Below, one piece after another: positions 1 to 64,000 of a stretch of DNA of 64,000 nucleotides; the stretch's first letter is position 1; each line of letters opens with the position of its first letter. Source of the stretch: Thiocapsa bogorovii (GTDB lineage Bacteria; Pseudomonadota; Gammaproteobacteria; Chromatiales; Chromatiaceae); assembly GCF_021228795.1 (NCBI RefSeq), contig NZ_CP089309.1:930001-994000 (forward strand), given 5' to 3'. The notes under the pieces are model-generated. The model did not search any database and had not been told where the DNA came from. It saw only the letters and a list, made by a program, of their open reading frames with translations. The position numbers were made by a program, and so were the translations under genes.

Positions 1-42
1 GCTTCGATCTATTTGGTCTCAACTTGGAAAACTTCCGCATCC

Positions 43-465
43 ATGCTCAACGATGAAATGGCCGAGATCCTTGAGAACTTCGAGCTTCTCGGTGATTGGG
101 ACGAGCGCTACCAATACCTCGTCGAGATCGGCGAACGTCTCCCGCCGATGCCGCCCGAAGAGAAGACCGATAAGAACCGCGTCGTCGAGTGCATGAGCTT
201 GGTGCACACGGCGGCGCGACCGATCCCTGATCAACCTGGACACCTCGAGTTCACGGGTGATTGCGACACCGCGATCATTAAAGGTGTGGTCGCCCTTCTG
301 GTTGGGCTCTTCTCCGAAAAGCGACCCGAAGAGATCGAGGCACTCGACGTCGAGGAACTGTTCGAGGCGCTCCGTCTCCAAGAGCACCTGAGCCCGAATC
401 GGCATGTCGGCGTTTATGCCATCGTCAATAAGATGAAGGGACAGGCCAGATCGACGCCCTGCTGA
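43..465 (+). CDS. sufE: SufE family Fe-S cluster assembly sulfur acceptor
   Basis: SufE accepts persulfide sulfur from the cysteine desulfurase SufS and passes it to the cytosolic Suf scaffold. The 140-residue product has the family pattern of an N-terminal helix (ENFELLGDWDERYQYL), the short segment around the acceptor cysteine (RVVECMSLVH, Cys at about residue 50) and a C-terminal half with DTAIIKGVVALL and LSPNRHVG. The ATG at 43 is preferred because it places the start where known SufE proteins begin. The frame is open to the window edge through a TTG at 13, so a longer N-terminus cannot be excluded. No sufS lies inside the window; it may be upstream. Confidence 0.9.
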   Translation: MLNDEMAEILENFELLGDWDERYQYLVEIGERLPPMPPEEKTDKNRVVECMSLVHTAARPIPDQPGHLEFTGDCDTAIIKGVVALLVGLFSEKRPEEIEALDVEELFEALRLQEHLSPNRHVGVYAIVNKMKGQARSTPC

Positions 466-642
466 GATCCGATCGTTCCTTTGTCGACGCGTGCGCCGAC
501 AAGGCACAGACCCGGAAACGGGCTCCCGGTGTCTCCAAACCCTGTCGCTGAAGGCGGATCCAACATGAGCGGATGCGAGGCGAGCCGACGCATCGATAGG
601 GATCCGCTAACGCACGCCTGCCCGACAACACGGATTCGACGC

Positions 643-1728
643 ATGCCATCCCTACGACCGGTCACCCGTCTCCTCACGCGTTGCCTACCCTGCGTCTTCG
701 TCACCGCAACCCTGACGGCACCGAGCCCCGCATCAGCCGTCGCCGTCTTGGTTGCGGAAGCCCGATCGATGCCTTTGGCCGAGCGGGTCGAAGCACTCGG
801 GACTCTGAAGGCCAACGAATCGGTCAACATCACCGCGAATGTCACCGAGACGATCTCGGCAATTCACTTCGACGACGGCCAACGCGTCAGTGAAGGCGAC
901 ATCCTGGTCGAGCTGACCAGCGTCGAACAGCATGCCCAACTCGACGAGGCGCAGGTGCGGGCGGTTGAGGCCGAGCGTCAGTACCAGCGGGTCAAGGCAT
1001 TGGTGGCGCAGGGCGCCGCATCCGAGTCGCTGCTCGACGAGCGTAAACGTGACCTCGACGCGGCCCGCGCCGTCTTGGTGGCCATCGAATCACGCCTGTC
1101 AGACCGCCTCATCAAGGCACCCTTCGACGGCGTGCTGGGGCTTCGCAACGTCAGTCGCGGCACGCTGGTCGAGCCGGCCGATACGATTACGACGCTCGAT
1201 GACGACAGCTTTATGAAGCTTGATTTCACGGTCCCGAGCGTCTTCATGAGCGCGCTTGTGCCGGGGCTGAGAATCGAGGCGCGCGCCCCGGCCTACGGAG
1301 ATCGGACCTTCGAGGGTGTGGTGCGGGGTGTCGACAGTCGCGTCGACCCGGTCACTCGCTCCATTCAGGTGCGCGCCGTGATCCCCAATCCGGAGCGCAC
1401 GCTCAAGCCCGGACTGCTGATGCGGGTCGAGCTCCTGGTGGATCCGCGCGACGCGCTGGTCGTGCCGGAAGCCGCGATTCTGCACCAAGGCCAGGATCAC
1501 TTCGTGCAGGTCATCGTGGAGGACGGGGATGGTTTGACCTCGGAGCGCCGTCAGATCCAGATCGGCGCGCGCAAGCCCGGCCTGGTGGAGGTGCGCGAGG
1601 GACTTGCGAAAGGCGATCGCGTCATCGAGCACGGCCACCTCAAAGCGCGTCCGGGACAACCTGTCGAGATCGCACGCAGGGATGACGCTCAAGCCGACAC
1701 GAAGGGCGTGGCGGACCCCGCACGATGA
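643..1728 (+). CDS. RND efflux periplasmic adaptor (membrane fusion protein)
   Basis: This is the periplasmic adaptor linking an inner-membrane RND pump to an outer-membrane channel. From the ATG at 643 (361 residues) the protein opens with a signal peptide (about residues 1-32, ending in SPASA). A split lipoyl-like domain (NVTETISAIHFDDGQRVSEG) follows, then a coiled-coil hairpin rich in Ala, Glu and Arg, and a beta-barrel region (LDFTVPSVFMSALVPG). A second in-frame ATG at 565 has the better ribosome binding site (AAGGCGGA, 6 nt spacing) but would put 26 residues before the signal peptide, so the start is uncertain. Its stop overlaps the start of the RND pump by ATGA, so the two are translationally coupled. 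Substrate unknown. Confidence 0.93.
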   Translation: MPSLRPVTRLLTRCLPCVFVTATLTAPSPASAVAVLVAEARSMPLAERVEALGTLKANESVNITANVTETISAIHFDDGQRVSEGDILVELTSVEQHAQLDEAQVRAVEAERQYQRVKALVAQGAASESLLDERKRDLDAARAVLVAIESRLSDRLIKAPFDGVLGLRNVSRGTLVEPADTITTLDDDSFMKLDFTVPSVFMSALVPGLRIEARAPAYGDRTFEGVVRGVDSRVDPVTRSIQVRAVIPNPERTLKPGLLMRVELLVDPRDALVVPEAAILHQGQDHFVQVIVEDGDGLTSERRQIQIGARKPGLVEVREGLAKGDRVIEHGHLKARPGQPVEIARRDDAQADTKGVADPAR

Positions 1729-4700
1729 TCCTATCGGACATCTCGATCACCCGCCCGGTACTCGCCACCGTCCTCTCCCTCTTGCTGGTCGCGTTCGGCT
1801 TGGTCGCCTTCGATCGACTGCCGCTGCGCGAGTATCCGGACATCGACCCTCCGGTCGTCTCGATCGAGACCGTCTATCCGGGTGCCGCGGCCAACGTCGT
1901 CGAGACGCGGATCACCCAGCTGATCGAGGATCGCATCGCGGGTGTGGAGGGCATCCGCACGGTCGAATCCGTCAGCGAGGACGGGCGCTCGGCCATCACC
2001 ATCGAGTTCAACATCGACCGCGACATCGACGGTGCCGCAAACGACATCCGCGATCGTGTCTCGGCCGTACTCGATCAACTCCCCGTCGAGGCCGAGCCGC
2101 CCGAGATCCAAAAGGTCGACAGCAACGAAGACGTCATCATGTGGCTGAATCTGGTCAGCGACCGCATGACCGTCCCGGAGCTCTCGGACTACGCCCGTCG
2201 CTACCTGGTGGACCGCTTTTCGGTGCTCGACGGGGTGGCCCGGATCCGCGTCGGCGGCAATCAGGTCTACGCGATGCGCGTCTGGCTCGACCGCAACGAG
2301 TTGGCCGCGCGGGAATTGACGGTGACCGATGTGGAGAACGCGCTGCGCGCGGAGAACCTGGAGCTGCCGGCCGGCGGCATCGAGTCGGTCGATCGGCAGT
2401 TCAGTGTTCGCACGAGCCGTGCCTTCAACGATGCCGATGACTTCGCCGGCCTGGTCCTGAAGCAGGGCTCCGACGGTTACCTGGTCAGGCTCGGCGACGT
2501 TGCCCGGGTGGAGCGCGGCACCGAGGAGAACCGGACCTTCTTCCGGGGCAACGGTGTGCCCATGGTCGGCATCGGCGTGATCAAGCAATCGACCGCGAAC
2601 ACCGTCGCCGTAGCGGATGCGGCCAAGGCCGAGGCGGCCCGGATCAACCCGACCCTACCGGAGGGCATGGAGATCAAACAAAGCTTTGACTCCTCCGTTT
2701 TCGTCAAGGATGCCATCGAGGAGGTCTACAAGACGCTCGCGATCGCCATCGGCCTGGTCATCCTGATCATCTTCCTGTTCTTGGGCAGCGTGCGCGCGAT
2801 GCTGGTGCCGGCCGTCACCGTCCCGGTCTCGATCGTGGCGACCTTCACGGTCCTGCTCTGGCTCGGCTTCTCCGTGAACATCCTCACCTTGCTGGCGCTG
2901 GTCCTGGCGATCGGGCTGGTCGTGGACGACGCCATCGTGGTGCTCGAGAACATCCATCGCCGCATGGAGCAGTACGGAGAGACACGGCTGGTCGCCGCCT
3001 ATCGCGGAACCCGTCAGGTGGCTTTCGCCGTCGTGGCCACCACCATCGTCTTGATCGCGGTCTTCGTGCCCATCGCCTTCTTACAGGGCGACGTCGGGCG
3101 ACTCTTCGCCGAATTCGCACTGACCATGGCCGCGGCGGTAGCCTTCTCGTCCTTCGTCGCCCTGTCGCTATCGCCGATGCTCGCCTCCCAGATCCTGCCC
3201 CAGTCGCATCGGCGCGCATCCCTCACGCACGGGGTCGACTGGGTCTTCCAGTGGGTGCGCCGCGGATACGGTACGGTACTGCGGTTCTTGCTGCGTCAGC
3301 CCTGGATCGTCGTGCTGGCCTTCATCGGGACACTCGGCGCAGCGGTTTGGCTGTTCGAGCAGATCCCGCAGGAATATGCGCCGAAAGAGGATCGCGGTGC
3401 CTTTTTTGTCCTGGTCAACGGCCCGGAAGGCGCATCGTATGGATACATGAGCGAATACATGGACAAGATCGAGGAACGGCTCATGCCCTATGCCGAGTCG
3501 GGCGAGGCGATCCGACTGCTCGTGCGAGCGCCTCGGACCTTCTCCAATACCGCGCTCTTCAACACCGGCATCGTCGTGATGGTCCTGAACGACTTCGACA
3601 AACGCCGTTCGGGCTGGATCATCATGGACGAGGTGCGGGCGAAGCTCGCCGATCTACCCGGTGTAACCGCTTTCCCGGTCATGCGTCAGGGATTCGGCGC
3701 GCGCATCCAGAAGCCGGTTCAGTTCGTGATCGGCGGCGGGACCTACGAGGAGCTTGCGCAGTGGCGCGACCTGCTGCTCGAGGCCATCAATGAAGACAAC
3801 CCAGGTCTGACCGGCATCGACTGGGACTACAAGGAGACCAAACCACAGCTCAAAGTCGAGATCGACTACGATCGCGCGGCCGATCTCGGGGTGACGGTCG
3901 GCAACATCGGACGCACGCTCGAGACCATGCTCGGGTCGCGCAAGGTGACGACCTATCTGGATGCCGGTGAGGAATACGATGTCATCCTCGAAGGCGAGCG
4001 CGACGAGCAGCGCACGCCGGGGAGCCTGGAAAACCTCTATGTGCGATCGGATCGCAGCGGTGAGCTGATCCCCTTGTCCAATCTGGTCAGCGTGATCGAA
4101 TCGGCCGATTCGCAGAGCCTGAATCGCTACAACCGGCTGCGCGCCATCACCATCGAGGCGAACCTGGATTCCGGGCTTGCGCTCGGCGATGCCCTGAGCT
4201 ACCTCGAGGCCAAGGTCGCCGAGCACCTGCCCGAGCAGGCCCAGATCGACTATAAGGGTCAGAGCCGTGACTTCCGATCGAGCAACCAAGACATCCTCTT
4301 CGTGTTCGTTCTGGGTCTGCTGGTGGTGTTCCTGGTGCTGGCGGCACAGTTCGAGAGCTGGATCCATCCGCTCGTCATCATGCTGACGGTCCCGCTGGCC
4401 ATGGCGGGTGCGCTCCTCGCCCTCTGGCTGACCGGACAAACGCTCAACATCTACAGCCAGATCGGACTCATTATGCTGGTCGGCCTCGCCGCCAAGAACG
4501 GCATCCTGATCGTCGAGTTCGCCAACCAGCTGCGCGACCAAGGCAAGGCGTTCCGCGAGGCGCTGCTCGAAGCGGCCGACGTGCGTCTGCGCCCCATCGT
4601 CATGACGGGAATCACCACCGCCGCCGGCTCGCTTCCCCTGCTCCTCTCGAGTGGTGCAGGTGCGGAGACACGCTCGGTCATCGGTACCGTCATCCTCGCG

Positions 4701-4826
4701 GGCGTGCTCGCGGCGACGGTCTTTACCCTGTTCGTGGTCCCGGTCGCCTATGACCTGCTCGCCCGCCATACCGGATCGCCCGGCGACGTGAAGCGGCGGC
4801 TCGAGCGCGAAATGGAGGCATCTTGA
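1725..4826 (+). CDS. RND multidrug efflux transporter, AcrB/HAE1 type
   Basis: The 1033-residue inner-membrane pump exports hydrophobic or amphiphilic compounds using the proton gradient. It has the expected architecture of two repeats, each with one transmembrane helix, a large periplasmic loop and a bundle of helices. The N-terminus ISITRPVLATVLSLLLVAFG is typical. The TM4 motif GLVVDDAIVVLENIHRR carries the paired aspartates of the proton relay, and FLVLAAQFESW begins the second helical half. The start overlaps the adaptor stop (ATGA). No outer-membrane TolC-type partner is present. In related genomes dnaE often follows rnhB; here this convergent efflux pair occupies that place. The substrate cannot be told from the sequence. 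Confidence 0.95.
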   Translation: MILSDISITRPVLATVLSLLLVAFGLVAFDRLPLREYPDIDPPVVSIETVYPGAAANVVETRITQLIEDRIAGVEGIRTVESVSEDGRSAITIEFNIDRDIDGAANDIRDRVSAVLDQLPVEAEPPEIQKVDSNEDVIMWLNLVSDRMTVPELSDYARRYLVDRFSVLDGVARIRVGGNQVYAMRVWLDRNELAARELTVTDVENALRAENLELPAGGIESVDRQFSVRTSRAFNDADDFAGLVLKQGSDGYLVRLGDVARVERGTEENRTFFRGNGVPMVGIGVIKQSTANTVAVADAAKAEAARINPTLPEGMEIKQSFDSSVFVKDAIEEVYKTLAIAIGLVILIIFLFLGSVRAMLVPAVTVPVSIVATFTVLLWLGFSVNILTLLALVLAIGLVVDDAIVVLENIHRRMEQYGETRLVAAYRGTRQVAFAVVATTIVLIAVFVPIAFLQGDVGRLFAEFALTMAAAVAFSSFVALSLSPMLASQILPQSHRRASLTHGVDWVFQWVRRGYGTVLRFLLRQPWIVVLAFIGTLGAAVWLFEQIPQEYAPKEDRGAFFVLVNGPEGASYGYMSEYMDKIEERLMPYAESGEAIRLLVRAPRTFSNTALFNTGIVVMVLNDFDKRRSGWIIMDEVRAKLADLPGVTAFPVMRQGFGARIQKPVQFVIGGGTYEELAQWRDLLLEAINEDNPGLTGIDWDYKETKPQLKVEIDYDRAADLGVTVGNIGRTLETMLGSRKVTTYLDAGEEYDVILEGERDEQRTPGSLENLYVRSDRSGELIPLSNLVSVIESADSQSLNRYNRLRAITIEANLDSGLALGDALSYLEAKVAEHLPEQAQIDYKGQSRDFRSSNQDILFVFVLGLLVVFLVLAAQFESWIHPLVIMLTVPLAMAGALLALWLTGQTLNIYSQIGLIMLVGLAAKNGILIVEFANQLRDQGKAFREALLEAADVRLRPIVMTGITTAAGSLPLLLSSGAGAETRSVIGTVILAGVLAATVFTLFVVPVAYDLLARHTGSPGDVKRRLEREMEAS

Positions 4827-4904
4827 GAGACCGAGGGGCTGGGCCGATGATGGGCACCGCCAACGGGCTATCGACGAGCGCCAGCAGGGCCGTGACGAGA
4901 CCGA

Positions 4905-5510
4905 TTAGGCCGTGACCTGGATCAATGCTCGAACCGGCCCGAAGCTGCGCCGATGCTCCGGACAAGGTCCGAGTCGGCGTAGTGCCTCGATGTGCGAGCG
5001 CGTCGGATAGCCTTTGTGGCCGGCAAAGCCATAGCCTGGAAACGTGCCGTCCAGATCGCGCATGAGTCGGTCGCGCGCAACCTTCGCGAGGATCGAGGCG
5101 GCACCGATCGATGGGACCAAACCGTCGCCGCCAACGATCGCCTCGGTCTCACACCCCAAATCCGGACAACGATTGCCGTCGACGAGCACCCGCGTCGGCC
5201 GCACCTTCAAGGCCGCAACGGCGCGCTGCATCGCGAGCATGGACGCTTGGAGGATATTGATTCGGTCGATCTCTTCCGCGCTCGCCCAAGCGACAGACCA
5301 CGCCAGGGCGCACTCGCGGATCTCCAGATCCAAGGCGATGCGCCGAGCCGGCGTCAGCTTCTTGGAATCGTCCAGACCGGGGATCGGGCGCGCCGGATCC
5401 AGGATGACCGCAGCGGCACTGACCGGACCGGCCAGCGGGCCTCTGCCTGCCTCGTCGACACCTGCGACCCACAAAACCGCGTCCGGGGTGATCAACAAGC
5501 TTAACCTCAT
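4905..5510 (-). CDS. rnhB: Ribonuclease HII
   Basis: RNase HII cleaves the RNA strand of RNA-DNA hybrids and starts removal of misincorporated ribonucleotides. The signature [14 protein letters not shown] is at residues 17-30, with DSKKL, VDGN and the [13 protein letters not shown] helix further on; Asp19 and Glu20 of DEAGRG are catalytic. It is the last gene of the minus-strand lpx block. The first 13 codons lie inside repeat unit 5473-5558, and the chosen ATG at 5510 has no clear ribosome binding site. A TTG immediately before [11 protein letters not shown] would give a start outside most of the repeat, so the N-terminus is uncertain. Confidence 0.93.
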
Positions 5511-5558
5511 ATCCGCATCGTCGAGGCCGCCAAAGGCCTTTTCTTCGACGCGTTTCTA
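5473..5558. repeat. Palindrome-bounded intergenic repeat, unit A1 (degenerate)
   Basis: The left end reads AAAACCGCGTCC and the right end GACGCGTTTCTA, an imperfect inverted repeat. The unit overlaps the 5' end of rnhB. It is paired with unit A2 across an A-rich linker of about 20 nt (GTGAAAAAACAAAAACTTCT). Confidence 0.65.
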
Positions 5559-5578
5559 GTGAAAAAACAAAAACTTCT

Positions 5579-5662
5579 TGAATCGCGTCCCCAACGGGGC
5601 GTTTTGCGCATCGACGCGCGAATCCGAGGTGAGACGGCACGGACGAGACCGGACGCGATTCA
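5579..5662. repeat. Palindrome-bounded intergenic repeat, unit A2
   Basis: This is an 84-bp unit with perfect 12-bp inverted ends, TGAATCGCGTCC and GGACGCGATTCA. It touches the lpxB stop: read on the minus strand, the lpxB TAG is followed in frame by the TGA of the repeat. The C-to-T change relative to the AACCGCG form is present at both ends, so pairing is kept. Confidence 0.85.
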
Positions 5663-6802
5663 CTACCCCATGAGATCGAGGACAGCTTGCGCTGCGCTCG
5701 CTGCGGCATCCTGTCGGAGCCAGAGATGGATGCGCCGGTACTCGGCCTGGATCTCGGCCACACGCTCCTTATCATCCAGAAAAGCCAGCACAGCCGGCGC
5801 AAGTAAATCGGCGCGACAGCGGTCTTGAATGAATTCCGGCGCAAGCTCCTTCTCGGCGAGCAGATTCGCCATCGCGATATAAGGCACCTTGACCAGTCCG
5901 AGCTGTTTGACCAGGTGATAGGACATGGGATGGACCCGATAGGCGACGACCATCGGGCGCTTTGACAACAGGGTTTCCAGCGTTGCCGTTCCCGAAGCGG
6001 TCAGCACGACATCGGCCGAGGCGAGGACCTCGCGGCTGCGCCCGTCGACCAGGGTGATCGGGAGATGCGGCGCGACCTGCTCCAGGGTTTGGCTGAAGCG
6101 TTCGCGCAGCCGGGCGTTGACCAGTGGGACGACGAACCGCAGGTCGGCTCGGGCGGAGAGGCAACGCGCGGCGGTCTCGATGAAGGGCCCGGCCAGACGC
6201 TCGACCTCGCCCGTTCGGCTGCCGGGCAGCAGGGCGACGATGGATCCGAACTGAGGCAGACCGAGGGCTCGTCGCGCACCGACGCGGTCGATCTCAAGCG
6301 GGATCTCGTCGGCGAGCGGATGACCGACATAACGGGCCGGCACGCCGTGCTCGCGCAGGAAGGTCTCCTCGAACGGAAAGACACTCAGCATGAGATCGAC
6401 GGAGCGGCGAATCGACTTGACCCGACCCGGACGCCAGGCCCAGACGGTAGGACTGACCATGTGGACGGTGCGAATCCCAGCCTCGCGCAGTCGCCGCTCA
6501 AGACCGAGATTGAAGTCGGGTGCATCCACGCCGATGAAGACGTCCGGGGGATTCTCGACGAAATAGCGCACCAGATCGCGTCTGAGACCGAGCAGCTCGC
6601 GAAGCTGGCCGAGAACTTCCATTAGACCCATCACCGAAAGCCGTTCCATGGCGAACAGAGACTCGCAGCCCTCCTCCTGCATGCGCGGCCCGGCCACGCC
6701 GACGAAGCGGACCTCGGGGACGCGTTTGCGGATCTCTCGCGCCAGCGCGGCACCCAGGATGTCGCCGGAGGCCTCGTTCGCGACGATCCCGACCCGGAAC
6801 AT
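5663..6802 (-). CDS. lpxB: Lipid-A-disaccharide synthase
   Basis: LpxB joins 2,3-diacylglucosamine-1-phosphate to UDP-diacylglucosamine to make the lipid A disaccharide at the inner face of the cytoplasmic membrane. The 379-residue protein begins [18 protein letters not shown] and contains FVGVAGPRMQEEGCESLF, GVDAPDFNLGLERRLR, the HMVSPTVWAWRPGRV block and LLPGSRTGEV, all family hallmarks. The start is the ATG that overlaps the lpxA stop by one base (TGATG); the frame is open further upstream but lies within lpxA. It belongs to the lpxD-fabZ-lpxA-lpxB run. Confidence 0.97.
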   Translation of the reverse strand: MFRVGIVANEASGDILGAALAREIRKRVPEVRFVGVAGPRMQEEGCESLFAMERLSVMGLMEVLGQLRELLGLRRDLVRYFVENPPDVFIGVDAPDFNLGLERRLREAGIRTVHMVSPTVWAWRPGRVKSIRRSVDLMLSVFPFEETFLREHGVPARYVGHPLADEIPLEIDRVGARRALGLPQFGSIVALLPGSRTGEVERLAGPFIETAARCLSARADLRFVVPLVNARLRERFSQTLEQVAPHLPITLVDGRSREVLASADVVLTASGTATLETLLSKRPMVVAYRVHPMSYHLVKQLGLVKVPYIAMANLLAEKELAPEFIQDRCRADLLAPAVLAFLDDKERVAEIQAEYRRIHLWLRQDAAASAAQAVLDLMG

Positions 6803-7596
6803 CAGCGCACGATACTGCGACTGCTGTCGGAGATGAAGTCCGCCATAGGGCCGATCTCGGGAATGTCGGCGGACATCCGGGTCAGCTCGGCGATCGCCTC
6901 GGCCAGCTTCAGATTCCCCAGATAGAGTGTGCGATAGGCGCGCTTGATCGCTTGAATGGCCCCATCCGAGAACCCGCGTCGACGCAATCCTTCGGCGTTG
7001 ATACCCCGAGGCTCGGCCGGGTGCCCGCCGACGGTTACGTAGGGAGGGACGTCTTTGCCCAAAACCGACCCCATGGCACAGAAACCGTGGGTGCCGATCC
7101 TGCAAAACTGGTGGACGATGGTGAAGCCGCCGAGGATGGCCCAGTCCTGGATCTCGACATGGCCGCCAAGTGAGGCGGCGTTGGCCATGATGACGTTGTT
7201 GCCGATTCGGCAGTCGTGTGCCACATGGACATAGGCCATCAGGAGATTATCGTTGCCGATCCGGGTCACGCCTCGGTCTTGGACCGTGCCGCGATGGAGC
7301 GTCGTGAACTCGCGGATCTGATTGCGATCACCGATCTCCAGGCGTGTTGTCTCGCCGCCGTATTTCTTGTCCTGGGGGTCTTCACCGACACTCGCGAACT
7401 GAAAGATCCGATTGTCGCGCCCGATCCGGGTCGGACCCTTGATCACGGCGTGGGGGCCGATTCGGCTACCCGAACCGATCTCGACATCCGACCCGACGAC
7501 GGCGAAGGGACCGACCTCGACATCGGAATCCAGCGACGCCCCCGGATCGACCAAGGCGGTCGGATGAATCAAGCGGTCACGTCTCGCGCCGTGCAC
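6802..7596 (-). CDS. lpxA: UDP-N-acetylglucosamine acyltransferase
   Basis: LpxA performs the first step of lipid A synthesis, transferring a 3-hydroxyacyl chain from ACP to UDP-GlcNAc. The protein (264 residues) is a left-handed beta helix built of hexapeptide repeats, with the catalytic histidine region [12 protein letters not shown] and the [16 protein letters not shown] loop. The ATG at 7596 overlaps fabZ by 28 bases. A TTG at 7572, overlapping the fabZ TGA as TTGA, would give a start beginning [10 protein letters not shown] that matches homologues more closely, so translation may begin there. Confidence 0.96.
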
Positions 7597-8078
7597 ATGA
7601 TCTCGGCGCTGGCCACGACCCGATCATCAACGCGCGCCTCGGCGTCGAACTTCCAGATCCCGCGACGGACGGGGCCGAGCTTGACGTCCAAAATCAACTG
7701 ATCACCCGGCTCGACCGGTCGTTTGAACCGGGCCTTGTCGATACCGACAAAGTAGTACAGCTTGTTGCCGACCTCGTCCGGACGCGAGACCATCGCCAAC
7801 AATCCGGTCGCCTGCGCCAGCGCCTCGATGATCAAGACGCCGGGCATCACCGGGCGCACCGGGAAATGACCCATGAAGAAAGGCTCGTTGTATGAGACGT
7901 TCTTCAAGGCGGTCAGATAGGCGTTCACCTTGTAGTCGATGACCTTGTCGACCAATAGGAACGGGTAACGGTGCGGCAAGAGGCTCAGCACCTTATGAAT
8001 GTCCATTGTGCTCACGACGTCCTCCGAGCGATCAAGACGCAAATCAGAATCCGTCGGCATGGAATGCGATCCCTCCAT
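7569..8078 (-). CDS. fabZ: 3-hydroxyacyl-[acyl-carrier-protein] dehydratase FabZ
   Basis: FabZ dehydrates 3-hydroxyacyl-ACP in fatty acid elongation and shares its substrate pool with LpxA and LpxD. The hot-dog-fold core starts at about residue 25 ([20 protein letters not shown]). His71 in [11 protein letters not shown] and Glu85 in LIIEALAQ are the expected catalytic pair. The ATG at 8078 lies directly after the lpxD stop and has a GGGAGG ribosome binding site. It gives an N-terminal extension of about 24 residues compared with many homologues. A GTG at 8015 behind GGAGGA, or the ATG at 8006, would give the usual length. Confidence 0.95.
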
Positions 8079-8079
8079 G

Positions 8080-9126
8080 CTAGGTAGCCTCCCGCCCGGT
8101 TGTTTCGTTCATCGTATCGATACGTATCTCAAGTTGTTTGATGCGTCGCGCCAACTCATCCAGATGTCTGAACCGAGCCACGTTCCGTCGCCAATCCGCA
8201 CTTGGCATGGCCGGGATCCCGCTGCTGTAAGAGCCGGGCCCCGAGACCGATCGGGTCACCATAGCCATCCCCGTAAAGTGAACGCCATCGCCGATCTCCA
8301 GATGTCCCGCCATCCCGACGGCGCCCGCAATGGTGCAGTTTCGGCCGATTCGGGTCGAGCCCGAGATACCGGTGTTCGCAGCCATCGCCGTATTCTCGCC
8401 GATCTCGACGTTGTGGCCGATCTGGATATGGTTGTCCAGCTTGACCCCGTCATGGATCAGTGTTTCGCCGATCGCACCCCGATCGACCGTCGTATTGGCG
8501 CCGATCTCGACATCGTCGCCCAGGATTGCTCGCCCGACCTGCGGAATGCGCACCCATCGATCGCCGTCGCGGGCGAAGCCGAACCCCTCACGTCCGATGA
8601 CGCTCCCGGGGTGAAGCAGTGCGCGCTTGCCGACAAGCGTTCCGGAACAGAGCGTCACGCGCGCCACCAAACGACTGTCCTCCCCGATCCGGACCCCGTT
8701 CCCGAGGATGCAACCGGGACCGATGAACACGCGTGGACCGACGATAACGCCGGCCTCCAGGACACAGGTCGGACCGACCCATGCCGTCGGATCGACCTGC
8801 GCTGTCGGATCCACGACAGCGCTTGCGTGGATACCGCCGACAACCGCGGGCTCCGGGTACAGGATCCGAGCCGCGTTTGCAAAGGTCAGATAGGGGTTGT
8901 CGCTCAGCAGGACCGGCGCCCGACAGGCATCGGAGTCGACATCCGAGAGGATCACACAGCCGGCCTGCGTGTGCTCCAAATGACATCGGAAACGCACGTC
9001 GCCGAGAAACGTCAGAGCGGTTGCGTCGGCGGAGCTCAGCGGCGCGATGCGGCAGACTCGCGCCTCGGGATCGCCCCTCAAGGGAACCCCTAAACGATCC
9101 GCCAATTCGCCGAGCGCGATCTCCAA
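8080..9126 (-). CDS. lpxD: UDP-3-O-(3-hydroxyacyl)glucosamine N-acyltransferase
   Basis: LpxD adds the second hydroxyacyl chain in lipid A synthesis. The 348-residue protein has the N-terminal uridine-binding domain (to about residue 100), then hexapeptide repeats forming a left-handed beta helix. The catalytic histidine segment [14 protein letters not shown] is clear, as is [14 protein letters not shown]. The C-terminal helix [15 protein letters not shown] is expected. It lies one base upstream of fabZ and 42 bases downstream of skp. Confidence 0.97.
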
Positions 9127-9168
9127 GGCATCACCACATAAGCCGATAGTCTGCCGACGACATCATCA

Positions 9169-9684
9169 TCACTTGTCGACGAACTCCTGCTTGAGTCGCT
9201 CGATGACTTGCGCCGAAATGTCGATACGCGGGCTGAAATACACCAGGCCTTCGCTGATCACGAGATCGATCTTCTCCTCCTTGGCGACCTCGACGATCAC
9301 CTCGCGAACCTGCAACGCAAGCTTGGTCCGAAGCTCGTTCTGTCGCAATGCGAAGTCTTCCTGAAACTCATCCCGCGCATACTTGAGCTTGCGTGTCCGA
9401 TTTCGAATATCGTTTTGCAGCCGCTGAATCTCGCTTTCGCTCATTAAGGCACCTTCGCGTTCCAAGCGGCCTTGAAGTGCGGAGATCTGCTCTTGCTGCT
9501 CGCGCAGAATACGCTCCCGGTCCTCGACTTCCCGCTGAAGTGCGGCGCGCGCAGCCTCGTACTGCGGCGACTGCTCGACGACCTGATTAGGGTCGACCAC
9601 TGCGATCCGATACTCCGACGCCGACACCAGACCCGACAGCAGAATCAACGCGATCGTCGACGACCAAATCACTGCAAATCTCAC
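9169..9684 (-). CDS. skp: Periplasmic chaperone Skp/OmpH
   Basis: Skp is a periplasmic jellyfish-shaped trimer that holds unfolded outer-membrane proteins for delivery to BamA. The 171-residue precursor has a signal peptide (about residues 1-22) followed by EYRIAVVDPNQVVEQSPQ. A long charged coiled-coil rich in Glu, Arg and Gln follows and forms the tentacles, and the C-terminal IDLVISEGLVYFSPRIDI returns to the core strand. It sits between bamA, 12 bases upstream, and lpxD, the standard arrangement. Confidence 0.95.
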   Translation of the reverse strand: MRFAVIWSSTIALILLSGLVSASEYRIAVVDPNQVVEQSPQYEAARAALQREVEDRERILREQQEQISALQGRLEREGALMSESEIQRLQNDIRNRTRKLKYARDEFQEDFALRQNELRTKLALQVREVIVEVAKEEKIDLVISEGLVYFSPRIDISAQVIERLKQEFVDK

Positions 9685-9696
9685 GCATCGACTCCC

Positions 9697-12030
9697 CTAG
9701 AAGGTCTGCCCGAAACCGAATTGAAAGACTTGGGTTTCGTCACCCTCTTCTTCGTTGAGCGGAGCCGCAAGACTGATCGAGAGGGCGCCGATCGGAGACA
9801 GCCAGGTCGCAGAGACACCGGCCGAATAGCGCAGATCCCCGATGTCGAAGCCGATCGGCTCGATAAGATCGGAGCCGTTCGTCTGCCAGACGTTGCCGAA
9901 GTCGAGGAAGGCGCCGAGTCGCAACGTCTTGCTCAACTGAGGTCCACCCGGAGCGGGAGCAAACAGCTCGACGCTGCCGGCCATCCTGAAATTGCCGCCG
10001 ACCGGATCGTCGTCGCCGATTTCACGGGGACCCAGAGAGTTGGCGACAAAGCCACGCACGGAACGCGGTCCGCCCGCGTAGAAGTTCTCGAAGAACGGCA
10101 GGTACTCGGTCTCGCCGTAACCCTCGCCGTAAGCCACATCACCGCTCAAGGACACCACGAACCGAGAGGTCAGGGGGATGTAGAGCTGATCCTGATAGGT
10201 GAGCTTGTAGTACTGAAGATCGCTGCCCGGAACCGTCAGGTCGGCTCTCAAGATACGCAAACTGCCTTGCGTCGGGAAGATCGCCGTGTCGCGACTGTCG
10301 CTCGTATAGCTGGCGGACAGCACGATGTCGTTGAAGACGTTGCCGTTCTCTTCGACGAACTGCTGTGCCAACTCGGAGGTGTCGCCTGCGATGAAGTTCG
10401 TATACTGATAGCGCACACCGAGTCCGGCCCGACTGGTCTCCGTAATGGGTAAGCCGAAATTCATTCCGAGCACGCCGACGTCGGTCGAGTATGCGGCACC
10501 GATCAACTCGTTGAAATCGGTTTCGCGGTACGAGACGTTGAAGCCTCGACTGATACCGTCAACCGTATAGAAGGGGTTGGTATAGGCAATCTGATAGAGC
10601 TGGGTCGCTTCGCTCGTGTTGAGCCCGAGCGAGACGCGCTTACCGGTACCCAAGAAGTTGTTTTGCGTCACGCTGGCGTTGAACAGGATGCCCTGCGACT
10701 GCGAGTACCCGATACCGGCCGAAAGATTGCCGGCGGGTTTCTCGGTGACCGTGACGTCGACATCGACCTGATCCGCAGAGCCGGCCACGGCGGGCGTCTC
10801 GATGGTGACATCTTCGAAGTAGCCGAGACGCTGGAGCCGCTCTCGCGACTTTCGGACCAACTCGGCAGAGAACCAGGCCGACTCCAACTGGCGCATCTCG
10901 CGCCGCAGCACCTCGTCGCGGGTTCGGGTATTGCCCTTCATGTTGACGCGCCGCACGTAGACACGTTGTCCCGGATCGACAAAGAAGGTGACCGAGACCT
11001 CGCGGGTCTCCTCGTCGATTTCGGGTATGGTGTTGACGTTGGCAAAGGCGTAGCCGCGATCCCCGAGCAGGTTGGAGATCCGCTCGGCGCTCTCGGTGGT
11101 TGCACGGCGCGAGAAGTAATCACCGCGCTTGAGATGGATCAGCGGAAACAGCTCCTCGGCCGGAATCGAGGGCTCGCCTGCGAGCTTGATGTCGCTGATC
11201 CGGTAGGGCTCGCCTTCGTCGACGACAACGTTGATGTAAATCTCTTTCTTGTCGGCGCTGATAGACACCTGCGTCGACGTGATGTCGAACCGGATGAAGC
11301 CGCGATCCAGATAGAACGAGCGCAGCGATTCCAAATCACCGGCAAGCTTCTGCTTGGAATATTGGTCATTCTTTGAATAGAACGAGGTCCAGCGGGTGGA
11401 GCCGAGCTCGAAGAGCTTGAGCAGCTCCTTTTCCGAGAAAGCCTCGTTTCCGATGATGGTGATCTGCTTGATCCGAGCCGTCAGGCCCTCGGTGATCTCG
11501 ATCCGGACCGCAACGCGGTTTCGCTCGAGCGGGGAGACCGTCGACTGAATGAGCACACCGTACTTGCCGCGCGAGAAGTACTGCCGCTCGAGCTCCTGCT
11601 CGATCCGGTCGAGGACCGAGCGATCGAACACCCGGCCCTCCTTGAGTCCGATGTCCGACAAGGCAGCCGTCAACGCCTCGGTATCGATGTCGCGGTTGCC
11701 GGTGATGTCGATCGATGCGATTGCCGGTCGCTCGCGGACCCAAAGAACGAGGACGTTGCCCTCGCGCTCGACACGAACATCGTCGAAGAAACCGGTTTGG
11801 TAGAGCGAGCGAATGATCCCGCCGGTCACACCGTCGCCCACGGTATCCCCGACCTGGACCGGAAGGTAGTTGAAGACGGTGCCGGGTGCGATCCGCTGAA
11901 GGCCCTCCACACGGATGTCGGCGATCTGGAAGACCTCGGCCCCGACCGGCATGTTGATCGCCAGCAGGAGGGTCATCAGAGCGAGCTGCCGACGTGCGCA
12001 GCAACGGAGCATCACAGGTATCGCGCGCAA
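9697..12030 (-). CDS. bamA: Outer membrane protein assembly factor BamA
   Basis: BamA is the essential outer-membrane insertase of the BAM complex. The 777-residue precursor begins with a signal peptide (ending near MPVGA). About five POTRA domains follow: FQIADIRVEGLQRIAPGT is the first and VYVRRVNMKGNTRTRDEVLRR the last. A 16-strand barrel then runs to a C-terminal phenylalanine (FQFGFGQTF), the usual beta-signal. The barrel contains the VRGF motif (GGPRSVRGF) of the conserved loop 6. It lies between rseP and skp as in other gammaproteobacteria. Confidence 0.97.
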   Translation of the reverse strand: MRAIPVMLRCCARRQLALMTLLLAINMPVGAEVFQIADIRVEGLQRIAPGTVFNYLPVQVGDTVGDGVTGGIIRSLYQTGFFDDVRVEREGNVLVLWVRERPAIASIDITGNRDIDTEALTAALSDIGLKEGRVFDRSVLDRIEQELERQYFSRGKYGVLIQSTVSPLERNRVAVRIEITEGLTARIKQITIIGNEAFSEKELLKLFELGSTRWTSFYSKNDQYSKQKLAGDLESLRSFYLDRGFIRFDITSTQVSISADKKEIYINVVVDEGEPYRISDIKLAGEPSIPAEELFPLIHLKRGDYFSRRATTESAERISNLLGDRGYAFANVNTIPEIDEETREVSVTFFVDPGQRVYVRRVNMKGNTRTRDEVLRREMRQLESAWFSAELVRKSRERLQRLGYFEDVTIETPAVAGSADQVDVDVTVTEKPAGNLSAGIGYSQSQGILFNASVTQNNFLGTGKRVSLGLNTSEATQLYQIAYTNPFYTVDGISRGFNVSYRETDFNELIGAAYSTDVGVLGMNFGLPITETSRAGLGVRYQYTNFIAGDTSELAQQFVEENGNVFNDIVLSASYTSDSRDTAIFPTQGSLRILRADLTVPGSDLQYYKLTYQDQLYIPLTSRFVVSLSGDVAYGEGYGETEYLPFFENFYAGGPRSVRGFVANSLGPREIGDDDPVGGNFRMAGSVELFAPAPGGPQLSKTLRLGAFLDFGNVWQTNGSDLIEPIGFDIGDLRYSAGVSATWLSPIGALSISLAAPLNEEEGDETQVFQFGFGQTF

Positions 12031-12108
12031 GACAGGTCCCCTCGATCAAGCCGAAGTCTGCGGCGCAGTCGGCGTTTCAGGGTCGCCAGTATAAGGGATT
12101 CGGCGCGC

Positions 12109-13473
12109 CTAGCCCAATAGCCGGGAGAGATCCAAGTAGAAGGCCAGCGACATGAGGGCGGCCAAGAGAAAAAGGCCGATCTTCTGACCCTGCATCTGGG
12201 CCTCCTCGGAGAGCGGGCTGCCTTTGACCCATTCGATAAAGAAGTACAACAGATGCCCTCCGTCGAGGACAGGTACCGGCAGAAGGTTGAGGATGCCGAG
12301 GCTGATGCTGACGACGGCGAGGAATTTCACGAAGGATTCCAATCCGTAACTCGCTGTTCGGCCGGCCGTCTCGGCGATCGTGATGGGACCGCTGAGATTC
12401 TCCACAGAGGCCTGGCCGATCAACATGCGCCCCACGACACGCAGCGTCATGACGCTCATCTCGACGGTCTTGGACACGGCCCGATCGAGCGACTCGACGG
12501 GACCGTAGCGAACCTCGACGCTGTAGTCGTCCATCAGACCGTCCGGCACCAACACACCGGCCCCGATCCGACCGATGGTTTCCCCCTCGACCTGCGCCGA
12601 TCGCGGCGTAATGCTCAAGGCAAGGCGCTCGCCGTCGGCGCGCTCGATCTCGATCGACAAGGTCTGGTCCGGGTGCTCCCGCACCACGCCGACCCAGTCC
12701 GGCCAGCCTTCGATCGGACGGCCGTCGGCGGACAAGATGCGGTCGCCGCTCTCCAGCCCGGCGCCTTCGGCTGCTTCGCCAGGGACCAACTCGCCGATCA
12801 CGGCGGGCAAGGTCGGACGCTTCGGCGAGAGACCCAGGCGACCGAGCAGATCCGGCTCCTCGGCGAGGCTCTGGACCGCGTCGGAGGGAATCCAGCGGGT
12901 CAACTCGCGACCCGAGGCATCGCGTACCTGCACCGACAGCTCTCGCCCGTCGAGTGATTTGCCCACGAACGCGATGAGGGCCGTTTCCCAACTTCCCGCC
13001 TCGCGGTCGCCGACCCGGATCAACTCGTCGCCGGATTGAAAACCGGCCGCGGCGGCAATCGATTGGGGCTCCACCTCCCCGACGATCGGCCTCAGGCCCG
13101 AGTCCCCGGACATGAAGATCGCCCAGTAAGCGAAGATCGCGAAGAGAAAATTAAACAGGGGGCCGGCAACGACGATCGCCGAGCGCTTCCACAGCGCTTG
13201 GCGATTAAAAGCAAGGTGTGCCTGCGCCGCCGGAACCTCCTCTTCACGCTCGTCGAGCATCTTGACGTAGCCGCCGAGCGGGACAAGCGCGAGGACATAC
13301 TCGGTCGCATCGGGGTGTCGCTGAACGCGCAGCAGAGGCCTGCCGAAACCGATGGAGAATCGAAGCACCTTCACGCCCAAGCGCCTGGCGACCCAAAAGT
13401 GTCCGAATTCATGGACGGCGATCAGGATCGCGAGCGCGACGACAAAGGAGCCGATCGTAAAAAGGATATCCAT
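12109..13473 (-). CDS. rseP: Site-2 protease RseP
   Basis: RseP is an intramembrane zinc metalloprotease that cleaves the anti-sigma factor RseA in the envelope stress response and clears signal peptides. The first transmembrane helix carries the metal motif HEFGH at residues 21-25. Two PDZ domains (GEVEPQSIAAAAGFQSGDEL and the later VPGEAAEGAGLESGDRI region) and LNLLPVPVLDGGHLL, which supplies the third ligand, complete the family pattern. Repeat unit B1 begins two bases upstream of the ATG. The bases just before the start read GACGCGATTTAAG, with no Shine-Dalgarno sequence, which is unusual here. Confidence 0.96.
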   Translation of the reverse strand: MDILFTIGSFVVALAILIAVHEFGHFWVARRLGVKVLRFSIGFGRPLLRVQRHPDATEYVLALVPLGGYVKMLDEREEEVPAAQAHLAFNRQALWKRSAIVVAGPLFNFLFAIFAYWAIFMSGDSGLRPIVGEVEPQSIAAAAGFQSGDELIRVGDREAGSWETALIAFVGKSLDGRELSVQVRDASGRELTRWIPSDAVQSLAEEPDLLGRLGLSPKRPTLPAVIGELVPGEAAEGAGLESGDRILSADGRPIEGWPDWVGVVREHPDQTLSIEIERADGERLALSITPRSAQVEGETIGRIGAGVLVPDGLMDDYSVEVRYGPVESLDRAVSKTVEMSVMTLRVVGRMLIGQASVENLSGPITIAETAGRTASYGLESFVKFLAVVSISLGILNLLPVPVLDGGHLLYFFIEWVKGSPLSEEAQMQGQKIGLFLLAALMSLAFYLDLSRLLG

Positions 13474-13475
13474 CT

Positions 13476-13559
13476 TAAATCGCGTCTGGAGTAGCTAATG
13501 ACAGAGGAGTTGCGGGCAACGTCTCCGGCCATCAACAGCGATCGGAGTGACGCGACTTA
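13476..13559. repeat. Palindrome-bounded intergenic repeat, unit B1
   Basis: This is an 84-bp unit with ends TAAATCGCGTC and GACGCGACTTA (one mismatch). It abuts the rseP start codon. It is paired with unit B2 across a 23-nt AT-rich linker containing TTTAATTTTCAATCTT. Confidence 0.8.
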
Positions 13560-13582
13560 GGTCTTTAATTTTCAATCTTATT

Positions 13583-13656
13583 TAAACCGCGTCGACGACG
13601 GCATCACCAGTGAGCCCGGGCCGTCCATTTGCACGGCCGGTCCGGACGCGGCTCAA
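13583..13656. repeat. Palindrome-bounded intergenic repeat, unit B2 (short)
   Basis: The left end is TAAACCGCGTC and the right end GACGCGGCTCAA. At about 74 bp it is shorter than its relatives. The dxr TGA stop (13653-13655) lies within its right end. Confidence 0.75.
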
Positions 13657-14840
13657 ATAACCCGCGACTGGACGAGTTGCTCCGCGCGCGCGCGCGCCCG
13701 TCGATCCACGTCTAAGAGGAAGGCGAGATCCTGCCCTTCGACGTCTTCGTTCGGAAGCGACTCGAGCGTCCCGTCGACGACGGCGGCAATCCCGGGGAGA
13801 TCGAGGCGTCGGTCCAAAAAGGCGGCGACGGCGATCTCGTTGGCCGCGTTCAGGATCGCCGGTGCCGTTCCGCCCAGTGAGGCCGCTTGAAAGGCCAAAC
13901 CGAGGCATGGAAAGCGCGCGAGATCCGGCTCTTCGAAATCCAGATGTCCGACCTTGAAAAGATCCAGTGGCGCAACGCCCGCGTCCAGGCGCGCCGGCCA
14001 ACCGAGCGCATGGGCGATCGGGGTGCGCATATCGGGATTGCCGAGCTGAGCGAGCACGGACCCGTCCTGGTATTGGACCAAGGAATGAATCACGCTTTGA
14101 GGATGGACAACGACCTGGATGCGACCGGTATCGGTTCCGAACAGCCAACAGGCCTCGATGACCTCCAGACCTTTGTTCATCATGGTGGCCGAGTCGACCG
14201 AAATCTTGCGGCCCATCGCCCAAGTAGGGTGTGCACAGGCCTGGTCGGGGGTGACCGACGCGAGTTGCTCGATCGGCCAATCGCGCAACGGACCGCCGGA
14301 GGCAGTCAACAGGATCCGCTCCACGCCGACCGAGGGCAAACCCTCGCAGAAGTTCGGCGGCAGACACTGGAAGATGGCGTTGTGCTCGCTGTCGATGGGC
14401 AGCAGCTCCGCGCCGCTCTCCTCCACGGCGCGCATGAGCAAGGCGCCGGCCACGACCAGGGACTCCTTGTTGGCGAGCAGCAAACGCTTGCCGGCATGGG
14501 CCGCAGCCAGCGTGGGGGGCAGACCCGCGGCACCCACGATCGCCGCCATGACATAGTCCGTCTCCGGCATGGTCGCAACCTGCTCGAGGCCCTCGACACC
14601 CGAGAGGATCTCCGGACGGCCCGGCATGTCCGAGAGCAGCTCGCGCAGTCGCTGCGCCGCCGCCTCGTCGACCATGACCGCGATCCGCGGGCGGTGGCGG
14701 CGGCACTGCTCGGCCATACGCTCGCTGTCGCGATTTGCCGTCAATGCGACCGCGCGAAACTGCTCGGGATGACGCGCGACGACATCGAGGGTGCTGACGC
14801 CGACCGAGCCGGTCGAGCCGAGGACAGTTACGCCGATCAC
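13653..14840 (-). CDS. dxr: 1-deoxy-D-xylulose-5-phosphate reductoisomerase
   Basis: Dxr (IspC) makes 2-C-methyl-D-erythritol 4-phosphate, the committed step of the MEP isoprenoid pathway, which also feeds undecaprenyl phosphate via UppS. The 395-residue protein starts with the NADPH fold [13 protein letters not shown]. It contains [12 protein letters not shown] and the substrate and metal site region [12 protein letters not shown], and ends with the conserved C-terminal helix. The GTG at 14840 is chosen because it overlaps the cdsA stop (GTGA) and gives the normal family length. The frame is open upstream through cdsA, but that portion is not homologous. The stop codon lies in repeat unit B2. 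Confidence 0.96.
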
Positions 14841-15691
14841 GTCGCCACTCCAATCAAGGTGATACCCAAGGCAAATACAGGTGCAGCTGCGGTCAAGCTG
14901 TCGATGCGGTCGAGCATCCCGCCGTGACCCGGCAGAAGATGACTCGAATCCTTCAGACCGCGGCGGCGCTTGAGGAGGCTCTCGTAGAGATCGCCGACGA
15001 TCGAGATGACGACCGAGACACCGCAGACCAGAAGGATCAGCGGAGTTGCCGCAAGACTCGCGGACAGGATCCAGGAAAAGGTCAGTCCGCAGGCGACGGC
15101 CCCGCCAAGGGCCCCGTACACGCCGACCCTGGTTTTGCCCGGACTCAGCACGGGTGCGAGCTTCGCCCGACCCTCTCCCCAGGCGCGGCCGACGAAATAG
15201 GCCATCGAATCGGCGGTCCACATGAGAAAGAGCAAGAACAGGACGAGCGCCCGCCCCGAATCGGGCAGTGCGTGCAGATAAATCAGTGCCGACCAAGGAC
15301 CGACCAGAACGAGAAAACCCGCGCCGAGCAGAGACCACTGAACACCCTCGACCCTCGGTATGTCCCGGATGCGCGGCAGAGCAAACGCCTGCACCACCCA
15401 CCAGAGCGCGCTGAGACCGAAGAACCAAGGCTGAGCCTGCGGCCAGATCCAAAGGAGCGCCATCACGCAGAGGACGGCGATCGGATAGAGGGTACGCGAG
15501 GTCGGACGCGTCAATCCCGCCAGTGTGCTCCACTCGGCGGCGGCCAGCATCAGGACAGCCGCCAAGACGAGTGCGAAGGCCGGCGTCGGCAGCCAAAGGA
15601 CCGCGGCGATGACGATCGGCACCAACGAGAGCGCCGTGATCGTTCTGCGCTTCAACGCGTTGGAGGCAGGCAGGACGTCAACCCCGGCCAT
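14837..15691 (-). CDS. cdsA: Phosphatidate cytidylyltransferase
   Basis: CdsA makes CDP-diacylglycerol, the precursor of all phospholipids, in the inner membrane. About eight hydrophobic segments are visible, and the family signature lies near the C-terminus ([20 protein letters not shown], then [14 protein letters not shown]). The ATG at 15691 is preferred; a GTG two codons earlier is also possible and would overlap the uppS stop slightly more. It is flanked by uppS upstream and dxr downstream with short overlaps, consistent with one transcript. Confidence 0.95.
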
Positions 15692-16475
15692 AGGCACTCA
15701 TCGGATCGCGCGACGCCACCTGCTCGCCGGTTCGGCCGAATCGCCGCTGACGGCGGGAATAGTCCTCGAGTGCTCGACCGTAGGCCGCCGCGTCGAAGTC
15801 GGGCCACAAGAGGTCGGTGAAGTAGAGCTCGGCATAGGCGGACTGCCACAACACGAAGTTGCTCAAGCGCTGCTCCCCGCCGGTGCGAATGAAAAGGTCG
15901 GGTTCGGGGAGATCGGGAAACGAAAGGCGGCTCGCCACGGACTGCTCGTCGATCGCATCCGGATCGAGCGACCCGCTCAGTGCATCCGCCACCAAGCGCC
16001 GAGCGGCGCGCGCAATGTCCCAGCGCCCGCCGTAATTGGCTGCGACCTGTAGATTCAGGGCGCGGTTGTCTCCCGTGAGCTCTTCGGCCTCGGCGATGCG
16101 ACGCTGCAGCTTTTCGGGGAAGGCCTGGCGCTCGCCGATGATGCGAAGCCGAACATCGTTCTCGTTCAAACGACGCACTTCGCCCCGCAAGGCGCTCATA
16201 AAAAGCTCCATGAGAATATTCACCTCGGAACGCGGTCGCTGCCAATTCTCGCTGCTGAAGGCGAAAAGGGTCAGTGTACCGACACCGCGGCGAACGCTTT
16301 CCTCGACAACGGCGCGCACGCTCTTCACGCCCTCACGATGGCCTGCCGTGCGGGGCCGATCGCGCTGCTTGGCCCAGCGGCCGTTTCCGTCCATGATGAT
16401 GGCGACATGTCGAGGCACGGAGGAATCCGGTGAATCCGGATCGCGCATGCCGACTGCGGGCGTTGCAATATCCAC
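15678..16475 (-). CDS. uppS: Undecaprenyl diphosphate synthase
   Basis: UppS condenses farnesyl diphosphate with eight isopentenyl diphosphates to form the C55 carrier for peptidoglycan and O-antigen. The signature HVAIIMDGNGRWAKQR with the catalytic Asp is near residues 24-39. LTLFAFSSENWQRP, NYGGRWDIARAAR and the C-terminal DLFIRTGGEQRLSNF block are all present. The GTG at 16475 gives 265 residues; an ATG at 16448 gives a shorter N-terminus, and neither has a clear ribosome binding site. Confidence 0.96.
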   Translation of the reverse strand: MDIATPAVGMRDPDSPDSSVPRHVAIIMDGNGRWAKQRDRPRTAGHREGVKSVRAVVEESVRRGVGTLTLFAFSSENWQRPRSEVNILMELFMSALRGEVRRLNENDVRLRIIGERQAFPEKLQRRIAEAEELTGDNRALNLQVAANYGGRWDIARAARRLVADALSGSLDPDAIDEQSVASRLSFPDLPEPDLFIRTGGEQRLSNFVLWQSAYAELYFTDLLWPDFDAAAYGRALEDYSRRQRRFGRTGEQVASRDPMSAYGRG

Positions 16476-16506
16476 GTTTGTCGTCGTCGGGCTCGCCCGC
16501 CCGGCC

Positions 16507-17064
16507 TCAAATCGACATCAAGTCGGCTTCTTTCTCCGCCAAGACCGCATCCACATCCTTGATGGATTGATCGGTCAGCTTTTGAACCAGCTCCTGACCG
16601 CGGCGCTCTTCGTCCTCGGAGATCATCTTGTCCTTCACGAGCTCCTTGAGATCATGATTCGCATCGCGACGGATGTTGCGCACGGCGACCCGCGCCTGCT
16701 CGGCCTCGTTGCGTGCGACCTTGATGAGGTCGCGGCGCCGCTCTTCGGTCAGCGCAGGCATGGGAACACGAATGACGGTTCCCGCGGTGTTGGGGTTGAG
16801 TCCGAGGTCCGACTGCATGATGGCCTTCTCTACGGCCTGCACCATGTTGCGTTCCCAAGGCGTGACGGCGAGCGTTCGCGCATCTTCCGCGCTGACGTTG
16901 GCAACCTGGCGAATCGGCATCTCGGAACCGTAGTAGGAGACCATCACATGGTCCAACAGGGAGGGATGCGCCCGGCCGGTTCGAATCTTGGCCAACTCAT
17001 GGCTCAGCGCTTCGACGCTCTTGGCCATACGCTCCGCAGCGTCCTTCTTGATGTCGTCGATCAT
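16507..17064 (-). CDS. frr: Ribosome recycling factor
   Basis: RRF, with EF-G, splits the post-termination ribosome. The 185-residue protein matches the family in length and in blocks: the N-terminal helix ([17 protein letters not shown]), [36 protein letters not shown], and the C-terminal helices [18 protein letters not shown] and [17 protein letters not shown]. It starts one base beyond the pyrH stop, a standard pairing. Confidence 0.97.
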
Positions 17065-17065
17065 G

Positions 17066-17788
17066 TCAGTTCCCGCTCACGACCAAAGAGCCGACGTCTT
17101 CGCCGCGGATCAACCGCAGCAGCGCACCTGGCTCGTTGATATTCATTACACGTAGTGGCATGCCATGGTCGCGACACAACACGATGGCCGTCGTGTCCAT
17201 GACCTGCAATCCTTCACGAAGCGCACGATCATAACTGATGCGGGGGTAGAAGGTCGCCCCCGGATCGACCATCGGATCGGCCGAGTAGATCCCGTCGACC
17301 TTCGTTGCCTTGATCAGCAGATCCGCACCGACCTCGATCGCACGCAGGCTTGCCGCGGAATCGGTCGTGAAGAAGGGGTTGCCGGTGCCGGCGGCAAACA
17401 CGACGACCCGACCCTTCTCCAGATGGCGCATGGCGCGCCGCCGGATGTAGTCCTCGCAGACCTGATTGATCTTCAGCGCCGACATGACCCGCGCCGCAAC
17501 ACCCAAACGCTCGAGCGCATCCTGCATCGCAAGCCCGTTCATGACGGTCGCGAGCATCCCCATCTGATCGCCGGTGACGCGGTCCATGCCTTTCGCCGCA
17601 AGTCCCGCCCCGCGGAAGATGTTGCCGCCGCCGATCACCAAGGCCACCTGGACGCCGACCGCGGCCAGATCGCGGACCTCGCCGGCAAAACGATCCAGAA
17701 CCTCCGGATCGATGCCGTAAGCCTCGGAGCCGACCAATGCCTCGCCGCTGAGCTTGAGCAAGATGCGTCGATAAAGTGGCGCCGTCAT
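17066..17788 (-). CDS. pyrH: Uridylate (UMP) kinase
   Basis: PyrH phosphorylates UMP to UDP and is a hexameric member of the amino acid kinase fold. The 240-residue protein has [16 protein letters not shown], the phosphate-binding loop [12 protein letters not shown], the nucleotide-contact helix [18 protein letters not shown], and [18 protein letters not shown]. It lies between tsf (131 bases upstream) and frr. Confidence 0.97.
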
Positions 17789-17919
17789 GGCAGGAGGACC
17801 TCGTCGTGTGTTGAGTCGGAGAAGGCCGCGCGCGACTCGCGCGACCTCCGGGGCCCAGTCATCTGGATGGGGTCGCCTGGATGGGGCCGGGTGGCTTCGC
17901 GCCGATCGAACCGCGCAGC

Positions 17920-18807
17920 CTACGTCGAGCGAACCTGCGCCATAACCTCCTCGGCGAAGTTCTCGACCTTCTTCTCGATGCCCTCGCCGACCTCGACACG
18001 GGCAAAGCGGTGGACCTGTGCGCCCGCCTGCTTCAGGAGCTTCTCCACCGAGGTGTCGGGATCCTTCACGAACGGCTGCCCGAGCAGGGTTACCTCTTCG
18101 AGATATTTACGCACGCGCCCGTCGATGATCTTGTCGACGATCGCCTCGGGCTTGCCGCTGTCGAGGGCCTGCGCCTTGAAGATTTCGCGCTCTTTGGCCA
18201 GCGTTTCGGGCGGAACCTCGTCGGCCCCGACGCACAGCGGGTTGGTCGCTGCGATATGCATGGCGATGTCGCGCCCGAGCGTCTCGTCGCCGCCGCTCAT
18301 GTCGAGCACGACGCCGATACGAACGCCGTGGCGATAGCTGTAGAGACGGCCTTCGACATCGTCGAAGCGCACCAAGCGACGCACCTGGACATTCTCGCCG
18401 ATCTTCGTAATCAGGGCCTCGCGGGCCTGGTCGACGGTGGTCGCCGGGGCGTCGCGCAGGGGAGTTGCCGAAAGCGTTTGCGCATCGGCCATATCGCCGG
18501 CAAGGGCCGTCGCGGCGGTGGACTGCGCAAAGTCGAGAAAACTGGCGTCTTTTGCCACGAAATCGGTTTCACAGTTGATCTCGACCAAGACCCCGCGCTT
18601 GCCGTCCGGCGCGATCTCGATCATGACCACGCCTTCGGCGGCCGTGCGTCCGGACTTCTTTGCAGCCTTTGCCTGACCCGCTTTGCGCATGGCCTCGATG
18701 GCCGCTTCGATATCGCCGTCGGACTCCACCAGCGCCTTCTTGCACTCCATCATGCCGGCGCCGGTGCGCTCCCGGAGCTCTTTCACCAATGCCGCTGTAA
18801 TCGCCAT
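17920..18807 (-). CDS. tsf: Translation elongation factor Ts
   Basis: EF-Ts exchanges GDP for GTP on EF-Tu. From the ATG at 18807 the product (295 residues) begins [20 protein letters not shown], followed by [18 protein letters not shown] and the [15 protein letters not shown] segment of the core domain; the length is usual. The open frame extends upstream but without homology. It follows rpsB at a distance of 136 bases, which contain a strong hairpin. Confidence 0.97.
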
Positions 18808-18856
18808 CGTTTGCTTCCTCGGTCCCTCGCGGGACGACTTCGGGTTGTACTGGATG

Positions 18857-18886
18857 CGTTCGCACCCGAGTGATCGGGTGCGAACG
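18857..18886. promoter_or_regulatory. Perfect 13-bp hairpin in the rpsB-tsf gap
   Basis: CGTTCGCACCCGA and TCGGGTGCGAACG form a perfect 13-bp stem around a 4-nt loop, 50 bases upstream of tsf on the minus strand. No U-run follows in either direction, so it is not a classical intrinsic terminator. In E. coli the rpsB-tsf gap carries an attenuating terminator-like hairpin. A similar role, or protection of the rpsB 3' end, is an inference. Confidence 0.7.
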
Positions 18887-18943
18887 GAGAAGAGAGGGGC
18901 GCCCGGAGCGAATCCGGAGCGCACCCGGGTCGACGGAGCCGGC

Positions 18944-19714
18944 CTACTCGGCTTCGGCGACTGCGCTCGGAGCCGATTCGCTCTCGACGGGGGCGTCGAT
19001 GAAGGTGTCGCCGCGGCCGACCATGGCGGCCGCGGTGTTGCGGCCGTCGAGGATCGCGTCCGCTGCGCCGCTGATGTACAGGCGCACTGCACGGATCGCG
19101 TCGTCGTTACCCGGGATCACGTAGTCGACCTTGCTCGGGTCGTTGTTCGTATCGACCACGCCGACCACCGGGATTCCGAGCTTGTTCGCTTCGGTGACGG
19201 CAATCTTCTCATGGCCGACGTCGACGACGAACATGGCGTCCGGGAGACCGTCCATCTCCTTGATGCCGCCGATACTCTGCTCGAGCTTCGCGCGCTCGCG
19301 CGCGAGACCCAGCGCTTCCTTCTTATTGAAGCGCTCGATCGTCCCTTCCGCGAACATCGTCTCGAGCTCTTTGAGGCGCTTGACCGAGTGCCGGATGGTC
19401 TTGAAGTTGGTCAGCATACCGCCGAGCCAGCGATGATTGACGTAGGGCATCCCGCAGCGCTGAGCCTCTTCCTTGATCGCCTCGCGTGCCGCGCGCTTGG
19501 TGCCGACGAAGAGGATACGGCCGCCGTTGGCCGTCAAGGAACCCATGAAGTTGACGGCCTCTTGATACAGAGGCAGCGTCTTTTCCAGGTTCACGATATG
19601 GATTTTGTTGCGTTGGCCGAAGATGAAGGCCCCCATCTTGGGGTTCCAGTAGCGGGTCTGGTGTCCGAAATGGACGCCCGCTTCCAACATCTGGCGCATG
19701 GTGACTTCGCTCAA
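18944..19714 (-). CDS. rpsB: 30S ribosomal protein S2
   Basis: S2 is a late-assembling small-subunit protein needed for S1 binding. The sequence contains [53 protein letters not shown] and [20 protein letters not shown], all diagnostic. The TTG at 19714 is chosen because a GGGAAG site sits 7 nt upstream and it gives an N-terminus ([10 protein letters not shown]) matching other S2 proteins; the ATG at 19699 would remove five residues. The C-terminus has an acidic tail. It heads the minus-strand block and is divergent from map. Confidence 0.97.
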
Positions 19715-19942
19715 GGTCTTGCTTCCCGTGGTCTGGGTTGGGCCTCCACGCATCCCAAACGGCAACCTGTGTCCAGGCACCCGGCCGGTTGTGTCGATGC
19801 GTGTGCGGACATGTTCCGGCGCCCGCAGATCGGGGCCGGTCTCGATTCGGCGTTGCGCGACCCGGATCACCCGGGCCGACGGCCGATTGCGCGCAGGATC
19901 TCGGCAGCTCCTAGACTCGTCGAAAGCCCGACAGCAGCCGAT

Positions 19943-19971
19943 TTGCCGCAGCGCGCCGGGTTTTATACCAT
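19943..19971 (+). promoter_or_regulatory. Candidate sigma-70 promoter for map-glnD
   Basis: TTGCCG at 19943-19948 and TACCAT at 19966-19971 are separated by 17 bp, about 75 bases upstream of the map start. It overlaps the oppositely directed rpsB candidate. Motif matching by eye only. Confidence 0.35.
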
Positions 19972-19991
19972 AGCCCGTTCATTACGAGCAA
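19962..19991 (-). promoter_or_regulatory. Candidate sigma-70 promoter for rpsB-tsf
   Basis: On the minus strand TTGCTC (19991-19986) and TATAAA (19967-19962) are separated by 18 bp. This would give an rpsB leader of roughly 240 nt, long enough for S2 autoregulation, which is known in E. coli. The remaining part of the 19715-20047 gap shows no gene. Confidence 0.4.
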
Positions 19992-20047
19992 TTACCTCAA
20001 GGTTTTCTGTGAGATCCGGACCTGATGTCGATTCAGCGACGCACGCC

Positions 20048-20869
20048 ATGAGTGTGCCAATCAAGACACCCGAGGCGATCGAAAAGATGCGCGTGGCGGG
20101 CCGGCTGGCGGCCGACGTTCTCGATATGATCGCCCCCCATGTCGTCCCGGGCACGACGACGGACGAGCTCGACCGCATTTGCCACGACTTTATGACGCGC
20201 GTCCAGCGGGTGATCCCGGCACCCTTGAACTACCGCGGCTTTCCCAAATCGATTTGCACCTCCGTGAACCATCAGGTCTGCCACGGGATTCCCGGGAACA
20301 AGCGCCTCAAGAAAGGTGATATCGTCAACATCGACGTCACCGTGATCAAGGACGGCTATCACGGAGATACGAGCAAAATGTTCTTCGTGGGCGAGCCGAG
20401 CATCCTGGCACGCCGCCTCGTCACCGTCACGCAGCAGGCGATGCGTCTCGGCATCGCAAAGGTGCGGCCGGGTGCGACCTTGGGGGACATCGGCTACGCC
20501 ATACAGCAATTCGTCGAATCGCAAGGGTGCTCCGTGGTCCGGGAATATTGCGGGCACGGGATCGGTCAGGCCTTTCACGAGGAGCCGCAAGTCCTGCACT
20601 ACGGCAAGCCCGGCGAGGGCTTGGTCCTGAAGGCGGGCATGTGCTTCACCGTCGAGCCGATGGTGAACGCAGGCAAGCGTTTCATCAAACTGCTCCCGGA
20701 CGGCTGGACGGTCGTGACCAAGGATCGCAGTCTGTCTGCACAATGGGAACACACAGTCCTGGTCACGGAGCAGGGCCATGAGATCCTGACCTTGCGCGCC
20801 GAGGAGCGTGCAGACGAACCACCGGCCGACGAAGCCGAGCCGGAGCGCGACATCGTCGCCCACCCATGA
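20048..20869 (+). CDS. map: Type I methionine aminopeptidase
   Basis: Map removes the initiator methionine from nascent proteins. The 273-residue enzyme has the pita-bread fold with its five metal ligands visible in order: the Asp pair in NIDVTVIKDGYHGDTSKMF, His in YCGHGIGQAFHEEP, Glu in CFTVEPMV and Glu in SAQWEHTVLV. The C-terminus carries an acidic and proline-containing tail of about 25 residues beyond the usual end. The ATG at 20048 is the only start giving normal length; the frame is open far upstream without homology. Its stop overlaps the glnD start (ATGA). Map next to glnD and divergent from rpsB is the usual arrangement. Confidence 0.97.
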   Translation: MSVPIKTPEAIEKMRVAGRLAADVLDMIAPHVVPGTTTDELDRICHDFMTRVQRVIPAPLNYRGFPKSICTSVNHQVCHGIPGNKRLKKGDIVNIDVTVIKDGYHGDTSKMFFVGEPSILARRLVTVTQQAMRLGIAKVRPGATLGDIGYAIQQFVESQGCSVVREYCGHGIGQAFHEEPQVLHYGKPGEGLVLKAGMCFTVEPMVNAGKRFIKLLPDGWTVVTKDRSLSAQWEHTVLVTEQGHEILTLRAEERADEPPADEAEPERDIVAHP

Positions 20870-23526
20870 ACGCCTTATCGCGCCCCTCGCCGGGTGCGGC
20901 CGCGGAACCTAGGTCTGCGTCCGATCCGATGGTACTGATCGCGGATTGGAAAAACCGCCTCAAAGCCGGGCGCGACCGACTCTTCGCAGACTTCGACCAA
21001 GGCGCACCGGTCGGGAGCCTGGTCCTCCGACGCAGCCTCCTCATCGACGAAGTCCTGCGCGAGGTCTGGGACCACCACATCGGAGAGACCGAAGACGCTG
21101 CCTTGGTCGCCGTCGGCGGATACGGTCGGCAGGAGCTCCAGCCCGCCTCCGACATCGACATCCTGATCATCGTCGACGCAGAAGCCGACGCGCGACTTGC
21201 CTCCCCCCTGGAGGGACTGGTGACCTGCTTGTGGGACATCGGCTTGGAGGTCGGGCATAGCGTGCGCACCCCAGAGGAGTGCGCTCGCGAGGCCGCCGAC
21301 GACGTCACCGTCATGACCAACATGATGGAGGCGCGCCTGATCCGCGGCAGCAGCACCTTGTGCCATCGGATGCGCGACGTCGTCAGCCCCGACCGGATGT
21401 GGAACAGCGAGCAATTCTTCGCCGCCAAGACCCGGGAGCAACGCACACGTTGGCAGAAATACGGCGGCACCGCCTACAACCTCGAGCCCAACATCAAAGA
21501 AAACCCGGGCGGCCTGCGCGACATTCAGATGATCGGCTGGGTCGCCAAGCGCCACTTCGATGCGGAGACCCTGCATGAGCTTGTCGGTCACGGGTTCCTG
21601 ACCGAATCGGAATACGGCACGCTGATCGACGGGCAAACGCTGCTGTGGCGGATCCGTTTTGCGCTGCATCGACTCGCCGGACGGCGCGAGGACCGACTCC
21701 TGTTCGAGTATCAGCGAACCCTCGCCACCCAGTTCGGCTTCGAAGACGGTCCGAACAACCTCGCCGTCGAGCAGTTCATGCAGCAGTACTATCGCACCGT
21801 CCAAGGGCTCAATCGGCTCAACGAGATGCTGCTGCAGTTGTTTCGCGAGGCGATCCTCCTGCATGACGATGTCGGCCCCCCGGTCCCGGTCAACAAGCGC
21901 TTCCAGTCACGCAGCGGCTATCTCGAGGTGACCTCGGCGAGCGTGTTTCAGCGCTATCCGATCGCCCTTCTCGAAGTCTTCCACATCCTTCAGGTCCACA
22001 CGGAGCTCGAAGGGGTACGCGCCAGCACCATCCGGCTGATCCGCGAGAACCGACACCGCATCGACGACGACTTCCGCGCCGACTTACGCGCGCGAAGTCT
22101 CTTCATGGAGATCATCCGTCACCCGAGCGGTCTCACCCATGCGATTCGACGCATGAACCGTTACGGCGTCCTGGCCGCCTATATCCCGGCGTTCGCCAAC
22201 ATCGTCGGGCGTATGCAGTACGATCTGCTGCACGTATACACGGTCGACGAGCACACGCTGTCGCTGCTGCGCAATCTGCGCCGCTTCACCGTCACCAAGC
22301 ACGACGACGAATTCCCGCTCTGCAGCGCGATCGCCAGGCGCATTCCCAAGCTCGAGCTTCTCTATCTCGCAGGTCTCTTCCACGACATCGCCAAGGGGCG
22401 CGGCGGAGACCATTCGCTGCTCGGTGCCGATGACGCCCGCGCGTTCTGTCGGCTCCACGGGTTGTCCGAATTCGACAGCCGGCTCGTAGGCTGGCTGGTG
22501 GAGAAACATCTGCTGATGTCGATGACGGCCCAGCGCAAGGACATCAGCGATCCGGAGGTGATCCAATCCTTTGCCGCCGTCGTCGGCGACACGACACGAT
22601 TGGATTATCTCTATTTGTTGACGGTGGCGGATGCCCGGGCAACCAATCCCGAGCGCTGGAACAGCTGGAAGGATGCGCTGCTGCGCGAGCTGTATCACGG
22701 GACACGGCGCGCGTTGCTGCGCGGACTCGAGAATCCGCAAGCCCAGGATGAGTTGATCCAGCAGAAACAGACCGAGGCCCGGCGCTTGGTCGCACGCTAC
22801 GGCGGGGATCCCGCAGCCTGCAATCGGCTTTGGGCCAAGTTCAGCCTGGATTTGTTTCTGCACAATTCGCCGGACGAGATCGCCTGGCAGACACGCCAGA
22901 TCCTCGCCTGCGAACCCGAGCAACTGCCGCTCGTGGTCATTCGCCCGGTCACGGCGCGCGGGGGAACCGAGATCTTCATCTACACGACCGATCGCGCAAA
23001 CCTGTTCGGACGCATCACCGCGCTGTTGGATCAGGTCGGCCTCAACATCATGGATGCGCGCATCTTGACTACCGATGGCGGAATGGCGATCAACACCTAC
23101 CAGGTGCTGGATCAGGACGGCAGTCCGATCCATGACACCTTGAGGATGGAAGAGATTCGATCCTACCTGGTCGGGGATCTCGCAGAGGATGCCGGGGAGG
23201 AGATCCAAGTGGCGCGCTCCATGCCGAGACGCCATCGGTATTTCCCGACGGAGACCCGCGTAACCTTTTCCACGGACGAGCCGAATCGCCGCACCATCAT
23301 GCGGCTCGCCACCCTGGATCGCCCCGGCCTGCTCGCAGACGTCGGCGCGGTCTTCCAGAATTGCGGCATCCGTCTTCAGAACGCCAAGATTGCAACGGTC
23401 GGCGCCGAGGTCGACGATGTCTTCTTCATCACCAACGACGACGAAACCCCCATCACCTGCGAGACCGCCCTATCCTGCTTGCGACGCGAGATCCACGATC
23501 GGCTGGAAGGCGATGGGAAGCGCTGA
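20866..23526 (+). CDS. glnD: [Protein-PII] uridylyltransferase / uridylyl-removing enzyme
   Basis: GlnD senses glutamine and modifies the PII proteins GlnB and GlnK, setting the nitrogen response. Domains in order over 886 residues: a nucleotidyltransferase with GGYGRQELQPASDIDIL, a GlnE-like helical linker with KENPGGLRDIQMIGWVAKR, an HD domain (LFHDIAKGRGGDHSLLGA) for deuridylylation, and two C-terminal ACT domains (from about residue 700, beginning TEIFIYTTDRANLFGRIT, and from about 805, beginning RTIMRLATLDRPGLLADV). It overlaps map by ATGA. A sigma-54 type promoter for the prkA operon lies in the same window, so nitrogen control may touch several loci here. Confidence 0.97.
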   Translation: MNALSRPSPGAAAEPRSASDPMVLIADWKNRLKAGRDRLFADFDQGAPVGSLVLRRSLLIDEVLREVWDHHIGETEDAALVAVGGYGRQELQPASDIDILIIVDAEADARLASPLEGLVTCLWDIGLEVGHSVRTPEECAREAADDVTVMTNMMEARLIRGSSTLCHRMRDVVSPDRMWNSEQFFAAKTREQRTRWQKYGGTAYNLEPNIKENPGGLRDIQMIGWVAKRHFDAETLHELVGHGFLTESEYGTLIDGQTLLWRIRFALHRLAGRREDRLLFEYQRTLATQFGFEDGPNNLAVEQFMQQYYRTVQGLNRLNEMLLQLFREAILLHDDVGPPVPVNKRFQSRSGYLEVTSASVFQRYPIALLEVFHILQVHTELEGVRASTIRLIRENRHRIDDDFRADLRARSLFMEIIRHPSGLTHAIRRMNRYGVLAAYIPAFANIVGRMQYDLLHVYTVDEHTLSLLRNLRRFTVTKHDDEFPLCSAIARRIPKLELLYLAGLFHDIAKGRGGDHSLLGADDARAFCRLHGLSEFDSRLVGWLVEKHLLMSMTAQRKDISDPEVIQSFAAVVGDTTRLDYLYLLTVADARATNPERWNSWKDALLRELYHGTRRALLRGLENPQAQDELIQQKQTEARRLVARYGGDPAACNRLWAKFSLDLFLHNSPDEIAWQTRQILACEPEQLPLVVIRPVTARGGTEIFIYTTDRANLFGRITALLDQVGLNIMDARILTTDGGMAINTYQVLDQDGSPIHDTLRMEEIRSYLVGDLAEDAGEEIQVARSMPRRHRYFPTETRVTFSTDEPNRRTIMRLATLDRPGLLADVGAVFQNCGIRLQNAKIATVGAEVDDVFFITNDDETPITCETALSCLRREIHDRLEGDGKR

Positions 23527-23557
23527 GCATCGCGATATCGTCGGACTCGGGATAACG

Positions 23558-24079
23558 ATGCACTCGCAAGCTCGGTTGAAGGGCATGCGACTCGGCGCCG
23601 TCGCGCTGATCTTCGGACTCCTGTCGATCCCGGCCGCCATCGCAGCGGACGAGAATCTCCTCGTGAAGATCCAGCCCGCAAGTCAGACCTTCGGCGATCC
23701 ATCTCCGGGGGGCGCGCCAACACCTTGGCTTGACGAGGTTCGCGCCCAACGACAGGCGTGGGAGGCCAGACGGGAGGCGACGCGCAGTGCCTACGAGGCG
23801 CGCCGGCGAGCCAACAATCCCAGGGCTGCCGCCCAGCAGGAGGCATGGGAAGAGGATGTACGCCGTCGGCGTGCCGACCGTCTCGAACGCATGGATCAGG
23901 AGCGCGAGCGCTTTCGCAGCCTCGGACCCGCTCAGCTCCCGCCGCCTTGGCCTTGGGTCACGGGGATGCCCACCCTGCCGGACATCGGCAGCAGCGCCAC
24001 GTCGCCGGGGACCCCAGGCGATGAGTCGATCTTTGCGCCGCCCGGCTGGGACAACCATTGGTATTTCAGGGGTTTCTGA
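23558..24079 (+). CDS. Small secreted hypothetical protein
   Basis: No family is recognised. From the ATG at 23558 the 173-residue product has a signal peptide (about residues 1-31, hydrophobic MRLGAVALIFGLLSIPAAIA). A central segment rich in Arg, Glu, Ala and Trp follows (ALRAQRQAWEARREATRS-like pattern), probably helical, and then a Pro, Gly and Trp-rich C-terminus with PPPWPWVTG and ending DNHWYFRGF. A later ATG at 23585 would keep the hydrophobic core. It lies 31 bases after glnD and may be co-transcribed. A periplasmic or envelope location is inferred from the signal peptide alone. Confidence 0.6.
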   Translation: MHSQARLKGMRLGAVALIFGLLSIPAAIAADENLLVKIQPASQTFGDPSPGGAPTPWLDEVRAQRQAWEARREATRSAYEARRRANNPRAAAQQEAWEEDVRRRRADRLERMDQERERFRSLGPAQLPPPWPWVTGMPTLPDIGSSATSPGTPGDESIFAPPGWDNHWYFRGF

Positions 24080-24106
24080 GGTCGCTCAAGCAGGCGTCTC
24101 AACGCC

Positions 24107-24481
24107 TCACTCGGCCTCGATCAACTCAAGCGCATTGCCGTCCGGATCGCGACAGAAGAGCGCGCGTCGCCCCGAGCGACTGAGGGTATAAGGGAGGCCA
24201 GCGGCCTCGAGCCGCGCCGTCACCGCGCTCAGGTCGCTCGCACGCATCGCGAGATGGCGGTCCCGGCCGCCGTGCGCCGGACGGCCCGCAACCGGATCCG
24301 GATTCGGCAGCTCGAGCAGATGGATCTGCTGGTTGCCCACCCAGAGCCAAGCCCCGGGAAACAACAGATCCGGGCGCTCCGGATCAAGCTCGAGACCCAA
24401 GATCCCTTGATAGAAGTCGAGCGCCCGCGCGGTATCGGCGACGATCAGACTGACATGATGGATAGAATGAGCGAGCGGCAT
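24107..24481 (-). CDS. VOC/glyoxalase-like protein
   Basis: The product (124 residues) is a single vicinal-oxygen-chelate fold protein. It begins HSIHHVSLIVADTARALDFY, has WVGNQQIHLLELPNP and RHLAMRAS in the middle, and ends FCRDPDGNALELIE. The histidine and glutamate residues that usually bind metal are present. The ATG at 24481 is preferred because GAGGGGGG lies just upstream; the open frame extends further without homology. It is divergent from dapC. The substrate cannot be assigned; glyoxalase I, fosfomycin-resistance and dioxygenase families share this fold. Confidence 0.88.
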   Translation of the reverse strand: MPLAHSIHHVSLIVADTARALDFYQGILGLELDPERPDLLFPGAWLWVGNQQIHLLELPNPDPVAGRPAHGGRDRHLAMRASDLSAVTARLEAAGLPYTLSRSGRRALFCRDPDGNALELIEAE

Positions 24482-24550
24482 CGGACCCCCCTCGGCATGG
24501 AGCCGGCTTGGACGTTCGCCTATACTACACCGCCCACTCAGGATGACCCG

Positions 24551-25771
24551 ATGAACCCGGATATCGGGCGCTTGCAGCCCTACCCTTTTGAACGACTTGC
24601 CGCACTGAAGCAGGGACTCGCTCCGCCGGCCGATCGCGACCACATCGCGCTCTCCATCGGCGAGCCGAAACATCCGACCCCGGCGCTCGTCACGGATGCC
24701 TTGATCGCGCACCTGCATCAGCTCGCCGTCTATCCGACGACCCGCGGAATCCCGGCACTGCGCGAGACGATCGCGGCCTGGCTCTCGAATCGATTCAAGC
24801 TCGGCTCACACGGCTCGACGGGGGCAGGCGCACTCGGCATCGACCCGGACACACAGATCCTGCCGGTGAACGGCACACGCGAAGCACTCTTCGCCTTCGC
24901 CCAAGCGGTGATCGATCGCTCGCAGGACGCCCTGGTCTTGATGCCGAATCCCTTCTATCAGATCTACGAGGGCGCTGCCTTTCTGGCCGGTGCACAACCG
25001 CGCTATCTCGCGTGCGAGGCGGCGAACGGTTTCGTCCCCGATTTCGAAGCGGTGGACGACGCGACCTGGCAGTCCTGCCGGCTGCTCTACATCTGCTCGC
25101 CGGGTAACCCGACCGGTGCCCTGCTCGATCATGCGACCTATGCACGTCTCATCGCACTTGCGCACCGGCACGATTTCGTCATCGCCTCGGATGAATGCTA
25201 CTCCGAGCTCTATCTGGACGAGTCCGACCCGCCGCTCGGGTTGCTCCAAGTCTCGGCCGCTATCGGCAACCCGGCATTCAGTCGCTGCATCGCCTTCCAT
25301 AGCCTCTCGAAGCGCTCCAACGCACCGGGTCTGCGCTCCGGGTTCGTTGCTGGCGACGCCGCGCTGATCCGCGACTTCTTCGCCTACCGGACCTACCATG
25401 GCTGCGCCATGCCCCTGCCCCATCAGCATGCAAGCATCGCAGCCTGGAGCGACGAGACCCATGTACGTGAGAATCGACGGCTTTATCGCGAGAAGTTCGA
25501 CGCGGTCCTTGCGATCCTCGGGGATGCGCTTGCAATCGCGCCGCCGAAGGCCGGCTTCTACCTGTGGCCCGAGACACCGATCCCGGACACCGACTTCGCC
25601 GCTCGCCTCTTCGCCCAGGAGAACCTGACCGTCCTGCCGGGCCGCTTCCTCTCGCGTGTGGTCGAGGGAGCCGACCCGGGTCGGAATCGCATCCGGCTCG
25701 CACTGGTCCCGCCCCTCGACGAGTGCGTCGACGCCGCGTTTCGGATTCGGCGCTGCCTGGAGCGGATCTGA
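24551..25771 (+). CDS. dapC: Succinyldiaminopimelate transaminase (DapC type)
   Basis: This is a class I/II PLP aminotransferase expected to convert N-succinyl-2-amino-6-ketopimelate to N-succinyl-diaminopimelate. The 406-residue protein starts MNPDIGRLQPYPFERLAALK and carries ALSIGEPKHPTPALV. The pyridoxal-phosphate site is SLSKRSNAPGLRSGFVAG, with the Schiff-base lysine, and CSPGNPTGALL and SDECYSELY are typical. An AGGA site precedes the ATG at 24551. Placement directly before dapD, with dapE two genes on, supports DapC over other aminotransferases of the family. Confidence 0.92.
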   Translation: MNPDIGRLQPYPFERLAALKQGLAPPADRDHIALSIGEPKHPTPALVTDALIAHLHQLAVYPTTRGIPALRETIAAWLSNRFKLGSHGSTGAGALGIDPDTQILPVNGTREALFAFAQAVIDRSQDALVLMPNPFYQIYEGAAFLAGAQPRYLACEAANGFVPDFEAVDDATWQSCRLLYICSPGNPTGALLDHATYARLIALAHRHDFVIASDECYSELYLDESDPPLGLLQVSAAIGNPAFSRCIAFHSLSKRSNAPGLRSGFVAGDAALIRDFFAYRTYHGCAMPLPHQHASIAAWSDETHVRENRRLYREKFDAVLAILGDALAIAPPKAGFYLWPETPIPDTDFAARLFAQENLTVLPGRFLSRVVEGADPGRNRIRLALVPPLDECVDAAFRIRRCLERI

Positions 25772-25865
25772 CGTGACTGATTTCGCTTGAGCCCACCGCG
25801 CGTTCGCGCTTCGAATCCCCGGACCTGCTTTTTCCGGTCTTCAACACGACAGCAGAGAACACCCC

Positions 25866-26687
25866 ATGAGCGACCAGCAATCCATCATTGAAGAGGCTTT
25901 CGAACGACGTGCCGAGATCACCCCGCGCACGGTGGAGACACGCGTGCGCGATGCCGTGCAGGACACCATCGAGCGGCTCGACCGCGGCGAGTTGCGAGTC
26001 GCCGAGAAGCGCGACGGCGATTGGGTGGTCCACGAATGGCTTAAGAAGGCCGTCCTGCTGTCGTTCCGGATCGAGGACAACGCCTTCATCAAGGGCGGTT
26101 TCACCAACTATTACGACAAGGTCGCCTCCAAGTTCGCCGACACCAACTCGCGCGAGTTCCGCGACGGCGGGGTTCGAGTGGTGCCGCCGGCGACCGCACG
26201 CAAGGGCGCCTACATCGCGCCGAGCTGCGTGCTCATGCCCTCCTACGTCAACATCGGCGCCTATGTCGACTCCGGAACCATGGTCGACACCTGGGCGACC
26301 GTCGGCTCCTGTGCCCAGATCGGCAAGAACGTCCATCTCTCCGGCGGCGTCGGGATCGGCGGTGTGCTCGAGCCGGTGCAGGCCGCACCCACCATCATCG
26401 AAGACAACTGCTTTATCGGCGCCCGCTCCGAGGTCGTGGAAGGCGTCATCGTCGGCGAGGGCGCCGTGTTGTCGATGGGCGTCTACATCGGTCAGAGCAC
26501 CAAGATCTACAACCGCGAGAGCGGCGAGATCCTGTACGGTCGCGTCCCGCCGGGTGCCGTCGTCGTCCCCGGCAGTCTCCCGGCCAAGGACGGAACCCAC
26601 AGCCTCTATTGCGCCGTCATCATCAAGCAGGTCGACGAGAAGACCCGCGGAAAGGTCGGCATCAACGAGCTGCTTCGGGACATCTAA
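25866..26687 (+). CDS. dapD: Tetrahydrodipicolinate N-succinyltransferase
   Basis: DapD succinylates tetrahydrodipicolinate in the succinylase branch of lysine and meso-diaminopimelate synthesis. The 273-residue protein has an N-terminal helical domain, then hexapeptide repeats ([40 protein letters not shown]), [20 protein letters not shown] and a C-terminal loop domain. Length and motifs match the family closely. It lies four bases before the ArsC-like gene, in a dapC-dapD-arsC-like-dapE run. Confidence 0.97.
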
Positions 26688-28172
<1,485 letters not shown>

Positions 28173-28175
<3 letters not shown>

Positions 28176-28256
28176 ACCGCGTCCGGGGCGACATCGGATG
28201 TGTCAGTTAGGCCCGGCCTTGTAGGGATCAAAAACTCCGTCAGGAGACGCGGTTCA
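28173..28256. repeat. Palindrome-bounded intergenic repeat, unit C1
   Basis: This is an 84-bp unit with perfect ends TGAACCGCGTC and GACGCGGTTCA. The first three bases are the dapE stop. Both ends carry the A-to-G / T-to-C change relative to the TAAACC form, so pairing is preserved. A 29-nt T-rich linker leads to unit C2. Confidence 0.85.
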
Positions 28257-28285
28257 GAATTTCGATGTTTTTTCCAGATCGGATC

Positions 28286-28372
28286 TAAACCGCGTTCAGA
28301 GCGGGATGCTGATGTCCGAGTGAGTTCGACGCTTGGTGCATCCACGCCTCCTTAGCGGGGACACGGTTTTAA
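28286..28372. repeat. Palindrome-bounded intergenic repeat, unit C2
   Basis: The ends are TAAACCGCGTT and ACACGGTTTTA. The interior resembles unit F1 (50948-51030) and, inverted, unit D2 (28794-28877). An 18-nt linker with TCTTTTAATATCT joins it to C3. Confidence 0.85.
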
Positions 28373-28390
28373 AGATCTCTTTTAATATCT

Positions 28391-28475
28391 TAAACCGCGC
28401 CGGCTCCAGCGGCCGTCAAGTCTGTCAGGGCCGATCCCATCCAAAAACATCGCATCCCGCGCTCGGCGCGGTTTA
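28391..28475. repeat. Palindrome-bounded intergenic repeat, unit C3
   Basis: This is an 85-bp unit with ends TAAACCGCGCC and GGCGCGGTTTA. It is closely similar over its whole length to F2 (51054-51138) and to the inverse of G (51971-52055). It ends 12 bases before the tautomerase start, so the ribosome binding site (CGGAG) follows the repeat directly. Confidence 0.9.
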
Positions 28476-28487
28476 ACGGAGATCGAT

Positions 28488-28688
28488 ATGCCCTACGTCA
28501 ACATCAAGATCACCCGCGAGGGTGCGACCGCGGAGCAGAAGGCGGCACTCATCAAGGGCGTCACACAGCTGCTGGTCGACGTGCTCGGAAAGAATCCGCA
28601 GACAACGATGGTCGTCATCGACGAGATCGAGACCGACAACTGGGGCATCGGCGGGGAGAGCGTGACGGTGCGTCGCCGCCGAGACTAA
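28488..28688 (+). CDS. 4-oxalocrotonate tautomerase family protein
   Basis: The 66-residue protein begins MPYVNIKITREG, so removal of Met exposes the catalytic Pro1 of the tautomerase superfamily. The helix EQKAALIKGVTQLLVDVLGK and the strand TTMVVIDEIETDNWGIGGES match DmpI/XylH-like single-domain members, which work as hexamers. The substrate is unknown; no aromatic catabolism genes are near. The gene is isolated between repeat pairs: C2-C3 in front, D1-D2 behind in roughly inverted order. Its TAA stop is the first triplet of unit D1. Confidence 0.92.
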   Translation: MPYVNIKITREGATAEQKAALIKGVTQLLVDVLGKNPQTTMVVIDEIETDNWGIGGESVTVRRRRD

Positions 28689-28771
28689 ACCGGGCAGAGT
28701 GCGGTATGCGTCATTTGCGGGCGTGGATTGGCCCCGCCAGCTCCGACTGCTTTCGGTGCTAGCGCGGTTGA
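28686..28771. repeat. Palindrome-bounded intergenic repeat, unit D1
   Basis: The ends are TAAACCGGGC and GCGCGGTTGA (imperfect). The interior resembles unit E and, less closely, the inverse of C3. The first triplet is the tautomerase stop. It is joined to D2 by a 22-nt AT-rich linker (AAAAAAATCTTCAATTC). Confidence 0.75.
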
Positions 28772-28793
28772 ACGTCAAAAAAATCTTCAATTC

Positions 28794-28877
28794 TAAACCG
28801 CGTCTCGGCTAAGAGCCGTAGATGCACCGAACGTCGAACCCACGCGAAAGTGAGCATCTCGCTTTGGACGCGGTTTA
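28794..28877. repeat. Palindrome-bounded intergenic repeat, unit D2
   Basis: This is an 84-bp unit with ends TAAACCGCGTC and GGACGCGGTTTA. Read on the minus strand its interior aligns with C2 and F1 (shared GCGAGATGCT, GGTTCGACG and GGTGCATC blocks). It lies three bases from the Uma2 gene stop, giving a second in-frame TAA. Confidence 0.85.
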
Positions 28878-28880
28878 GGT

Positions 28881-29438
28881 TTAATCGCCCAGAATGTAAC
28901 CCAAGTCGATCTCGACGGCATCGAACGGCGGGATACGCATCTTCCGCTCGTCGGGGCCGGGCGCGGCGACGCTGGCGATGACCCGGTAACTACCCCCGTC
29001 GAGTTGCCAGGCGACCAGTGAGCGTTCCTCGGGCCAGATCAGCCAGTAGTAGGACACCTGTTGGCGCTGAAGCAACAGAAACAGGGTCAGCGTGTCCTTG
29101 CGCTCATGTCCAGGCGAAACGATCTCGCACACCCAGTCCGGGACGATCTCGACGACCCCGCTCGGGCGATCAGGCAGCCGTTCCTTCCGCCAGCCCGCGA
29201 GATCGTGGGTCGGGCACTGGTGGTCGGAGTAGTGGACGCTGACCTCGCTGGCGATCCACCAGCCGCCAGGGCCAGAGGCGCGTCGTAACGAGTCGAGCTC
29301 GGCGACCGTATTGCTTTGCACGAAGCCGTGCTCGATCCGCGCCATCGGGCGCTGGACGATCTCGCCATCGATCAGCTCGACACGCTCGTCGGAAGCATCG
29401 AACAGATCGGCCAGGGTCTTGAGTTTGAGTGCTTCCAT
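28881..29438 (-). CDS. Uma2 family (DUF820) putative restriction-like endonuclease
   Basis: The product (185 residues) has the Uma2 pattern: RVELIDGEIVQRPMARIEHG, a central ASEVSVHYSDHQCPTHDLAGW and the PD-(D/E)XK-like core PDWVCEIVSPGHERKDT followed by QVSYYWLIWPEERSLVAW. Such genes are widespread and often multicopy in cyanobacteria and sulfur bacteria; their true function is not established. It is alone, bounded by repeat D2 at its 3' end and unit E beyond its 5' end, and is a plausible accessory gene. Confidence 0.9.
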   Translation of the reverse strand: MEALKLKTLADLFDASDERVELIDGEIVQRPMARIEHGFVQSNTVAELDSLRRASGPGGWWIASEVSVHYSDHQCPTHDLAGWRKERLPDRPSGVVEIVPDWVCEIVSPGHERKDTLTLFLLLQRQQVSYYWLIWPEERSLVAWQLDGGSYRVIASVAAPGPDERKMRIPPFDAVEIDLGYILGD

Positions 29439-29476
29439 CGCTGTCGCTCCGCTGTTTTTAACATCGACGCTTAACC

Positions 29477-29579
29477 TGAACCGCGCCCGGTGCGCTCTGC
29501 GTCATTCCGTGGAGTGGCTTGGCCGCGCCGGCTCGGACAACTGCCGGAAAACGATGCCGATCGCTCCGGACGCGGTTTA
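29477..29579. repeat. Palindrome-bounded intergenic repeat, unit E (long)
   Basis: The ends are TGAACCGCGCC and GGACGCGGTTTA. At 103 bp it is longer than its relatives. The interior shares blocks with D1 (TGCGTCATT, TTGGCC, CGCC-GCTC). The right-end TTA is the mtnA TAA stop on the minus strand. Confidence 0.8.
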
Positions 29580-30644
29580 GAGCCCCCGGCCCCCCATCAA
29601 GGCCCGGATCTTTTCCTTGGTCGGACGAAGCACCACGCCGCGCTCGGTCACGATCGCGTCGACCAAGTCAGCCGGGGTCACGTCGAACACCGGATTGCGG
29701 GCGACGCATCCGGCGGGTGCGAGGCGCCGCTCGCCGCAGCTCAACAGCTCGTCCGGATTACGCTCCTCGATCGGAATCTCGTCACCGCTCGCGATCTCCA
29801 TGTCGATGGTGGACGTGGGTGCCGCGACCATGAACTTGATCCCGTGGTGTTTCGCGAGGATCGCGAGGCCGTAGGTCCCGATCTTGTTTGCGACATCACC
29901 GTTGGCGGCGATGCGATCCGATCCGACGATGACCCAACCGACAGAGCGCCCCGCCATCAAGCTCGCGGCCGCCCCGTCCGCCTGCAGGGTCACCGGGATG
30001 CCGTCGTGCATCAGCTCCCAGGCGGTGAGTCGTGCGCCTTGCATCCAGGGCCGCGTCTCGTCGGCGAAGACGCTCCCGATCTTGCCGGCCGCATAGGCGC
30101 TGCGAATGACACCGAGCGCCGTGCCGTAGCCACCCGTGGCGATCGCCCCGGCGTTGCAATGGGTAATGACGTCGGTCGGAGCCTCGATCAGCGCCGCACC
30201 CAAATCGCCGATCACCCGATTGGCGGCACGATCCTCGGCGTGGATCGAAAGCGCCTCGTCCACCAGGGCCGGGAACGGATCACGTTCATCCAGACTCAAG
30301 ATCAGACGGCGCATCCGATCGATCGCCCAGAAGAGGTTGACCGCGGTCGGACGCGAGGCGGCCAGACGCTCAAGGTCGGATTCGATCGCGGCTCGCCAAT
30401 CGGCGCCTGCGGCCGCGTAGGCGTCCCGCCCTGCCAGTGCAACCCCGTAAGCCGCGGCGACACCGATAGCCGGCGCGCCGCGCACCACCATCGCACGAAT
30501 CGCATCGGCGACCGCACTCGCATCCATCAGTCGCAAGAACTCCGCACGGTCGGGCAGCAGACGCTGATCCGCGAGATAGAGGGCACCATCGTGCCAGAGT
30601 GCCGCATCGTCCGGGGTCGGCACGGTCGGGATCGTTGTTTCCAT
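29577..30644 (-). CDS. mtnA: Methylthioribose-1-phosphate isomerase
   Basis: MtnA isomerises 5-methylthioribose-1-phosphate to methylthioribulose-1-phosphate in methionine salvage. The 355-residue protein has [35 protein letters not shown] with the catalytic Cys, [17 protein letters not shown] and [19 protein letters not shown]. The ATG at 30644 has an AAGGAG site 7 nt upstream. It is divergent from mtaD, which acts earlier in the same salvage route. The stop lies in repeat unit E. Confidence 0.96.
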
Positions 30645-30712
30645 CGGGGGCTCCTTGTGGCATGTTCTCGCCATTGTCACCCATCCCCCGCCCCGACTGA
30701 AAGGACCGACCG

Positions 30713-32023
30713 ATGCAAGCCGAGCTTCTGATCCATGCCCAGTGGGTACTGCCCGTTGATCCCCGAGATCGTCAGCTCACCGATCATGCGGTCGCGATCG
30801 CGGACGGGCGCATCCTCGCCGTGCTGCCCTCCGAAGAGGCGCGACGCAGTGTCGACGCCCAACGGGTGATCGAGCTACCCGGCCACCTGCTCATCCCGGG
30901 CCTGATCAATGCACACACTCACGCCACCATGGTGCTGATGCGGGGGCTCGCCGACGACCTGCCCCTCATGACCTGGCTGCATGAGCATATCTGGCCCGCA
31001 GAGCAGCGTTGGGTGGACCCCGGATTCGTCGCCGACGGGACCCGACTGGCTGTGCTCGAGATGTTGCGCGGCGGCATCACCTGCTACAACGACATGTATT
31101 TCCATCCCGAGGTAACGGCCCAGGTGACGGCTGAGGCCGGGATGCGTGCCGTCATCGGCATGATCGTCGTGGATTTCCCCACCGGGTATGCCGCGAATGC
31201 CGACGAATACATCACCAAGGGCCTCGCCCTGCATGAGCACTATCGGGACCATCCGTTGATCCGGGTCGCCTTCGCGCCGCATTCGCCCTACGCGGTATCG
31301 GACGCGCCGCTGCAACGCGTGCGTGCGCTGGCGGACGAACTGGAGGTTCCGATCCATATCCATCTCCACGAGACACGCGACGAGATCCTCCAGTCGCTGC
31401 GCGACCACGGAGAGCGGCCGATCTCGCGACTGAATCGACTCGGATTGCTCGGCCCGGGACTGGTGTGCGTACACATGACTCAGCTCGATGAGGACGAGAT
31501 CGCGCTCTTGGCCGACACGGGCGCCCATGTCGTCCATTGTCCGGAATCGAATCTGAAGCTCGCGAGCGGGTTCTGCCCGGTCGCGAAGCTCTTGGAGGCA
31601 GGGATCAACGTCGCAATCGGCACCGATGGCGCAGCAAGCAACAACGACCTGAACATGCTCGGTGAGATGCGTACGGCTGCCCTGCTCGGCAAGGGCGTAG
31701 CAGGCTCGGCATCTGCGCTGCCGGCTGCGACCGCCTTGCGGATGGCGACCATCAACGGTGCCAGAGCACTCGGAGTGGAGGATGAGATCGGCTCGCTCGA
31801 GCCCGGAAAGTCGGCGGACTTGGTCGCACTGGATCTGCGCGACTCCCACACCCAACCCCTCTACCACCCGATCTCGCAGCTGGTCTATGCGGCCAGTCAG
31901 CAACAGGTGCGTCACGTCTGGGTACGGGGCCGCCATTTGCTCCGCGACGGCCTGCCCACCGGGCTGGACAACGGCCGGATTATCGCCGCCGCACAGGCTT
32001 GGGGGGATCGTCTCGGGCGCTAA
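30713..32023 (+). CDS. mtaD: TRZ/ATZ family hydrolase, probable 5'-methylthioadenosine deaminase
   Basis: This is a metal-dependent amidohydrolase of the MTA/S-adenosylhomocysteine deaminase group (436 residues). Metal-site motifs are [39 protein letters not shown] and [14 protein letters not shown], followed by the C-terminal [19 protein letters not shown]. In Pseudomonas a homologous MTA deaminase lies beside mtnA; deamination then gives methylthioinosine, which a phosphorylase converts to the MtnA substrate. The divergent arrangement here supports that role over an atrazine-type substrate. The TAA stop is the first triplet of repeat unit H1. Confidence 0.9.
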
Positions 32024-32105
32024 ACCGCGTCAGGTATCACATGGATTCGTTTCGAAGCGACACCGGCCAAGGCCGACCGCCCGGCGCCATGGACGACGCG
32101 GTTTA
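32021..32105. repeat. Palindrome-bounded intergenic repeat, unit H1
   Basis: This is an 85-bp unit with ends TAAACCGCGTC and GACGCGGTTTA, perfect over 11 bp. The first triplet is the mtaD stop. A 20-nt linker (GATCAATAGATTCAAAGATC) joins it to H2. Confidence 0.9.
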
Positions 32106-32125
32106 GATCAATAGATTCAAAGATC

Positions 32126-32213
32126 TAAACCGCGTCTGGCACAACGTTTTCAGTTCTGCACGGTGCGTCTACCGCCCGTCGAACGTCGTTTGTCGGGGGA
32201 TGGACGCCGCTTA
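32126..32213. repeat. Palindrome-bounded intergenic repeat, unit H2
   Basis: The ends are TAAACCGCGTC and GGACGCCGCTTA. The right-end TTA is the stop codon of the RlpA-like gene on the minus strand, so the H1-H2 pair joins two convergent stops. Confidence 0.85.
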
Positions 32214-32651
32214 GAACAGATCCATCAGGACCCGTTCGGCATCGGCGAGCGCGGGGGTCTTTCCGGCAGGCCACGAGGGACCTCCCGAGTCGACGATCTC
32301 AAGACGCACCGGGGCAACGCCCCGTCCCAACATCCCGATCTCCCTGGCAGCCGCCTTCGAGAGATCGATCGTGCGGCCTCTCACGAAAGGGCCGCGATCG
32401 TTGATGACAACCTCGACGGATCGGCCGTTCGCCTTGTTCGTAACGCTCACTCGCGTGCCGAACTCCAGTGTCCGATGAGCCGCGGTCAAGGCATTCTTGT
32501 CGAATCGGACACCGCTGGCGGTGCGCCGGCCGTCGAAACGATCTCCATAGTAAGACGCCGTACCATCCGTGACATTGGCCTGAAGGGTTGTCGTAGGAAG
32601 AAACGCCAACATTGCGAGCGCCGGGATCAACCAGATGTTCTGTCGAATCAA
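32211..32651 (-). CDS. Septal ring lytic transglycosylase RlpA-like protein
   Basis: This is a secreted double-psi beta-barrel protein. After a signal peptide (IWLIPALAMLAFLPTTTLQA) the mature part has GTASYYGDRFDGRRTASGVR, NALTAAHRTLEFGTRV, NDRGPFVRGRTIDLSKAAA and IGMLGRGVAPVRLE, the DPBB signature including the catalytic-type Asp. RlpA proteins cleave naked glycan strands at the septum. There is no SPOR domain, so it is a short RlpA-like form (146 residues). The TTG at 32651 is chosen for its GGAGA site 8 nt upstream; no ATG precedes the signal peptide core. It lies downstream of an L,D-transpeptidase, another wall enzyme. Confidence 0.88.
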   Translation of the reverse strand: MIRQNIWLIPALAMLAFLPTTTLQANVTDGTASYYGDRFDGRRTASGVRFDKNALTAAHRTLEFGTRVSVTNKANGRSVEVVINDRGPFVRGRTIDLSKAAAREIGMLGRGVAPVRLEIVDSGGPSWPAGKTPALADAERVLMDLF

Positions 32652-32853
32652 AACAGAGTTCTCCGTTCGTAACGTTTGGTGTTTGAGCCGGGATTCGCAT
32701 ACCTTCCGAATCGCGACCAAGCGCGAGTCTAACGGGAGAGAGGATTTCAATCCACCCCGAGGCAAACACGAAACGCTCGTGGCACGCGCCTTCGGCACGA
32801 CGCACGGGACGGATTTCCGCACTCGCCGATCGCGAGGCCGGAGATCGCGGTCT

Positions 32854-34647
32854 TCAGAGAAGACCTGTAGGGCGCACCTCGGTGCGATCGAGGGTCGAGG
32901 CGGTAGGATCCGAGCCATGGGTCCCGGACCCAGCTTTGTCACCGTTTCCTTCCGTGAAATCCCGACGGGTGAGGCGAACCGAGGAGTCTTTATCGGGAGG
33001 GTTCACAGGCTCGACATTCGGTGTTCGCTCGGGCTTCCCGGGGCTCGGACTCTCGGCCGGAGGCTCAGGGAAGCTGATGCGCGTGCGCAGGACGGGCGCC
33101 GAGAAGGCAGCACGCAAGGCCTCGTCACGGCTGTAGATATCTTTTCGAAAGCCGACCTTACCCTGCTCGTCGGCGAACGCCGTCAAATAGTAGAGCAGCA
33201 CCGGCAACCGGTCCGCGAGGTCGACATAGCGCGTCCGTCCGCGCTCGACCACGCGATCGATTCCGGACCGATCCCAGCTGGGCTGGTCGAGAATCGCCTC
33301 CGCAAGCGCGAGCGGGTCTTGCACCCTGACACAGCCGTTGCTCAAGGCGCGTGTTTGGCGCCCGAAAGCGGATTTTCCGGGCGTGTCGTGGAGATAGATC
33401 GCATGGCGGTTCGGGAACATAAATTTGACGCGGCCGAGGGCGTTTTTCGGGCCCGGCGCCTGGACAAGCCGATAACGCTTATAATCGCCGGCATTCCCCC
33501 CGCCGACCTGCTTCCCGGTGCGGCGATCGACCAACCGATAGTCGCTGGAGACTCGACCCATCTTCTTCTGGATGGACACGGGCACCGTCCAGGTCGGATT
33601 GAAGACCAAGTGCTCCATGGTGTCGCGAAACATCGGTGTTTGGGTCTCGGGCGTCCCGACGATGACGCGCGTCGACCAGACGAAGCTCCCGCCGCGCGCA
33701 AGGTGAACCTTGAACGCGGCGATATCCACGAAAACATAATCTTCGGGCAGATCCTGATAGAGCCAGCGCAACCGCTCCAGGTTAATCCGGATTTCCTCGG
33801 CCTTTGTCTCATCACCGTGCCCGTTAAGCGCAGCGAGGGTCGAGGGACCCACGACGCCATCGGCGGCGAGACCCGATCGCCGCTGGTACGACACCACGGC
33901 TTCGTGAAGTGCGGCGTCGAAGAGAGCGGCATCGGGCGGCGTCTCAACCACCGCGCCATCGAGGCGCGCGAGCCGTTCACGCAGCATCGCCACGCGCGGA
34001 TGCCGCTCTCCTTGGGCGAGATTCGGCCCGGCCGGCAGGGGCGGCAGTCCCACGAGAGAGGTCTGAGCGGTATAGCGCTGCAGCGCGGTTTTTAGGTCGT
34101 CGTACCAGAACGGACGGGGAAAGCGAGCGCTCAAGCTCGTTTCGAGATCCTTGCCGCCGAGCGCACGGTGCATCTCGGCTAAGAGGACCTCGCTGGACGC
34201 GGGAGATCGATCGTGCCATTTCGAATCGACGGCGACCGGATCGAGCTTGCCGTAACGATGGTGGTGAACATAACGCGCCAAGGCATCGCTGAGGATGAGA
34301 TCGGCGGCGATACGTGCGTTACCGCTCAAGGATTCGAGGACACCCGGAGGGGCGAGTCGACGGAGACTCTCGGCATGGAAATCATCGGGTCGGAAGCCTT
34401 CCGAGCCACTTTGCTGCGCGAGGTCCAAGAGGCCCGAAATTCGCGCCGGATCGACCCAGACCAAGACATCTCCGCGCTGCGCGTAGAATTCGGCCAGCAG
34501 ACGACCGGACAACAAGGGCACGCCTTCGATGGCGACGGTTCGCGCATCACGGATCGAATCGAGCGTCGGGCGCAGTAGCTCATTCGTGGATGCCGGTGCA
34601 GAGACGACGGCCAAGAACCCAAACAGAACCATCAAACGGCAACGCAT
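32854..34647 (-). CDS. L,D-transpeptidase (YcbB/LdtD type)
   Basis: The 597-residue protein carries an N-terminal signal peptide (VLFGFLAVVSAPAS) and a scaffold domain with repeated helices. A peptidoglycan-binding domain follows (SYQRRSGLAADGVVGPSTLA, about residues 260-290), then a YkuD catalytic domain with HAIYLHDTPGKSAFGR and RALSNGCVRVQDP, whose Cys is the nucleophile. It forms 3-3 crosslinks in the periplasmic wall. The C-terminal 90 residues are low-complexity, rich in Pro, Glu, Ser and Arg, beyond the usual end. About 200 bases separate it from the RlpA-like gene. Confidence 0.95.
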   Translation of the reverse strand: MRCRLMVLFGFLAVVSAPASTNELLRPTLDSIRDARTVAIEGVPLLSGRLLAEFYAQRGDVLVWVDPARISGLLDLAQQSGSEGFRPDDFHAESLRRLAPPGVLESLSGNARIAADLILSDALARYVHHHRYGKLDPVAVDSKWHDRSPASSEVLLAEMHRALGGKDLETSLSARFPRPFWYDDLKTALQRYTAQTSLVGLPPLPAGPNLAQGERHPRVAMLRERLARLDGAVVETPPDAALFDAALHEAVVSYQRRSGLAADGVVGPSTLAALNGHGDETKAEEIRINLERLRWLYQDLPEDYVFVDIAAFKVHLARGGSFVWSTRVIVGTPETQTPMFRDTMEHLVFNPTWTVPVSIQKKMGRVSSDYRLVDRRTGKQVGGGNAGDYKRYRLVQAPGPKNALGRVKFMFPNRHAIYLHDTPGKSAFGRQTRALSNGCVRVQDPLALAEAILDQPSWDRSGIDRVVERGRTRYVDLADRLPVLLYYLTAFADEQGKVGFRKDIYSRDEALRAAFSAPVLRTRISFPEPPAESPSPGKPERTPNVEPVNPPDKDSSVRLTRRDFTEGNGDKAGSGTHGSDPTASTLDRTEVRPTGLL

Positions 34648-34681
34648 ACCGGGTATCCCTCAGATCCGACCCCTAAGCCGC

Positions 34682-36172
34682 TCAACATTCGCCGATCAAC
34701 TGTGTCCTGCCGTTCTCGTCCAAGGTCTCCAAGCGAACGGTGAAACCCCACAATCGCCGGATGTGGCGCAGCATCTCGTCGACAGAATCACCCAGAGGTC
34801 GACGATTGTGCCGATAGTGTCTCAAGGTCATGGAGCGATCGCCACGACGGTCGACATTAAACACCTGAATGTTCGGCTCGCGGGATCCGAGGTTGTACTG
34901 TTCCGCGAGTGATTGTCGCAAAGCCCGATAACCCTGCTCCTCGTGGATCGCCGTGACCTCCAGGTGCTCCTCGCGATCGTCGTCGGAGATCGCAAACAAC
35001 CGCAGATCGCGCATGACGGTCGGCGAGAGATACTGCGCAACAAAGCTTTCGTCCTTGAAGTTACGCATGGCGAAGTCCAATACCTTCAGCCAGTCCCCGC
35101 CCGCGATATCCGGAAACCAGTGACGATCCTCGTCGGTCGGCTGCTCGCAGATCCTCCGGATATCGCGCATCATCGCAAAGCCGAGCGCGTAGGGATTGAT
35201 CCCGTTGTAATAAGGTACGTCGAATGTAGGCTGGAAGACGACTCCCGTGTGCGACTGCAGGAACTCCATCATGAATCCGTCGGTGACGAAGCCTTCATCG
35301 TACAGGTGATTCATGAGCGTGTAGTGCCAGAACGTCGCCCAGCCCTCGTTCATGACCTGCGTTTGGCGCTGCGGATAGAAGTACTGACCCAGCTTGCGGA
35401 CGATCCGAACAATTTCGCGCTGCCACGGCTCGAGCAGCGGGGCGTTTTTTTCGATGAAGTAAAGCAGGTTCTCCTGCGGTTCATCCGGCCAGCGCACATC
35501 CTGCTCCCCGCCGTCGTCGACGTCGAAGGTCGGCAACGTCCGCCATAAATCATTGACCATCGACTGAAGATATGCCGCGCGGTCCTTTTGGCGACGCTGT
35601 TCCTCGGCAAGCGTCAGCGGCGTCGGTCGCTTGTAACGATCCACGCCGTGATTCATCAGTGCATGACAGGAGTCGAGCAACATCTCGACCTCGGCTTCGC
35701 CGTAGCGTTCCTCGCATTCGGCGATGAATCGCCGGGCGAAAACGAGGTAATCGATGATTGCATCGGCGCTGGTCCAGGTACGGAAGAGATAATTGCCCTT
35801 GAAGAAACTATTGTGGCCGTAACAGGCATGGGCGATGACAAGCGCCTGCATCGGCAGGGTGTTTTCTTCCATGAGGTAAGCGATACAAGGATCGGAGTTG
35901 ATCACGATCTCGTAGGCCAGCCCCATCTGACCGCGCCGATACGTCTGCTCGGTCGCGACGAATTGTTTACCAAACGACCAATGCGGATAATTGATCGGCA
36001 GACCGACCGAAGAATAGGCATCGATCATCTGTTCAGAGCTGATGACCTCGATCTGATTGGCATAGGTATCCAACCCGTAGACATCGCGGGCCAGGCGGCC
36101 GATCTCCCGGTCGAACCGTTCGAGCAAGGGGAACGACCATTCGGAGGAGTCCGAGATGAGGTTTTGGGTCAT
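34682..36172 (-). CDS. SpoVR family protein
   Basis: A SpoVR/YcgB family protein of 496 residues. It starts [20 protein letters not shown] and contains [47 protein letters not shown] and [13 protein letters not shown], all conserved across the family. Its biochemical role is unresolved. It forms an operon with prkA and the DUF444 gene; the ATG at 36172 overlaps the DUF444 stop (ATGA) and has AGGAGG just upstream. The prkA-yeaH-ycgB trio is known to be co-conserved and stress or starvation linked. Confidence 0.95.
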
Positions 36173-37440
36173 GCCTCCTGCCTCCTGAACAGCTCCCGAA
36201 ACACGGGAAAGATGTCCTCTGCACCGTCGATTTCCTCCATCGCGAAGTGCCGGTGCATGGCTCTGACCTCTTGATAGGCGTACCAAAGGCTCTGATGCTG
36301 CCGCGGAGTGATCTCGACATAGGCGAAATAGCGCATCATCGGCATCAATTTCTCGACCAGAAGATCACGGCAGACCGTCGAATCGGAATCCCAATTATCT
36401 CCGTCAGAGGCCTGCGCGGCATAGATGTTCCAAACCGACGAATCGTAGCGCTCTTTGAGAATATCGTACGCCAGATTCAACGCACTCGACACGACCGTGC
36501 CCCCGGTCTCGCGAGAATAGAAGAACTCCTGCTCATCGACCTCTTGGGCAATCGTATGATGGCGGATAAAGACGACGTCGATCTTGTCGTAATTCCGTTG
36601 AAGGAACAGATAGAGCAGGATAAAGAACCGCTTCGCAAGATTCTTGCGGACCTGATCCATCGAGCCCGAGACGTCCATGATGCAGACCATCACCGCTTTG
36701 CTCGTCGGCTCGGGAAGCTTCGTAAAACTTTGATAGCGCAGGTCGAAGGTGTCGATAAAGGGCAAGGCCGCAATTCGCGTGCGCAGTCGATCGATCTCCT
36801 CGCGCAGCTCGCGCACACGGAGATCCGTTTCGTCGATGCCGCCGTCGAGCAGGGCCTGAAGCTCCTCCTCGAGCTCGCGCGCACGCGCGCGCAGGGGCGC
36901 GCCGATGGCCGTCCGGCGGGCGATGGCCCCCTTGAGCGAGCGCACGACGTCGATATTGGAAGGAGATCCGTCGGTTGAATAACCGGCTCTGACCGTTTTG
37001 AACTCGGTCGTTCCCATCAACTGGTTCCGCACCAGATTGGGAAGCTCGAGGTCGTCGAACAAGAGGTCCATGAACTCTTCGCGCGACAGCTCGAAGACGA
37101 AGTCGTCGTCGCCTTTTCCGCCCTTGCCGGCCTTTCCTTGACCCGAGCCATCCCCGCCCCCGCCCTCCGGACGCCGGATCCGATCCCCGGCGATGAAGTC
37201 TTTGTTGCCTGGGTGCACCATGTCCCGAACTCCGCCCTTGCCGTGATGAAAGACCGGCTCGGAAATATCCTTGGACGGAATCCCGACGCGCTCGCCCGAG
37301 TCGATGTCGGTGATGCTGCGTTTGTTGACGGCATCGGCGACCGAGCGCTTGAGCTGCGACTTATAACGCTTCAAGAAACGCTGTCTGTTGACCGTGCTCT
37401 TGTTCTTGCCGTTCAGTCGACGGTCGATGAAGTGTGACAT
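36169..37440 (-). CDS. yeaH: DUF444 / YeaH family protein with VWA-like domain
   Basis: The 423-residue protein begins [21 protein letters not shown] Gly-rich linker near residues 95-110 ([19 protein letters not shown]) follows, and the conserved [19 protein letters not shown]. The C-terminal von Willebrand A-like domain has the MIDAS pattern DVSGSM in [18 protein letters not shown]. It is thought to work with the PrkA kinase; the exact role is unknown. It lies between prkA (246 bases upstream) and spoVR. Confidence 0.94.
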
Positions 37441-37686
37441 AAAGACTCTTGCCTACTCGGCTGGGTGAAACAACGACGAATCGCGCAAGTCGGTGTCCGC
37501 GCCTGCGTTCGACTCCCTGATCGCCCGCTCCATTTGCAGGTTTCCACACCGCCATGATGCCGCCGGACACGACGGCCGATCAACCGATCAACCGCTGGGC
37601 GGCGGGGCCGAGACGACCTACCCTCGCCGCGAGAGTCACCCGACCGTCGAGGGAGACACCGCTTCGATCGGCGCCTCCCCTTCCCT

Positions 37687-39609
37687 CTACTGCGATTTGC
37701 GAACCCGCAGGTACCATTCCGACAGAAGCCTGACCTGTTTCGGCGTGTAGCCCTTTTCGGTCATACGATCGACAAACTGATCATGCTTCTTCTGCTCGTC
37801 GACGGATGCCTTGGCGTTGAATGAAATGACCGGAAGCAGCTCCTCGGTATTGGAGAACATCTTCTTCTCGATGACGACACGCAGCTTCTCGTAACTGGTC
37901 CATTTCGGATTGGCACCGCCGTTGTTGGCACGTGCTCGCAGAACGAAGTTTACGATCTCGTTTCGGAAATCCTTCGGGTTGGAGATGCCCGCCGGCTTCT
38001 CGATCTTCTCCAGCTCCTCGTTGAGTCCGCTGCGATTCATCATCTCGCCCGTATCCGGATCTCGATACTCCTGGTCCTGAATCCAGTAGTCCGCATAGGT
38101 CACGTATCGATCGAAGATATTTTGGCCGTATTCCGCATAGGACTCTAGATAGGCCGTTTGAAGCTCCTTGCCGATGAATTCCGCATATCGAGGAGCGAGG
38201 TATTGTTTCAAGAAGCTGAGGTAGCGTTCGTGAGTCTCCGGGGGCAGCTGCTCACGCGTGATCTGGCGTTCGAGGACGTACAACAGATGAACGGGATTGG
38301 CCGCAACCTCGCTGTGATCGAAGTTAAAGACCTGCGAGAGGATCTTGAACGCAAAGCGGGTCGAGATTCCCGACATCCCTTCGTCGACCCCCGCATAGTC
38401 CCGATACTCCTGCATCGACTTGGCTTTTGGATCGGTGTCCTTGAGGTTCTCACCGTTGTAGACTCGCATCTTCGAAAAGATACTCGAATTCTCCGGCTCT
38501 TTCAGTCGCGTCAGCACGGAGAACTGAGCCATCATCGACAAGGTTCCAGGCGCACAAGGGGCATCTGCGAGCGAGCTGTTGTAGAGAAGCTTCTCGTAGA
38601 TCTGAGTCTCTTCGTTGACACGCAGGCAATAGGGGACTTTGACGATGAAGACGCGGTCGAGAAAGGCCTCGTTGTTCTTATTGTTTCGGAAGCTCTGCCA
38701 TTCCGACTCGTTGGAGTGTGCCAGGATGATGCCTTGGAACGGCAGCGCGGACAGCCCCTCGGTTCCGTTGTAGTTGCCTTCCTGGGTCGCAGTGAGCAGC
38801 GGATGCAGCACCTTGATCGGTGCCTTGAACATCTCGACGAACTCCATCACGCCCTGGTTCGCGCGGCACAGTGCACCGGAATAGCTGTAGGCGTCGGCGT
38901 CGTGTTGGGCGAAGCGCTCCAACTGCCTGATGTCAACCTTGCCGACCAGCGAAGAGATGTCCTGGTTGTTTTCGTCACCGGGCTCCGTCTTCGCGATCGC
39001 GACCTGCTCAAGGACCGACGGGTAAAGCTTCACGACCTTGAACTGCGTGATGTCGCCTCGGTATTCCTGCAACCGTTTGACCGCCCACGGCGACATGATC
39101 GTTCGCAGATAACGGGCCGGAATACCGTAGTCCTCTTCGAGGATGGGGCCGTCTTCTTCGGGCGAAAACAAACCGAGCGGTGACTCGAATACGGGCGAAC
39201 CGTGGATCGCGTAGAAGGGTCGCAGCTCCATCAGCTCCTTGAGCTTTTCGGCGAGAGACGACTTTCCCCCGCCGACCGGCCCGAGGAGGTAGAGGATCTG
39301 TTTCTTTTCTTCGAGTCCTTGAGCCGCGTGCTTGAGGTACGAGACCAGGTGCTCGATCGACTCCTCCATCCCGTAAAACTCGGAGAACGCAGGATAGCGG
39401 CGAATCATCTTGTTCTGAAAGATCCGACTGAGCCTCGGATCGTCGCGGGTATTGACGAGCTCCGGCTCGCCGATCGCCGTCAGCAACCGCTGCGCCGCCC
39501 CCGCATAGGCGCTCGGGTCGGACTTGCACAGATGCAAGTACTCGTCGAGGCTCATCACCTCTTCGCGGGATGACTCGTAGCGTGCCTGATAGCGTTCGAA
39601 GATCGACAT
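37687..39609 (-). CDS. prkA: PrkA/YeaG serine protein kinase
   Basis: PrkA is an AAA+ serine/threonine kinase induced by starvation. The 640-residue protein starts MSIFERYQARYESSREEVMS, has the Walker A motif LLGPVGGGKSSLAEKL (about residues 105-120), a Walker B and sensor region, ILAHSNESEWQSFRNNKNNE, and the C-terminal PrkA kinase-like domain (about residues 400-640). The ATG at 39609 matches homologues; the frame is open further upstream without homology. It leads the prkA-yeaH-spoVR operon and has a strong sigma-54-like promoter motif about 118 bases upstream. E. coli yeaGH is likewise known as an NtrC/RpoN-dependent nitrogen-starvation operon. Confidence 0.96.
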   Translation of the reverse strand: MSIFERYQARYESSREEVMSLDEYLHLCKSDPSAYAGAAQRLLTAIGEPELVNTRDDPRLSRIFQNKMIRRYPAFSEFYGMEESIEHLVSYLKHAAQGLEEKKQILYLLGPVGGGKSSLAEKLKELMELRPFYAIHGSPVFESPLGLFSPEEDGPILEEDYGIPARYLRTIMSPWAVKRLQEYRGDITQFKVVKLYPSVLEQVAIAKTEPGDENNQDISSLVGKVDIRQLERFAQHDADAYSYSGALCRANQGVMEFVEMFKAPIKVLHPLLTATQEGNYNGTEGLSALPFQGIILAHSNESEWQSFRNNKNNEAFLDRVFIVKVPYCLRVNEETQIYEKLLYNSSLADAPCAPGTLSMMAQFSVLTRLKEPENSSIFSKMRVYNGENLKDTDPKAKSMQEYRDYAGVDEGMSGISTRFAFKILSQVFNFDHSEVAANPVHLLYVLERQITREQLPPETHERYLSFLKQYLAPRYAEFIGKELQTAYLESYAEYGQNIFDRYVTYADYWIQDQEYRDPDTGEMMNRSGLNEELEKIEKPAGISNPKDFRNEIVNFVLRARANNGGANPKWTSYEKLRVVIEKKMFSNTEELLPVISFNAKASVDEQKKHDQFVDRMTEKGYTPKQVRLLSEWYLRVRKSQ

Positions 39610-39726
39610 AAATGTTACCTCGCTCGGAAGCTGTTGTTGCTCGCCCGACCCAGTGTCGACCGCATCTCGCTTCGCATTATTGCTCGGGGCGAACTGTGGG
39701 AAAGACAAGGTTTGGATTCGAATGTT

Positions 39727-39742
39727 AGCAATACGCGCGCCA
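39727..39742 (-). promoter_or_regulatory. Candidate sigma-54 (-24/-12) promoter of the prkA operon
   Basis: On the minus strand the sequence is TGGCGCGCGTATTGCT, matching TGGCACGNNNNTTGCW at every defined position but one. Transcription would start near 39715, leaving a leader of about 105 nt. The role of RpoN in the homologous E. coli operon fits. Confidence 0.7.
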
Positions 39743-39846
39743 TGGGATCGACCGTTGCTTCTGCACCGCGTCTGCACCGCGCCGGTACCGAACCTGATCT
39801 CGCTCGGAGCACCGACGCACCGCCACGACCGGATTGCGCTCCAAGA

Positions 39847-39860
39847 GAGTGCATGCACTC
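39847..39860. promoter_or_regulatory. Perfect 14-bp palindrome, possible enhancer-binding site
   Basis: GAGTGCATGCACTC is its own reverse complement and is centred about 138 bases upstream of the predicted sigma-54 start. That is the usual distance for an NtrC-class activator. It contains TGCA half-sites resembling NtrC boxes but is not a full consensus. Confidence 0.4.
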
Positions 39861-40208
39861 GCCGGGACGTCGACAGCGTCAACCGGACCGGCCCATCGGC
39901 ACCGGCGCCGCCGCCCGGGCGGCATCGAACCGTTTCGGTCGAACGGGTTCAGCCGCGTTCCGCGGAGGCTCAGCCGGACATTCCTCTCTGCACGCTTCGG
40001 TGCTGGGCACCGCTCGCCCCACGCCGATGCATAGAGACTAGCACCAAGACGCCATGCCGGTTACAAAGACAGCGCGCCGCCGCCGGGGTTCATCCCGCGA
40101 GCAACATCGCCGAGGTGCACTCGCGTGTACGAGGGCCCCTGCTGGCTGCCGGCGGTCGGCAACCGCGCGGCGACCCGGGACGTCGTGCGGGGATGGGGCA
40201 GGTCGACG

Positions 40209-41858
40209 TCAGGCGCTGCGGCCCCGGATGAATTCGTTCAACAGGGCACGCGTCGATGCATCGTGATCCGCGCCGACATGCCCCCTCCCGATCTCGTCGA
40301 GGATGACGCCCGCGAGCTGTTTGCCGAGCTCCACACCCCATTGGTCGAACGAGTTGATCCCCCACAGTACGCCCTGCACGAAGATCCGATGTTCATAGAG
40401 CGCAATCAGGGCGCCCAGCGTAAAGGGCGTCAGCCGCTCCATCAGAATACTGTTGGTCGGACGGCTGCCGGGAAAGGTCCTGTGGTGCGCGAGAAATTGC
40501 GCACGGTCCTTCGGAACGCCGGCGCCGAGCATCTCGGCGAGCGCCTCCTGCGTGGTCCGCCCGCGCATCAGGGCCTCGGTTTGCGCAAAGAAGTTCGCCA
40601 TGAGCTTCGGGTGATGATCGCCGAGCTCGTTGTGGCTCTTGATCGCTCCGATGAAATCCGCCGGGATCAGCTGCGTGCCCTGATGGATGAGCTGATAGAA
40701 GGCATGTTGCCCGTCGGTGCCCGGCTCGCCCCAGACGACCGGACCGGTGGTGTAGTCCACGGCGACACCCTCGCGGGTGACGCCTTTGCCGTTGCTCTCC
40801 ATGTCGCCTTGCTGGAGGTACGCCGGCAAGAGCCTCAAATACTGATCGTAGGGCAAGACGGCATGCGTTCGTGCACCCCAAAAATTGGCATACCAGACCC
40901 CGAGCAGACCCAGGACGACAGGCATGTTCTCCGCCGGGGGGGCGGTTCGGAAATGTTCGTCCATCGCGAAGGCACCCTCGAGCAGCTCCACGAAACGATC
41001 GTAGCCGACCGCCAAGGCGATCGGCAGACCGATGGCCGACCAGAGCGAATAGCGTCCGCCGACCCAATCCCAAAACCCGAACATGTTCCGGGTGTCGATC
41101 CCGAAGGCGGAAACCTTCTCGGCATTCGTCGACACCGCAACAAAGTGCTTGGCGACCGCCGCCGGGTCGCGCGCCGCCGCCAACAGCCAGTCGCGCGCGC
41201 TGGAGGCGTTGGTCATGGTCTCCTGCGTCGTGAAGGTCTTGGAGGCTACGATGAAGAGTGTGCGTGCCGGATCCAGGTCGTTGAGTGTTTCCAGGAGATG
41301 GGTCCCGTCGACATTCGAGACGAAGTGCACCCGCAGATCGTTGCTGCCGTAGGCACCGAGCGCCGTGCAAACCATCTTGGGCCCGAGGTTGGAGCCGCCG
41401 ATGCCGATGTTGACGACATCGCGGATGGACTGACCCTGAAAGCCCTTCCACTCGCCCGAGCGAACCAATCCGACGAACGCCTCGAGACGCTCGAGCACGC
41501 GATTCACACCCGGCATCACGTCTTGACCCTCGACCAGAATCGGTCGATTGGAGCGATTGCGCAGGGCCACATGCAGCACCGCGCGCTCCTCGGTGTTGTT
41601 GATGGGCTCGCCGGCGAACATCCGGGCGATCCATCCGCTCACGTCGGCGGTTTCAGCCAGATCGAGCAGCAGCGCGAGCGTCTGAGAGGTGATCAGATTC
41701 TTCGAGTAGTCCAAACGCAGTCCGGCGACGGACAAGCGCATGCGCTCGGCGCGGCCGGGATCGGATGCGAAGAGATCGCGCATCGCGACGTCCTGCATCT
41801 CTTGCCTGTGCTGCTCCAATGCCTGCCATGCGGGCGTTTGATGAATGAGCGACTTCAT
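40209..41858 (-). CDS. pgi: Glucose-6-phosphate isomerase
   Basis: Pgi interconverts glucose-6-phosphate and fructose-6-phosphate. The 549-residue protein equals the E. coli length. It contains [57 protein letters not shown] and the active-site [12 protein letters not shown] and [20 protein letters not shown]. The ATG at 41858 has AGGAG 7 nt upstream. It follows zwf by 61 bases and shares its strand, so the two probably form an operon. Confidence 0.97.
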
Positions 41859-41919
41859 AACGTTCTCCTGATAAGACATTGGCGAATCTTGTGGCTTGCC
41901 GCGTCGACGGTCTCGCAAC

Positions 41920-43395
41920 TTACTCGTCCATCCCTTCGCGCCAAGACTGGTCGTCCCTGTCGAACAAACGGTTCGCCTCGGGCGGCCCGCAGGATCCGGC
42001 CGGATACGTCTGGATGAAGTCACGCTCGGTGGACCAGAGCTTCAGCACCGGATCGACGACCCGCCAGGCCCAATCCACCTCGTCGAAGCGCAAAAAATGA
42101 GTATGGTCGCCCTCGATCACGTCCAGGATGAGCGCCTCGTAGGCGTCGATCTGCTCCGAGGGGATGGTGCAGCGACTCGCGTCCAACCGCTCGGTCTGGG
42201 TGCGCATCTCAAGTCCGGGTTGCTTGACTTGGATCTCCATGCGGATGCACTCGTTGGGCTGGATATTGAGCAGCAGCCAGTTGGGCTTGAGCTGCTCGAT
42301 GGCCGTATAGCGGAACAGCTGCTGCGGCGGATGCTTGAATCGAATGGCGATCAGTGAGTTGCTGCGGGCAAGCCGCTTTCCGGTGCGCAGATAGAAAGGC
42401 ACGTTGCGCCAGCGCCAGTTGTCGATGTAGAGCTTCAGCGAGGCATAGGTCTCGGTGGTGCTGTTGTGCCCCACGCCGGGCTCGTCGCGATAGCCCGGAA
42501 CTTTGCTTCCGCCGGAAGCGCCGGGTCCGTATTGTGCGCGAAAGGCCTGGGCATGTACCGCCTCGCGCGGGATCGGGCGGATCGAGCGCAGGACCTTGAC
42601 CTTCTCGTCGCGCAGCGCCTCGGCATCCAGACAGGGCGGAGGCTCCATCGCCACCAGGGTCAGCATCTGCAGCAGATGACTCTGGATCATGTCGCGCATG
42701 GCACCCACACCGTCGTAGAAACCGGCACGCTCCCCGATCCCGGCCGCCTCGGCGTGCGAGATCTGGACATGATCGATGTAGTTGCGATTCCAAAGGGGCT
42801 CGAGCAGCAGATTGGCGAAACGGAACACCAAGATGTTCTGAACCGTACTCTTGCCCAGATAGTGATCGATGCGAAAGATCTGCGACTCGTCGAAACAATG
42901 CCGGATGCGGCGATCCAGGATGGCGGCGCTTTCGAGATCGAAGCCGAAGGGTTTCTCTACCACCAGACGGGACCAGCGTCCGTCCTCGGTGTTCAGGCCC
43001 TGAGCGGCCAGGTTGTCCACGATACCGCCGTAGTGTCTCGGCGCCACCGCGAGATAAGTCATGAGATTGACCGGGATGTCGGCCTCCTCGCGCAGTCGTT
43101 CCGCCAAGCGTCCGTAACCGTCCGACTCTTCCAGGTCGCCTTCGACGAAGCGCATCCGACCGAGCAGACGTTCCAAGACAGGCGCATCGGGAGCACCGGG
43201 CAGTCGTTCGACAAGCTTCGACCGGACCTCCTCGCGCCAGTCCTCATCCGACCAAGGGCGGCGGCCGAAGCCCATGATCCGAGTCTCGGGATGAAGACGC
43301 TCTGCCGCCTCGATGTGATAGAGCGCCGGGAGCAGCTTGATGCTCACCAGGTTACCCGTCGAGCCGAAGATCAGGATGGTGCAGGGATCCAGCAT
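41920..43395 (-). CDS. zwf: Glucose-6-phosphate dehydrogenase, divergent coenzyme site
   Basis: Zwf oxidises glucose-6-phosphate to 6-phosphogluconolactone. The 491-residue protein has the substrate motif [13 protein letters not shown] (residues 175-187), [11 protein letters not shown], and the C-terminal domain. The coenzyme fingerprint is unusual. Where most enzymes have GxxGDLxxRKL, this one reads [11 protein letters not shown] (residues 11-21), so Asp is Asn and the Arg that contacts the NADP 2'-phosphate is Ile. The residue after GK is Ser instead of the common Glu. NAD preference or altered activity is an inference. It is divergent from glgA and upstream of pgi. Confidence 0.94.
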
Positions 43396-43506
43396 GAGCT
43401 TGGTGCCTCGATCGCGGACAAATATGATAACGTGAGTTTTGTCATACTGTTGCCAAGCCAGGCGTGCCGCGCCGGCAACCGCTTCGCTCGGATTTAGGGA
43501 CCCTCC

Positions 43507-45057
43507 ATGGAGCCATCGCCTTTTCTATCCCCGGACATTACCGCGCCGGAGCGGCCGCTGCATATCCTCGTGGCGAGCAGCGAGGCTCATCCGCTGATCA
43601 AGACCGGCGGGCTCGCCGATGTCGCGGCCAGTCTACCCGCTGCGTTGCGCGATCTGGGCCACGACGCGCGGCTCATCCTGCCGGCCTATCCACGCGCGGC
43701 CCGCCGGTTGCGCGATACCAAGATCCTTTGCGAGCTGAAGATCCCGGCGAGCCGCACCCACGTGCGCATTCTCGAAGGCAAGCATCCAGATCACGACTTG
43801 CCGATCTATTTAGTCGACGCACCCGAGCACTTCTGTCGCGAAGGCAATCCCTACACCGACCTCAGCGGACGTGACTGGGGCGACAACGCCGAGCGCTTCC
43901 TGCTCTTCTGCCGGGCCATTGCCTTGGTCGCTTGCGGTCTTCCGGCGATCGGCTGGCGTCCGGACGTGCTGCACGGCAACGACTGGCAAACCGGACTGGC
44001 CCCTGCCCTGCTCCGAGATCTGCCGGGCCATCCGGCAAACGTCTTCACGATCCACAATCTCGCCTACCAAGGTCTGTTCGATCGCGCGACCTTCGATCGG
44101 CTCGGCCTACCGCCCGCGCTGTGGAGCGTCTCGGGGCTGGAGTTCCATCAGAGGATGTCCTTCATCAAGGGGGGGATCATCTTCTCCGATCGGGTCAACA
44201 CCGTCAGCCCATCCTATGCCGCGGAGGTGCGCACGGCACGTTTCGGATGCGGGCTCGACGGGCTCTTGCGGCAGATCGGCACGCGTTTCAGCGGCATCCT
44301 CAACGGGGTCGATTACCGGGTCTGGGATCCCCTCACGGATCCCTTCATTCTCCAATGCTATGACCCGGAGACGTTCGGACTCAAGGCGGAGAATAAGCTC
44401 GACATCCAACGCGAGGTCGGGCTTCCGCGCAACGAGGAAGCCTTCGTGCTGGGTTATATCGGCCGCTTGGTCGAGCAGAAGGGTGTGGACCTGATCCTCG
44501 CCATGCTCCCGCGCCTTCTCGAGGACCCGCGCATCCAGGTCGTGTTCCAAGGCACCGGAGAACGCAGCACGGAGCAGGCACTTCTCGCCATTGCTGCCTT
44601 GTATCCGCGCCAGGTCGGGGGCTTCGTCGAGTACGAGGAGGCACGTGCGCATCGCATCGAGGCGGGCTCGGACGCCTTCTTGATGCCCTCGCGCTTCGAG
44701 CCCTGCGGGCTGAACCAGATCTACAGCCTGCGGTACGGCACGCCGCCCATCGCCCACCGCACCGGCGGACTGGCCGACACCGTGGTGCATACCTCCCCGG
44801 AAACGCTCGCCGACGGCACCGCAACCGGTTTTTTGTTCGAGGAGCCACGCGCCGAGGCCCTTCTCGACGCCGTGCGACAGGCCCTGCAACTGTATCGCGA
44901 CAACCCGCAGGCATGGCAAAAGCTCGCGACGACTGGAATGCAGCAGGACTTCAGTTGGGAGGCGAGCGCACGCAGCTATGTGCGGCTTTATGCCGAGGCG
45001 ATCGCCGATCGGGCGATCGCGCAGGAGACGGAGCAGGCGAGCGCAGCGTCTGGGTAA
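43507..45057 (+). CDS. glgA: Glycogen synthase (ADP-glucose type)
   Basis: GlgA extends alpha-1,4-glucan from ADP-glucose (GT5, GT-B fold). The 516-residue protein has the N-terminal [20 protein letters not shown], whose Lys of KTGGL binds ADP-glucose. [55 protein letters not shown] and [18 protein letters not shown] follow. The ATG at 43507 follows a CCTCC-rich leader with no strong ribosome binding site. It is divergent from zwf-pgi, a sugar-phosphate cluster. Confidence 0.96.
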
Positions 45058-45152
45058 CCGCCCGGTCGGACAGAGTCCGATGGGCTTCTACGGGTTAAAT
45101 TCTGCGTGCCGGTCTACGACAGCAAGCGTTGGTCGGGCGGGTTGGAGCGGGA

Positions 45153-45533
45153 TCAGGCCACCTGAGCCGGGATGAAATCTCCGGTGCGGGTCACGCGGTT
45201 GTGCTCGTTGAGATAGACGAGCGCCGGGCGGTGGGCATCGGCCTCGGCCTCCGTCATCTCGGCGTAGGCGCAGATGATCACGCGATCGCCAGGTGCGGCT
45301 TTGTGCGCTGCAGCCCCATTGACCGAGATCACACGCGAGCCGGGCTCGGCACGGATGGCGTAGGTTGTGAACCGCTCGCCGTTGGTGACGTTGTAGATCT
45401 GAATCTGTTCGTATTCGCGAATGCCGGCGAGCGTCAGTAGCTCCTCGTCGATGGCACAGGAGCCCTCGTAGTCGACCTCCGCGTGGGTCACGCAAGCCCG
45501 ATGCAGTTTGCACTTCAACAAGGTCAGATGCAT
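45153..45533 (-). CDS. panD: Aspartate 1-decarboxylase
   Basis: PanD makes beta-alanine for pantothenate. The 126-residue proenzyme starts [20 protein letters not shown] and has the self-cleavage site Gly24-Ser25 in DYEGSCAI, which yields the pyruvoyl cofactor. [13 protein letters not shown] and [17 protein letters not shown] complete the fold. It is the last gene of the panB-panC-panD series and is convergent with glgA. Confidence 0.97.
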
Positions 45534-45613
45534 GTCTTCAATCCTCCGAAAGGCCCGTCCGGCCGCGCCTTCGTGCCCTGACGAAGCGCTCTCGATCTAA
45601 GAATCGGCGTAGT

Positions 45614-46492
45614 TTACCGCAGCGTTTGTTGCGGCGCAGCATTCGCATCCATCTGCACCGCGAGATTGTCGATCAAACGTGCCCGACCAAGATAGGCGGC
45701 CGCGAGAATCACAAGATCTCGGTCGGCCTCCGTGGCCGGTCGCAGGTCCTCCGCCGCACGCACCTGGACATAGTCTGGGGCCAAACCGGCCTTGCGCAAA
45801 GCGTCCTCGGCCTCTCGCTCGACCGCCGCGGCACCGCTGCCGGCCAGCAAGGATTGCCGAGCCGCCTCCAATATCCGCCGCAATGCCGGGGCGCGTGCCC
45901 GATCCGAAGACGAAAGGTAGCCATTCCGAGAGCTCATGGCGAGCCCGTCGGACTCGCGCACCGTCGGCACTCCGACGATCTCCACCGGCATGGCCAGGTC
46001 TTCGACCATCCGCCGGATCACCAACAGCTGCTGGAAATCCTTCTCGCCGAACAGCGCGACATCCGGCTGCACCATGTTGAATAACTTGCAGACCACCGTC
46101 GCCACCCCGCGAAAATGTCCGGGACGGCTCTCGCCGCAGAGGATATCGGAGAGCCCCGGCACCTCCACGCGCGTCTGCGCCTCGCTGCCGCGCGGGTAGA
46201 CGGTCGCGACACCGGGGGCGAACAAGAGGTCGCAACCCGCCGCCTCGAGTCGCTCCCGATCATGCGCCAAGGTCCGCGGATAGGCATCCAGATCCTCGGC
46301 GGGGCCAAACTGCATCGGGTTGACGAAGATGCTCGCGACCACCCGCGGCGCGTGCGTGCGTGCCTCCGCAATCAAGCTCATATGCCCGGCGTGCAGATTC
46401 CCCATCGTCGGGACAAAGGCCACACGCTCGCCGGCGGCACGCCAAGCACGCACCTGCGATCGCAAGTCTTCCACGGTTTCGATCGTGTTCAT
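45614..46492 (-). CDS. panC: Pantothenate synthetase
   Basis: PanC joins pantoate and beta-alanine using ATP. The 292-residue protein carries the HIGH-like motif [55 protein letters not shown] and MSSRNGYLS, the KMSKS-equivalent. It lies between panB (63 bases upstream) and panD (80 bases downstream). Confidence 0.97.
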
Positions 46493-46555
46493 CGGACTAT
46501 CCCGCTGCAGCGTCCGACGCTGATTGATCCGCTCGGATTCGGTATCGATCCGCCA

Positions 46556-47359
46556 TCAGTACGGTATCTCGTCGCGACCGGGGAACTCACGCGATTTGAC
46601 CGCTCGGACATAAGCATCGACAGCATCCCCGATCGAAACCTGACCGGTCATGAAATTTCTGCTGAAGCTCGGCGGACGCCCTGGATTGAGCCCGAGCATG
46701 TCGTGCAGCACGAGCACCTGGCCATCGCATCCGGCCCCGGCGCCGATTCCGATAACGGGAATGCTCAGCATCAAGGCGATCTCCGAGGCCAATGCAGCAG
46801 GCACGCATTCCAAGACCAAGAGGCTCGCGCCGGCCTCCTGCATGGCGACGGCATCGTGCCGAATCGCCTCGGCGGAGGCATGGTCTCGACCCTGAAAACG
46901 ATAACCTCCGATGCGGTGCACCGACTGAGGCAGAAGCCCCAAATGGGCGCAGACGGGCACGCCCTGCTCCGTGAGCCGCCGCACCGTGTCCAGCATCGGC
47001 GCACCGCCCTCGAGCTTCACGACCTCCGCCCCGCCCTCCTGCATCAAGCACCCGGCGGCGTCGATTGCGCGCTCCGGCGTCGCGCTGGCGAGAAAAGGCA
47101 AATCCACGACAAGAAGTGCCCGCTCCCGTCCGCGCGAGACGCAGGCCGCGTGATAAACCATTTGCTCGATCGTGACCGGCACGGTCGTGCGGTGCCCCTG
47201 GAGCACCATCCCGAGAGAATCCCCCACCAGCATCAGATCGACGCCTACACTGTCGAGCAGGCGCGCGAAGCTGGCATCGTAGCAGGTGAGACAAGCGATG
47301 GGCTCGCCCTTCGCCTTCATTCCGGCGAGCGTGGCGACCGTAATCGGCGCGAGGGACAT
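46556..47359 (-). CDS. panB: 3-methyl-2-oxobutanoate hydroxymethyltransferase
   Basis: PanB makes ketopantoate from 2-oxoisovalerate and methylenetetrahydrofolate. The 267-residue protein contains ACLTCYDASFARLLDSVGVD, LVGDSLGMVLQGHRTT, VDLPFLASATPERAI, KLEGGAPMLDTVRRL and IGAGAGCDGQVLVLHDMLGL, a complete set of family motifs. It starts the pan series. pcnB lies 93 bases upstream with no folK between, unlike many relatives. Confidence 0.97.
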   Translation of the reverse strand: MSLAPITVATLAGMKAKGEPIACLTCYDASFARLLDSVGVDLMLVGDSLGMVLQGHRTTVPVTIEQMVYHAACVSRGRERALLVVDLPFLASATPERAIDAAGCLMQEGGAEVVKLEGGAPMLDTVRRLTEQGVPVCAHLGLLPQSVHRIGGYRFQGRDHASAEAIRHDAVAMQEAGASLLVLECVPAALASEIALMLSIPVIGIGAGAGCDGQVLVLHDMLGLNPGRPPSFSRNFMTGQVSIGDAVDAYVRAVKSREFPGRDEIPY

Positions 47360-47452
47360 GGTCGACTCCGAAGATCAGGCAGGATGTCAGCGAGGATAGT
47401 GGCCGAGATCGAGCAACGCTACCCCGCGCTCGATCGCGTCCGAAGAGGAGGA

Positions 47453-48817
47453 TCAGCCGCCGCTCTCCACACCACTCGTCGCCCCCGAAGCGGCGCCCCC
47501 GTCCGATTTGCGGCGCCGCGAACGACGCCTCCGCCGTTTGGCGCTGCCTTCAGTCATCGAGGCGCGCTCCTGTCCGCTCGCCTCCTGAAAGCGTGTCCAC
47601 CACGCCGCCAGCTCCGGATCCGCCTCGCCCGCCTCCGCACGCAGGACAAGGAAGTCGTACGCGGCTCGGAACCGCGGATGCGTCACCAAGCGTTGCGGAC
47701 GTTTGCCGTCACGCTGCTCGAGGCGAGGCTGCATCGACCAGATTTCGCGCATCGGCAGCGAAAACCGCTTGGGAATCGCCACGAGCGATTGCTGCTGCGT
47801 GCAAACCTCGCTCGCCGCCAGGAACATCGCCTCGTTGGCCGCCTCGCCTTCGGCCAGAAACTCCTCGAAACGCCGACGAACCGGCTCCCAGAGGAGCACG
47901 CCGAACAGGAAGGCCGGCGTCACGGATTTGCCCTCATGCAGTCGCTTGTCGGTATTGGCCAAACCGCGACTGACAAAGGTGAGCGGGAAGCCTTGATCTT
48001 CCCGGGCCAAGCAGTCCTCCGTCGCCGGGAAGAGCTCCCCGAAGAGCCCGTACTGCCGCAGCTTCTCGAAGACGCCGAGGCCGTAACCCGAATGAAAGAG
48101 CTTGATCAGCTCATCGAAGAGTCGCGCCGGTGCGATGTCTGCGAGCAGGTGTGCGAGCTTGAACAGCGGCGTCTCGGTCTGCTGCTCGATCGTGAAGCCC
48201 AGCTTGCAGGCGAACCGGACCGCACGGAGCATCCTCACGGGATCCTCGCGGTAACGCTGCTCCGGGTCCCCGATCAAACGCAGCCGTCCGGCCTTGATGT
48301 CATCGAGCCCGTCGGCGTAATCGATCAGCGAAAAGTCGGCAATGTTGTAGTAGAGCGCATTGACCGTGAAATCCCGGCGCAAGGCGTCCTCGGCGATGGT
48401 GCCGTAGGTGTTGTCCCGAAGGATCCGGCCGTTCTCCATCTGCCGATCGTTGTCGTCGCCCTCCGACGCAACGGTCGTGCCGCGAAAGGTCGCGACCTCG
48501 ATGATCTCGCGCCCGAAATGGACATGTGCCAACCGAAAGCGCCGCCCGATCAGACGACAGTTGCGAAACACCTGTCGGACCTGCTCCGGGGTCGCATCGG
48601 TCGCCACGTCGAAATCCTTCGGCTCGTGGCCGAGCAGAAGGTCCCGCACGCCGCCGCCGACCAGATGGGCTTGAAAATTCTCTTGTTTCAAACGGTAGAG
48701 CACCTTGAGGGCGTTCTCGCTGATGTTCGCGCGCGAGATCCCGTGCTCGGGCCGAGGCACGATCAAAGGACTCGCCGCGATCGCCTCCGGGCTCGTGTTT
48801 TGGAAAGGTTCCTGCAT
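47453..48817 (-). CDS. pcnB: Poly(A) polymerase I
   Basis: PcnB adds poly(A) tails to RNA and promotes decay; it shares a fold with CCA-adding enzymes. The protein has AHLVGGGVRDLLLGHEPKDF and DVATDATPEQVRQVF (catalytic aspartates), RRDFTVNALYYNIADFSLID and EDPVRMLRAVRFACKLGF. The Arg-rich C-terminus ([17 protein letters not shown]) matches the basic tail of PcnB and separates it from CCA transferases. The ATG at 48817 is used; a GTG just before it is also possible. It is divergent from tRNA-Glu. Confidence 0.95.
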   Translation of the reverse strand: MQEPFQNTSPEAIAASPLIVPRPEHGISRANISENALKVLYRLKQENFQAHLVGGGVRDLLLGHEPKDFDVATDATPEQVRQVFRNCRLIGRRFRLAHVHFGREIIEVATFRGTTVASEGDDNDRQMENGRILRDNTYGTIAEDALRRDFTVNALYYNIADFSLIDYADGLDDIKAGRLRLIGDPEQRYREDPVRMLRAVRFACKLGFTIEQQTETPLFKLAHLLADIAPARLFDELIKLFHSGYGLGVFEKLRQYGLFGELFPATEDCLAREDQGFPLTFVSRGLANTDKRLHEGKSVTPAFLFGVLLWEPVRRRFEEFLAEGEAANEAMFLAASEVCTQQQSLVAIPKRFSLPMREIWSMQPRLEQRDGKRPQRLVTHPRFRAAYDFLVLRAEAGEADPELAAWWTRFQEASGQERASMTEGSAKRRRRRSRRRKSDGGAASGATSGVESGG

Positions 48818-48933
48818 CACCTTTTAGGAGGAATTCCTGATCGCTGGGGCCGCACTCACGTCGGCGTCACCCGGTGCCGAGCACGACGGGGCGCGGAGTT
48901 GCAGCCATTGAAAAGACGACGGTCACAGCCGGC

Positions 48934-48961
48934 TTGTAGAGCGCCGTGATGCGCGTATAAT
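48934..48961 (+). promoter_or_regulatory. Sigma-70-type promoter for tRNA-Glu
   Basis: A perfect TATAAT (48956-48961) lies 24 bases before the tRNA, with TTGTAG (48934-48939) 16 bp upstream. Transcription would begin at about 48968. Confidence 0.7.
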
Positions 48962-48985
48962 ACGCGTTTCCACGCTGCAGTACCT

Positions 48986-49060
48986 GCTCCCTTCGTCTAG
49001 CGGTTAGGACGCTGGCCTCTCACGCCGGTAACAGGGGTTCGAACCCCCTAGGGAGCGCCA
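48986..49060 (+). tRNA. tRNA-Glu (anticodon CTC)
   Basis: The acceptor arms GCTCCCT and AGGGAGC pair fully and are followed by G and an encoded CCA. The anticodon stem CTGGC/GCCGG encloses the loop CTCTCAC, giving anticodon CTC (reads GAG). The T arm is AGGGG-TTCGAAC-CCCCT. This is the rarer Glu isoacceptor; most bacteria rely on TTC. Confidence 0.95.
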
Positions 49061-49358
49061 AATCCAAGCCGATGATCTGCAAGAGTATTTTGCACGATCC
49101 TCAAACTTTCCCCGGACTCCGAAGTTTTTCTTTTCCCAATCGGCACGACCATCGTCAAGTCCGCGACGACGAGGACGCGCGCTTTTCACGGCATGTCCTA
49201 TCGGGGCGAGCGCAGACGGCAAGTGGTCCGGAACGAGGCACCCCGAGCAGCGGGGCCGGCTGCAAGAACCCGTAGAGCCACAGCCTTGTATTCCCGACCG
49301 AGCCGTGACCTTCGGCACGCGATGCCGGGTCGACCCGGCATCGGCCGACCGTGGTGAA

Positions 49359-50765
49359 CTACATCGGGAAGCCGCCCGGCGGCATGCCCCCCGGTGGGAA
49401 GCCCCCGCCCGGCGGAAAGCCTCCAGGCATGCGCCCCTGCATCGAACGCATCATCTTGGCCATGCCGCCGCCCTTCATCTTCTTGAACATCTTCTGCATC
49501 TGAGCGAACTGCTTGAGCAGGCGGTTCACGTCCTGCACCTCGGTGCCGGATCCAGCGGCAATGCGACGCTTTCGCGACCCCTTGATGACGGCAGGAAAAC
49601 GGCGCTCCTGAGGTGTCATGGAGTTGATGATGGCAATCAGCTTGCCCATCTCCTTGTCGCTGGCCTTGTTCTTGACGTGGTCCGGGATCTGCCCCATCCC
49701 CGGGAGCTTGTCCAGAAGGCCCATCATGCCCCCCATGCTCGCCATCTGGTCGAGCTGCTCCTTGAAGTCGACGAGATCGAACTCCTTACCCTTCTTGAGC
49801 TTCTTGACCAGCTTCTCGGCCTTGTCCTTGTCGACCTTCGCCTGGACCTCCTCGACCAACGAGACCACGTCCCCCATCCCGAGGATGCGCGAGGCAACCC
49901 GATCCGGAAAGAAGGGCTCGAGCGCAGTGGTCTTCTCGCCGGTGCCGAGGAATTTGATCGGCTTGCCGGTGATCTGTCGGATCGACAGCGCCGCGCCGCC
50001 GCGGGCATCGCCGTCGGTCTTCGTCAGCACCACGCCGGTCAGCGGCAGTGCTTCGTCGAACGCCTTTGCCGTATTGGCTGCATCCTGACCCGTCATGGCA
50101 TCCACGACGAAGAGGGTCTCGATCGGCTTCAACGCGGCATGAACCGCCTTGATCTCGTCCATCATGGCCGAGTCGACATGCAGCCGGCCGGCGGTGTCGA
50201 CGATCAGCACATCCTTGAAATGCTTGCGCGCCGCATCGAGTGCGCGCTTGGCGATATCGATCGGGTTCTGATCCGGGGTGCTCGGGTAGAACTCGGCCCC
50301 GACCTCGGTTGCGACCGTTTTCAACTGCTCGATGGCGGCCGGCCGGTAGACGTCGCAGCTCACGACCATCACCGACTTGCCCTGCTTCTCCTGCAGCCAT
50401 CGCGCAAGCTTGGCGACACTCGTTGTCTTGCCCGAACCCTGCAGGCCCGCCATCAGCACGACAGCCGGCGGTTGGGCGGTCAGATCCAACTGCTCGTTGG
50501 CCTGCCCCATCAGCTTGACCAGCTCGTCGTTGACGATCTTGATCATGACCTGGCCGGGGGTCAGACTCCGGGTCACGGTCTCGCCGAGCGCCTTTTCGCG
50601 CACCTCGTCGACGAACTGCCGCACCACCGGGAGGGCAACGTCGGCCTCGAGAAGCGCCATGCGCACCTGGCGAACGGTGTCCTTGATGTTCTCTTCGGTC
50701 AGACGACCCTGACCGCGCAAATTGTTCAGGACATCGCCGAAACGATCCTGGAGAGTCTCAAACAT
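49359..50765 (-). CDS. ffh: Signal recognition particle protein Ffh
   Basis: Ffh is the SRP54 GTPase that, with 4.5S RNA, directs inner-membrane proteins to FtsY. The 468-residue protein has the N domain, a G domain with LMAGLQGSGKTTSVAKLA, VDTAGRLHVD and LTKTDGDARGGAALS, and a Met-rich M domain (KMKGGGMAKMMRSM) for signal binding. It ends in a short Gly-Pro-Met tail with repeated PPGG. The ATG at 50765 gives the standard N-terminus (MFETLQDRFGDVLNNL). It is divergent from the ypjD-like gene, its common neighbour. Confidence 0.97.
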   Translation of the reverse strand: MFETLQDRFGDVLNNLRGQGRLTEENIKDTVRQVRMALLEADVALPVVRQFVDEVREKALGETVTRSLTPGQVMIKIVNDELVKLMGQANEQLDLTAQPPAVVLMAGLQGSGKTTSVAKLARWLQEKQGKSVMVVSCDVYRPAAIEQLKTVATEVGAEFYPSTPDQNPIDIAKRALDAARKHFKDVLIVDTAGRLHVDSAMMDEIKAVHAALKPIETLFVVDAMTGQDAANTAKAFDEALPLTGVVLTKTDGDARGGAALSIRQITGKPIKFLGTGEKTTALEPFFPDRVASRILGMGDVVSLVEEVQAKVDKDKAEKLVKKLKKGKEFDLVDFKEQLDQMASMGGMMGLLDKLPGMGQIPDHVKNKASDKEMGKLIAIINSMTPQERRFPAVIKGSRKRRIAAGSGTEVQDVNRLLKQFAQMQKMFKKMKGGGMAKMMRSMQGRMPGGFPPGGGFPPGGMPPGGFPM

Positions 50766-50947
50766 AGGGTGGACCTCGATCCTCGTCGGGCCACGATGCC
50801 CGCATGAACACTCGATCTGAATCAGGCCGGCGTCGGCCCGGCCAGTCGTGAAAGTTCCGAGTATAATGCCCGCCACCGGCAGGCGATACGACAAGGCCCC
50901 GCCATGAAGACCTCAGGTTTGCGCTAGCCCTGTGTGCGATCCCACGT

Positions 50948-51030
50948 CATCCGCGTCCAGAGCGAGATGCTGACTTTCGAGTGAGCCCGGCGTTTGATGC
51001 ACCCACACCACTTAGCGGGGAAGCGGTTTA
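50948..51030. repeat. Palindrome-bounded intergenic repeat, unit F1
   Basis: The left end is decayed (TCATCCGCGTCC) and the right end is AAGCGGTTTA. The interior aligns with C2 across its length. It is joined to F2 by a 23-nt linker with TTATATTTTTTAATATTTT. Confidence 0.85.
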
Positions 51031-51053
51031 AAATGTTATATTTTTTAATATTT

Positions 51054-51138
51054 TAAACCGCGCCGGCTCCAACGGTCGTCAAGTCTGCCGGGGCCGATCC
51101 CATCCACAAACATCGCATACCGCGCTGGGCGCGGTTTA
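51054..51138. repeat. Palindrome-bounded intergenic repeat, unit F2
   Basis: The ends are TAAACCGCGCC and GGCGCGGTTTA, 85 bp. It is nearly the same sequence as C3. It ends 19 bases upstream of the ypjD-like start. Confidence 0.9.
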
Positions 51139-51157
51139 GGCCCATCGGTTTCCATCT

Positions 51158-51973
51158 ATGACCCATACCCTCATTGCCATCGTCGCCATCCTCTGCTACT
51201 CGGCGGCCGCCGCCTTGATCGGCATGCGCTTGTTCCGCAAGACCGACGGATGGACTCCGAAGCGCCCGCTGATGCTCGGACTGATGTTCGTCGGCCTCGC
51301 ACTACACAGCTGGCTTCTTTGGGACAGCATCTTCAGCCACGCCGGACTCAATCTCGGGTTCTACAACGCGCTGGCGCTCACCACCTGGACCATCATCACG
51401 CTGCTGCTGGTGTCGAGCCTGACCAAGCCGGTGGAAAACCTCGGCCTGCTGCTCCTGCCCGCCGCGGCCCTGAGCCTCGTCTTGGAGGCATCGTTCGCCG
51501 ATGTCGGCTTCATGCGCCCGAGTGCGGACTGGCCCCTGAAGATCCATGTCCTGCTCTCGATGCTGGCCTACAGTCTCCTGACCTTGGCCGCCGTGCAGGC
51601 GATCCTGTTGGCCGTGCAGGACAGCCACCTGCGCAGCCGTCATCCGGGCGGCTTCGTGCGCACCCTGCCCCCCCTTCAGACGATGGAAAGCCTGCTCTTC
51701 GAGATGATCACCGCGGGCTTCGTACTCCTGACCCTGGCGCTGTTGAGCGGTTTCGCCTTCCTCGAAGACATGCTCGCACAGCACCTCGTGCACAAGACGG
51801 TGCTCTCGATCCTGGCGTGGCTGATGTTTGGCGGACTGCTCATCGGGCGGTTTCGCAAGGGCTGGCGCGGTCGTACCGCGATCGGCTGGACGCTCGGTGG
51901 GTTCGTTGTGCTGATTCTGGCCTACTTCGGCAGCAAAGCCGTCTTGGAGCTGGTTCTGCAACGCGCCGCTTAA
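51158..51973 (+). CDS. Inner membrane CcsA/YpjD-type cytochrome c assembly-like protein
   Basis: The 271-residue membrane protein has about eight hydrophobic helices. It matches the CcsA/HemX domain group, with KIHVLLSMLAYSLLTLAAVQAI, VRTLPPLQTMESLLFEMI and QHLVHKTVLSILAWL, including conserved histidines. Location beside ffh, as for ypjD in E. coli, supports the call. A role in haem handling is inferred from the domain only. Its TAA stop is the first triplet of repeat unit G. Confidence 0.9.
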   Translation: MTHTLIAIVAILCYSAAAALIGMRLFRKTDGWTPKRPLMLGLMFVGLALHSWLLWDSIFSHAGLNLGFYNALALTTWTIITLLLVSSLTKPVENLGLLLLPAAALSLVLEASFADVGFMRPSADWPLKIHVLLSMLAYSLLTLAAVQAILLAVQDSHLRSRHPGGFVRTLPPLQTMESLLFEMITAGFVLLTLALLSGFAFLEDMLAQHLVHKTVLSILAWLMFGGLLIGRFRKGWRGRTAIGWTLGGFVVLILAYFGSKAVLELVLQRAA

Positions 51974-52055
51974 ACCGCGCCCAGCGCAGTATGCAATGTT
52001 TTCGGATGCGATCAGCCTCGGCGGACTTGGCGGCCGTTGGAGCCGGCGCGGTTTA
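51971..52055. repeat. Palindrome-bounded intergenic repeat, unit G
   Basis: The ends are TAAACCGCGCC and GGCGCGGTTTA, 85 bp. It is an inverted relative of C3 and F2. It occurs singly, and F2 with G flank the ypjD-like gene as inverted copies. The first triplet is the stop codon of that gene. Confidence 0.9.
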
Positions 52056-52144
52056 GGCGAAGACTTGAAACCGCCATGACAAGGCACGCCTCGGGGCATC
52101 TTGGTTTGTGCCGAGCCGTGCGAGGCACATGCAACCGTCGACGC

Positions 52145-52174
52145 CAGTTGTGCTGACGACGGTCAGCACAACTG
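52145..52174. terminator. Perfect 13-bp hairpin between convergent genes
   Basis: CAGTTGTGCTGAC and GTCAGCACAACTG form a perfect stem with loop GACG. It lies between the ypjD-like gene and the glycosyltransferase, which point towards each other. No U-run is present on either side, so a terminator role is only suggested by position. Confidence 0.4.
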
Positions 52175-52205
52175 ACGACGACTGCCGGAGCTTCCGGACG
52201 TAGCC

Positions 52206-52862
52206 TCAGACATTGACGTTACGGGCCTTCGGTCGCGCATCACCTCGATCGGCCTTGAGGCAACGATAGCGCATGAGATCCTCGGGACGATCCAGATCCC
52301 ACAAAACCGGAAGCTCCGAGCAGCGCCACCCCAGAGACGCGATACGTCCCCGCGTCATCGCGGCAACGTGCTCGCCGCCCCACGGCATATCCGTGAACAA
52401 CGCCGGCGCAGGGGCCTTGAGCCCGAGCAGCACATAACCGCCGTCCTCAGCCGGACCCAGAGCCGCGTCGGACTCCCCAAGGGTCGCCAACGCCGACGCG
52501 CAATAGTCGGCATCGAGGCTCGGGATATCGGCACCGAGGAGCAGCACCGCGTCTGCACGACCCAGCGCGTCCTCCGCCGCCGTGCTCAAGCGCTCGCCGA
52601 GATCCTCGCCCTGCTGCGTGCGCAGCGCGACACCCGCCGACGCGGCAAGGGCTCGAAACAGCGGATGCTCGGAATCGGGCGAGCACCAGAGCTCCACCGG
52701 GGCGAGGTGCGCGCCCGAGAGCCGCCGGACCAGCCGCTCGAGAAGATCGCAAGCAAGCTCGGCAGCGCCCGTAGGTCCCAGCGCCGGGATCAAGCGGGTC
52801 TTCACCTGTCCCGGGATCGGGGCCTTGGCGAAGATCAGGATGCGGGCGTTCGGGTAGCGCAC
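52206..52862 (-). CDS. TIGR04282 family arsenosugar-type glycosyltransferase
   Basis: This is a small cytosolic GT-A fold protein (218 residues). It begins RYPNARILIFAKAPIPGQVK and contains KTRLIPALGPTGAAEL, LGADIPSLDADYCASAL and PAEDGGYVLLGLK, the pattern of the DUF2064 nucleotidyl/glycosyltransferase family. Members beside ArsS radical SAM enzymes are assigned to arsenosugar synthesis. The GTG at 52862 gives the family N-terminus. It follows arsS by 34 bases. The function rests on context; arsM is not in the window. Confidence 0.88.
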   Translation of the reverse strand: MRYPNARILIFAKAPIPGQVKTRLIPALGPTGAAELACDLLERLVRRLSGAHLAPVELWCSPDSEHPLFRALAASAGVALRTQQGEDLGERLSTAAEDALGRADAVLLLGADIPSLDADYCASALATLGESDAALGPAEDGGYVLLGLKAPAPALFTDMPWGGEHVAAMTRGRIASLGWRCSELPVLWDLDRPEDLMRYRCLKADRGDARPKARNVNV

Positions 52863-52896
52863 CGACCTGCCCTCGGGATGACCCGGGCCGCTCACC

Positions 52897-53856
52897 TCAA
52901 GCCAAGGCCCCGCCACAGCTGCTTCCCTGGCCCGCAGCGCAGCCGTAGCAATGCTCCGCGGTCCGGATGCGCAGACCCTCGAGCCCATCGACATCGACCT
53001 CCGAGACGTGCAGCCGCCGCGCGTCCCGTTCGAGCCCAAGACCAAGCATCTGATTGAAATCGCAATCGAAGACGAAGCCCTGCCAATCCACGCTGATCAG
53101 GTCGCGGCACATGACGGCGTCGAGATTCTCCGCGCGATAGGCGCCCTTTAGAAGGTTCATATAGTCGGCGAACTGCCCGGTCGACTGAAGCAGGCTGCCG
53201 AAGCGCTTGATCGGCATGTTCGTGATCGTCAGCAAGCGACTGAAAACGATGCCGTAACGCTCGCCGAGAACAGCGCGGTAATCGGTCTCCAAGGCACACT
53301 GAGCAGGCGGCAAGGTCGGGCCCTGCGGATTGAACACCAGGTCCAGCTCAAGACCGCTGCCTTCGACGCCGTAGCCTAGGCGGTTGAGCAGGCGCAGACC
53401 GGCGATGCTGGCTGCAAAGACGCCGCTGCCGCGCTGAGTATCGACATTGTCAGCCAGGTAACAGGGCAAGGACGCAACAACCCGAACGCCTTGCTCCGCC
53501 AAGAAGGCGCCGAGATCCTCATGGCCGGGCTCCGAGAGGATCGTCAGGTTGCAGCGGTCGATCACCTCCGCACCGCGACGCCGGCCCTCGCGAGCCAGGC
53601 GGCGAAACTCCGGATGCATCTCGGGTGCACCGCCCGTGATATCGAGCGTGCGCACCGGATGCCGGTCCAGGAATGCGAGCACCGCCGCGATCGTCTCCTC
53701 GCTCATCGACTCGGAGCGCTTGGGCCCGGCATCCACATGGCAGTGACGGCAACTCTGGTTGCAGCGATAACCCAGGTTGATCTGCAGGGTCTGTAGGCGG
53801 CGCCGGTCGATCGCGGGAAAATCCGACGGGAAGAGCAAGGGCAGTGAATCGAGCAT
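52897..53856 (-). CDS. arsS: Arsenosugar biosynthesis radical SAM protein ArsS
   Basis: A radical SAM enzyme of 319 residues, with the Fe-S motif CNQSCRHCHVDAGPKRSE near residues 32-49 (CxxxCxxC). It also has DITGGAPEMHPEFRRL, YCFVFD-type FVFDCDFNQMLGL and a Cys-rich C-terminus (EHCYGCAAGQGSSCGG) expected for extra cluster binding. The family attaches a 5'-deoxyadenosyl group to methylated arsenic. The ATG at 53856 has a GGAG site 6 nt upstream, better than the in-frame ATG at 53895. It is co-directional with the TIGR04282 gene. Confidence 0.92.
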   Translation of the reverse strand: MLDSLPLLFPSDFPAIDRRRLQTLQINLGYRCNQSCRHCHVDAGPKRSESMSEETIAAVLAFLDRHPVRTLDITGGAPEMHPEFRRLAREGRRRGAEVIDRCNLTILSEPGHEDLGAFLAEQGVRVVASLPCYLADNVDTQRGSGVFAASIAGLRLLNRLGYGVEGSGLELDLVFNPQGPTLPPAQCALETDYRAVLGERYGIVFSRLLTITNMPIKRFGSLLQSTGQFADYMNLLKGAYRAENLDAVMCRDLISVDWQGFVFDCDFNQMLGLGLERDARRLHVSEVDVDGLEGLRIRTAEHCYGCAAGQGSSCGGALA

Positions 53857-53977
53857 GCAGACTCCGGAACAATTGCAGGGCTTGTTTCGAGACATCGGCA
53901 CGGTGCACAATGCGCCGTCGGCGTTGTCGGACCCGAGGAGAGTCGGGGCGGAGAATCGTCGAAACAATTAGAAGCAC

Positions 53978-54053
<76 letters not shown>

Positions 54054-54338
54054 CCACCGATACGAAGGCCAGGCTTCTGTCCGGGCGGCTTTCGTCGGGA
54101 TCGTACCCCCGCTGGATTCGCGCGCGGAAGACTCGCCTTCACCAGCACGGACACCTAAGGGCCACAGGCATCTGACCCGCCCCTCGATCACCTCACCGAT
54201 CGCTCGACGGCTGACCACGCTGTGGTCCTGTCCTTGCCCATCGTTGGACACCAGGCCTCGAGAAACCTCGCCGTCGGTGCGGACAAGATCCGCTGAGGAC
54301 AGGCATCTGTACGGTCCGACCTCACGGCTGCGGCGACA

Positions 54339-54734
54339 TCAGGAAGATTCCGGATCCCGGCGGTCGTCGTTAACCGAGTATGCACTCACCAAGGCAGCTT
54401 GCGTCTCCACCGTCAGGCGTGCGAGCTCAGGCAGGTCTGAGATCAGCGCATCCAGATCGCCGCGGCGCCCGGCCTGCTCCATCTTGAATGCCAAGGCTCC
54501 CAGACAACAGGCACCGAAGGTCAAGGCGCTGCCCTTGAGCGCGTGTGCCTCGTGGCAGGCCGCGGACGCGTCGCGGGCGGAGACAGCAGCCTCGATCCGA
54601 TGCCGACGCCGCTCCGACTCGGTTCGGAACAGGTCCATGAGGTCCAGGACCGAGTCCCGGCCCAAATCGTCGTTCAGTCGGGAAAGGACCGCGAGATCGA
54701 GCAGCGACGTGTCAACGGCCGTCTCGGGCATCAT
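54339..54734 (-). CDS. Hpt domain phosphotransfer protein
   Basis: This is a free-standing histidine phosphotransfer domain of 131 residues. It is helical throughout, with LDLAVLSRLNDDLGRDSVLD, EAHALKGSALTFGA carrying the phospho-accepting His, and LGALAFKMEQAGRRGDLDAL. Such proteins pass phosphate from a hybrid sensor kinase to a response regulator. No kinase or regulator is nearby, so it is an orphan here. The ATG at 54734 follows GAGG and is preferred; an upstream ATG at 54836 would add a 34-residue stretch with no homology. Confidence 0.88.
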   Translation of the reverse strand: MMPETAVDTSLLDLAVLSRLNDDLGRDSVLDLMDLFRTESERRRHRIEAAVSARDASAACHEAHALKGSALTFGACCLGALAFKMEQAGRRGDLDALISDLPELARLTVETQAALVSAYSVNDDRRDPESS

Positions 54735-55423
54735 AGCCGCCTCGGCATCGAGCGGATTGTTTAGGTTCTCGTCCACGCGCTCAAGCCGACCCGCCGCCGG
54801 GCACCGCGACCCCGCGATCGCGAGCGTCGCCGGCAACGGACGCCGTATCTACAAGGGCTGCCGATCGCTTCGGGGCGAGCGGGAGCACAGGAGACACGAC
54901 GATGCGTGCGTGGCCGAACCTGGTCGAGGACCCTGCATTGATAACCGACATCGCGGTCTGCCTCCGTCGTGGTTGGGGCGAGAACTTGTCCGCGGCAACG
55001 CGCGATCCGGTGCCGAGGCAACGCAATCGTCGCGCGCGCCCAGGTGATGATACGCCATTCGACACTTCGCTCTCGTCTTGGTAAGAGATCCCCTCGGCAA
55101 TTCCAAGTGTGGCGCTTGGCTCGACCGCACAGGCAGTGAGTTCCGCGCGGGGTATCATGCCGCTCAACATCGAAGCGGCATGCTGAAAACAAACCGCGTA
55201 CCGCTTGAATCGAGCCCTCTTGACCTCACCGACAGAGGGCGGTCGAACATTCGATGCCGCACGGACTGCCGAGGCACGGCGTCTCGCAGGAGCAATCATC
55301 GTCAGCAACGATCGCACCGATACAAACAATCCATTTTCCTTATCATCGATCTGACTCTACTCTACGTCCCATCGACGCAGACCAGACACCCTCAACCCTA
55401 ACCCAATCTTGGAGAACGACCCC
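54735..55423. other. Gap of about 690 bp without a convincing gene
   Basis: Several open frames exist on both strands, but none shows recognisable motifs or a good start. The right part should hold the garA promoter; the AT-rich stretch near 55320-55350 is the likeliest place. A single AAACCGCGTAC near 55190 resembles one repeat end but has no partner at the expected distance. Confidence 0.5.
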
Positions 55424-56167
55424 ATGTTCGAGAATCGTATCGGAAGCCGCGTCCCGCAAGTCACCTTTCACACCCGTCGTGGCCACGAATGGGTGGATGT
55501 GACGACGGACGACATCTTCAAGGGAAAGACCGTCGTCGTCTTTTCTTTGCCCGGCGCCTTCACGCCGACTTGCTCCTCCTCGCATGTGCCGCGCTACAAC
55601 CAGCTGGTTCCGACCTTCAAGCAGCACGGGGTCGACGACGTGGTGTGCATGTCGGTGAACGACACCTTTGTCATGAACGAATGGAAGAAGGCCCAGCACG
55701 CCGACAACGTTACCTTTATCCCGGACGGCAACGGGGAATTCACCGACGGCATGGGCATGCTGGTCGACAAGGACGATCTGGGCTTCGGCAAGCGGTCCTG
55801 GCGCTACTCGATGCTCGTGCGCGACGGCGTCGTCGAGCAGATGTTCATCGAGCCCGAGGTCGAAGGCGACCCCTACGGCGTCTCCGATGCCGATACCATG
55901 CTCGCCTATCTGGCGCCGGAAGCCGCCAAGCCGCTCGACGTCACCGTCATGACCCGCGACGGATGCCCCTTCTGCGTCAAGGCAAAAGAGGCCCTGCGCA
56001 ACGCCGGGATCGACTACGAAGAGCTCGTGTTGAATCGCGACTACACCGAGCAGACCCTGCGGGCCGTCGCCAACGCCGCAACCGTGCCGCAGATCTTCGT
56101 CAACGGCAAGCTGGTCGGTGGATCCGACGCTCTCGAGACCTGGCTGAAGGAGCATCGCGCCGCGTAA
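55424..56167 (+). CDS. garA: Peroxiredoxin-glutaredoxin fusion (GarA type)
   Basis: A hybrid of Prx5-type peroxiredoxin and glutaredoxin, 247 residues. The N-terminal half has the peroxidatic cysteine motif [20 protein letters not shown] and [14 protein letters not shown]. The C-terminal domain, from about residue 170, has [17 protein letters not shown] with a CPFC active site and [19 protein letters not shown]. The enzyme reduces hydroperoxides using glutathione-type thiols. The ATG at 55424 follows GGAG by 9 nt. Followed after 90 bases by a glutathione-reductase-like gene, it matches the garA-garB pair of Chromatium-type bacteria, where the thiol is glutathione amide. Confidence 0.95.
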
Positions 56168-56257
56168 GGCCGACTCTGCAAGACCGACGGGCGACCCGGT
56201 TGCGGCCGGATCGCCCGATCTCAGAGGGATTCGAAGACAGGACCGGGAGTCAAGAAG

Positions 56258-57634
56258 ATGAGTCAGCATTTCGACCTGATCGCCATCGGAGGTGGAAGCG
56301 GCGGCCTGGCCGTGGCCGAGAAGGCCGCGCAGCTCGGACGGCGCGTCGCCGTGGTTGAGACGGGAAAGCTTGGCGGCACCTGCGTCAACGCCGGCTGTGT
56401 CCCCAAGAAGGTTATGTGGTACGGCGCCAATTTGGCGGCGGCTGTCGCCGACGCTCCGGGTTACGGCATTAAGGTCCAATCCGAGGGAATCGACTGGCCC
56501 ACGCTCGTCGCCGGGCGCAACCGCTACGTCGCCGATATCAACGGTTACTGGGACGGCTACGTCGAGCGCCAAGGCATTACACGCATTCAAGGCCAGGCGC
56601 GCTTCGTCGACGCCCGGACCATCGCTGTCGGGGACGATCGCTACAGCGCGGATCATATCGTCATCGCGACCGGCGGTCGCCCGATCGTGCCGCGGATGCC
56701 GGGTGCCGAGCTTGGCATCACCTCGGACGGTTTCTTCGCGCTGGAGTCTCAACCCAAGCGCGTCGCCATTATCGGCGGCGGTTACATCGGTGTGGAGCTC
56801 GCCGGGGTCTTACGGGCGCTCGGGACCGAGGTCACCATCGTGGCACTCGAGGACCGCGTGCTGTTTCTCTTCGACCCCATGATCAGCGAAACGCTGGCCG
56901 AGAACATGGGCGCGGACGGGATCAAGATGCGGCTCGAATTCGAGGTTTCGGCGCTCGAGAAGAATGCCGACGGGCTCGCACTGGTCGCACGCGACGGCGA
57001 ACGCCTGGGCGGATTCGACACCCTCCTCTGGGCGGTCGGGCGCACGCCGAACACCCGCGAGCTGAATCTGGAGGCCGCAGGCGTCACGATGCAGCCCAAC
57101 GGCATCATCCCGGTCGATGCCTATCAAAATACGAACGTCTCGGGCATTTACGCCATCGGCGACGTGATCGGTCGCGAGCCCTTGACCCCGGTCGCCATCG
57201 CCGCCGGGCGTCGCTTGGCCGAACGCCTGTTCGGCGGCAAACCGGGTCTGAAGCTCGATTACGAGAATGTCCCGACCGTCGTCTTCGCTCATCCGCCGAT
57301 CGGCAAGGTGGGCTTGACCGAGCCCGAGGCGCGCGAGCGTTTCGGCGATACCCTGACGATCTACGAGACCAGCTTCACCCCGATGCGCTACGCACTGAAC
57401 GCGCACGGCCCCAAAACTGCCATGAAGCTAGTCTGCGTCGGCCCCGAGGAGCGGGTCGTCGGCATCCATGCGATCGGCGACGGTGTCGACGAGATGATGC
57501 AGGGCTTCGGCGTGGCGGTGAAGATGGGCGCGACCAAGGCCGACCTGGACTCGACCGTGGCGATCCACCCGAGCAGCGCCGAGGAGTTGGTCACCCTCAA
57601 GGAGCCGGTCAGACGTCCGGGGCAGGGCTCCTGA
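56258..57634 (+). CDS. garB: Glutathione (amide) disulfide reductase
   Basis: This is a class I flavoprotein disulfide reductase of 458 residues. The FAD motif [14 protein letters not shown] is near the start and the redox disulfide is [16 protein letters not shown]. The second nucleotide motif is [14 protein letters not shown], followed by [18 protein letters not shown] and the C-terminal catalytic region [19 protein letters not shown] with [10 protein letters not shown]. In Chromatiaceae this type reduces glutathione amide disulfide and prefers NADH; that preference is from family knowledge. It pairs with garA as electron supply. Confidence 0.94.
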
Positions 57635-57910
57635 TCCTAGATCCGGCGTTAAGTACCTAAAAAGCTCCGATCGACCGACTCCGATCCAACAATCGGCGGT
57701 CGATCGCGCGTGGCGCAGTCACGGCACGACAACTCCGCGACCGTGCGGAACGCGGAGATCGCCACCCGGCCTGCCCGCGCACCCCCGCAAGCTGCGAAAT
57801 TTCGTTCGCCTCGTCCCAAGTCGGTACCCGCCGGCACCGCACGCAGATAGACTAGGGGCGTCTACTGGTTGCACCTGCTCCTCCAAAACGCCCCGTTGCA
57901 AGGTTCGTCT

Positions 57911-58900
57911 TTGTCTTCCCTAATCGTACCTGTGCTGGATCGCCGACTCTCCGTTGCGCCGATGCTCGACTGGACCGATCGGCACTGCCGGTATTTTCTG
58001 CGCCTCATCAGCCGACACACCCTGCTCTACACCGAGATGGTGACCACGGGAGCGCTGATTCACGGGGAGCGCGAGCGCTTTCTCGCCTTCGATGGGGCGG
58101 AGCACCCGATCGCGCTGCAACTCGGCGGATCGGACCCGCGGGACATGGCGCACTGCGCACGGATGGGCGCCGATCGGGGCTACGACGAGATCAACATCAA
58201 CGTCGGTTGTCCGTCGGATCGGGTGCAGAACGGGCGGTTCGGCGCCTGCTTGATGGCCGAGCCGAGACTGGTCGCGGACTGCGTGGCGGCGATGAAGGAC
58301 GCCGTCGCGGTGCCGGTGACCGTCAAGACCCGGATCGGGATCGACGATCGCGACAGCTACGACGAGCTCCTGGACTTTGCCGGCACCGTGACCGAGGCGG
58401 GCTGCGATGCGCTCGTCGTGCACGCGCGCAAGGCCTGGCTCGCCGGGCTGAGCCCGAAAGAGAACCGCGATATCCCGCCCCTGCGCTACGATGTCGTCGA
58501 GCAGCTCAAGCGCGATCTGCCGCACCAGACCATCGCGATCAACGGAGGCATCAAGACCCTGGAGGAGACCACAGGTTTTCTCGAGACGGTCGACGGGGTC
58601 ATGATCGGGCGCGAGGCCTATCACAACCCCTGGATTCTCGCCGAGGCCGACCGGACAATCTTCGGGGATGCCCGACGCGCGCCGACACGCAACGAGATCC
58701 TCGACGCCTTCCTGCCCTATGTGGAGCGCGAGCTTGCGGGGGGCACACCCTTGAGCGCCATGAGCCGGCACATCCTCGGTCTCTTCCAAGGCCAACCCGG
58801 CGCCCGCGCGTGGCGACGCCATCTGAGCGAGCAGGCACACCGTCCGGGCGCGGGGGTCGAGGTCCTGACCGCGAAGCTGCCGCCCGAGCCGCGGCCTTAG
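57911..58900 (+). CDS. dusA: tRNA-dihydrouridine synthase A
   Basis: DusA reduces U20 and U20a in the tRNA D-loop using FMN. The protein has [68 protein letters not shown] with the catalytic Cys, [16 protein letters not shown] and [11 protein letters not shown]. These identify the DusA subfamily. No ATG precedes the conserved core; the TTG at 57911 has AAGG 7 nt upstream and is chosen, while a TTG at 57869 would add 14 residues. Confidence 0.94.
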
Positions 58901-58924
58901 TCGACGGATCTACCGCGAGGCGCC

Positions 58925-59800
58925 ATGGACTGGGTCAGCCTCTCCCTGCTTTGCGCCTTCTCCCTGGCGAGTGCGGACGCCGCGACCAAGGCCTGGCTGC
59001 AAGGCTTCTCTGCACGCGAGCTGGTCGTGGTGCGCTTCGGCGTCGCCGGGCTCCTGATGACACCGCTGCTGGTCGGCATGCCGCCGCTGCTGGACCTGCC
59101 GCCGGCTTTTTGGGGGTGGATTGCGGCCCTGATCCCGCTCGAGATCGCAGCGATGCTCCTCTACATGGCGGCGATCCGCGACCATCCCCTCTCGCTCACC
59201 CTGCCCTACTTGGCCTTCACCCCGGTGTTCGTTATCGCCGTGGCTTGGGGGCTGCTCGGCGAGGCGGTCAGCCCGCTCGGCGCGGCGGGTGTCGGGTTGG
59301 TGGTGGCCGGCGCCTGGCTGCTGAACAGCCGGCATGCCAAACGACGCGATTGGCGAAGCTGGACACGTCCCTTCGCGGCCATCGTCGAGGAGCCCGGCTC
59401 GCGAATGATGCTGGCGGTGGCGGCCATCTATGCCGTGACCGCCACTCTGGGCAAAGGGGCCATGCGTTACATGGACCCTGAGTTTTTCGGGGCCTTCTAC
59501 TTTGCGCTGCTCGGCGCGACCGTCTGCCTGCTGATCCTCTTGCCGCGGCCCGGGCTTCTTCTCAAGCTGGCGCGCCGACCGATGCCGGTTTTGCTCGTCG
59601 GCGTCCTGATGGGGCTGATGGTCTGCACGCACTTCCTCGCCGTGCAACAGGTCGAGGTGGCCTACATGATCGCCGTCAAACGCACCAGCCTGCTCTTCGG
59701 CATCCTCTACGGCGTCCTGGTCTTCCGCGAGACCGGTCTCTCGACACGGCTGCCGGGCGGCATGCTGATGCTCGCCGGTGTGGCGCTCATTGCTCGGTAG
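58925..59800 (+). CDS. EamA/DMT family transporter
   Basis: The 291-residue inner-membrane protein has ten predicted helices arranged as two EamA repeats. The first repeat includes RFGVAGLLMTPLLVGMPPLL and LPYLAFTPVFVIAVAWGLLG, and the second LGKGAMRYMDPEFFGAFYF and VAYMIAVKRTSLLFGILYG. The conserved short loop with Pro in LTLPYLAFTPVF is typical. DMT members export amino acids or other metabolites; the substrate is unknown. It starts 24 bases after dusA and overlaps the end of the convergent kinase gene by 14 bases. Confidence 0.92.
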   Translation: MDWVSLSLLCAFSLASADAATKAWLQGFSARELVVVRFGVAGLLMTPLLVGMPPLLDLPPAFWGWIAALIPLEIAAMLLYMAAIRDHPLSLTLPYLAFTPVFVIAVAWGLLGEAVSPLGAAGVGLVVAGAWLLNSRHAKRRDWRSWTRPFAAIVEEPGSRMMLAVAAIYAVTATLGKGAMRYMDPEFFGAFYFALLGATVCLLILLPRPGLLLKLARRPMPVLLVGVLMGLMVCTHFLAVQQVEVAYMIAVKRTSLLFGILYGVLVFRETGLSTRLPGGMLMLAGVALIAR

Positions 59801-61385
59801 GCGCGCGCACCGAGACGAAGGCCGCCTCGATCCGTTCGAGCAACTCGTCCAACGGAGGTGTTCGGCTGGTATCGATAAAGACCGCATGGACACGCTCGTC
59901 TGATGCCAAGGGTTCCAGCGCCAGCCGTTGGCGCTCGAGAACCCGCACGTCGGCGTCCGAGACATCCTGTTTCTCGGCACGCCGGGAAACGATGCGGTGA
60001 CGCAGCACATCCAGGGGGGCATCGAGCGCCAGGATCGCGATCGGTATGCGCTGCCGCCGAGCCAAGTCCCAAAACAGTGCGCGCCGCGCCGCGCGGATGA
60101 AGGTCGCATCGACCAACACGTCGTAACCGTAGCCGAGGATCGCCTCTGCCAGACGCAATAGACGGTCGTAGGTCCATTCGGTCGCGGTCGGGAAATAGAT
60201 CCCGGCATCGAGCGACGCACGGGCGGACACGGTCTCGGAGATTCCGAAGAGCCGCTTGCGCTCGATGTCCGAGCGCAAATGGATCAAGGGGAGTGCCTCG
60301 CGAAGCAGCCGCGCCATATAGCTCTTTCCGGATCCGGACAGTCCGCACGCAATCAACAGGCGCGGCGACCGAATGCAGGTGTAGGACTCGGCAAGCTCCA
60401 GATAACGGATGCAGGTCGAGCGATCGCGGGCCTCTTGCGCCGGATCCAGATCGGCCTGCGCGAGACGGATCGCCATGACCTTCGCCCGAACCAGCGCGCG
60501 ATAGACCTTGTAAAGATCCAGCAGGGACAAGAGCTCATAGTCTCCGCTACGCTCCAGATATCGGTTGAGGAAACGCCGCCCCAACGGCTCCGCGCCGGAT
60601 TCATCGAGGTCCATGGTCAGGAAAGCGATCTCGCTCGCCGTGTCGATCCAGCGTAGGAAGGGGTTGAACTCGATCGCGTCGAAGATGCGAATCTCCCCGT
60701 TCACCAATGCGACGTTGCCGCGGTGCATGTCGCCGTGGCACTCGCGCACAAAGCCGTTGCGCCGCCGCCGTTCAATCATCGGAATCAGGGATTGCCAGCG
60801 CGCGCGTGTCCAGGCTTCGACGCGATCCAGACGCTCGCGGGGATCCGGCAGCAGGGCCCGGGAGCGAATCTGCACCAGGTTCTCGACCATGGGCGCAAGC
60901 ACGGCGTCGGGAGTGCCGAAAGGACTCTCGGGATCGGCGACCGGGATCCGGGCGTGAAACTCGGCAATCTCCACGGCCAAGCGATCGATCAGCTCGCCGG
61001 AAAGCTCCTGACGGTCAAGCAGGGCCTCTTGCGGGAAACGGTGCATCTGCACGGCGTACTCCTGCACAGGACCGGTTCCGCCGATGCGCGGCGCGTTTGC
61101 GGTGCCGGTGACGGCAACCACGCCCAGATAGAGAGCCGGCGCGAGACGCCGATTCAGCCGCAGCTCCTCCTCGCAACAGCGGCGACGGCGTTCCAGCGTG
61201 GAGAAGTCGAGAAAACCCAGATCGATGGGCTTCTTGAGCTTGTAGGCAAACGCACCCGCGAGAAACACATGGGAGATGTGGGTCTCGATGTGCTCGACCG
61301 GGTCGGCAGGGTGCGGGTAGGCATCCGGTCGCATCAGGGCGTGTATCAGGCACGGAAAGGTGTCGACGTCCACGGGGCAGCTCAC
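59787..61385 (-). CDS. Aminoglycoside phosphotransferase-like / P-loop kinase fusion
   Basis: The 532-residue protein has two parts. The first, about residues 1-330, resembles aminoglycoside/choline kinase-like enzymes, with AGAFAYKLKKPIDLGFLDFS and the catalytic loop ECHGDMHRGNVAL followed by IFDAIEFNPFLRW. The second, about residues 345-532, is a P-loop kinase with IACGLSGSGKSYMARLLRE (Walker A), HLRSDIERKRLFG and DVLVDATFIRAARRALF, resembling gluconate or zeta-type kinases. Such fusions are widespread but uncharacterised; the substrate cannot be assigned. The GTG at 61385 is used; the 3' end overlaps the EamA gene. Confidence 0.9.
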   Translation of the reverse strand: MSCPVDVDTFPCLIHALMRPDAYPHPADPVEHIETHISHVFLAGAFAYKLKKPIDLGFLDFSTLERRRRCCEEELRLNRRLAPALYLGVVAVTGTANAPRIGGTGPVQEYAVQMHRFPQEALLDRQELSGELIDRLAVEIAEFHARIPVADPESPFGTPDAVLAPMVENLVQIRSRALLPDPRERLDRVEAWTRARWQSLIPMIERRRRNGFVRECHGDMHRGNVALVNGEIRIFDAIEFNPFLRWIDTASEIAFLTMDLDESGAEPLGRRFLNRYLERSGDYELLSLLDLYKVYRALVRAKVMAIRLAQADLDPAQEARDRSTCIRYLELAESYTCIRSPRLLIACGLSGSGKSYMARLLREALPLIHLRSDIERKRLFGISETVSARASLDAGIYFPTATEWTYDRLLRLAEAILGYGYDVLVDATFIRAARRALFWDLARRQRIPIAILALDAPLDVLRHRIVSRRAEKQDVSDADVRVLERQRLALEPLASDERVHAVFIDTSRTPPLDELLERIEAAFVSVRAPTEQ

Positions 61386-61504
61386 CTCATCCGTCCGGCA
61401 AAGACCTTACATCAATCGACCTTGAACCGAGTATAAGCGTTCTTTAATATCCCGTGCGATACTCGTCCTCTCCCAACCCGCAACCCGAACCGTTGGAGCT
61501 GTTT

Positions 61505-61705
61505 ATGTCTATCGAACGCATCGTATTTGCCGTCGCCGGCGCCTTCATCCTGATCTCGCTCCTGCTTGCGCACTACGTCAGCCCCTACTGGCTGTGGTTC
61601 ACGGCCTTCGTCGGCCTGAATCTCTTCCAGTCGGCCTTCACCGGATTCTGCCCGATGGCCCTGATCCTGAAGAAGATGGGCAAGAAGACCGGCCCCGCAT
61701 TTTGA
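61505..61705 (+). CDS. DUF2892-type small membrane protein
   Basis: The 66-residue protein has two hydrophobic helices ([20 protein letters not shown] and [20 protein letters not shown]) and the tail [14 protein letters not shown]. This matches the DUF2892 group, which often accompanies rhodanese domains in sulfur metabolism (compare YgaP), in an inner-membrane position. No rhodanese is attached or adjacent here. The ATG at 61505 has GGAG 7 nt upstream. Repeat unit I1 begins seven bases after the stop. Confidence 0.88.
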
Positions 61706-61712
61706 CGCCGAC

Positions 61713-61796
61713 TAAACCGCGTACGGAGCGATTCAAGTCGCTTCGTCTTTTGTCTCGGCCTCGTCGGACATTACGGCCTCGGCGCAACGCGGTTTA
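61713..61796. repeat. Palindrome-bounded intergenic repeat, unit I1
   Basis: The ends are TAAACCGCGTAC and AACGCGGTTTA, 84 bp. A 25-nt AT-rich linker (ACTATACATAGTTCTTCATG) leads to I2. Confidence 0.9.
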
Positions 61797-61821
61797 GGAC
61801 TATACATAGTTCTTCATGACT

Positions 61822-61905
61822 TAAATCGCGTCTGCGCCGACTGCTCATGGACGTGAGAATCCCGCCCCAAGCTCCGAGCCCGCATATCGCAGCGGACGCG
61901 ATTTA
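61822..61905. repeat. Palindrome-bounded intergenic repeat, unit I2
   Basis: The ends are TAAATCGCGTC and GGACGCGATTTA, 84 bp; both carry the C-to-T / G-to-A change, so pairing is kept. The right-end TTA is the rimO stop on the minus strand. The I1-I2 pair joins two convergent gene ends. Confidence 0.9.
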
Positions 61906-63228
61906 ATCGGTGACCGGCTGTGCCCACAGATCGTGATCACCCGCGTCCGTGACCTCGACCTCGATAAAATCCCCCGGATCCAGCTCCCAGGCACCCGCGA
62001 TGATGACCTCGCCGTCGATCTCGGGCGCGTCCGCATAGCTGCGAGCGATGACCTCGTCTTCCCCGACCTCGTCGATCAGCACGGTCAGCCGTTGGCCGAC
62101 TCGCTCGGCGAGCTTCGCCCGACTGATCTCGGCTTGCACGGCCATGAAGCGCTCGACCCGCTCGTGCTTGACCGGCTCCGGGACAGGGTCCGGCAGCGCG
62201 TTGGCCGTCGCACCCTCGACCGGCGAATAGGGGAAACAACCCACGCGGTCCAGTTGGGCTGCGCGCAGGAAGTCGAGCAACTCCTCGAACTCGGCCTCGG
62301 TCTCGCCCGGAAAACCGACGATGAAGGTGCTGCGCATGACCAGCTCCGGACACTGCTCGCGCCAGCGCGAGAGCCGATCGAGCACCTTCTCGGTCGCCGC
62401 CGGACGACGCATTGCACGCAGAATCAACTCGCTGCCGTGCTGAAGAGGCATGTCGAGATAGGGCAGGATCAGCCCCTCCGCCATCAACGGGATCAGCGCG
62501 TCCACGTGCGGATAGGGATAGACGTAGTGCAGCCGGACCCAGGCCGGCAGCACGCCGAGTGCGCGCGCCAGGTTGACGGTGTCGGTCTTGAGCGGCCGGC
62601 CATTCCAGAAATCGGGCCGATAGCGCAGATCCAACCCGTAGGCACTGGTGTCTTGGGAGATGATCAAGAGCTCGCGCACCCCCGACTCCACCAGCCGCTC
62701 GGCCTCCGCGAGCACCTCGCCGATCGGGCGGCTTGTCAGATCGCCGCGCAGGCTTGGGATGATGCAGAAGCTGCACCGATGGTTGCAGCCCTCGGAGATC
62801 TTGAGATAGGCATAATGGCGCGGCGTCAGCCTCACCCCTTGCGGCGGCACCAAACTGACGAAGGGATCATGCGGCGCCGGCAGCTGCACATGAACGGCCG
62901 CCATCACCTCGTCGAGTGCGTGCGGGCCCGTGACCGCAAGGACTTCCGGATGAGCTTCGCGGATCAGCTCTGCACGCGCACCCAGGCACCCGGTCACGAT
63001 GACACGACCGTTCGCGCTCAACGCCTCGCCGATCGCACCGAGCGACTCCTCGACCGCGTCGTCGATAAAGCCGCAGGTGTTGACGATGATCAGATCGGCA
63101 TCCTCGTAGCTCGGCGGGATGCCGTAGCCCTCCGCACGCAGCTGCGTGAGGATCCGCTCCGAATCCACCGTCGCCTTGGGACAGCCGAGGCTGACGAATC
63201 CGATCTTGGGGGTTTGGGTCATCGACAT
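61903..63228 (-). CDS. rimO: Ribosomal protein S12 methylthiotransferase RimO
   Basis: RimO adds a methylthio group to an Asp of ribosomal protein S12. Over 441 residues it has an N-terminal UPF0004 domain with three cluster cysteines ([35 protein letters not shown]). The radical SAM core has [20 protein letters not shown] (CxxxCxxC) and a C-terminal TRAM domain ([20 protein letters not shown]). The SLGCPK motif and length separate it from MiaB. Its TAA stop lies in repeat unit I2. Confidence 0.96.
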
Positions 63229-63860
63229 AGGATTAACCGGGATCTACAACATCCAAAGAAAACCGACGATCTGCGAGCAGTCGCTCGGAGGACACCACGA
63301 GGGCCTTGGTCCGCACGGCCATCATCCTGGAATGAGCCAGTTGGCTGGCCGTCAGGGTGCGTCCCGCGCGGTGCCCGGCAAGGCGCAAGCCGACGCCATC
63401 GTGGTTCTACGGCACGTACTCAAGGGGTACGCCAGGGCGAAAGGGCTTGCACGACGGCAAGCGTCTGAAATGTCTCGGACGTCGCGCGATCAACAAACGG
63501 CGGCTCGGACATCTCGGGCTCCGCAAGGGACAAAACCTTCTCCCGGTGCCACGCCATGTTACGCGTCCCGTCGGCGGAAACGAAACGGAGGTCATCATCC
63601 CGCCCCTCTCGACGGGTAGACCATAGCGGGTTCCAATGAAAGTATGTATTCCTCGTCGACGGGACGAGTGTCGCCTGTCCGCGCTACCGCGGCCGTTGAT
63701 CCCCAAGATATCAGCGGCTGGCATGGGTCGTCTGCCGCCATCGTTCCGAGCGGTAAGTGTCAAGGTAGTTGTCGCATCAATCATGTCATGTTCGTGTCGG
63801 CCTTCTCCTGTTCACGAGGGGGGTTTTTCCCGGGTTGAGCAAGACCGAAGCGGGCGGCGT
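63229..63860. other. Gap of about 630 bp without a recognisable gene
   Basis: Both strands were read. Open frames of up to about 150 codons exist but have no recognisable motifs, poor starts, and Arg/Pro/Ser-heavy composition typical of out-of-frame GC-rich DNA. Adjacent to a recombinase-like fragment, this may be the decayed edge of an integrated element. Confidence 0.5.
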
Positions 63861-64000
63861 CCAATTGCGGGTGGGTCCGGCTGGCTGCGGCGCAATCCCT
63901 CACTGGCGAGCACGGCGCCCTTGCTGCCCAACCGCAACGGACAGGCGATGACTCGCTCCAATGTCAACAAACGCTTGGAGCTCGCGGTGGCACGTGCCGC
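63861..64000 (+). pseudogene. Tyrosine recombinase-like fragment, runs off the window
   Basis: In the frame that includes the ATG at 63948 the translation reads GWLRRNPSLASTAPLLPNRN, then GQAMTRSNVNKRLELAVARA to the edge. This resembles the middle of XerC/D-like integrases between the first catalytic Arg and the HxxR box. The residues upstream in this frame do not look like an integrase, so it is either a decayed copy or interrupted by a frameshift. It cannot be resolved without the sequence beyond 64000. Confidence 0.45.

Follow-up and report, generated by a model that had tools for sequence, protein, structure and literature searches.

Paired intergenic repeats in Thiocapsa bogorovii are probably two-armed MITEs of the IS630/Tc1 type

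The short intergenic repeats that crowd a 64,000-nucleotide stretch of the Thiocapsa bogorovii genome (hereafter the window) are, very probably, arms belonging to a MITE of the IS630/Tc1 type, non-autonomous and about 192 bp long, that is moved as a pair by an IS630-family transposase. We propose this reading because the outer ends of the pairs match those of an IS630-family element, TA is found at empty sites, and whole pairs are present in some genomes and absent from others.

The window contains 17 units arranged as 7 pairs and 3 singles (Table 1), far more than chance would give. With up to 2 mismatches, the end motif occurs 52 times against 15.6 expected (the highest value among 100 shuffles was 25). 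A paired-end scanner recovered 16 units, all at the predicted coordinates, and 0 in each of 20 dinucleotide shuffles; the 17th, at 28686, lies outside this set and is discernible despite its diverged ends. The original prediction of a dense family of 17 units, mostly paired, is thus borne out, with small corrections: the unit given as starting at 50948 starts at 50947 (TCATCCGCGTC), the unit at 13583 is 73 nt long and not 74, and the 103-nt unit at 29477 resembles a chimera of two units. Across the genome of the window, a strict arm pattern has 243 matches and the reversed-pattern control 0; within Thiocapsa, strict arms reach a maximum of 616 per genome. When Rfam covariance models were run over the window at the gathering threshold, just t44 and two tRNAs were returned, and the units had no match.

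Table 1. Pairs and single arms in the window, in window positions (a dot stands in the strand column)
Feature	Position	Strand	Arms and linker	Adjoining genes and related genomes
Pair	5473..5662	.	arm 5473-5557, linker, arm 5579-5662	immediately adjoins, at its right edge, the stop codon (CTA = TAG) of a minus-strand gene called at 5663-6802
Pair	13476..13655	.	arm 13476-13559, linker 23 nt, arm 13583-13655	supplies, at its right end, the stop codon of minus-strand gene 13653-14840
Single arm	28173..28256	.		TGA at 28173-28175 is the in-frame stop of gene 27042-28175
Pair	28286..28475	.	arm 28286-28370, linker, arm 28391-28475	missing from L061, L062, L063 and L065, near flanks kept there
Pair	28686..28877	.	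arm 28686-28772 (diverged ends), AT linker, arm 28794-28877	missing from L063, L064 and L065; TAA is the stop of gene 28488-28688
Single, apparently chimeric	29477..29579	.	103 nt; left part of one unit kind, right part of another	supplies, at its right end, the stop of minus-strand gene 29577-30644
Pair	32021..32213	.	arm 32021-32105, linker 20 nt, arm 32126-32213	each outer end supplies the stop of one of two convergent genes, 30713-32023 (plus) and 32211-32651 (minus)
Pair	50947..51138	.	arm 50947-51030, linker 23 nt, arm 51054-51138	unfilled in G001, where one TA stands at the site, and in G008, where one T does
Single arm	51971..52055	.	85 bp	TAA is the stop of gene 51158-51973; site without element reads TAG in G004 and G010, TAA in G002 and G007
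Pair	61713..61905	.	arm 61713-61796, linker 25 nt, arm 61822-61905	supplies, at its right end, the stop of minus-strand gene 61903-63222

An insertion sequence with matching terminal repeats, which the original prediction had suggested looking for, was found in other Chromatiaceae, not in the genome of the window. It is a 1.27-kb element ending in TAAACC that carries an IS630-family transposase gene (NF033545, E 3.4e-54; PF13358, E 9.1e-24), in whose translation a count by eye gives DD34E spacing; one such transposase lies in G091 (L119:3686-4825). In genome G174 the element is present three times, with two of the copies identical and the third differing by 1 base. Copies or remnants also occur in G061 and G063, which both bear units and belong to one other genus. 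We compared the ends over nucleotides 12-34, a region that the scan ignores, scoring 23 positions in 66 pairs. The outer ends agreed with those of the insertion sequence at 13.8 of 23 positions, 70 of 132 reaching at least 15; the corresponding values were 7.8 and 1 of 132 for the inner ends, and 6.1 and 0 of 2000 for random stretches of the window. The terminal inverted repeats therefore match beyond the 11-bp motif. The pairs are short, multicopy and without a transposase inside, and the suggestion that they are TA-targeting IS630/Tc1-like MITEs is well supported by these ends together with the flanks and empty sites described below. The agent of movement would most likely be a transposase of this IS630 kind.

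A matching transposase at E<=1e-60 was found neither in the genome of the window (8 of 8 candidates scored) nor in the other unit-rich Thiocapsa, where for several genomes scoring covered the best 9 candidates. Four IS630-family (DDE_3) genes native to the genome of the window were considered as a source and rejected, having no paired ends; at one such locus (L112) there is one lone end-like 9-mer with 1 mismatch. The two copies of the insertion sequence that were examined contain no internal end copy at fewer than 2 mismatches in 9, and four internal 9-mers at 2 mismatches, so that a putative descent of the MITE from this element by deletion gets no support from internal end copies. We also rejected the idea that the two arm types are copies of its two ends, both arm consensuses being closer to the transposase-start end (A, 17 of 23 against 15; B, 19 against 16).

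The 85-bp unit described originally is a real repeat, but only an arm: pairs are present or absent as wholes, and the mobile unit is the pair. Each consists of two arms, mostly of 83-86 bp, with about 23 bp of AT-rich linker between them. The left ends point outward in 28 of 36 close neighbours; linkers measure 18-29 nt, and in all 53 the first base is R and the last Y. A two-armed MITE with internal copies of its end motif is unusual. Comparison of orthologous gaps in related Chromatiaceae, as had been proposed, revealed whole pairs filled in some Thiocapsa genomes and lacking in others. At 6 of 12 empty sites a lone TA remains where the filled sites have TA at both ends. The other six are without TA, with GA/TC at three, TG at one and poorly conserved flanks at two. 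For empty sites with GA in place of TA, a reading as replacement was considered. Insertion at TA with duplication is thus seen in part, not at every site.

The base preceding the element end is C or T in 271 of 280 cases, and the target consensus is YTAR. At 66 of 140 sampled loci, the first three bases of the element are the in-frame stop of the adjacent gene, and no element lies within a called gene in the sample. YTAR sites at stop codons are occupied in 67 of 236 cases against 74 of 832 elsewhere in intergenic DNA, about a fourfold difference in odds. Of 11 new insertions checked, 5 are at stops. Since the element begins with TAA, the protein is left intact by insertion at a TAA or TAG stop. 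Targeting of YTAR with an element-supplied stop codon is an unusual trait.

One could wonder whether the single 85-bp arm is itself mobile, the pairs being two independent insertions about 23 bp apart. Inner ends also lie in a Y-TA context, 91 of 143 sampled clusters are single, and among the 12 sites that are empty in some genome, two are single wherever they are filled (51971, and 24153 in G004, shared with G008). However, linkers are too uniform for this reading, 26 of 53 being exactly 23 nt long with the common consensus AAAT.tTATATTTTTTAATatcT; pairs come and go as one across genomes; the inner ends lack the longer match to the insertion sequence; and at four sites one species has a pair, or a pair-length element, where another has a single. 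We regard independent mobility of the arms as quite improbable, and single arms derive, at least partly, from halved pairs; independent insertion of arms could still be the origin of the first pair. Even less credible, indeed very improbable, is the initial likening of the units to REPINs or BIMEs, by which a RAYT tyrosine transposase would have spread the ends as REP hairpins. The units are indeed short intergenic palindromes in inverted pairs, and the genome has 14 Y1-transposase matches. None of the 10 Y1 loci examined has a unit at its edges; a pair lies 1.3 kb from one of them, and in several there are only lone end-like matches with 1-2 mismatches. REPs carry a GTAG head, which is absent from the unit ends. 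The latter match the IS630-family element instead, and TA stands at six empty sites.

Under a further explanation, the arms could be kept because they function in RNA, as hairpins at the 3' ends of mRNAs that act in stability or termination; this role, and not just mobility, would then account for their density at stop codons. In 42 pairs, end variants are common to both ends of the same arm in 10 and 10 cases (shuffle means 1.06 and 1.61), and across arms in 2 (outer) and 4 (inner). Variants being shared within and not between arms, the closing stem is preserved separately in each arm, an unusual trait. On the transcribed strand, G-U mismatches outnumber A-C ones by 44 to 21 (p 0.006), and the higher occupancy of stop sites points in the same direction. 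On the other hand, with interior substitutions (145 to 112) as the reference, the excess of G-U falls to p 0.08 two-sided (0.04 one-sided); selection at the RNA level, suggested by this bias alone, was therefore not retained on that ground. Outside the closing stem, arm interiors fold no more than expected (mean z 0.06); 13 folds of whole units gave z from -0.4 to -4.3. A terminator-like pattern has 2 matches between 28000 and 33000, neither at a unit, and templated repair could equally yield identical end pairing. We hold functional hairpins to be a tentative and rather unlikely explanation. Doubtful as well is the broader view that a two-armed MITE has been co-opted as a standard gene-end module, with insertion at stops favoured or retained, the element giving the stop and each arm kept as an mRNA 3'-end hairpin in many unrelated genes. 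If true, a transposon family would shape gene ends across a genus.

For the IS630-type MITE that we favour, the following course can be proposed. The transposase would recognize outer ends of about 34 bp and insert the entire pair at the TA within YTAR. Insertions at TAA or TAG stops, harmless to the protein, are over-represented. At some sites one half of a pair is lost, probably by recombination between direct copies of the end motif, leaving a single arm. After insertion, each arm retains its closing stem, which may be due either to selection on the hairpin or to templated repair of near-palindromes. A likely motor can thus be named for a very abundant repeat family, which offers an example of a MITE made of two arms with separately kept stems, and of a transposon family providing its neighbours with stop codons. 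Selection of gene-end mobile repeats for transcript effects becomes testable. Caution is also called for with annotated gene ends in these genomes, which often lie within mobile DNA.

The literature as searched yielded no description of this Thiocapsa repeat family, and the four 11-mer ends appeared there only in papers whose titles seem unrelated. In the text available, the T. bogorovii genome paper has no match for "insertion sequence" or "intergenic", and neither IS630 nor stop codon is matched in a review on MITEs of prokaryotes. Several known systems are nevertheless comparable, as far as the accessible portions of their descriptions go. In another purple sulfur bacterium, Thiohalocapsa PB-PSB1, small MITE-like repeats with predicted stem loops match the ends of remote insertion sequences (IS_223, IS411 and IS_238; PMC10907252); by their description, they differ from our units in forming tandem arrays situated at DGR loci. 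The CIR elements of Caulobacter, like the pairs, consist of two inverted-repeat arms and a linker; they are described as having long inverted-repeat RNA arms with a GANTC motif and as lacking terminal inverted repeats (PMC2229807), whereas our arms are closed by about 11 bp alone and the pairs have outer ends that match those of an IS630 element. Members of the IS630 family, including ISY100 and IS630, target and duplicate TA (PMC2170065), IS630 preferring the TA in CTAG according to a title in the reference list of that paper; the units share the TA target, here within YTAR, but the family encodes a transposase and the window elements do not. The parallel with RUP of Streptococcus pneumoniae, a 107-bp element for which IS630-Spn1 is the proposed mover in trans (PMC2229807, PMC3049150), can be drawn further. 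Both are short non-coding intergenic MITEs with IS630-family-like ends and a TA target. RUP is described as a single element with ends given as 9 bp, whereas the Chromatiaceae element is composed of two arms with internal end copies, spans about 192 bp and makes use of stop codons.

The repeats are a family of MITEs of the IS630 type, and what moves is the pair, that is, two arms of about 85 bp with their left ends outward on either side of an AT-rich linker. With a scan for two 11-bp end motifs spaced 60-115 bp apart, we recovered in the window 16 of the 17 units originally listed and none in 20 shuffled windows; the 17th, at 28686, was missed and has diverged ends. The end motif is far above chance, with 52 occurrences in the window versus 15.6 expected. 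Across the whole T. bogorovii genome, a single contig of 5,649,927 bases, a strict unit pattern gave 243 matches, against 0 for the reversed pattern. Strict units were found in 12 of the 56 genomes searched, T. bogorovii included, and the other ten genomes of the genus hold 504, 322, 375, 336, 1, 0, 206, 159, 1 and 616, counts that are lower bounds since many of the genomes searched are drafts. Of 210 genomes from the order, 32 carry the pattern of the outer ends (the termini of the pair, at most 1 mismatch); a sample of 369 genomes from the class yielded it once, in T. bogorovii. Such a patchy spread within the family fits mobile DNA.

Among 124 units from 464 kb of this genome and six orthologous loci, 36 close neighbours were observed, 28 of them with left ends outward (the remainder being 5 ++, 2 -- and 1 -+) and mostly 22-24 nt apart. 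A sample of 1.264 Mb, made of the window and 60 stretches mostly picked around known units, so that its densities are not genome averages, contained 197 units grouped into 143 clusters, of which 91 are single, 50 double and 2 triple. Among the singles there may be pairs with a second arm that has diverged beyond the reach of the scan. Unit length was 83-86 bp in 179 of the 197, and the 84-, 85- and 86-bp units include four subfamilies of at least five members (22, 12, 38 and 16 units). The noted AT-richness of the linkers was borne out (mean A+T 78% in 53 linkers, versus a unit G+C of 0.60), and all 53 start with R and end with Y. Genome G028 holds a 101-bp element (locus L126:14813-14913) with both outer ends and without inner halves and linker, which resembles the pair after an internal deletion. 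The same genome has, within a pair's AT linker (L125:4571-4923), a second small element bounded by palindromes (ends like TTAGGCGATT / AATCGCCTTAA), and a stretch with similar ends occupies an intergenic gap of G001 (L152, near 1390-1510). Two genomes of the genus have a further intergenic repeat in their gaps (see table). The table also lists a tRNA call that is absent from the Rfam matches at gathering threshold and is probably false.

Sites with a pair in one species and a single arm in another between the same flanks, and other features (G, genomes; L, loci in such genomes)
Feature	Location	Strand	Details
Pair versus single, site 1	G010; G004		G010 191 bp; G004 85 bp
Pair versus single, site 2	G000, G004, G002; G010		G000 and G004 193 bp, G002 191 bp; G010 85 bp
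Pair versus single, site 3	G000; G004		G000 194 bp; G004 about 90 bp
Pair versus single, site 4	G004; G000		G004 192 bp (second arm unrecognised by scan); G000 84 bp
Repeat with inverted halves, GGATGGGTAGAGC and AACCCATCC	L061, gap around 7480-7750; L151, downstream gap		
t44 RNA	window 19737-19825	minus	Rfam, 65.7 bits
Candidate tRNA-Ile (aat)	window 9542-9623	minus	ARAGORN, within called coding sequence

A search for an insertion sequence with matching terminal repeats, as originally suggested, succeeded: starting from lone outer ends in unit-poor genomes, we found 1.27-kb elements with matching inverted ends in G091 and G135. The G091 element codes for an IS630-family transposase (NF033545, E 3.4e-54, 184.3 bits for a curated cut-off of 100), which also matches PF13358 and helix-turn-helix families. 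At E<=1e-60, this transposase turned up in 10 genomes among the 210 of the order, the best 9 candidates being scored in many genomes: one of the same genus, G006, where an internal stop interrupts it, and nine of other genera, among which the unit-bearing G061 and G063 have fragmentary or decayed copies. It was not found at this threshold in the T. bogorovii genome (8 of 8 candidates scored). Three copies lie at different sites in G174, two identical and the third one base off. Of 14 places found, seven loci entered the comparison of ends, leaving out two that duplicate one G174 element and five where only one end was found. Because every unit was found by its 11-mer, solely the positions past it count as evidence. 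Over nucleotides 12-34 of 66 pairs from T. bogorovii and other genomes, agreement with the IS ends is 13.8 out of 23 positions for the outer ends, 7.8 for the inner ends beside the linker and 6.1 for random window stretches (maximum 13, n=2000); 15 or more matches were reached by 70/132 outer, 1/132 inner and 0/2000 random sequences. The seven IS copies have C or T before and A or G after, as in YTAR, the target sequence with TA inside.

Orthologous gaps in relatives were compared as proposed, and whole pairs proved present in some and absent in others. The pair 28286-28475 is missing from L061, L062, L063 and L065, and the pair 28686-28877 from L063, L064 and L065. At 50947-51138, G001 is empty (CCCACT-TA-GGCCC), G002 has the pair flanked by two TAs and G008 has a single T. 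In this region the gene at 30713-32023, of gshA type, has orthologues in five Thiocapsa records at 94-95% identity. Two syntenic comparisons, one covering the window region (six genomes of the genus) and one a second region of 40-60 kb (five genomes), raised to 12 the number of sites at which a relative is empty. At six, one or more of the empty relatives still have TA: 50947, 51971 (where the right flank agrees over only three bases), G004 24153, G004 26396, G010 17758 and T. bogorovii 389021 (TG in G002). The empty site reads GA or TC at 28286, 28686 and G002 25844, and TG at G010 24122; in these, TA stands to the left and right of the filled copy and the flanks are otherwise largely identical. 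The other two, G004 46229 and, in the second region, G002 6540, are without TA and have poorly conserved flanks. Should YTAR be a requirement of the element, the filled lineage must have mutated beforehand at the non-TA sites. This is possible given the divergence seen, but a change at precisely that dinucleotide amid matching flanks is odd.

The outer ends are frequently used as stop codons. With genes called by our own simple codon-usage caller rather than PGAP, we assessed 140 clusters not at the edge of a stretch, and in 66 the first three bases of an outer end form the in-frame stop of a neighbour gene. Four of these have such a stop at both ends, and the stops comprise 55 TAA, 12 TGA and 3 TAG. 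No cluster of the 140 falls within a called gene, and 14 lie between divergent genes, whose gaps account for 43.2 kb of a total gap length of 188.7 kb. A pyrimidine precedes the element end in 271 of 280 cases, which points to YTAR as the target; TAA and TAG stops preceded by a pyrimidine satisfy it. Targeting accounts for stop-codon use in part, not wholly: elements occupy 67 of 236 YTAR stops versus 74 of 832 other intergenic sites (odds ratio 4.06, p 4e-13), and in convergent gaps alone 23 of 82 versus 13 of 150 (p 2e-4). This test counts occupied loci whatever the flank, hence 67 rather than 66. A detection bias is possible, since a stop codon shields part of one end from decay. The excess is also seen in datable copies, in small numbers, 5 of 11 insertions with an empty site being at stops (five of ten in one count, to which T. 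bogorovii 389021 adds one that is not; G002 6540 was left out). Clusters at stops number 3 of 6 and 5 of 11 in G063 and G143, of other genera, and 26 of 43, partly orthologous, in five further genomes of the genus.

A pair-length insert in one species faces a single arm in another at four sites (see table), so single arms are at least partly halves of pairs. Two of the 12 sites that are empty in a relative (51971; G004 24153 with G008 26672) hold only singles wherever filled, so single arms may also have moved independently. By eye, mosaic recombination is seen in the 103-nt unit 29477 and at the orthologous site of L064 and L065.

A pairing-blind scan (at most 4 mismatches in total in the ends) found 18 matches in the window versus 4 in the reversed window and 1-7 in mononucleotide-shuffled ones. 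In 42 pairs, 10 variants of the 9-bp end are common to the two ends of the one arm and 10 to those of the other (unshared, 21 and 15; 1000 shuffles gave means of 1.06 and 1.61, maxima of 4 and 6), whereas sharing across arms is at chance level (outer-outer 2, inner-inner 4). A stricter scan agrees (10, 9, 2, 3). Pairing is thus kept inside each arm, but not between the outer ends, which the transposase would use. Selection on RNA may maintain these stems: on the transcribed strand, in same-direction gaps, G-U mismatches exceed A-C ones (44 to 21, p 0.006). However, interiors show the same lean (145 to 112), and with this control the excess falls to p 0.08 two-sided, 0.04 one-sided. In 40 units folded on both strands, the interiors were no more structured than expected (mean z 0.06). 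Templated repair may equally be what maintains the stems.

As far as our literature search goes, the family and its likely motor are new, as are the build from two arms whose stems are kept separately and the extent to which stop codons are used. RUP is already known as a repeat of this kind, an IS630-type MITE, and the build described for CIR comes closest to that of these repeats (PMC2229807 for both).
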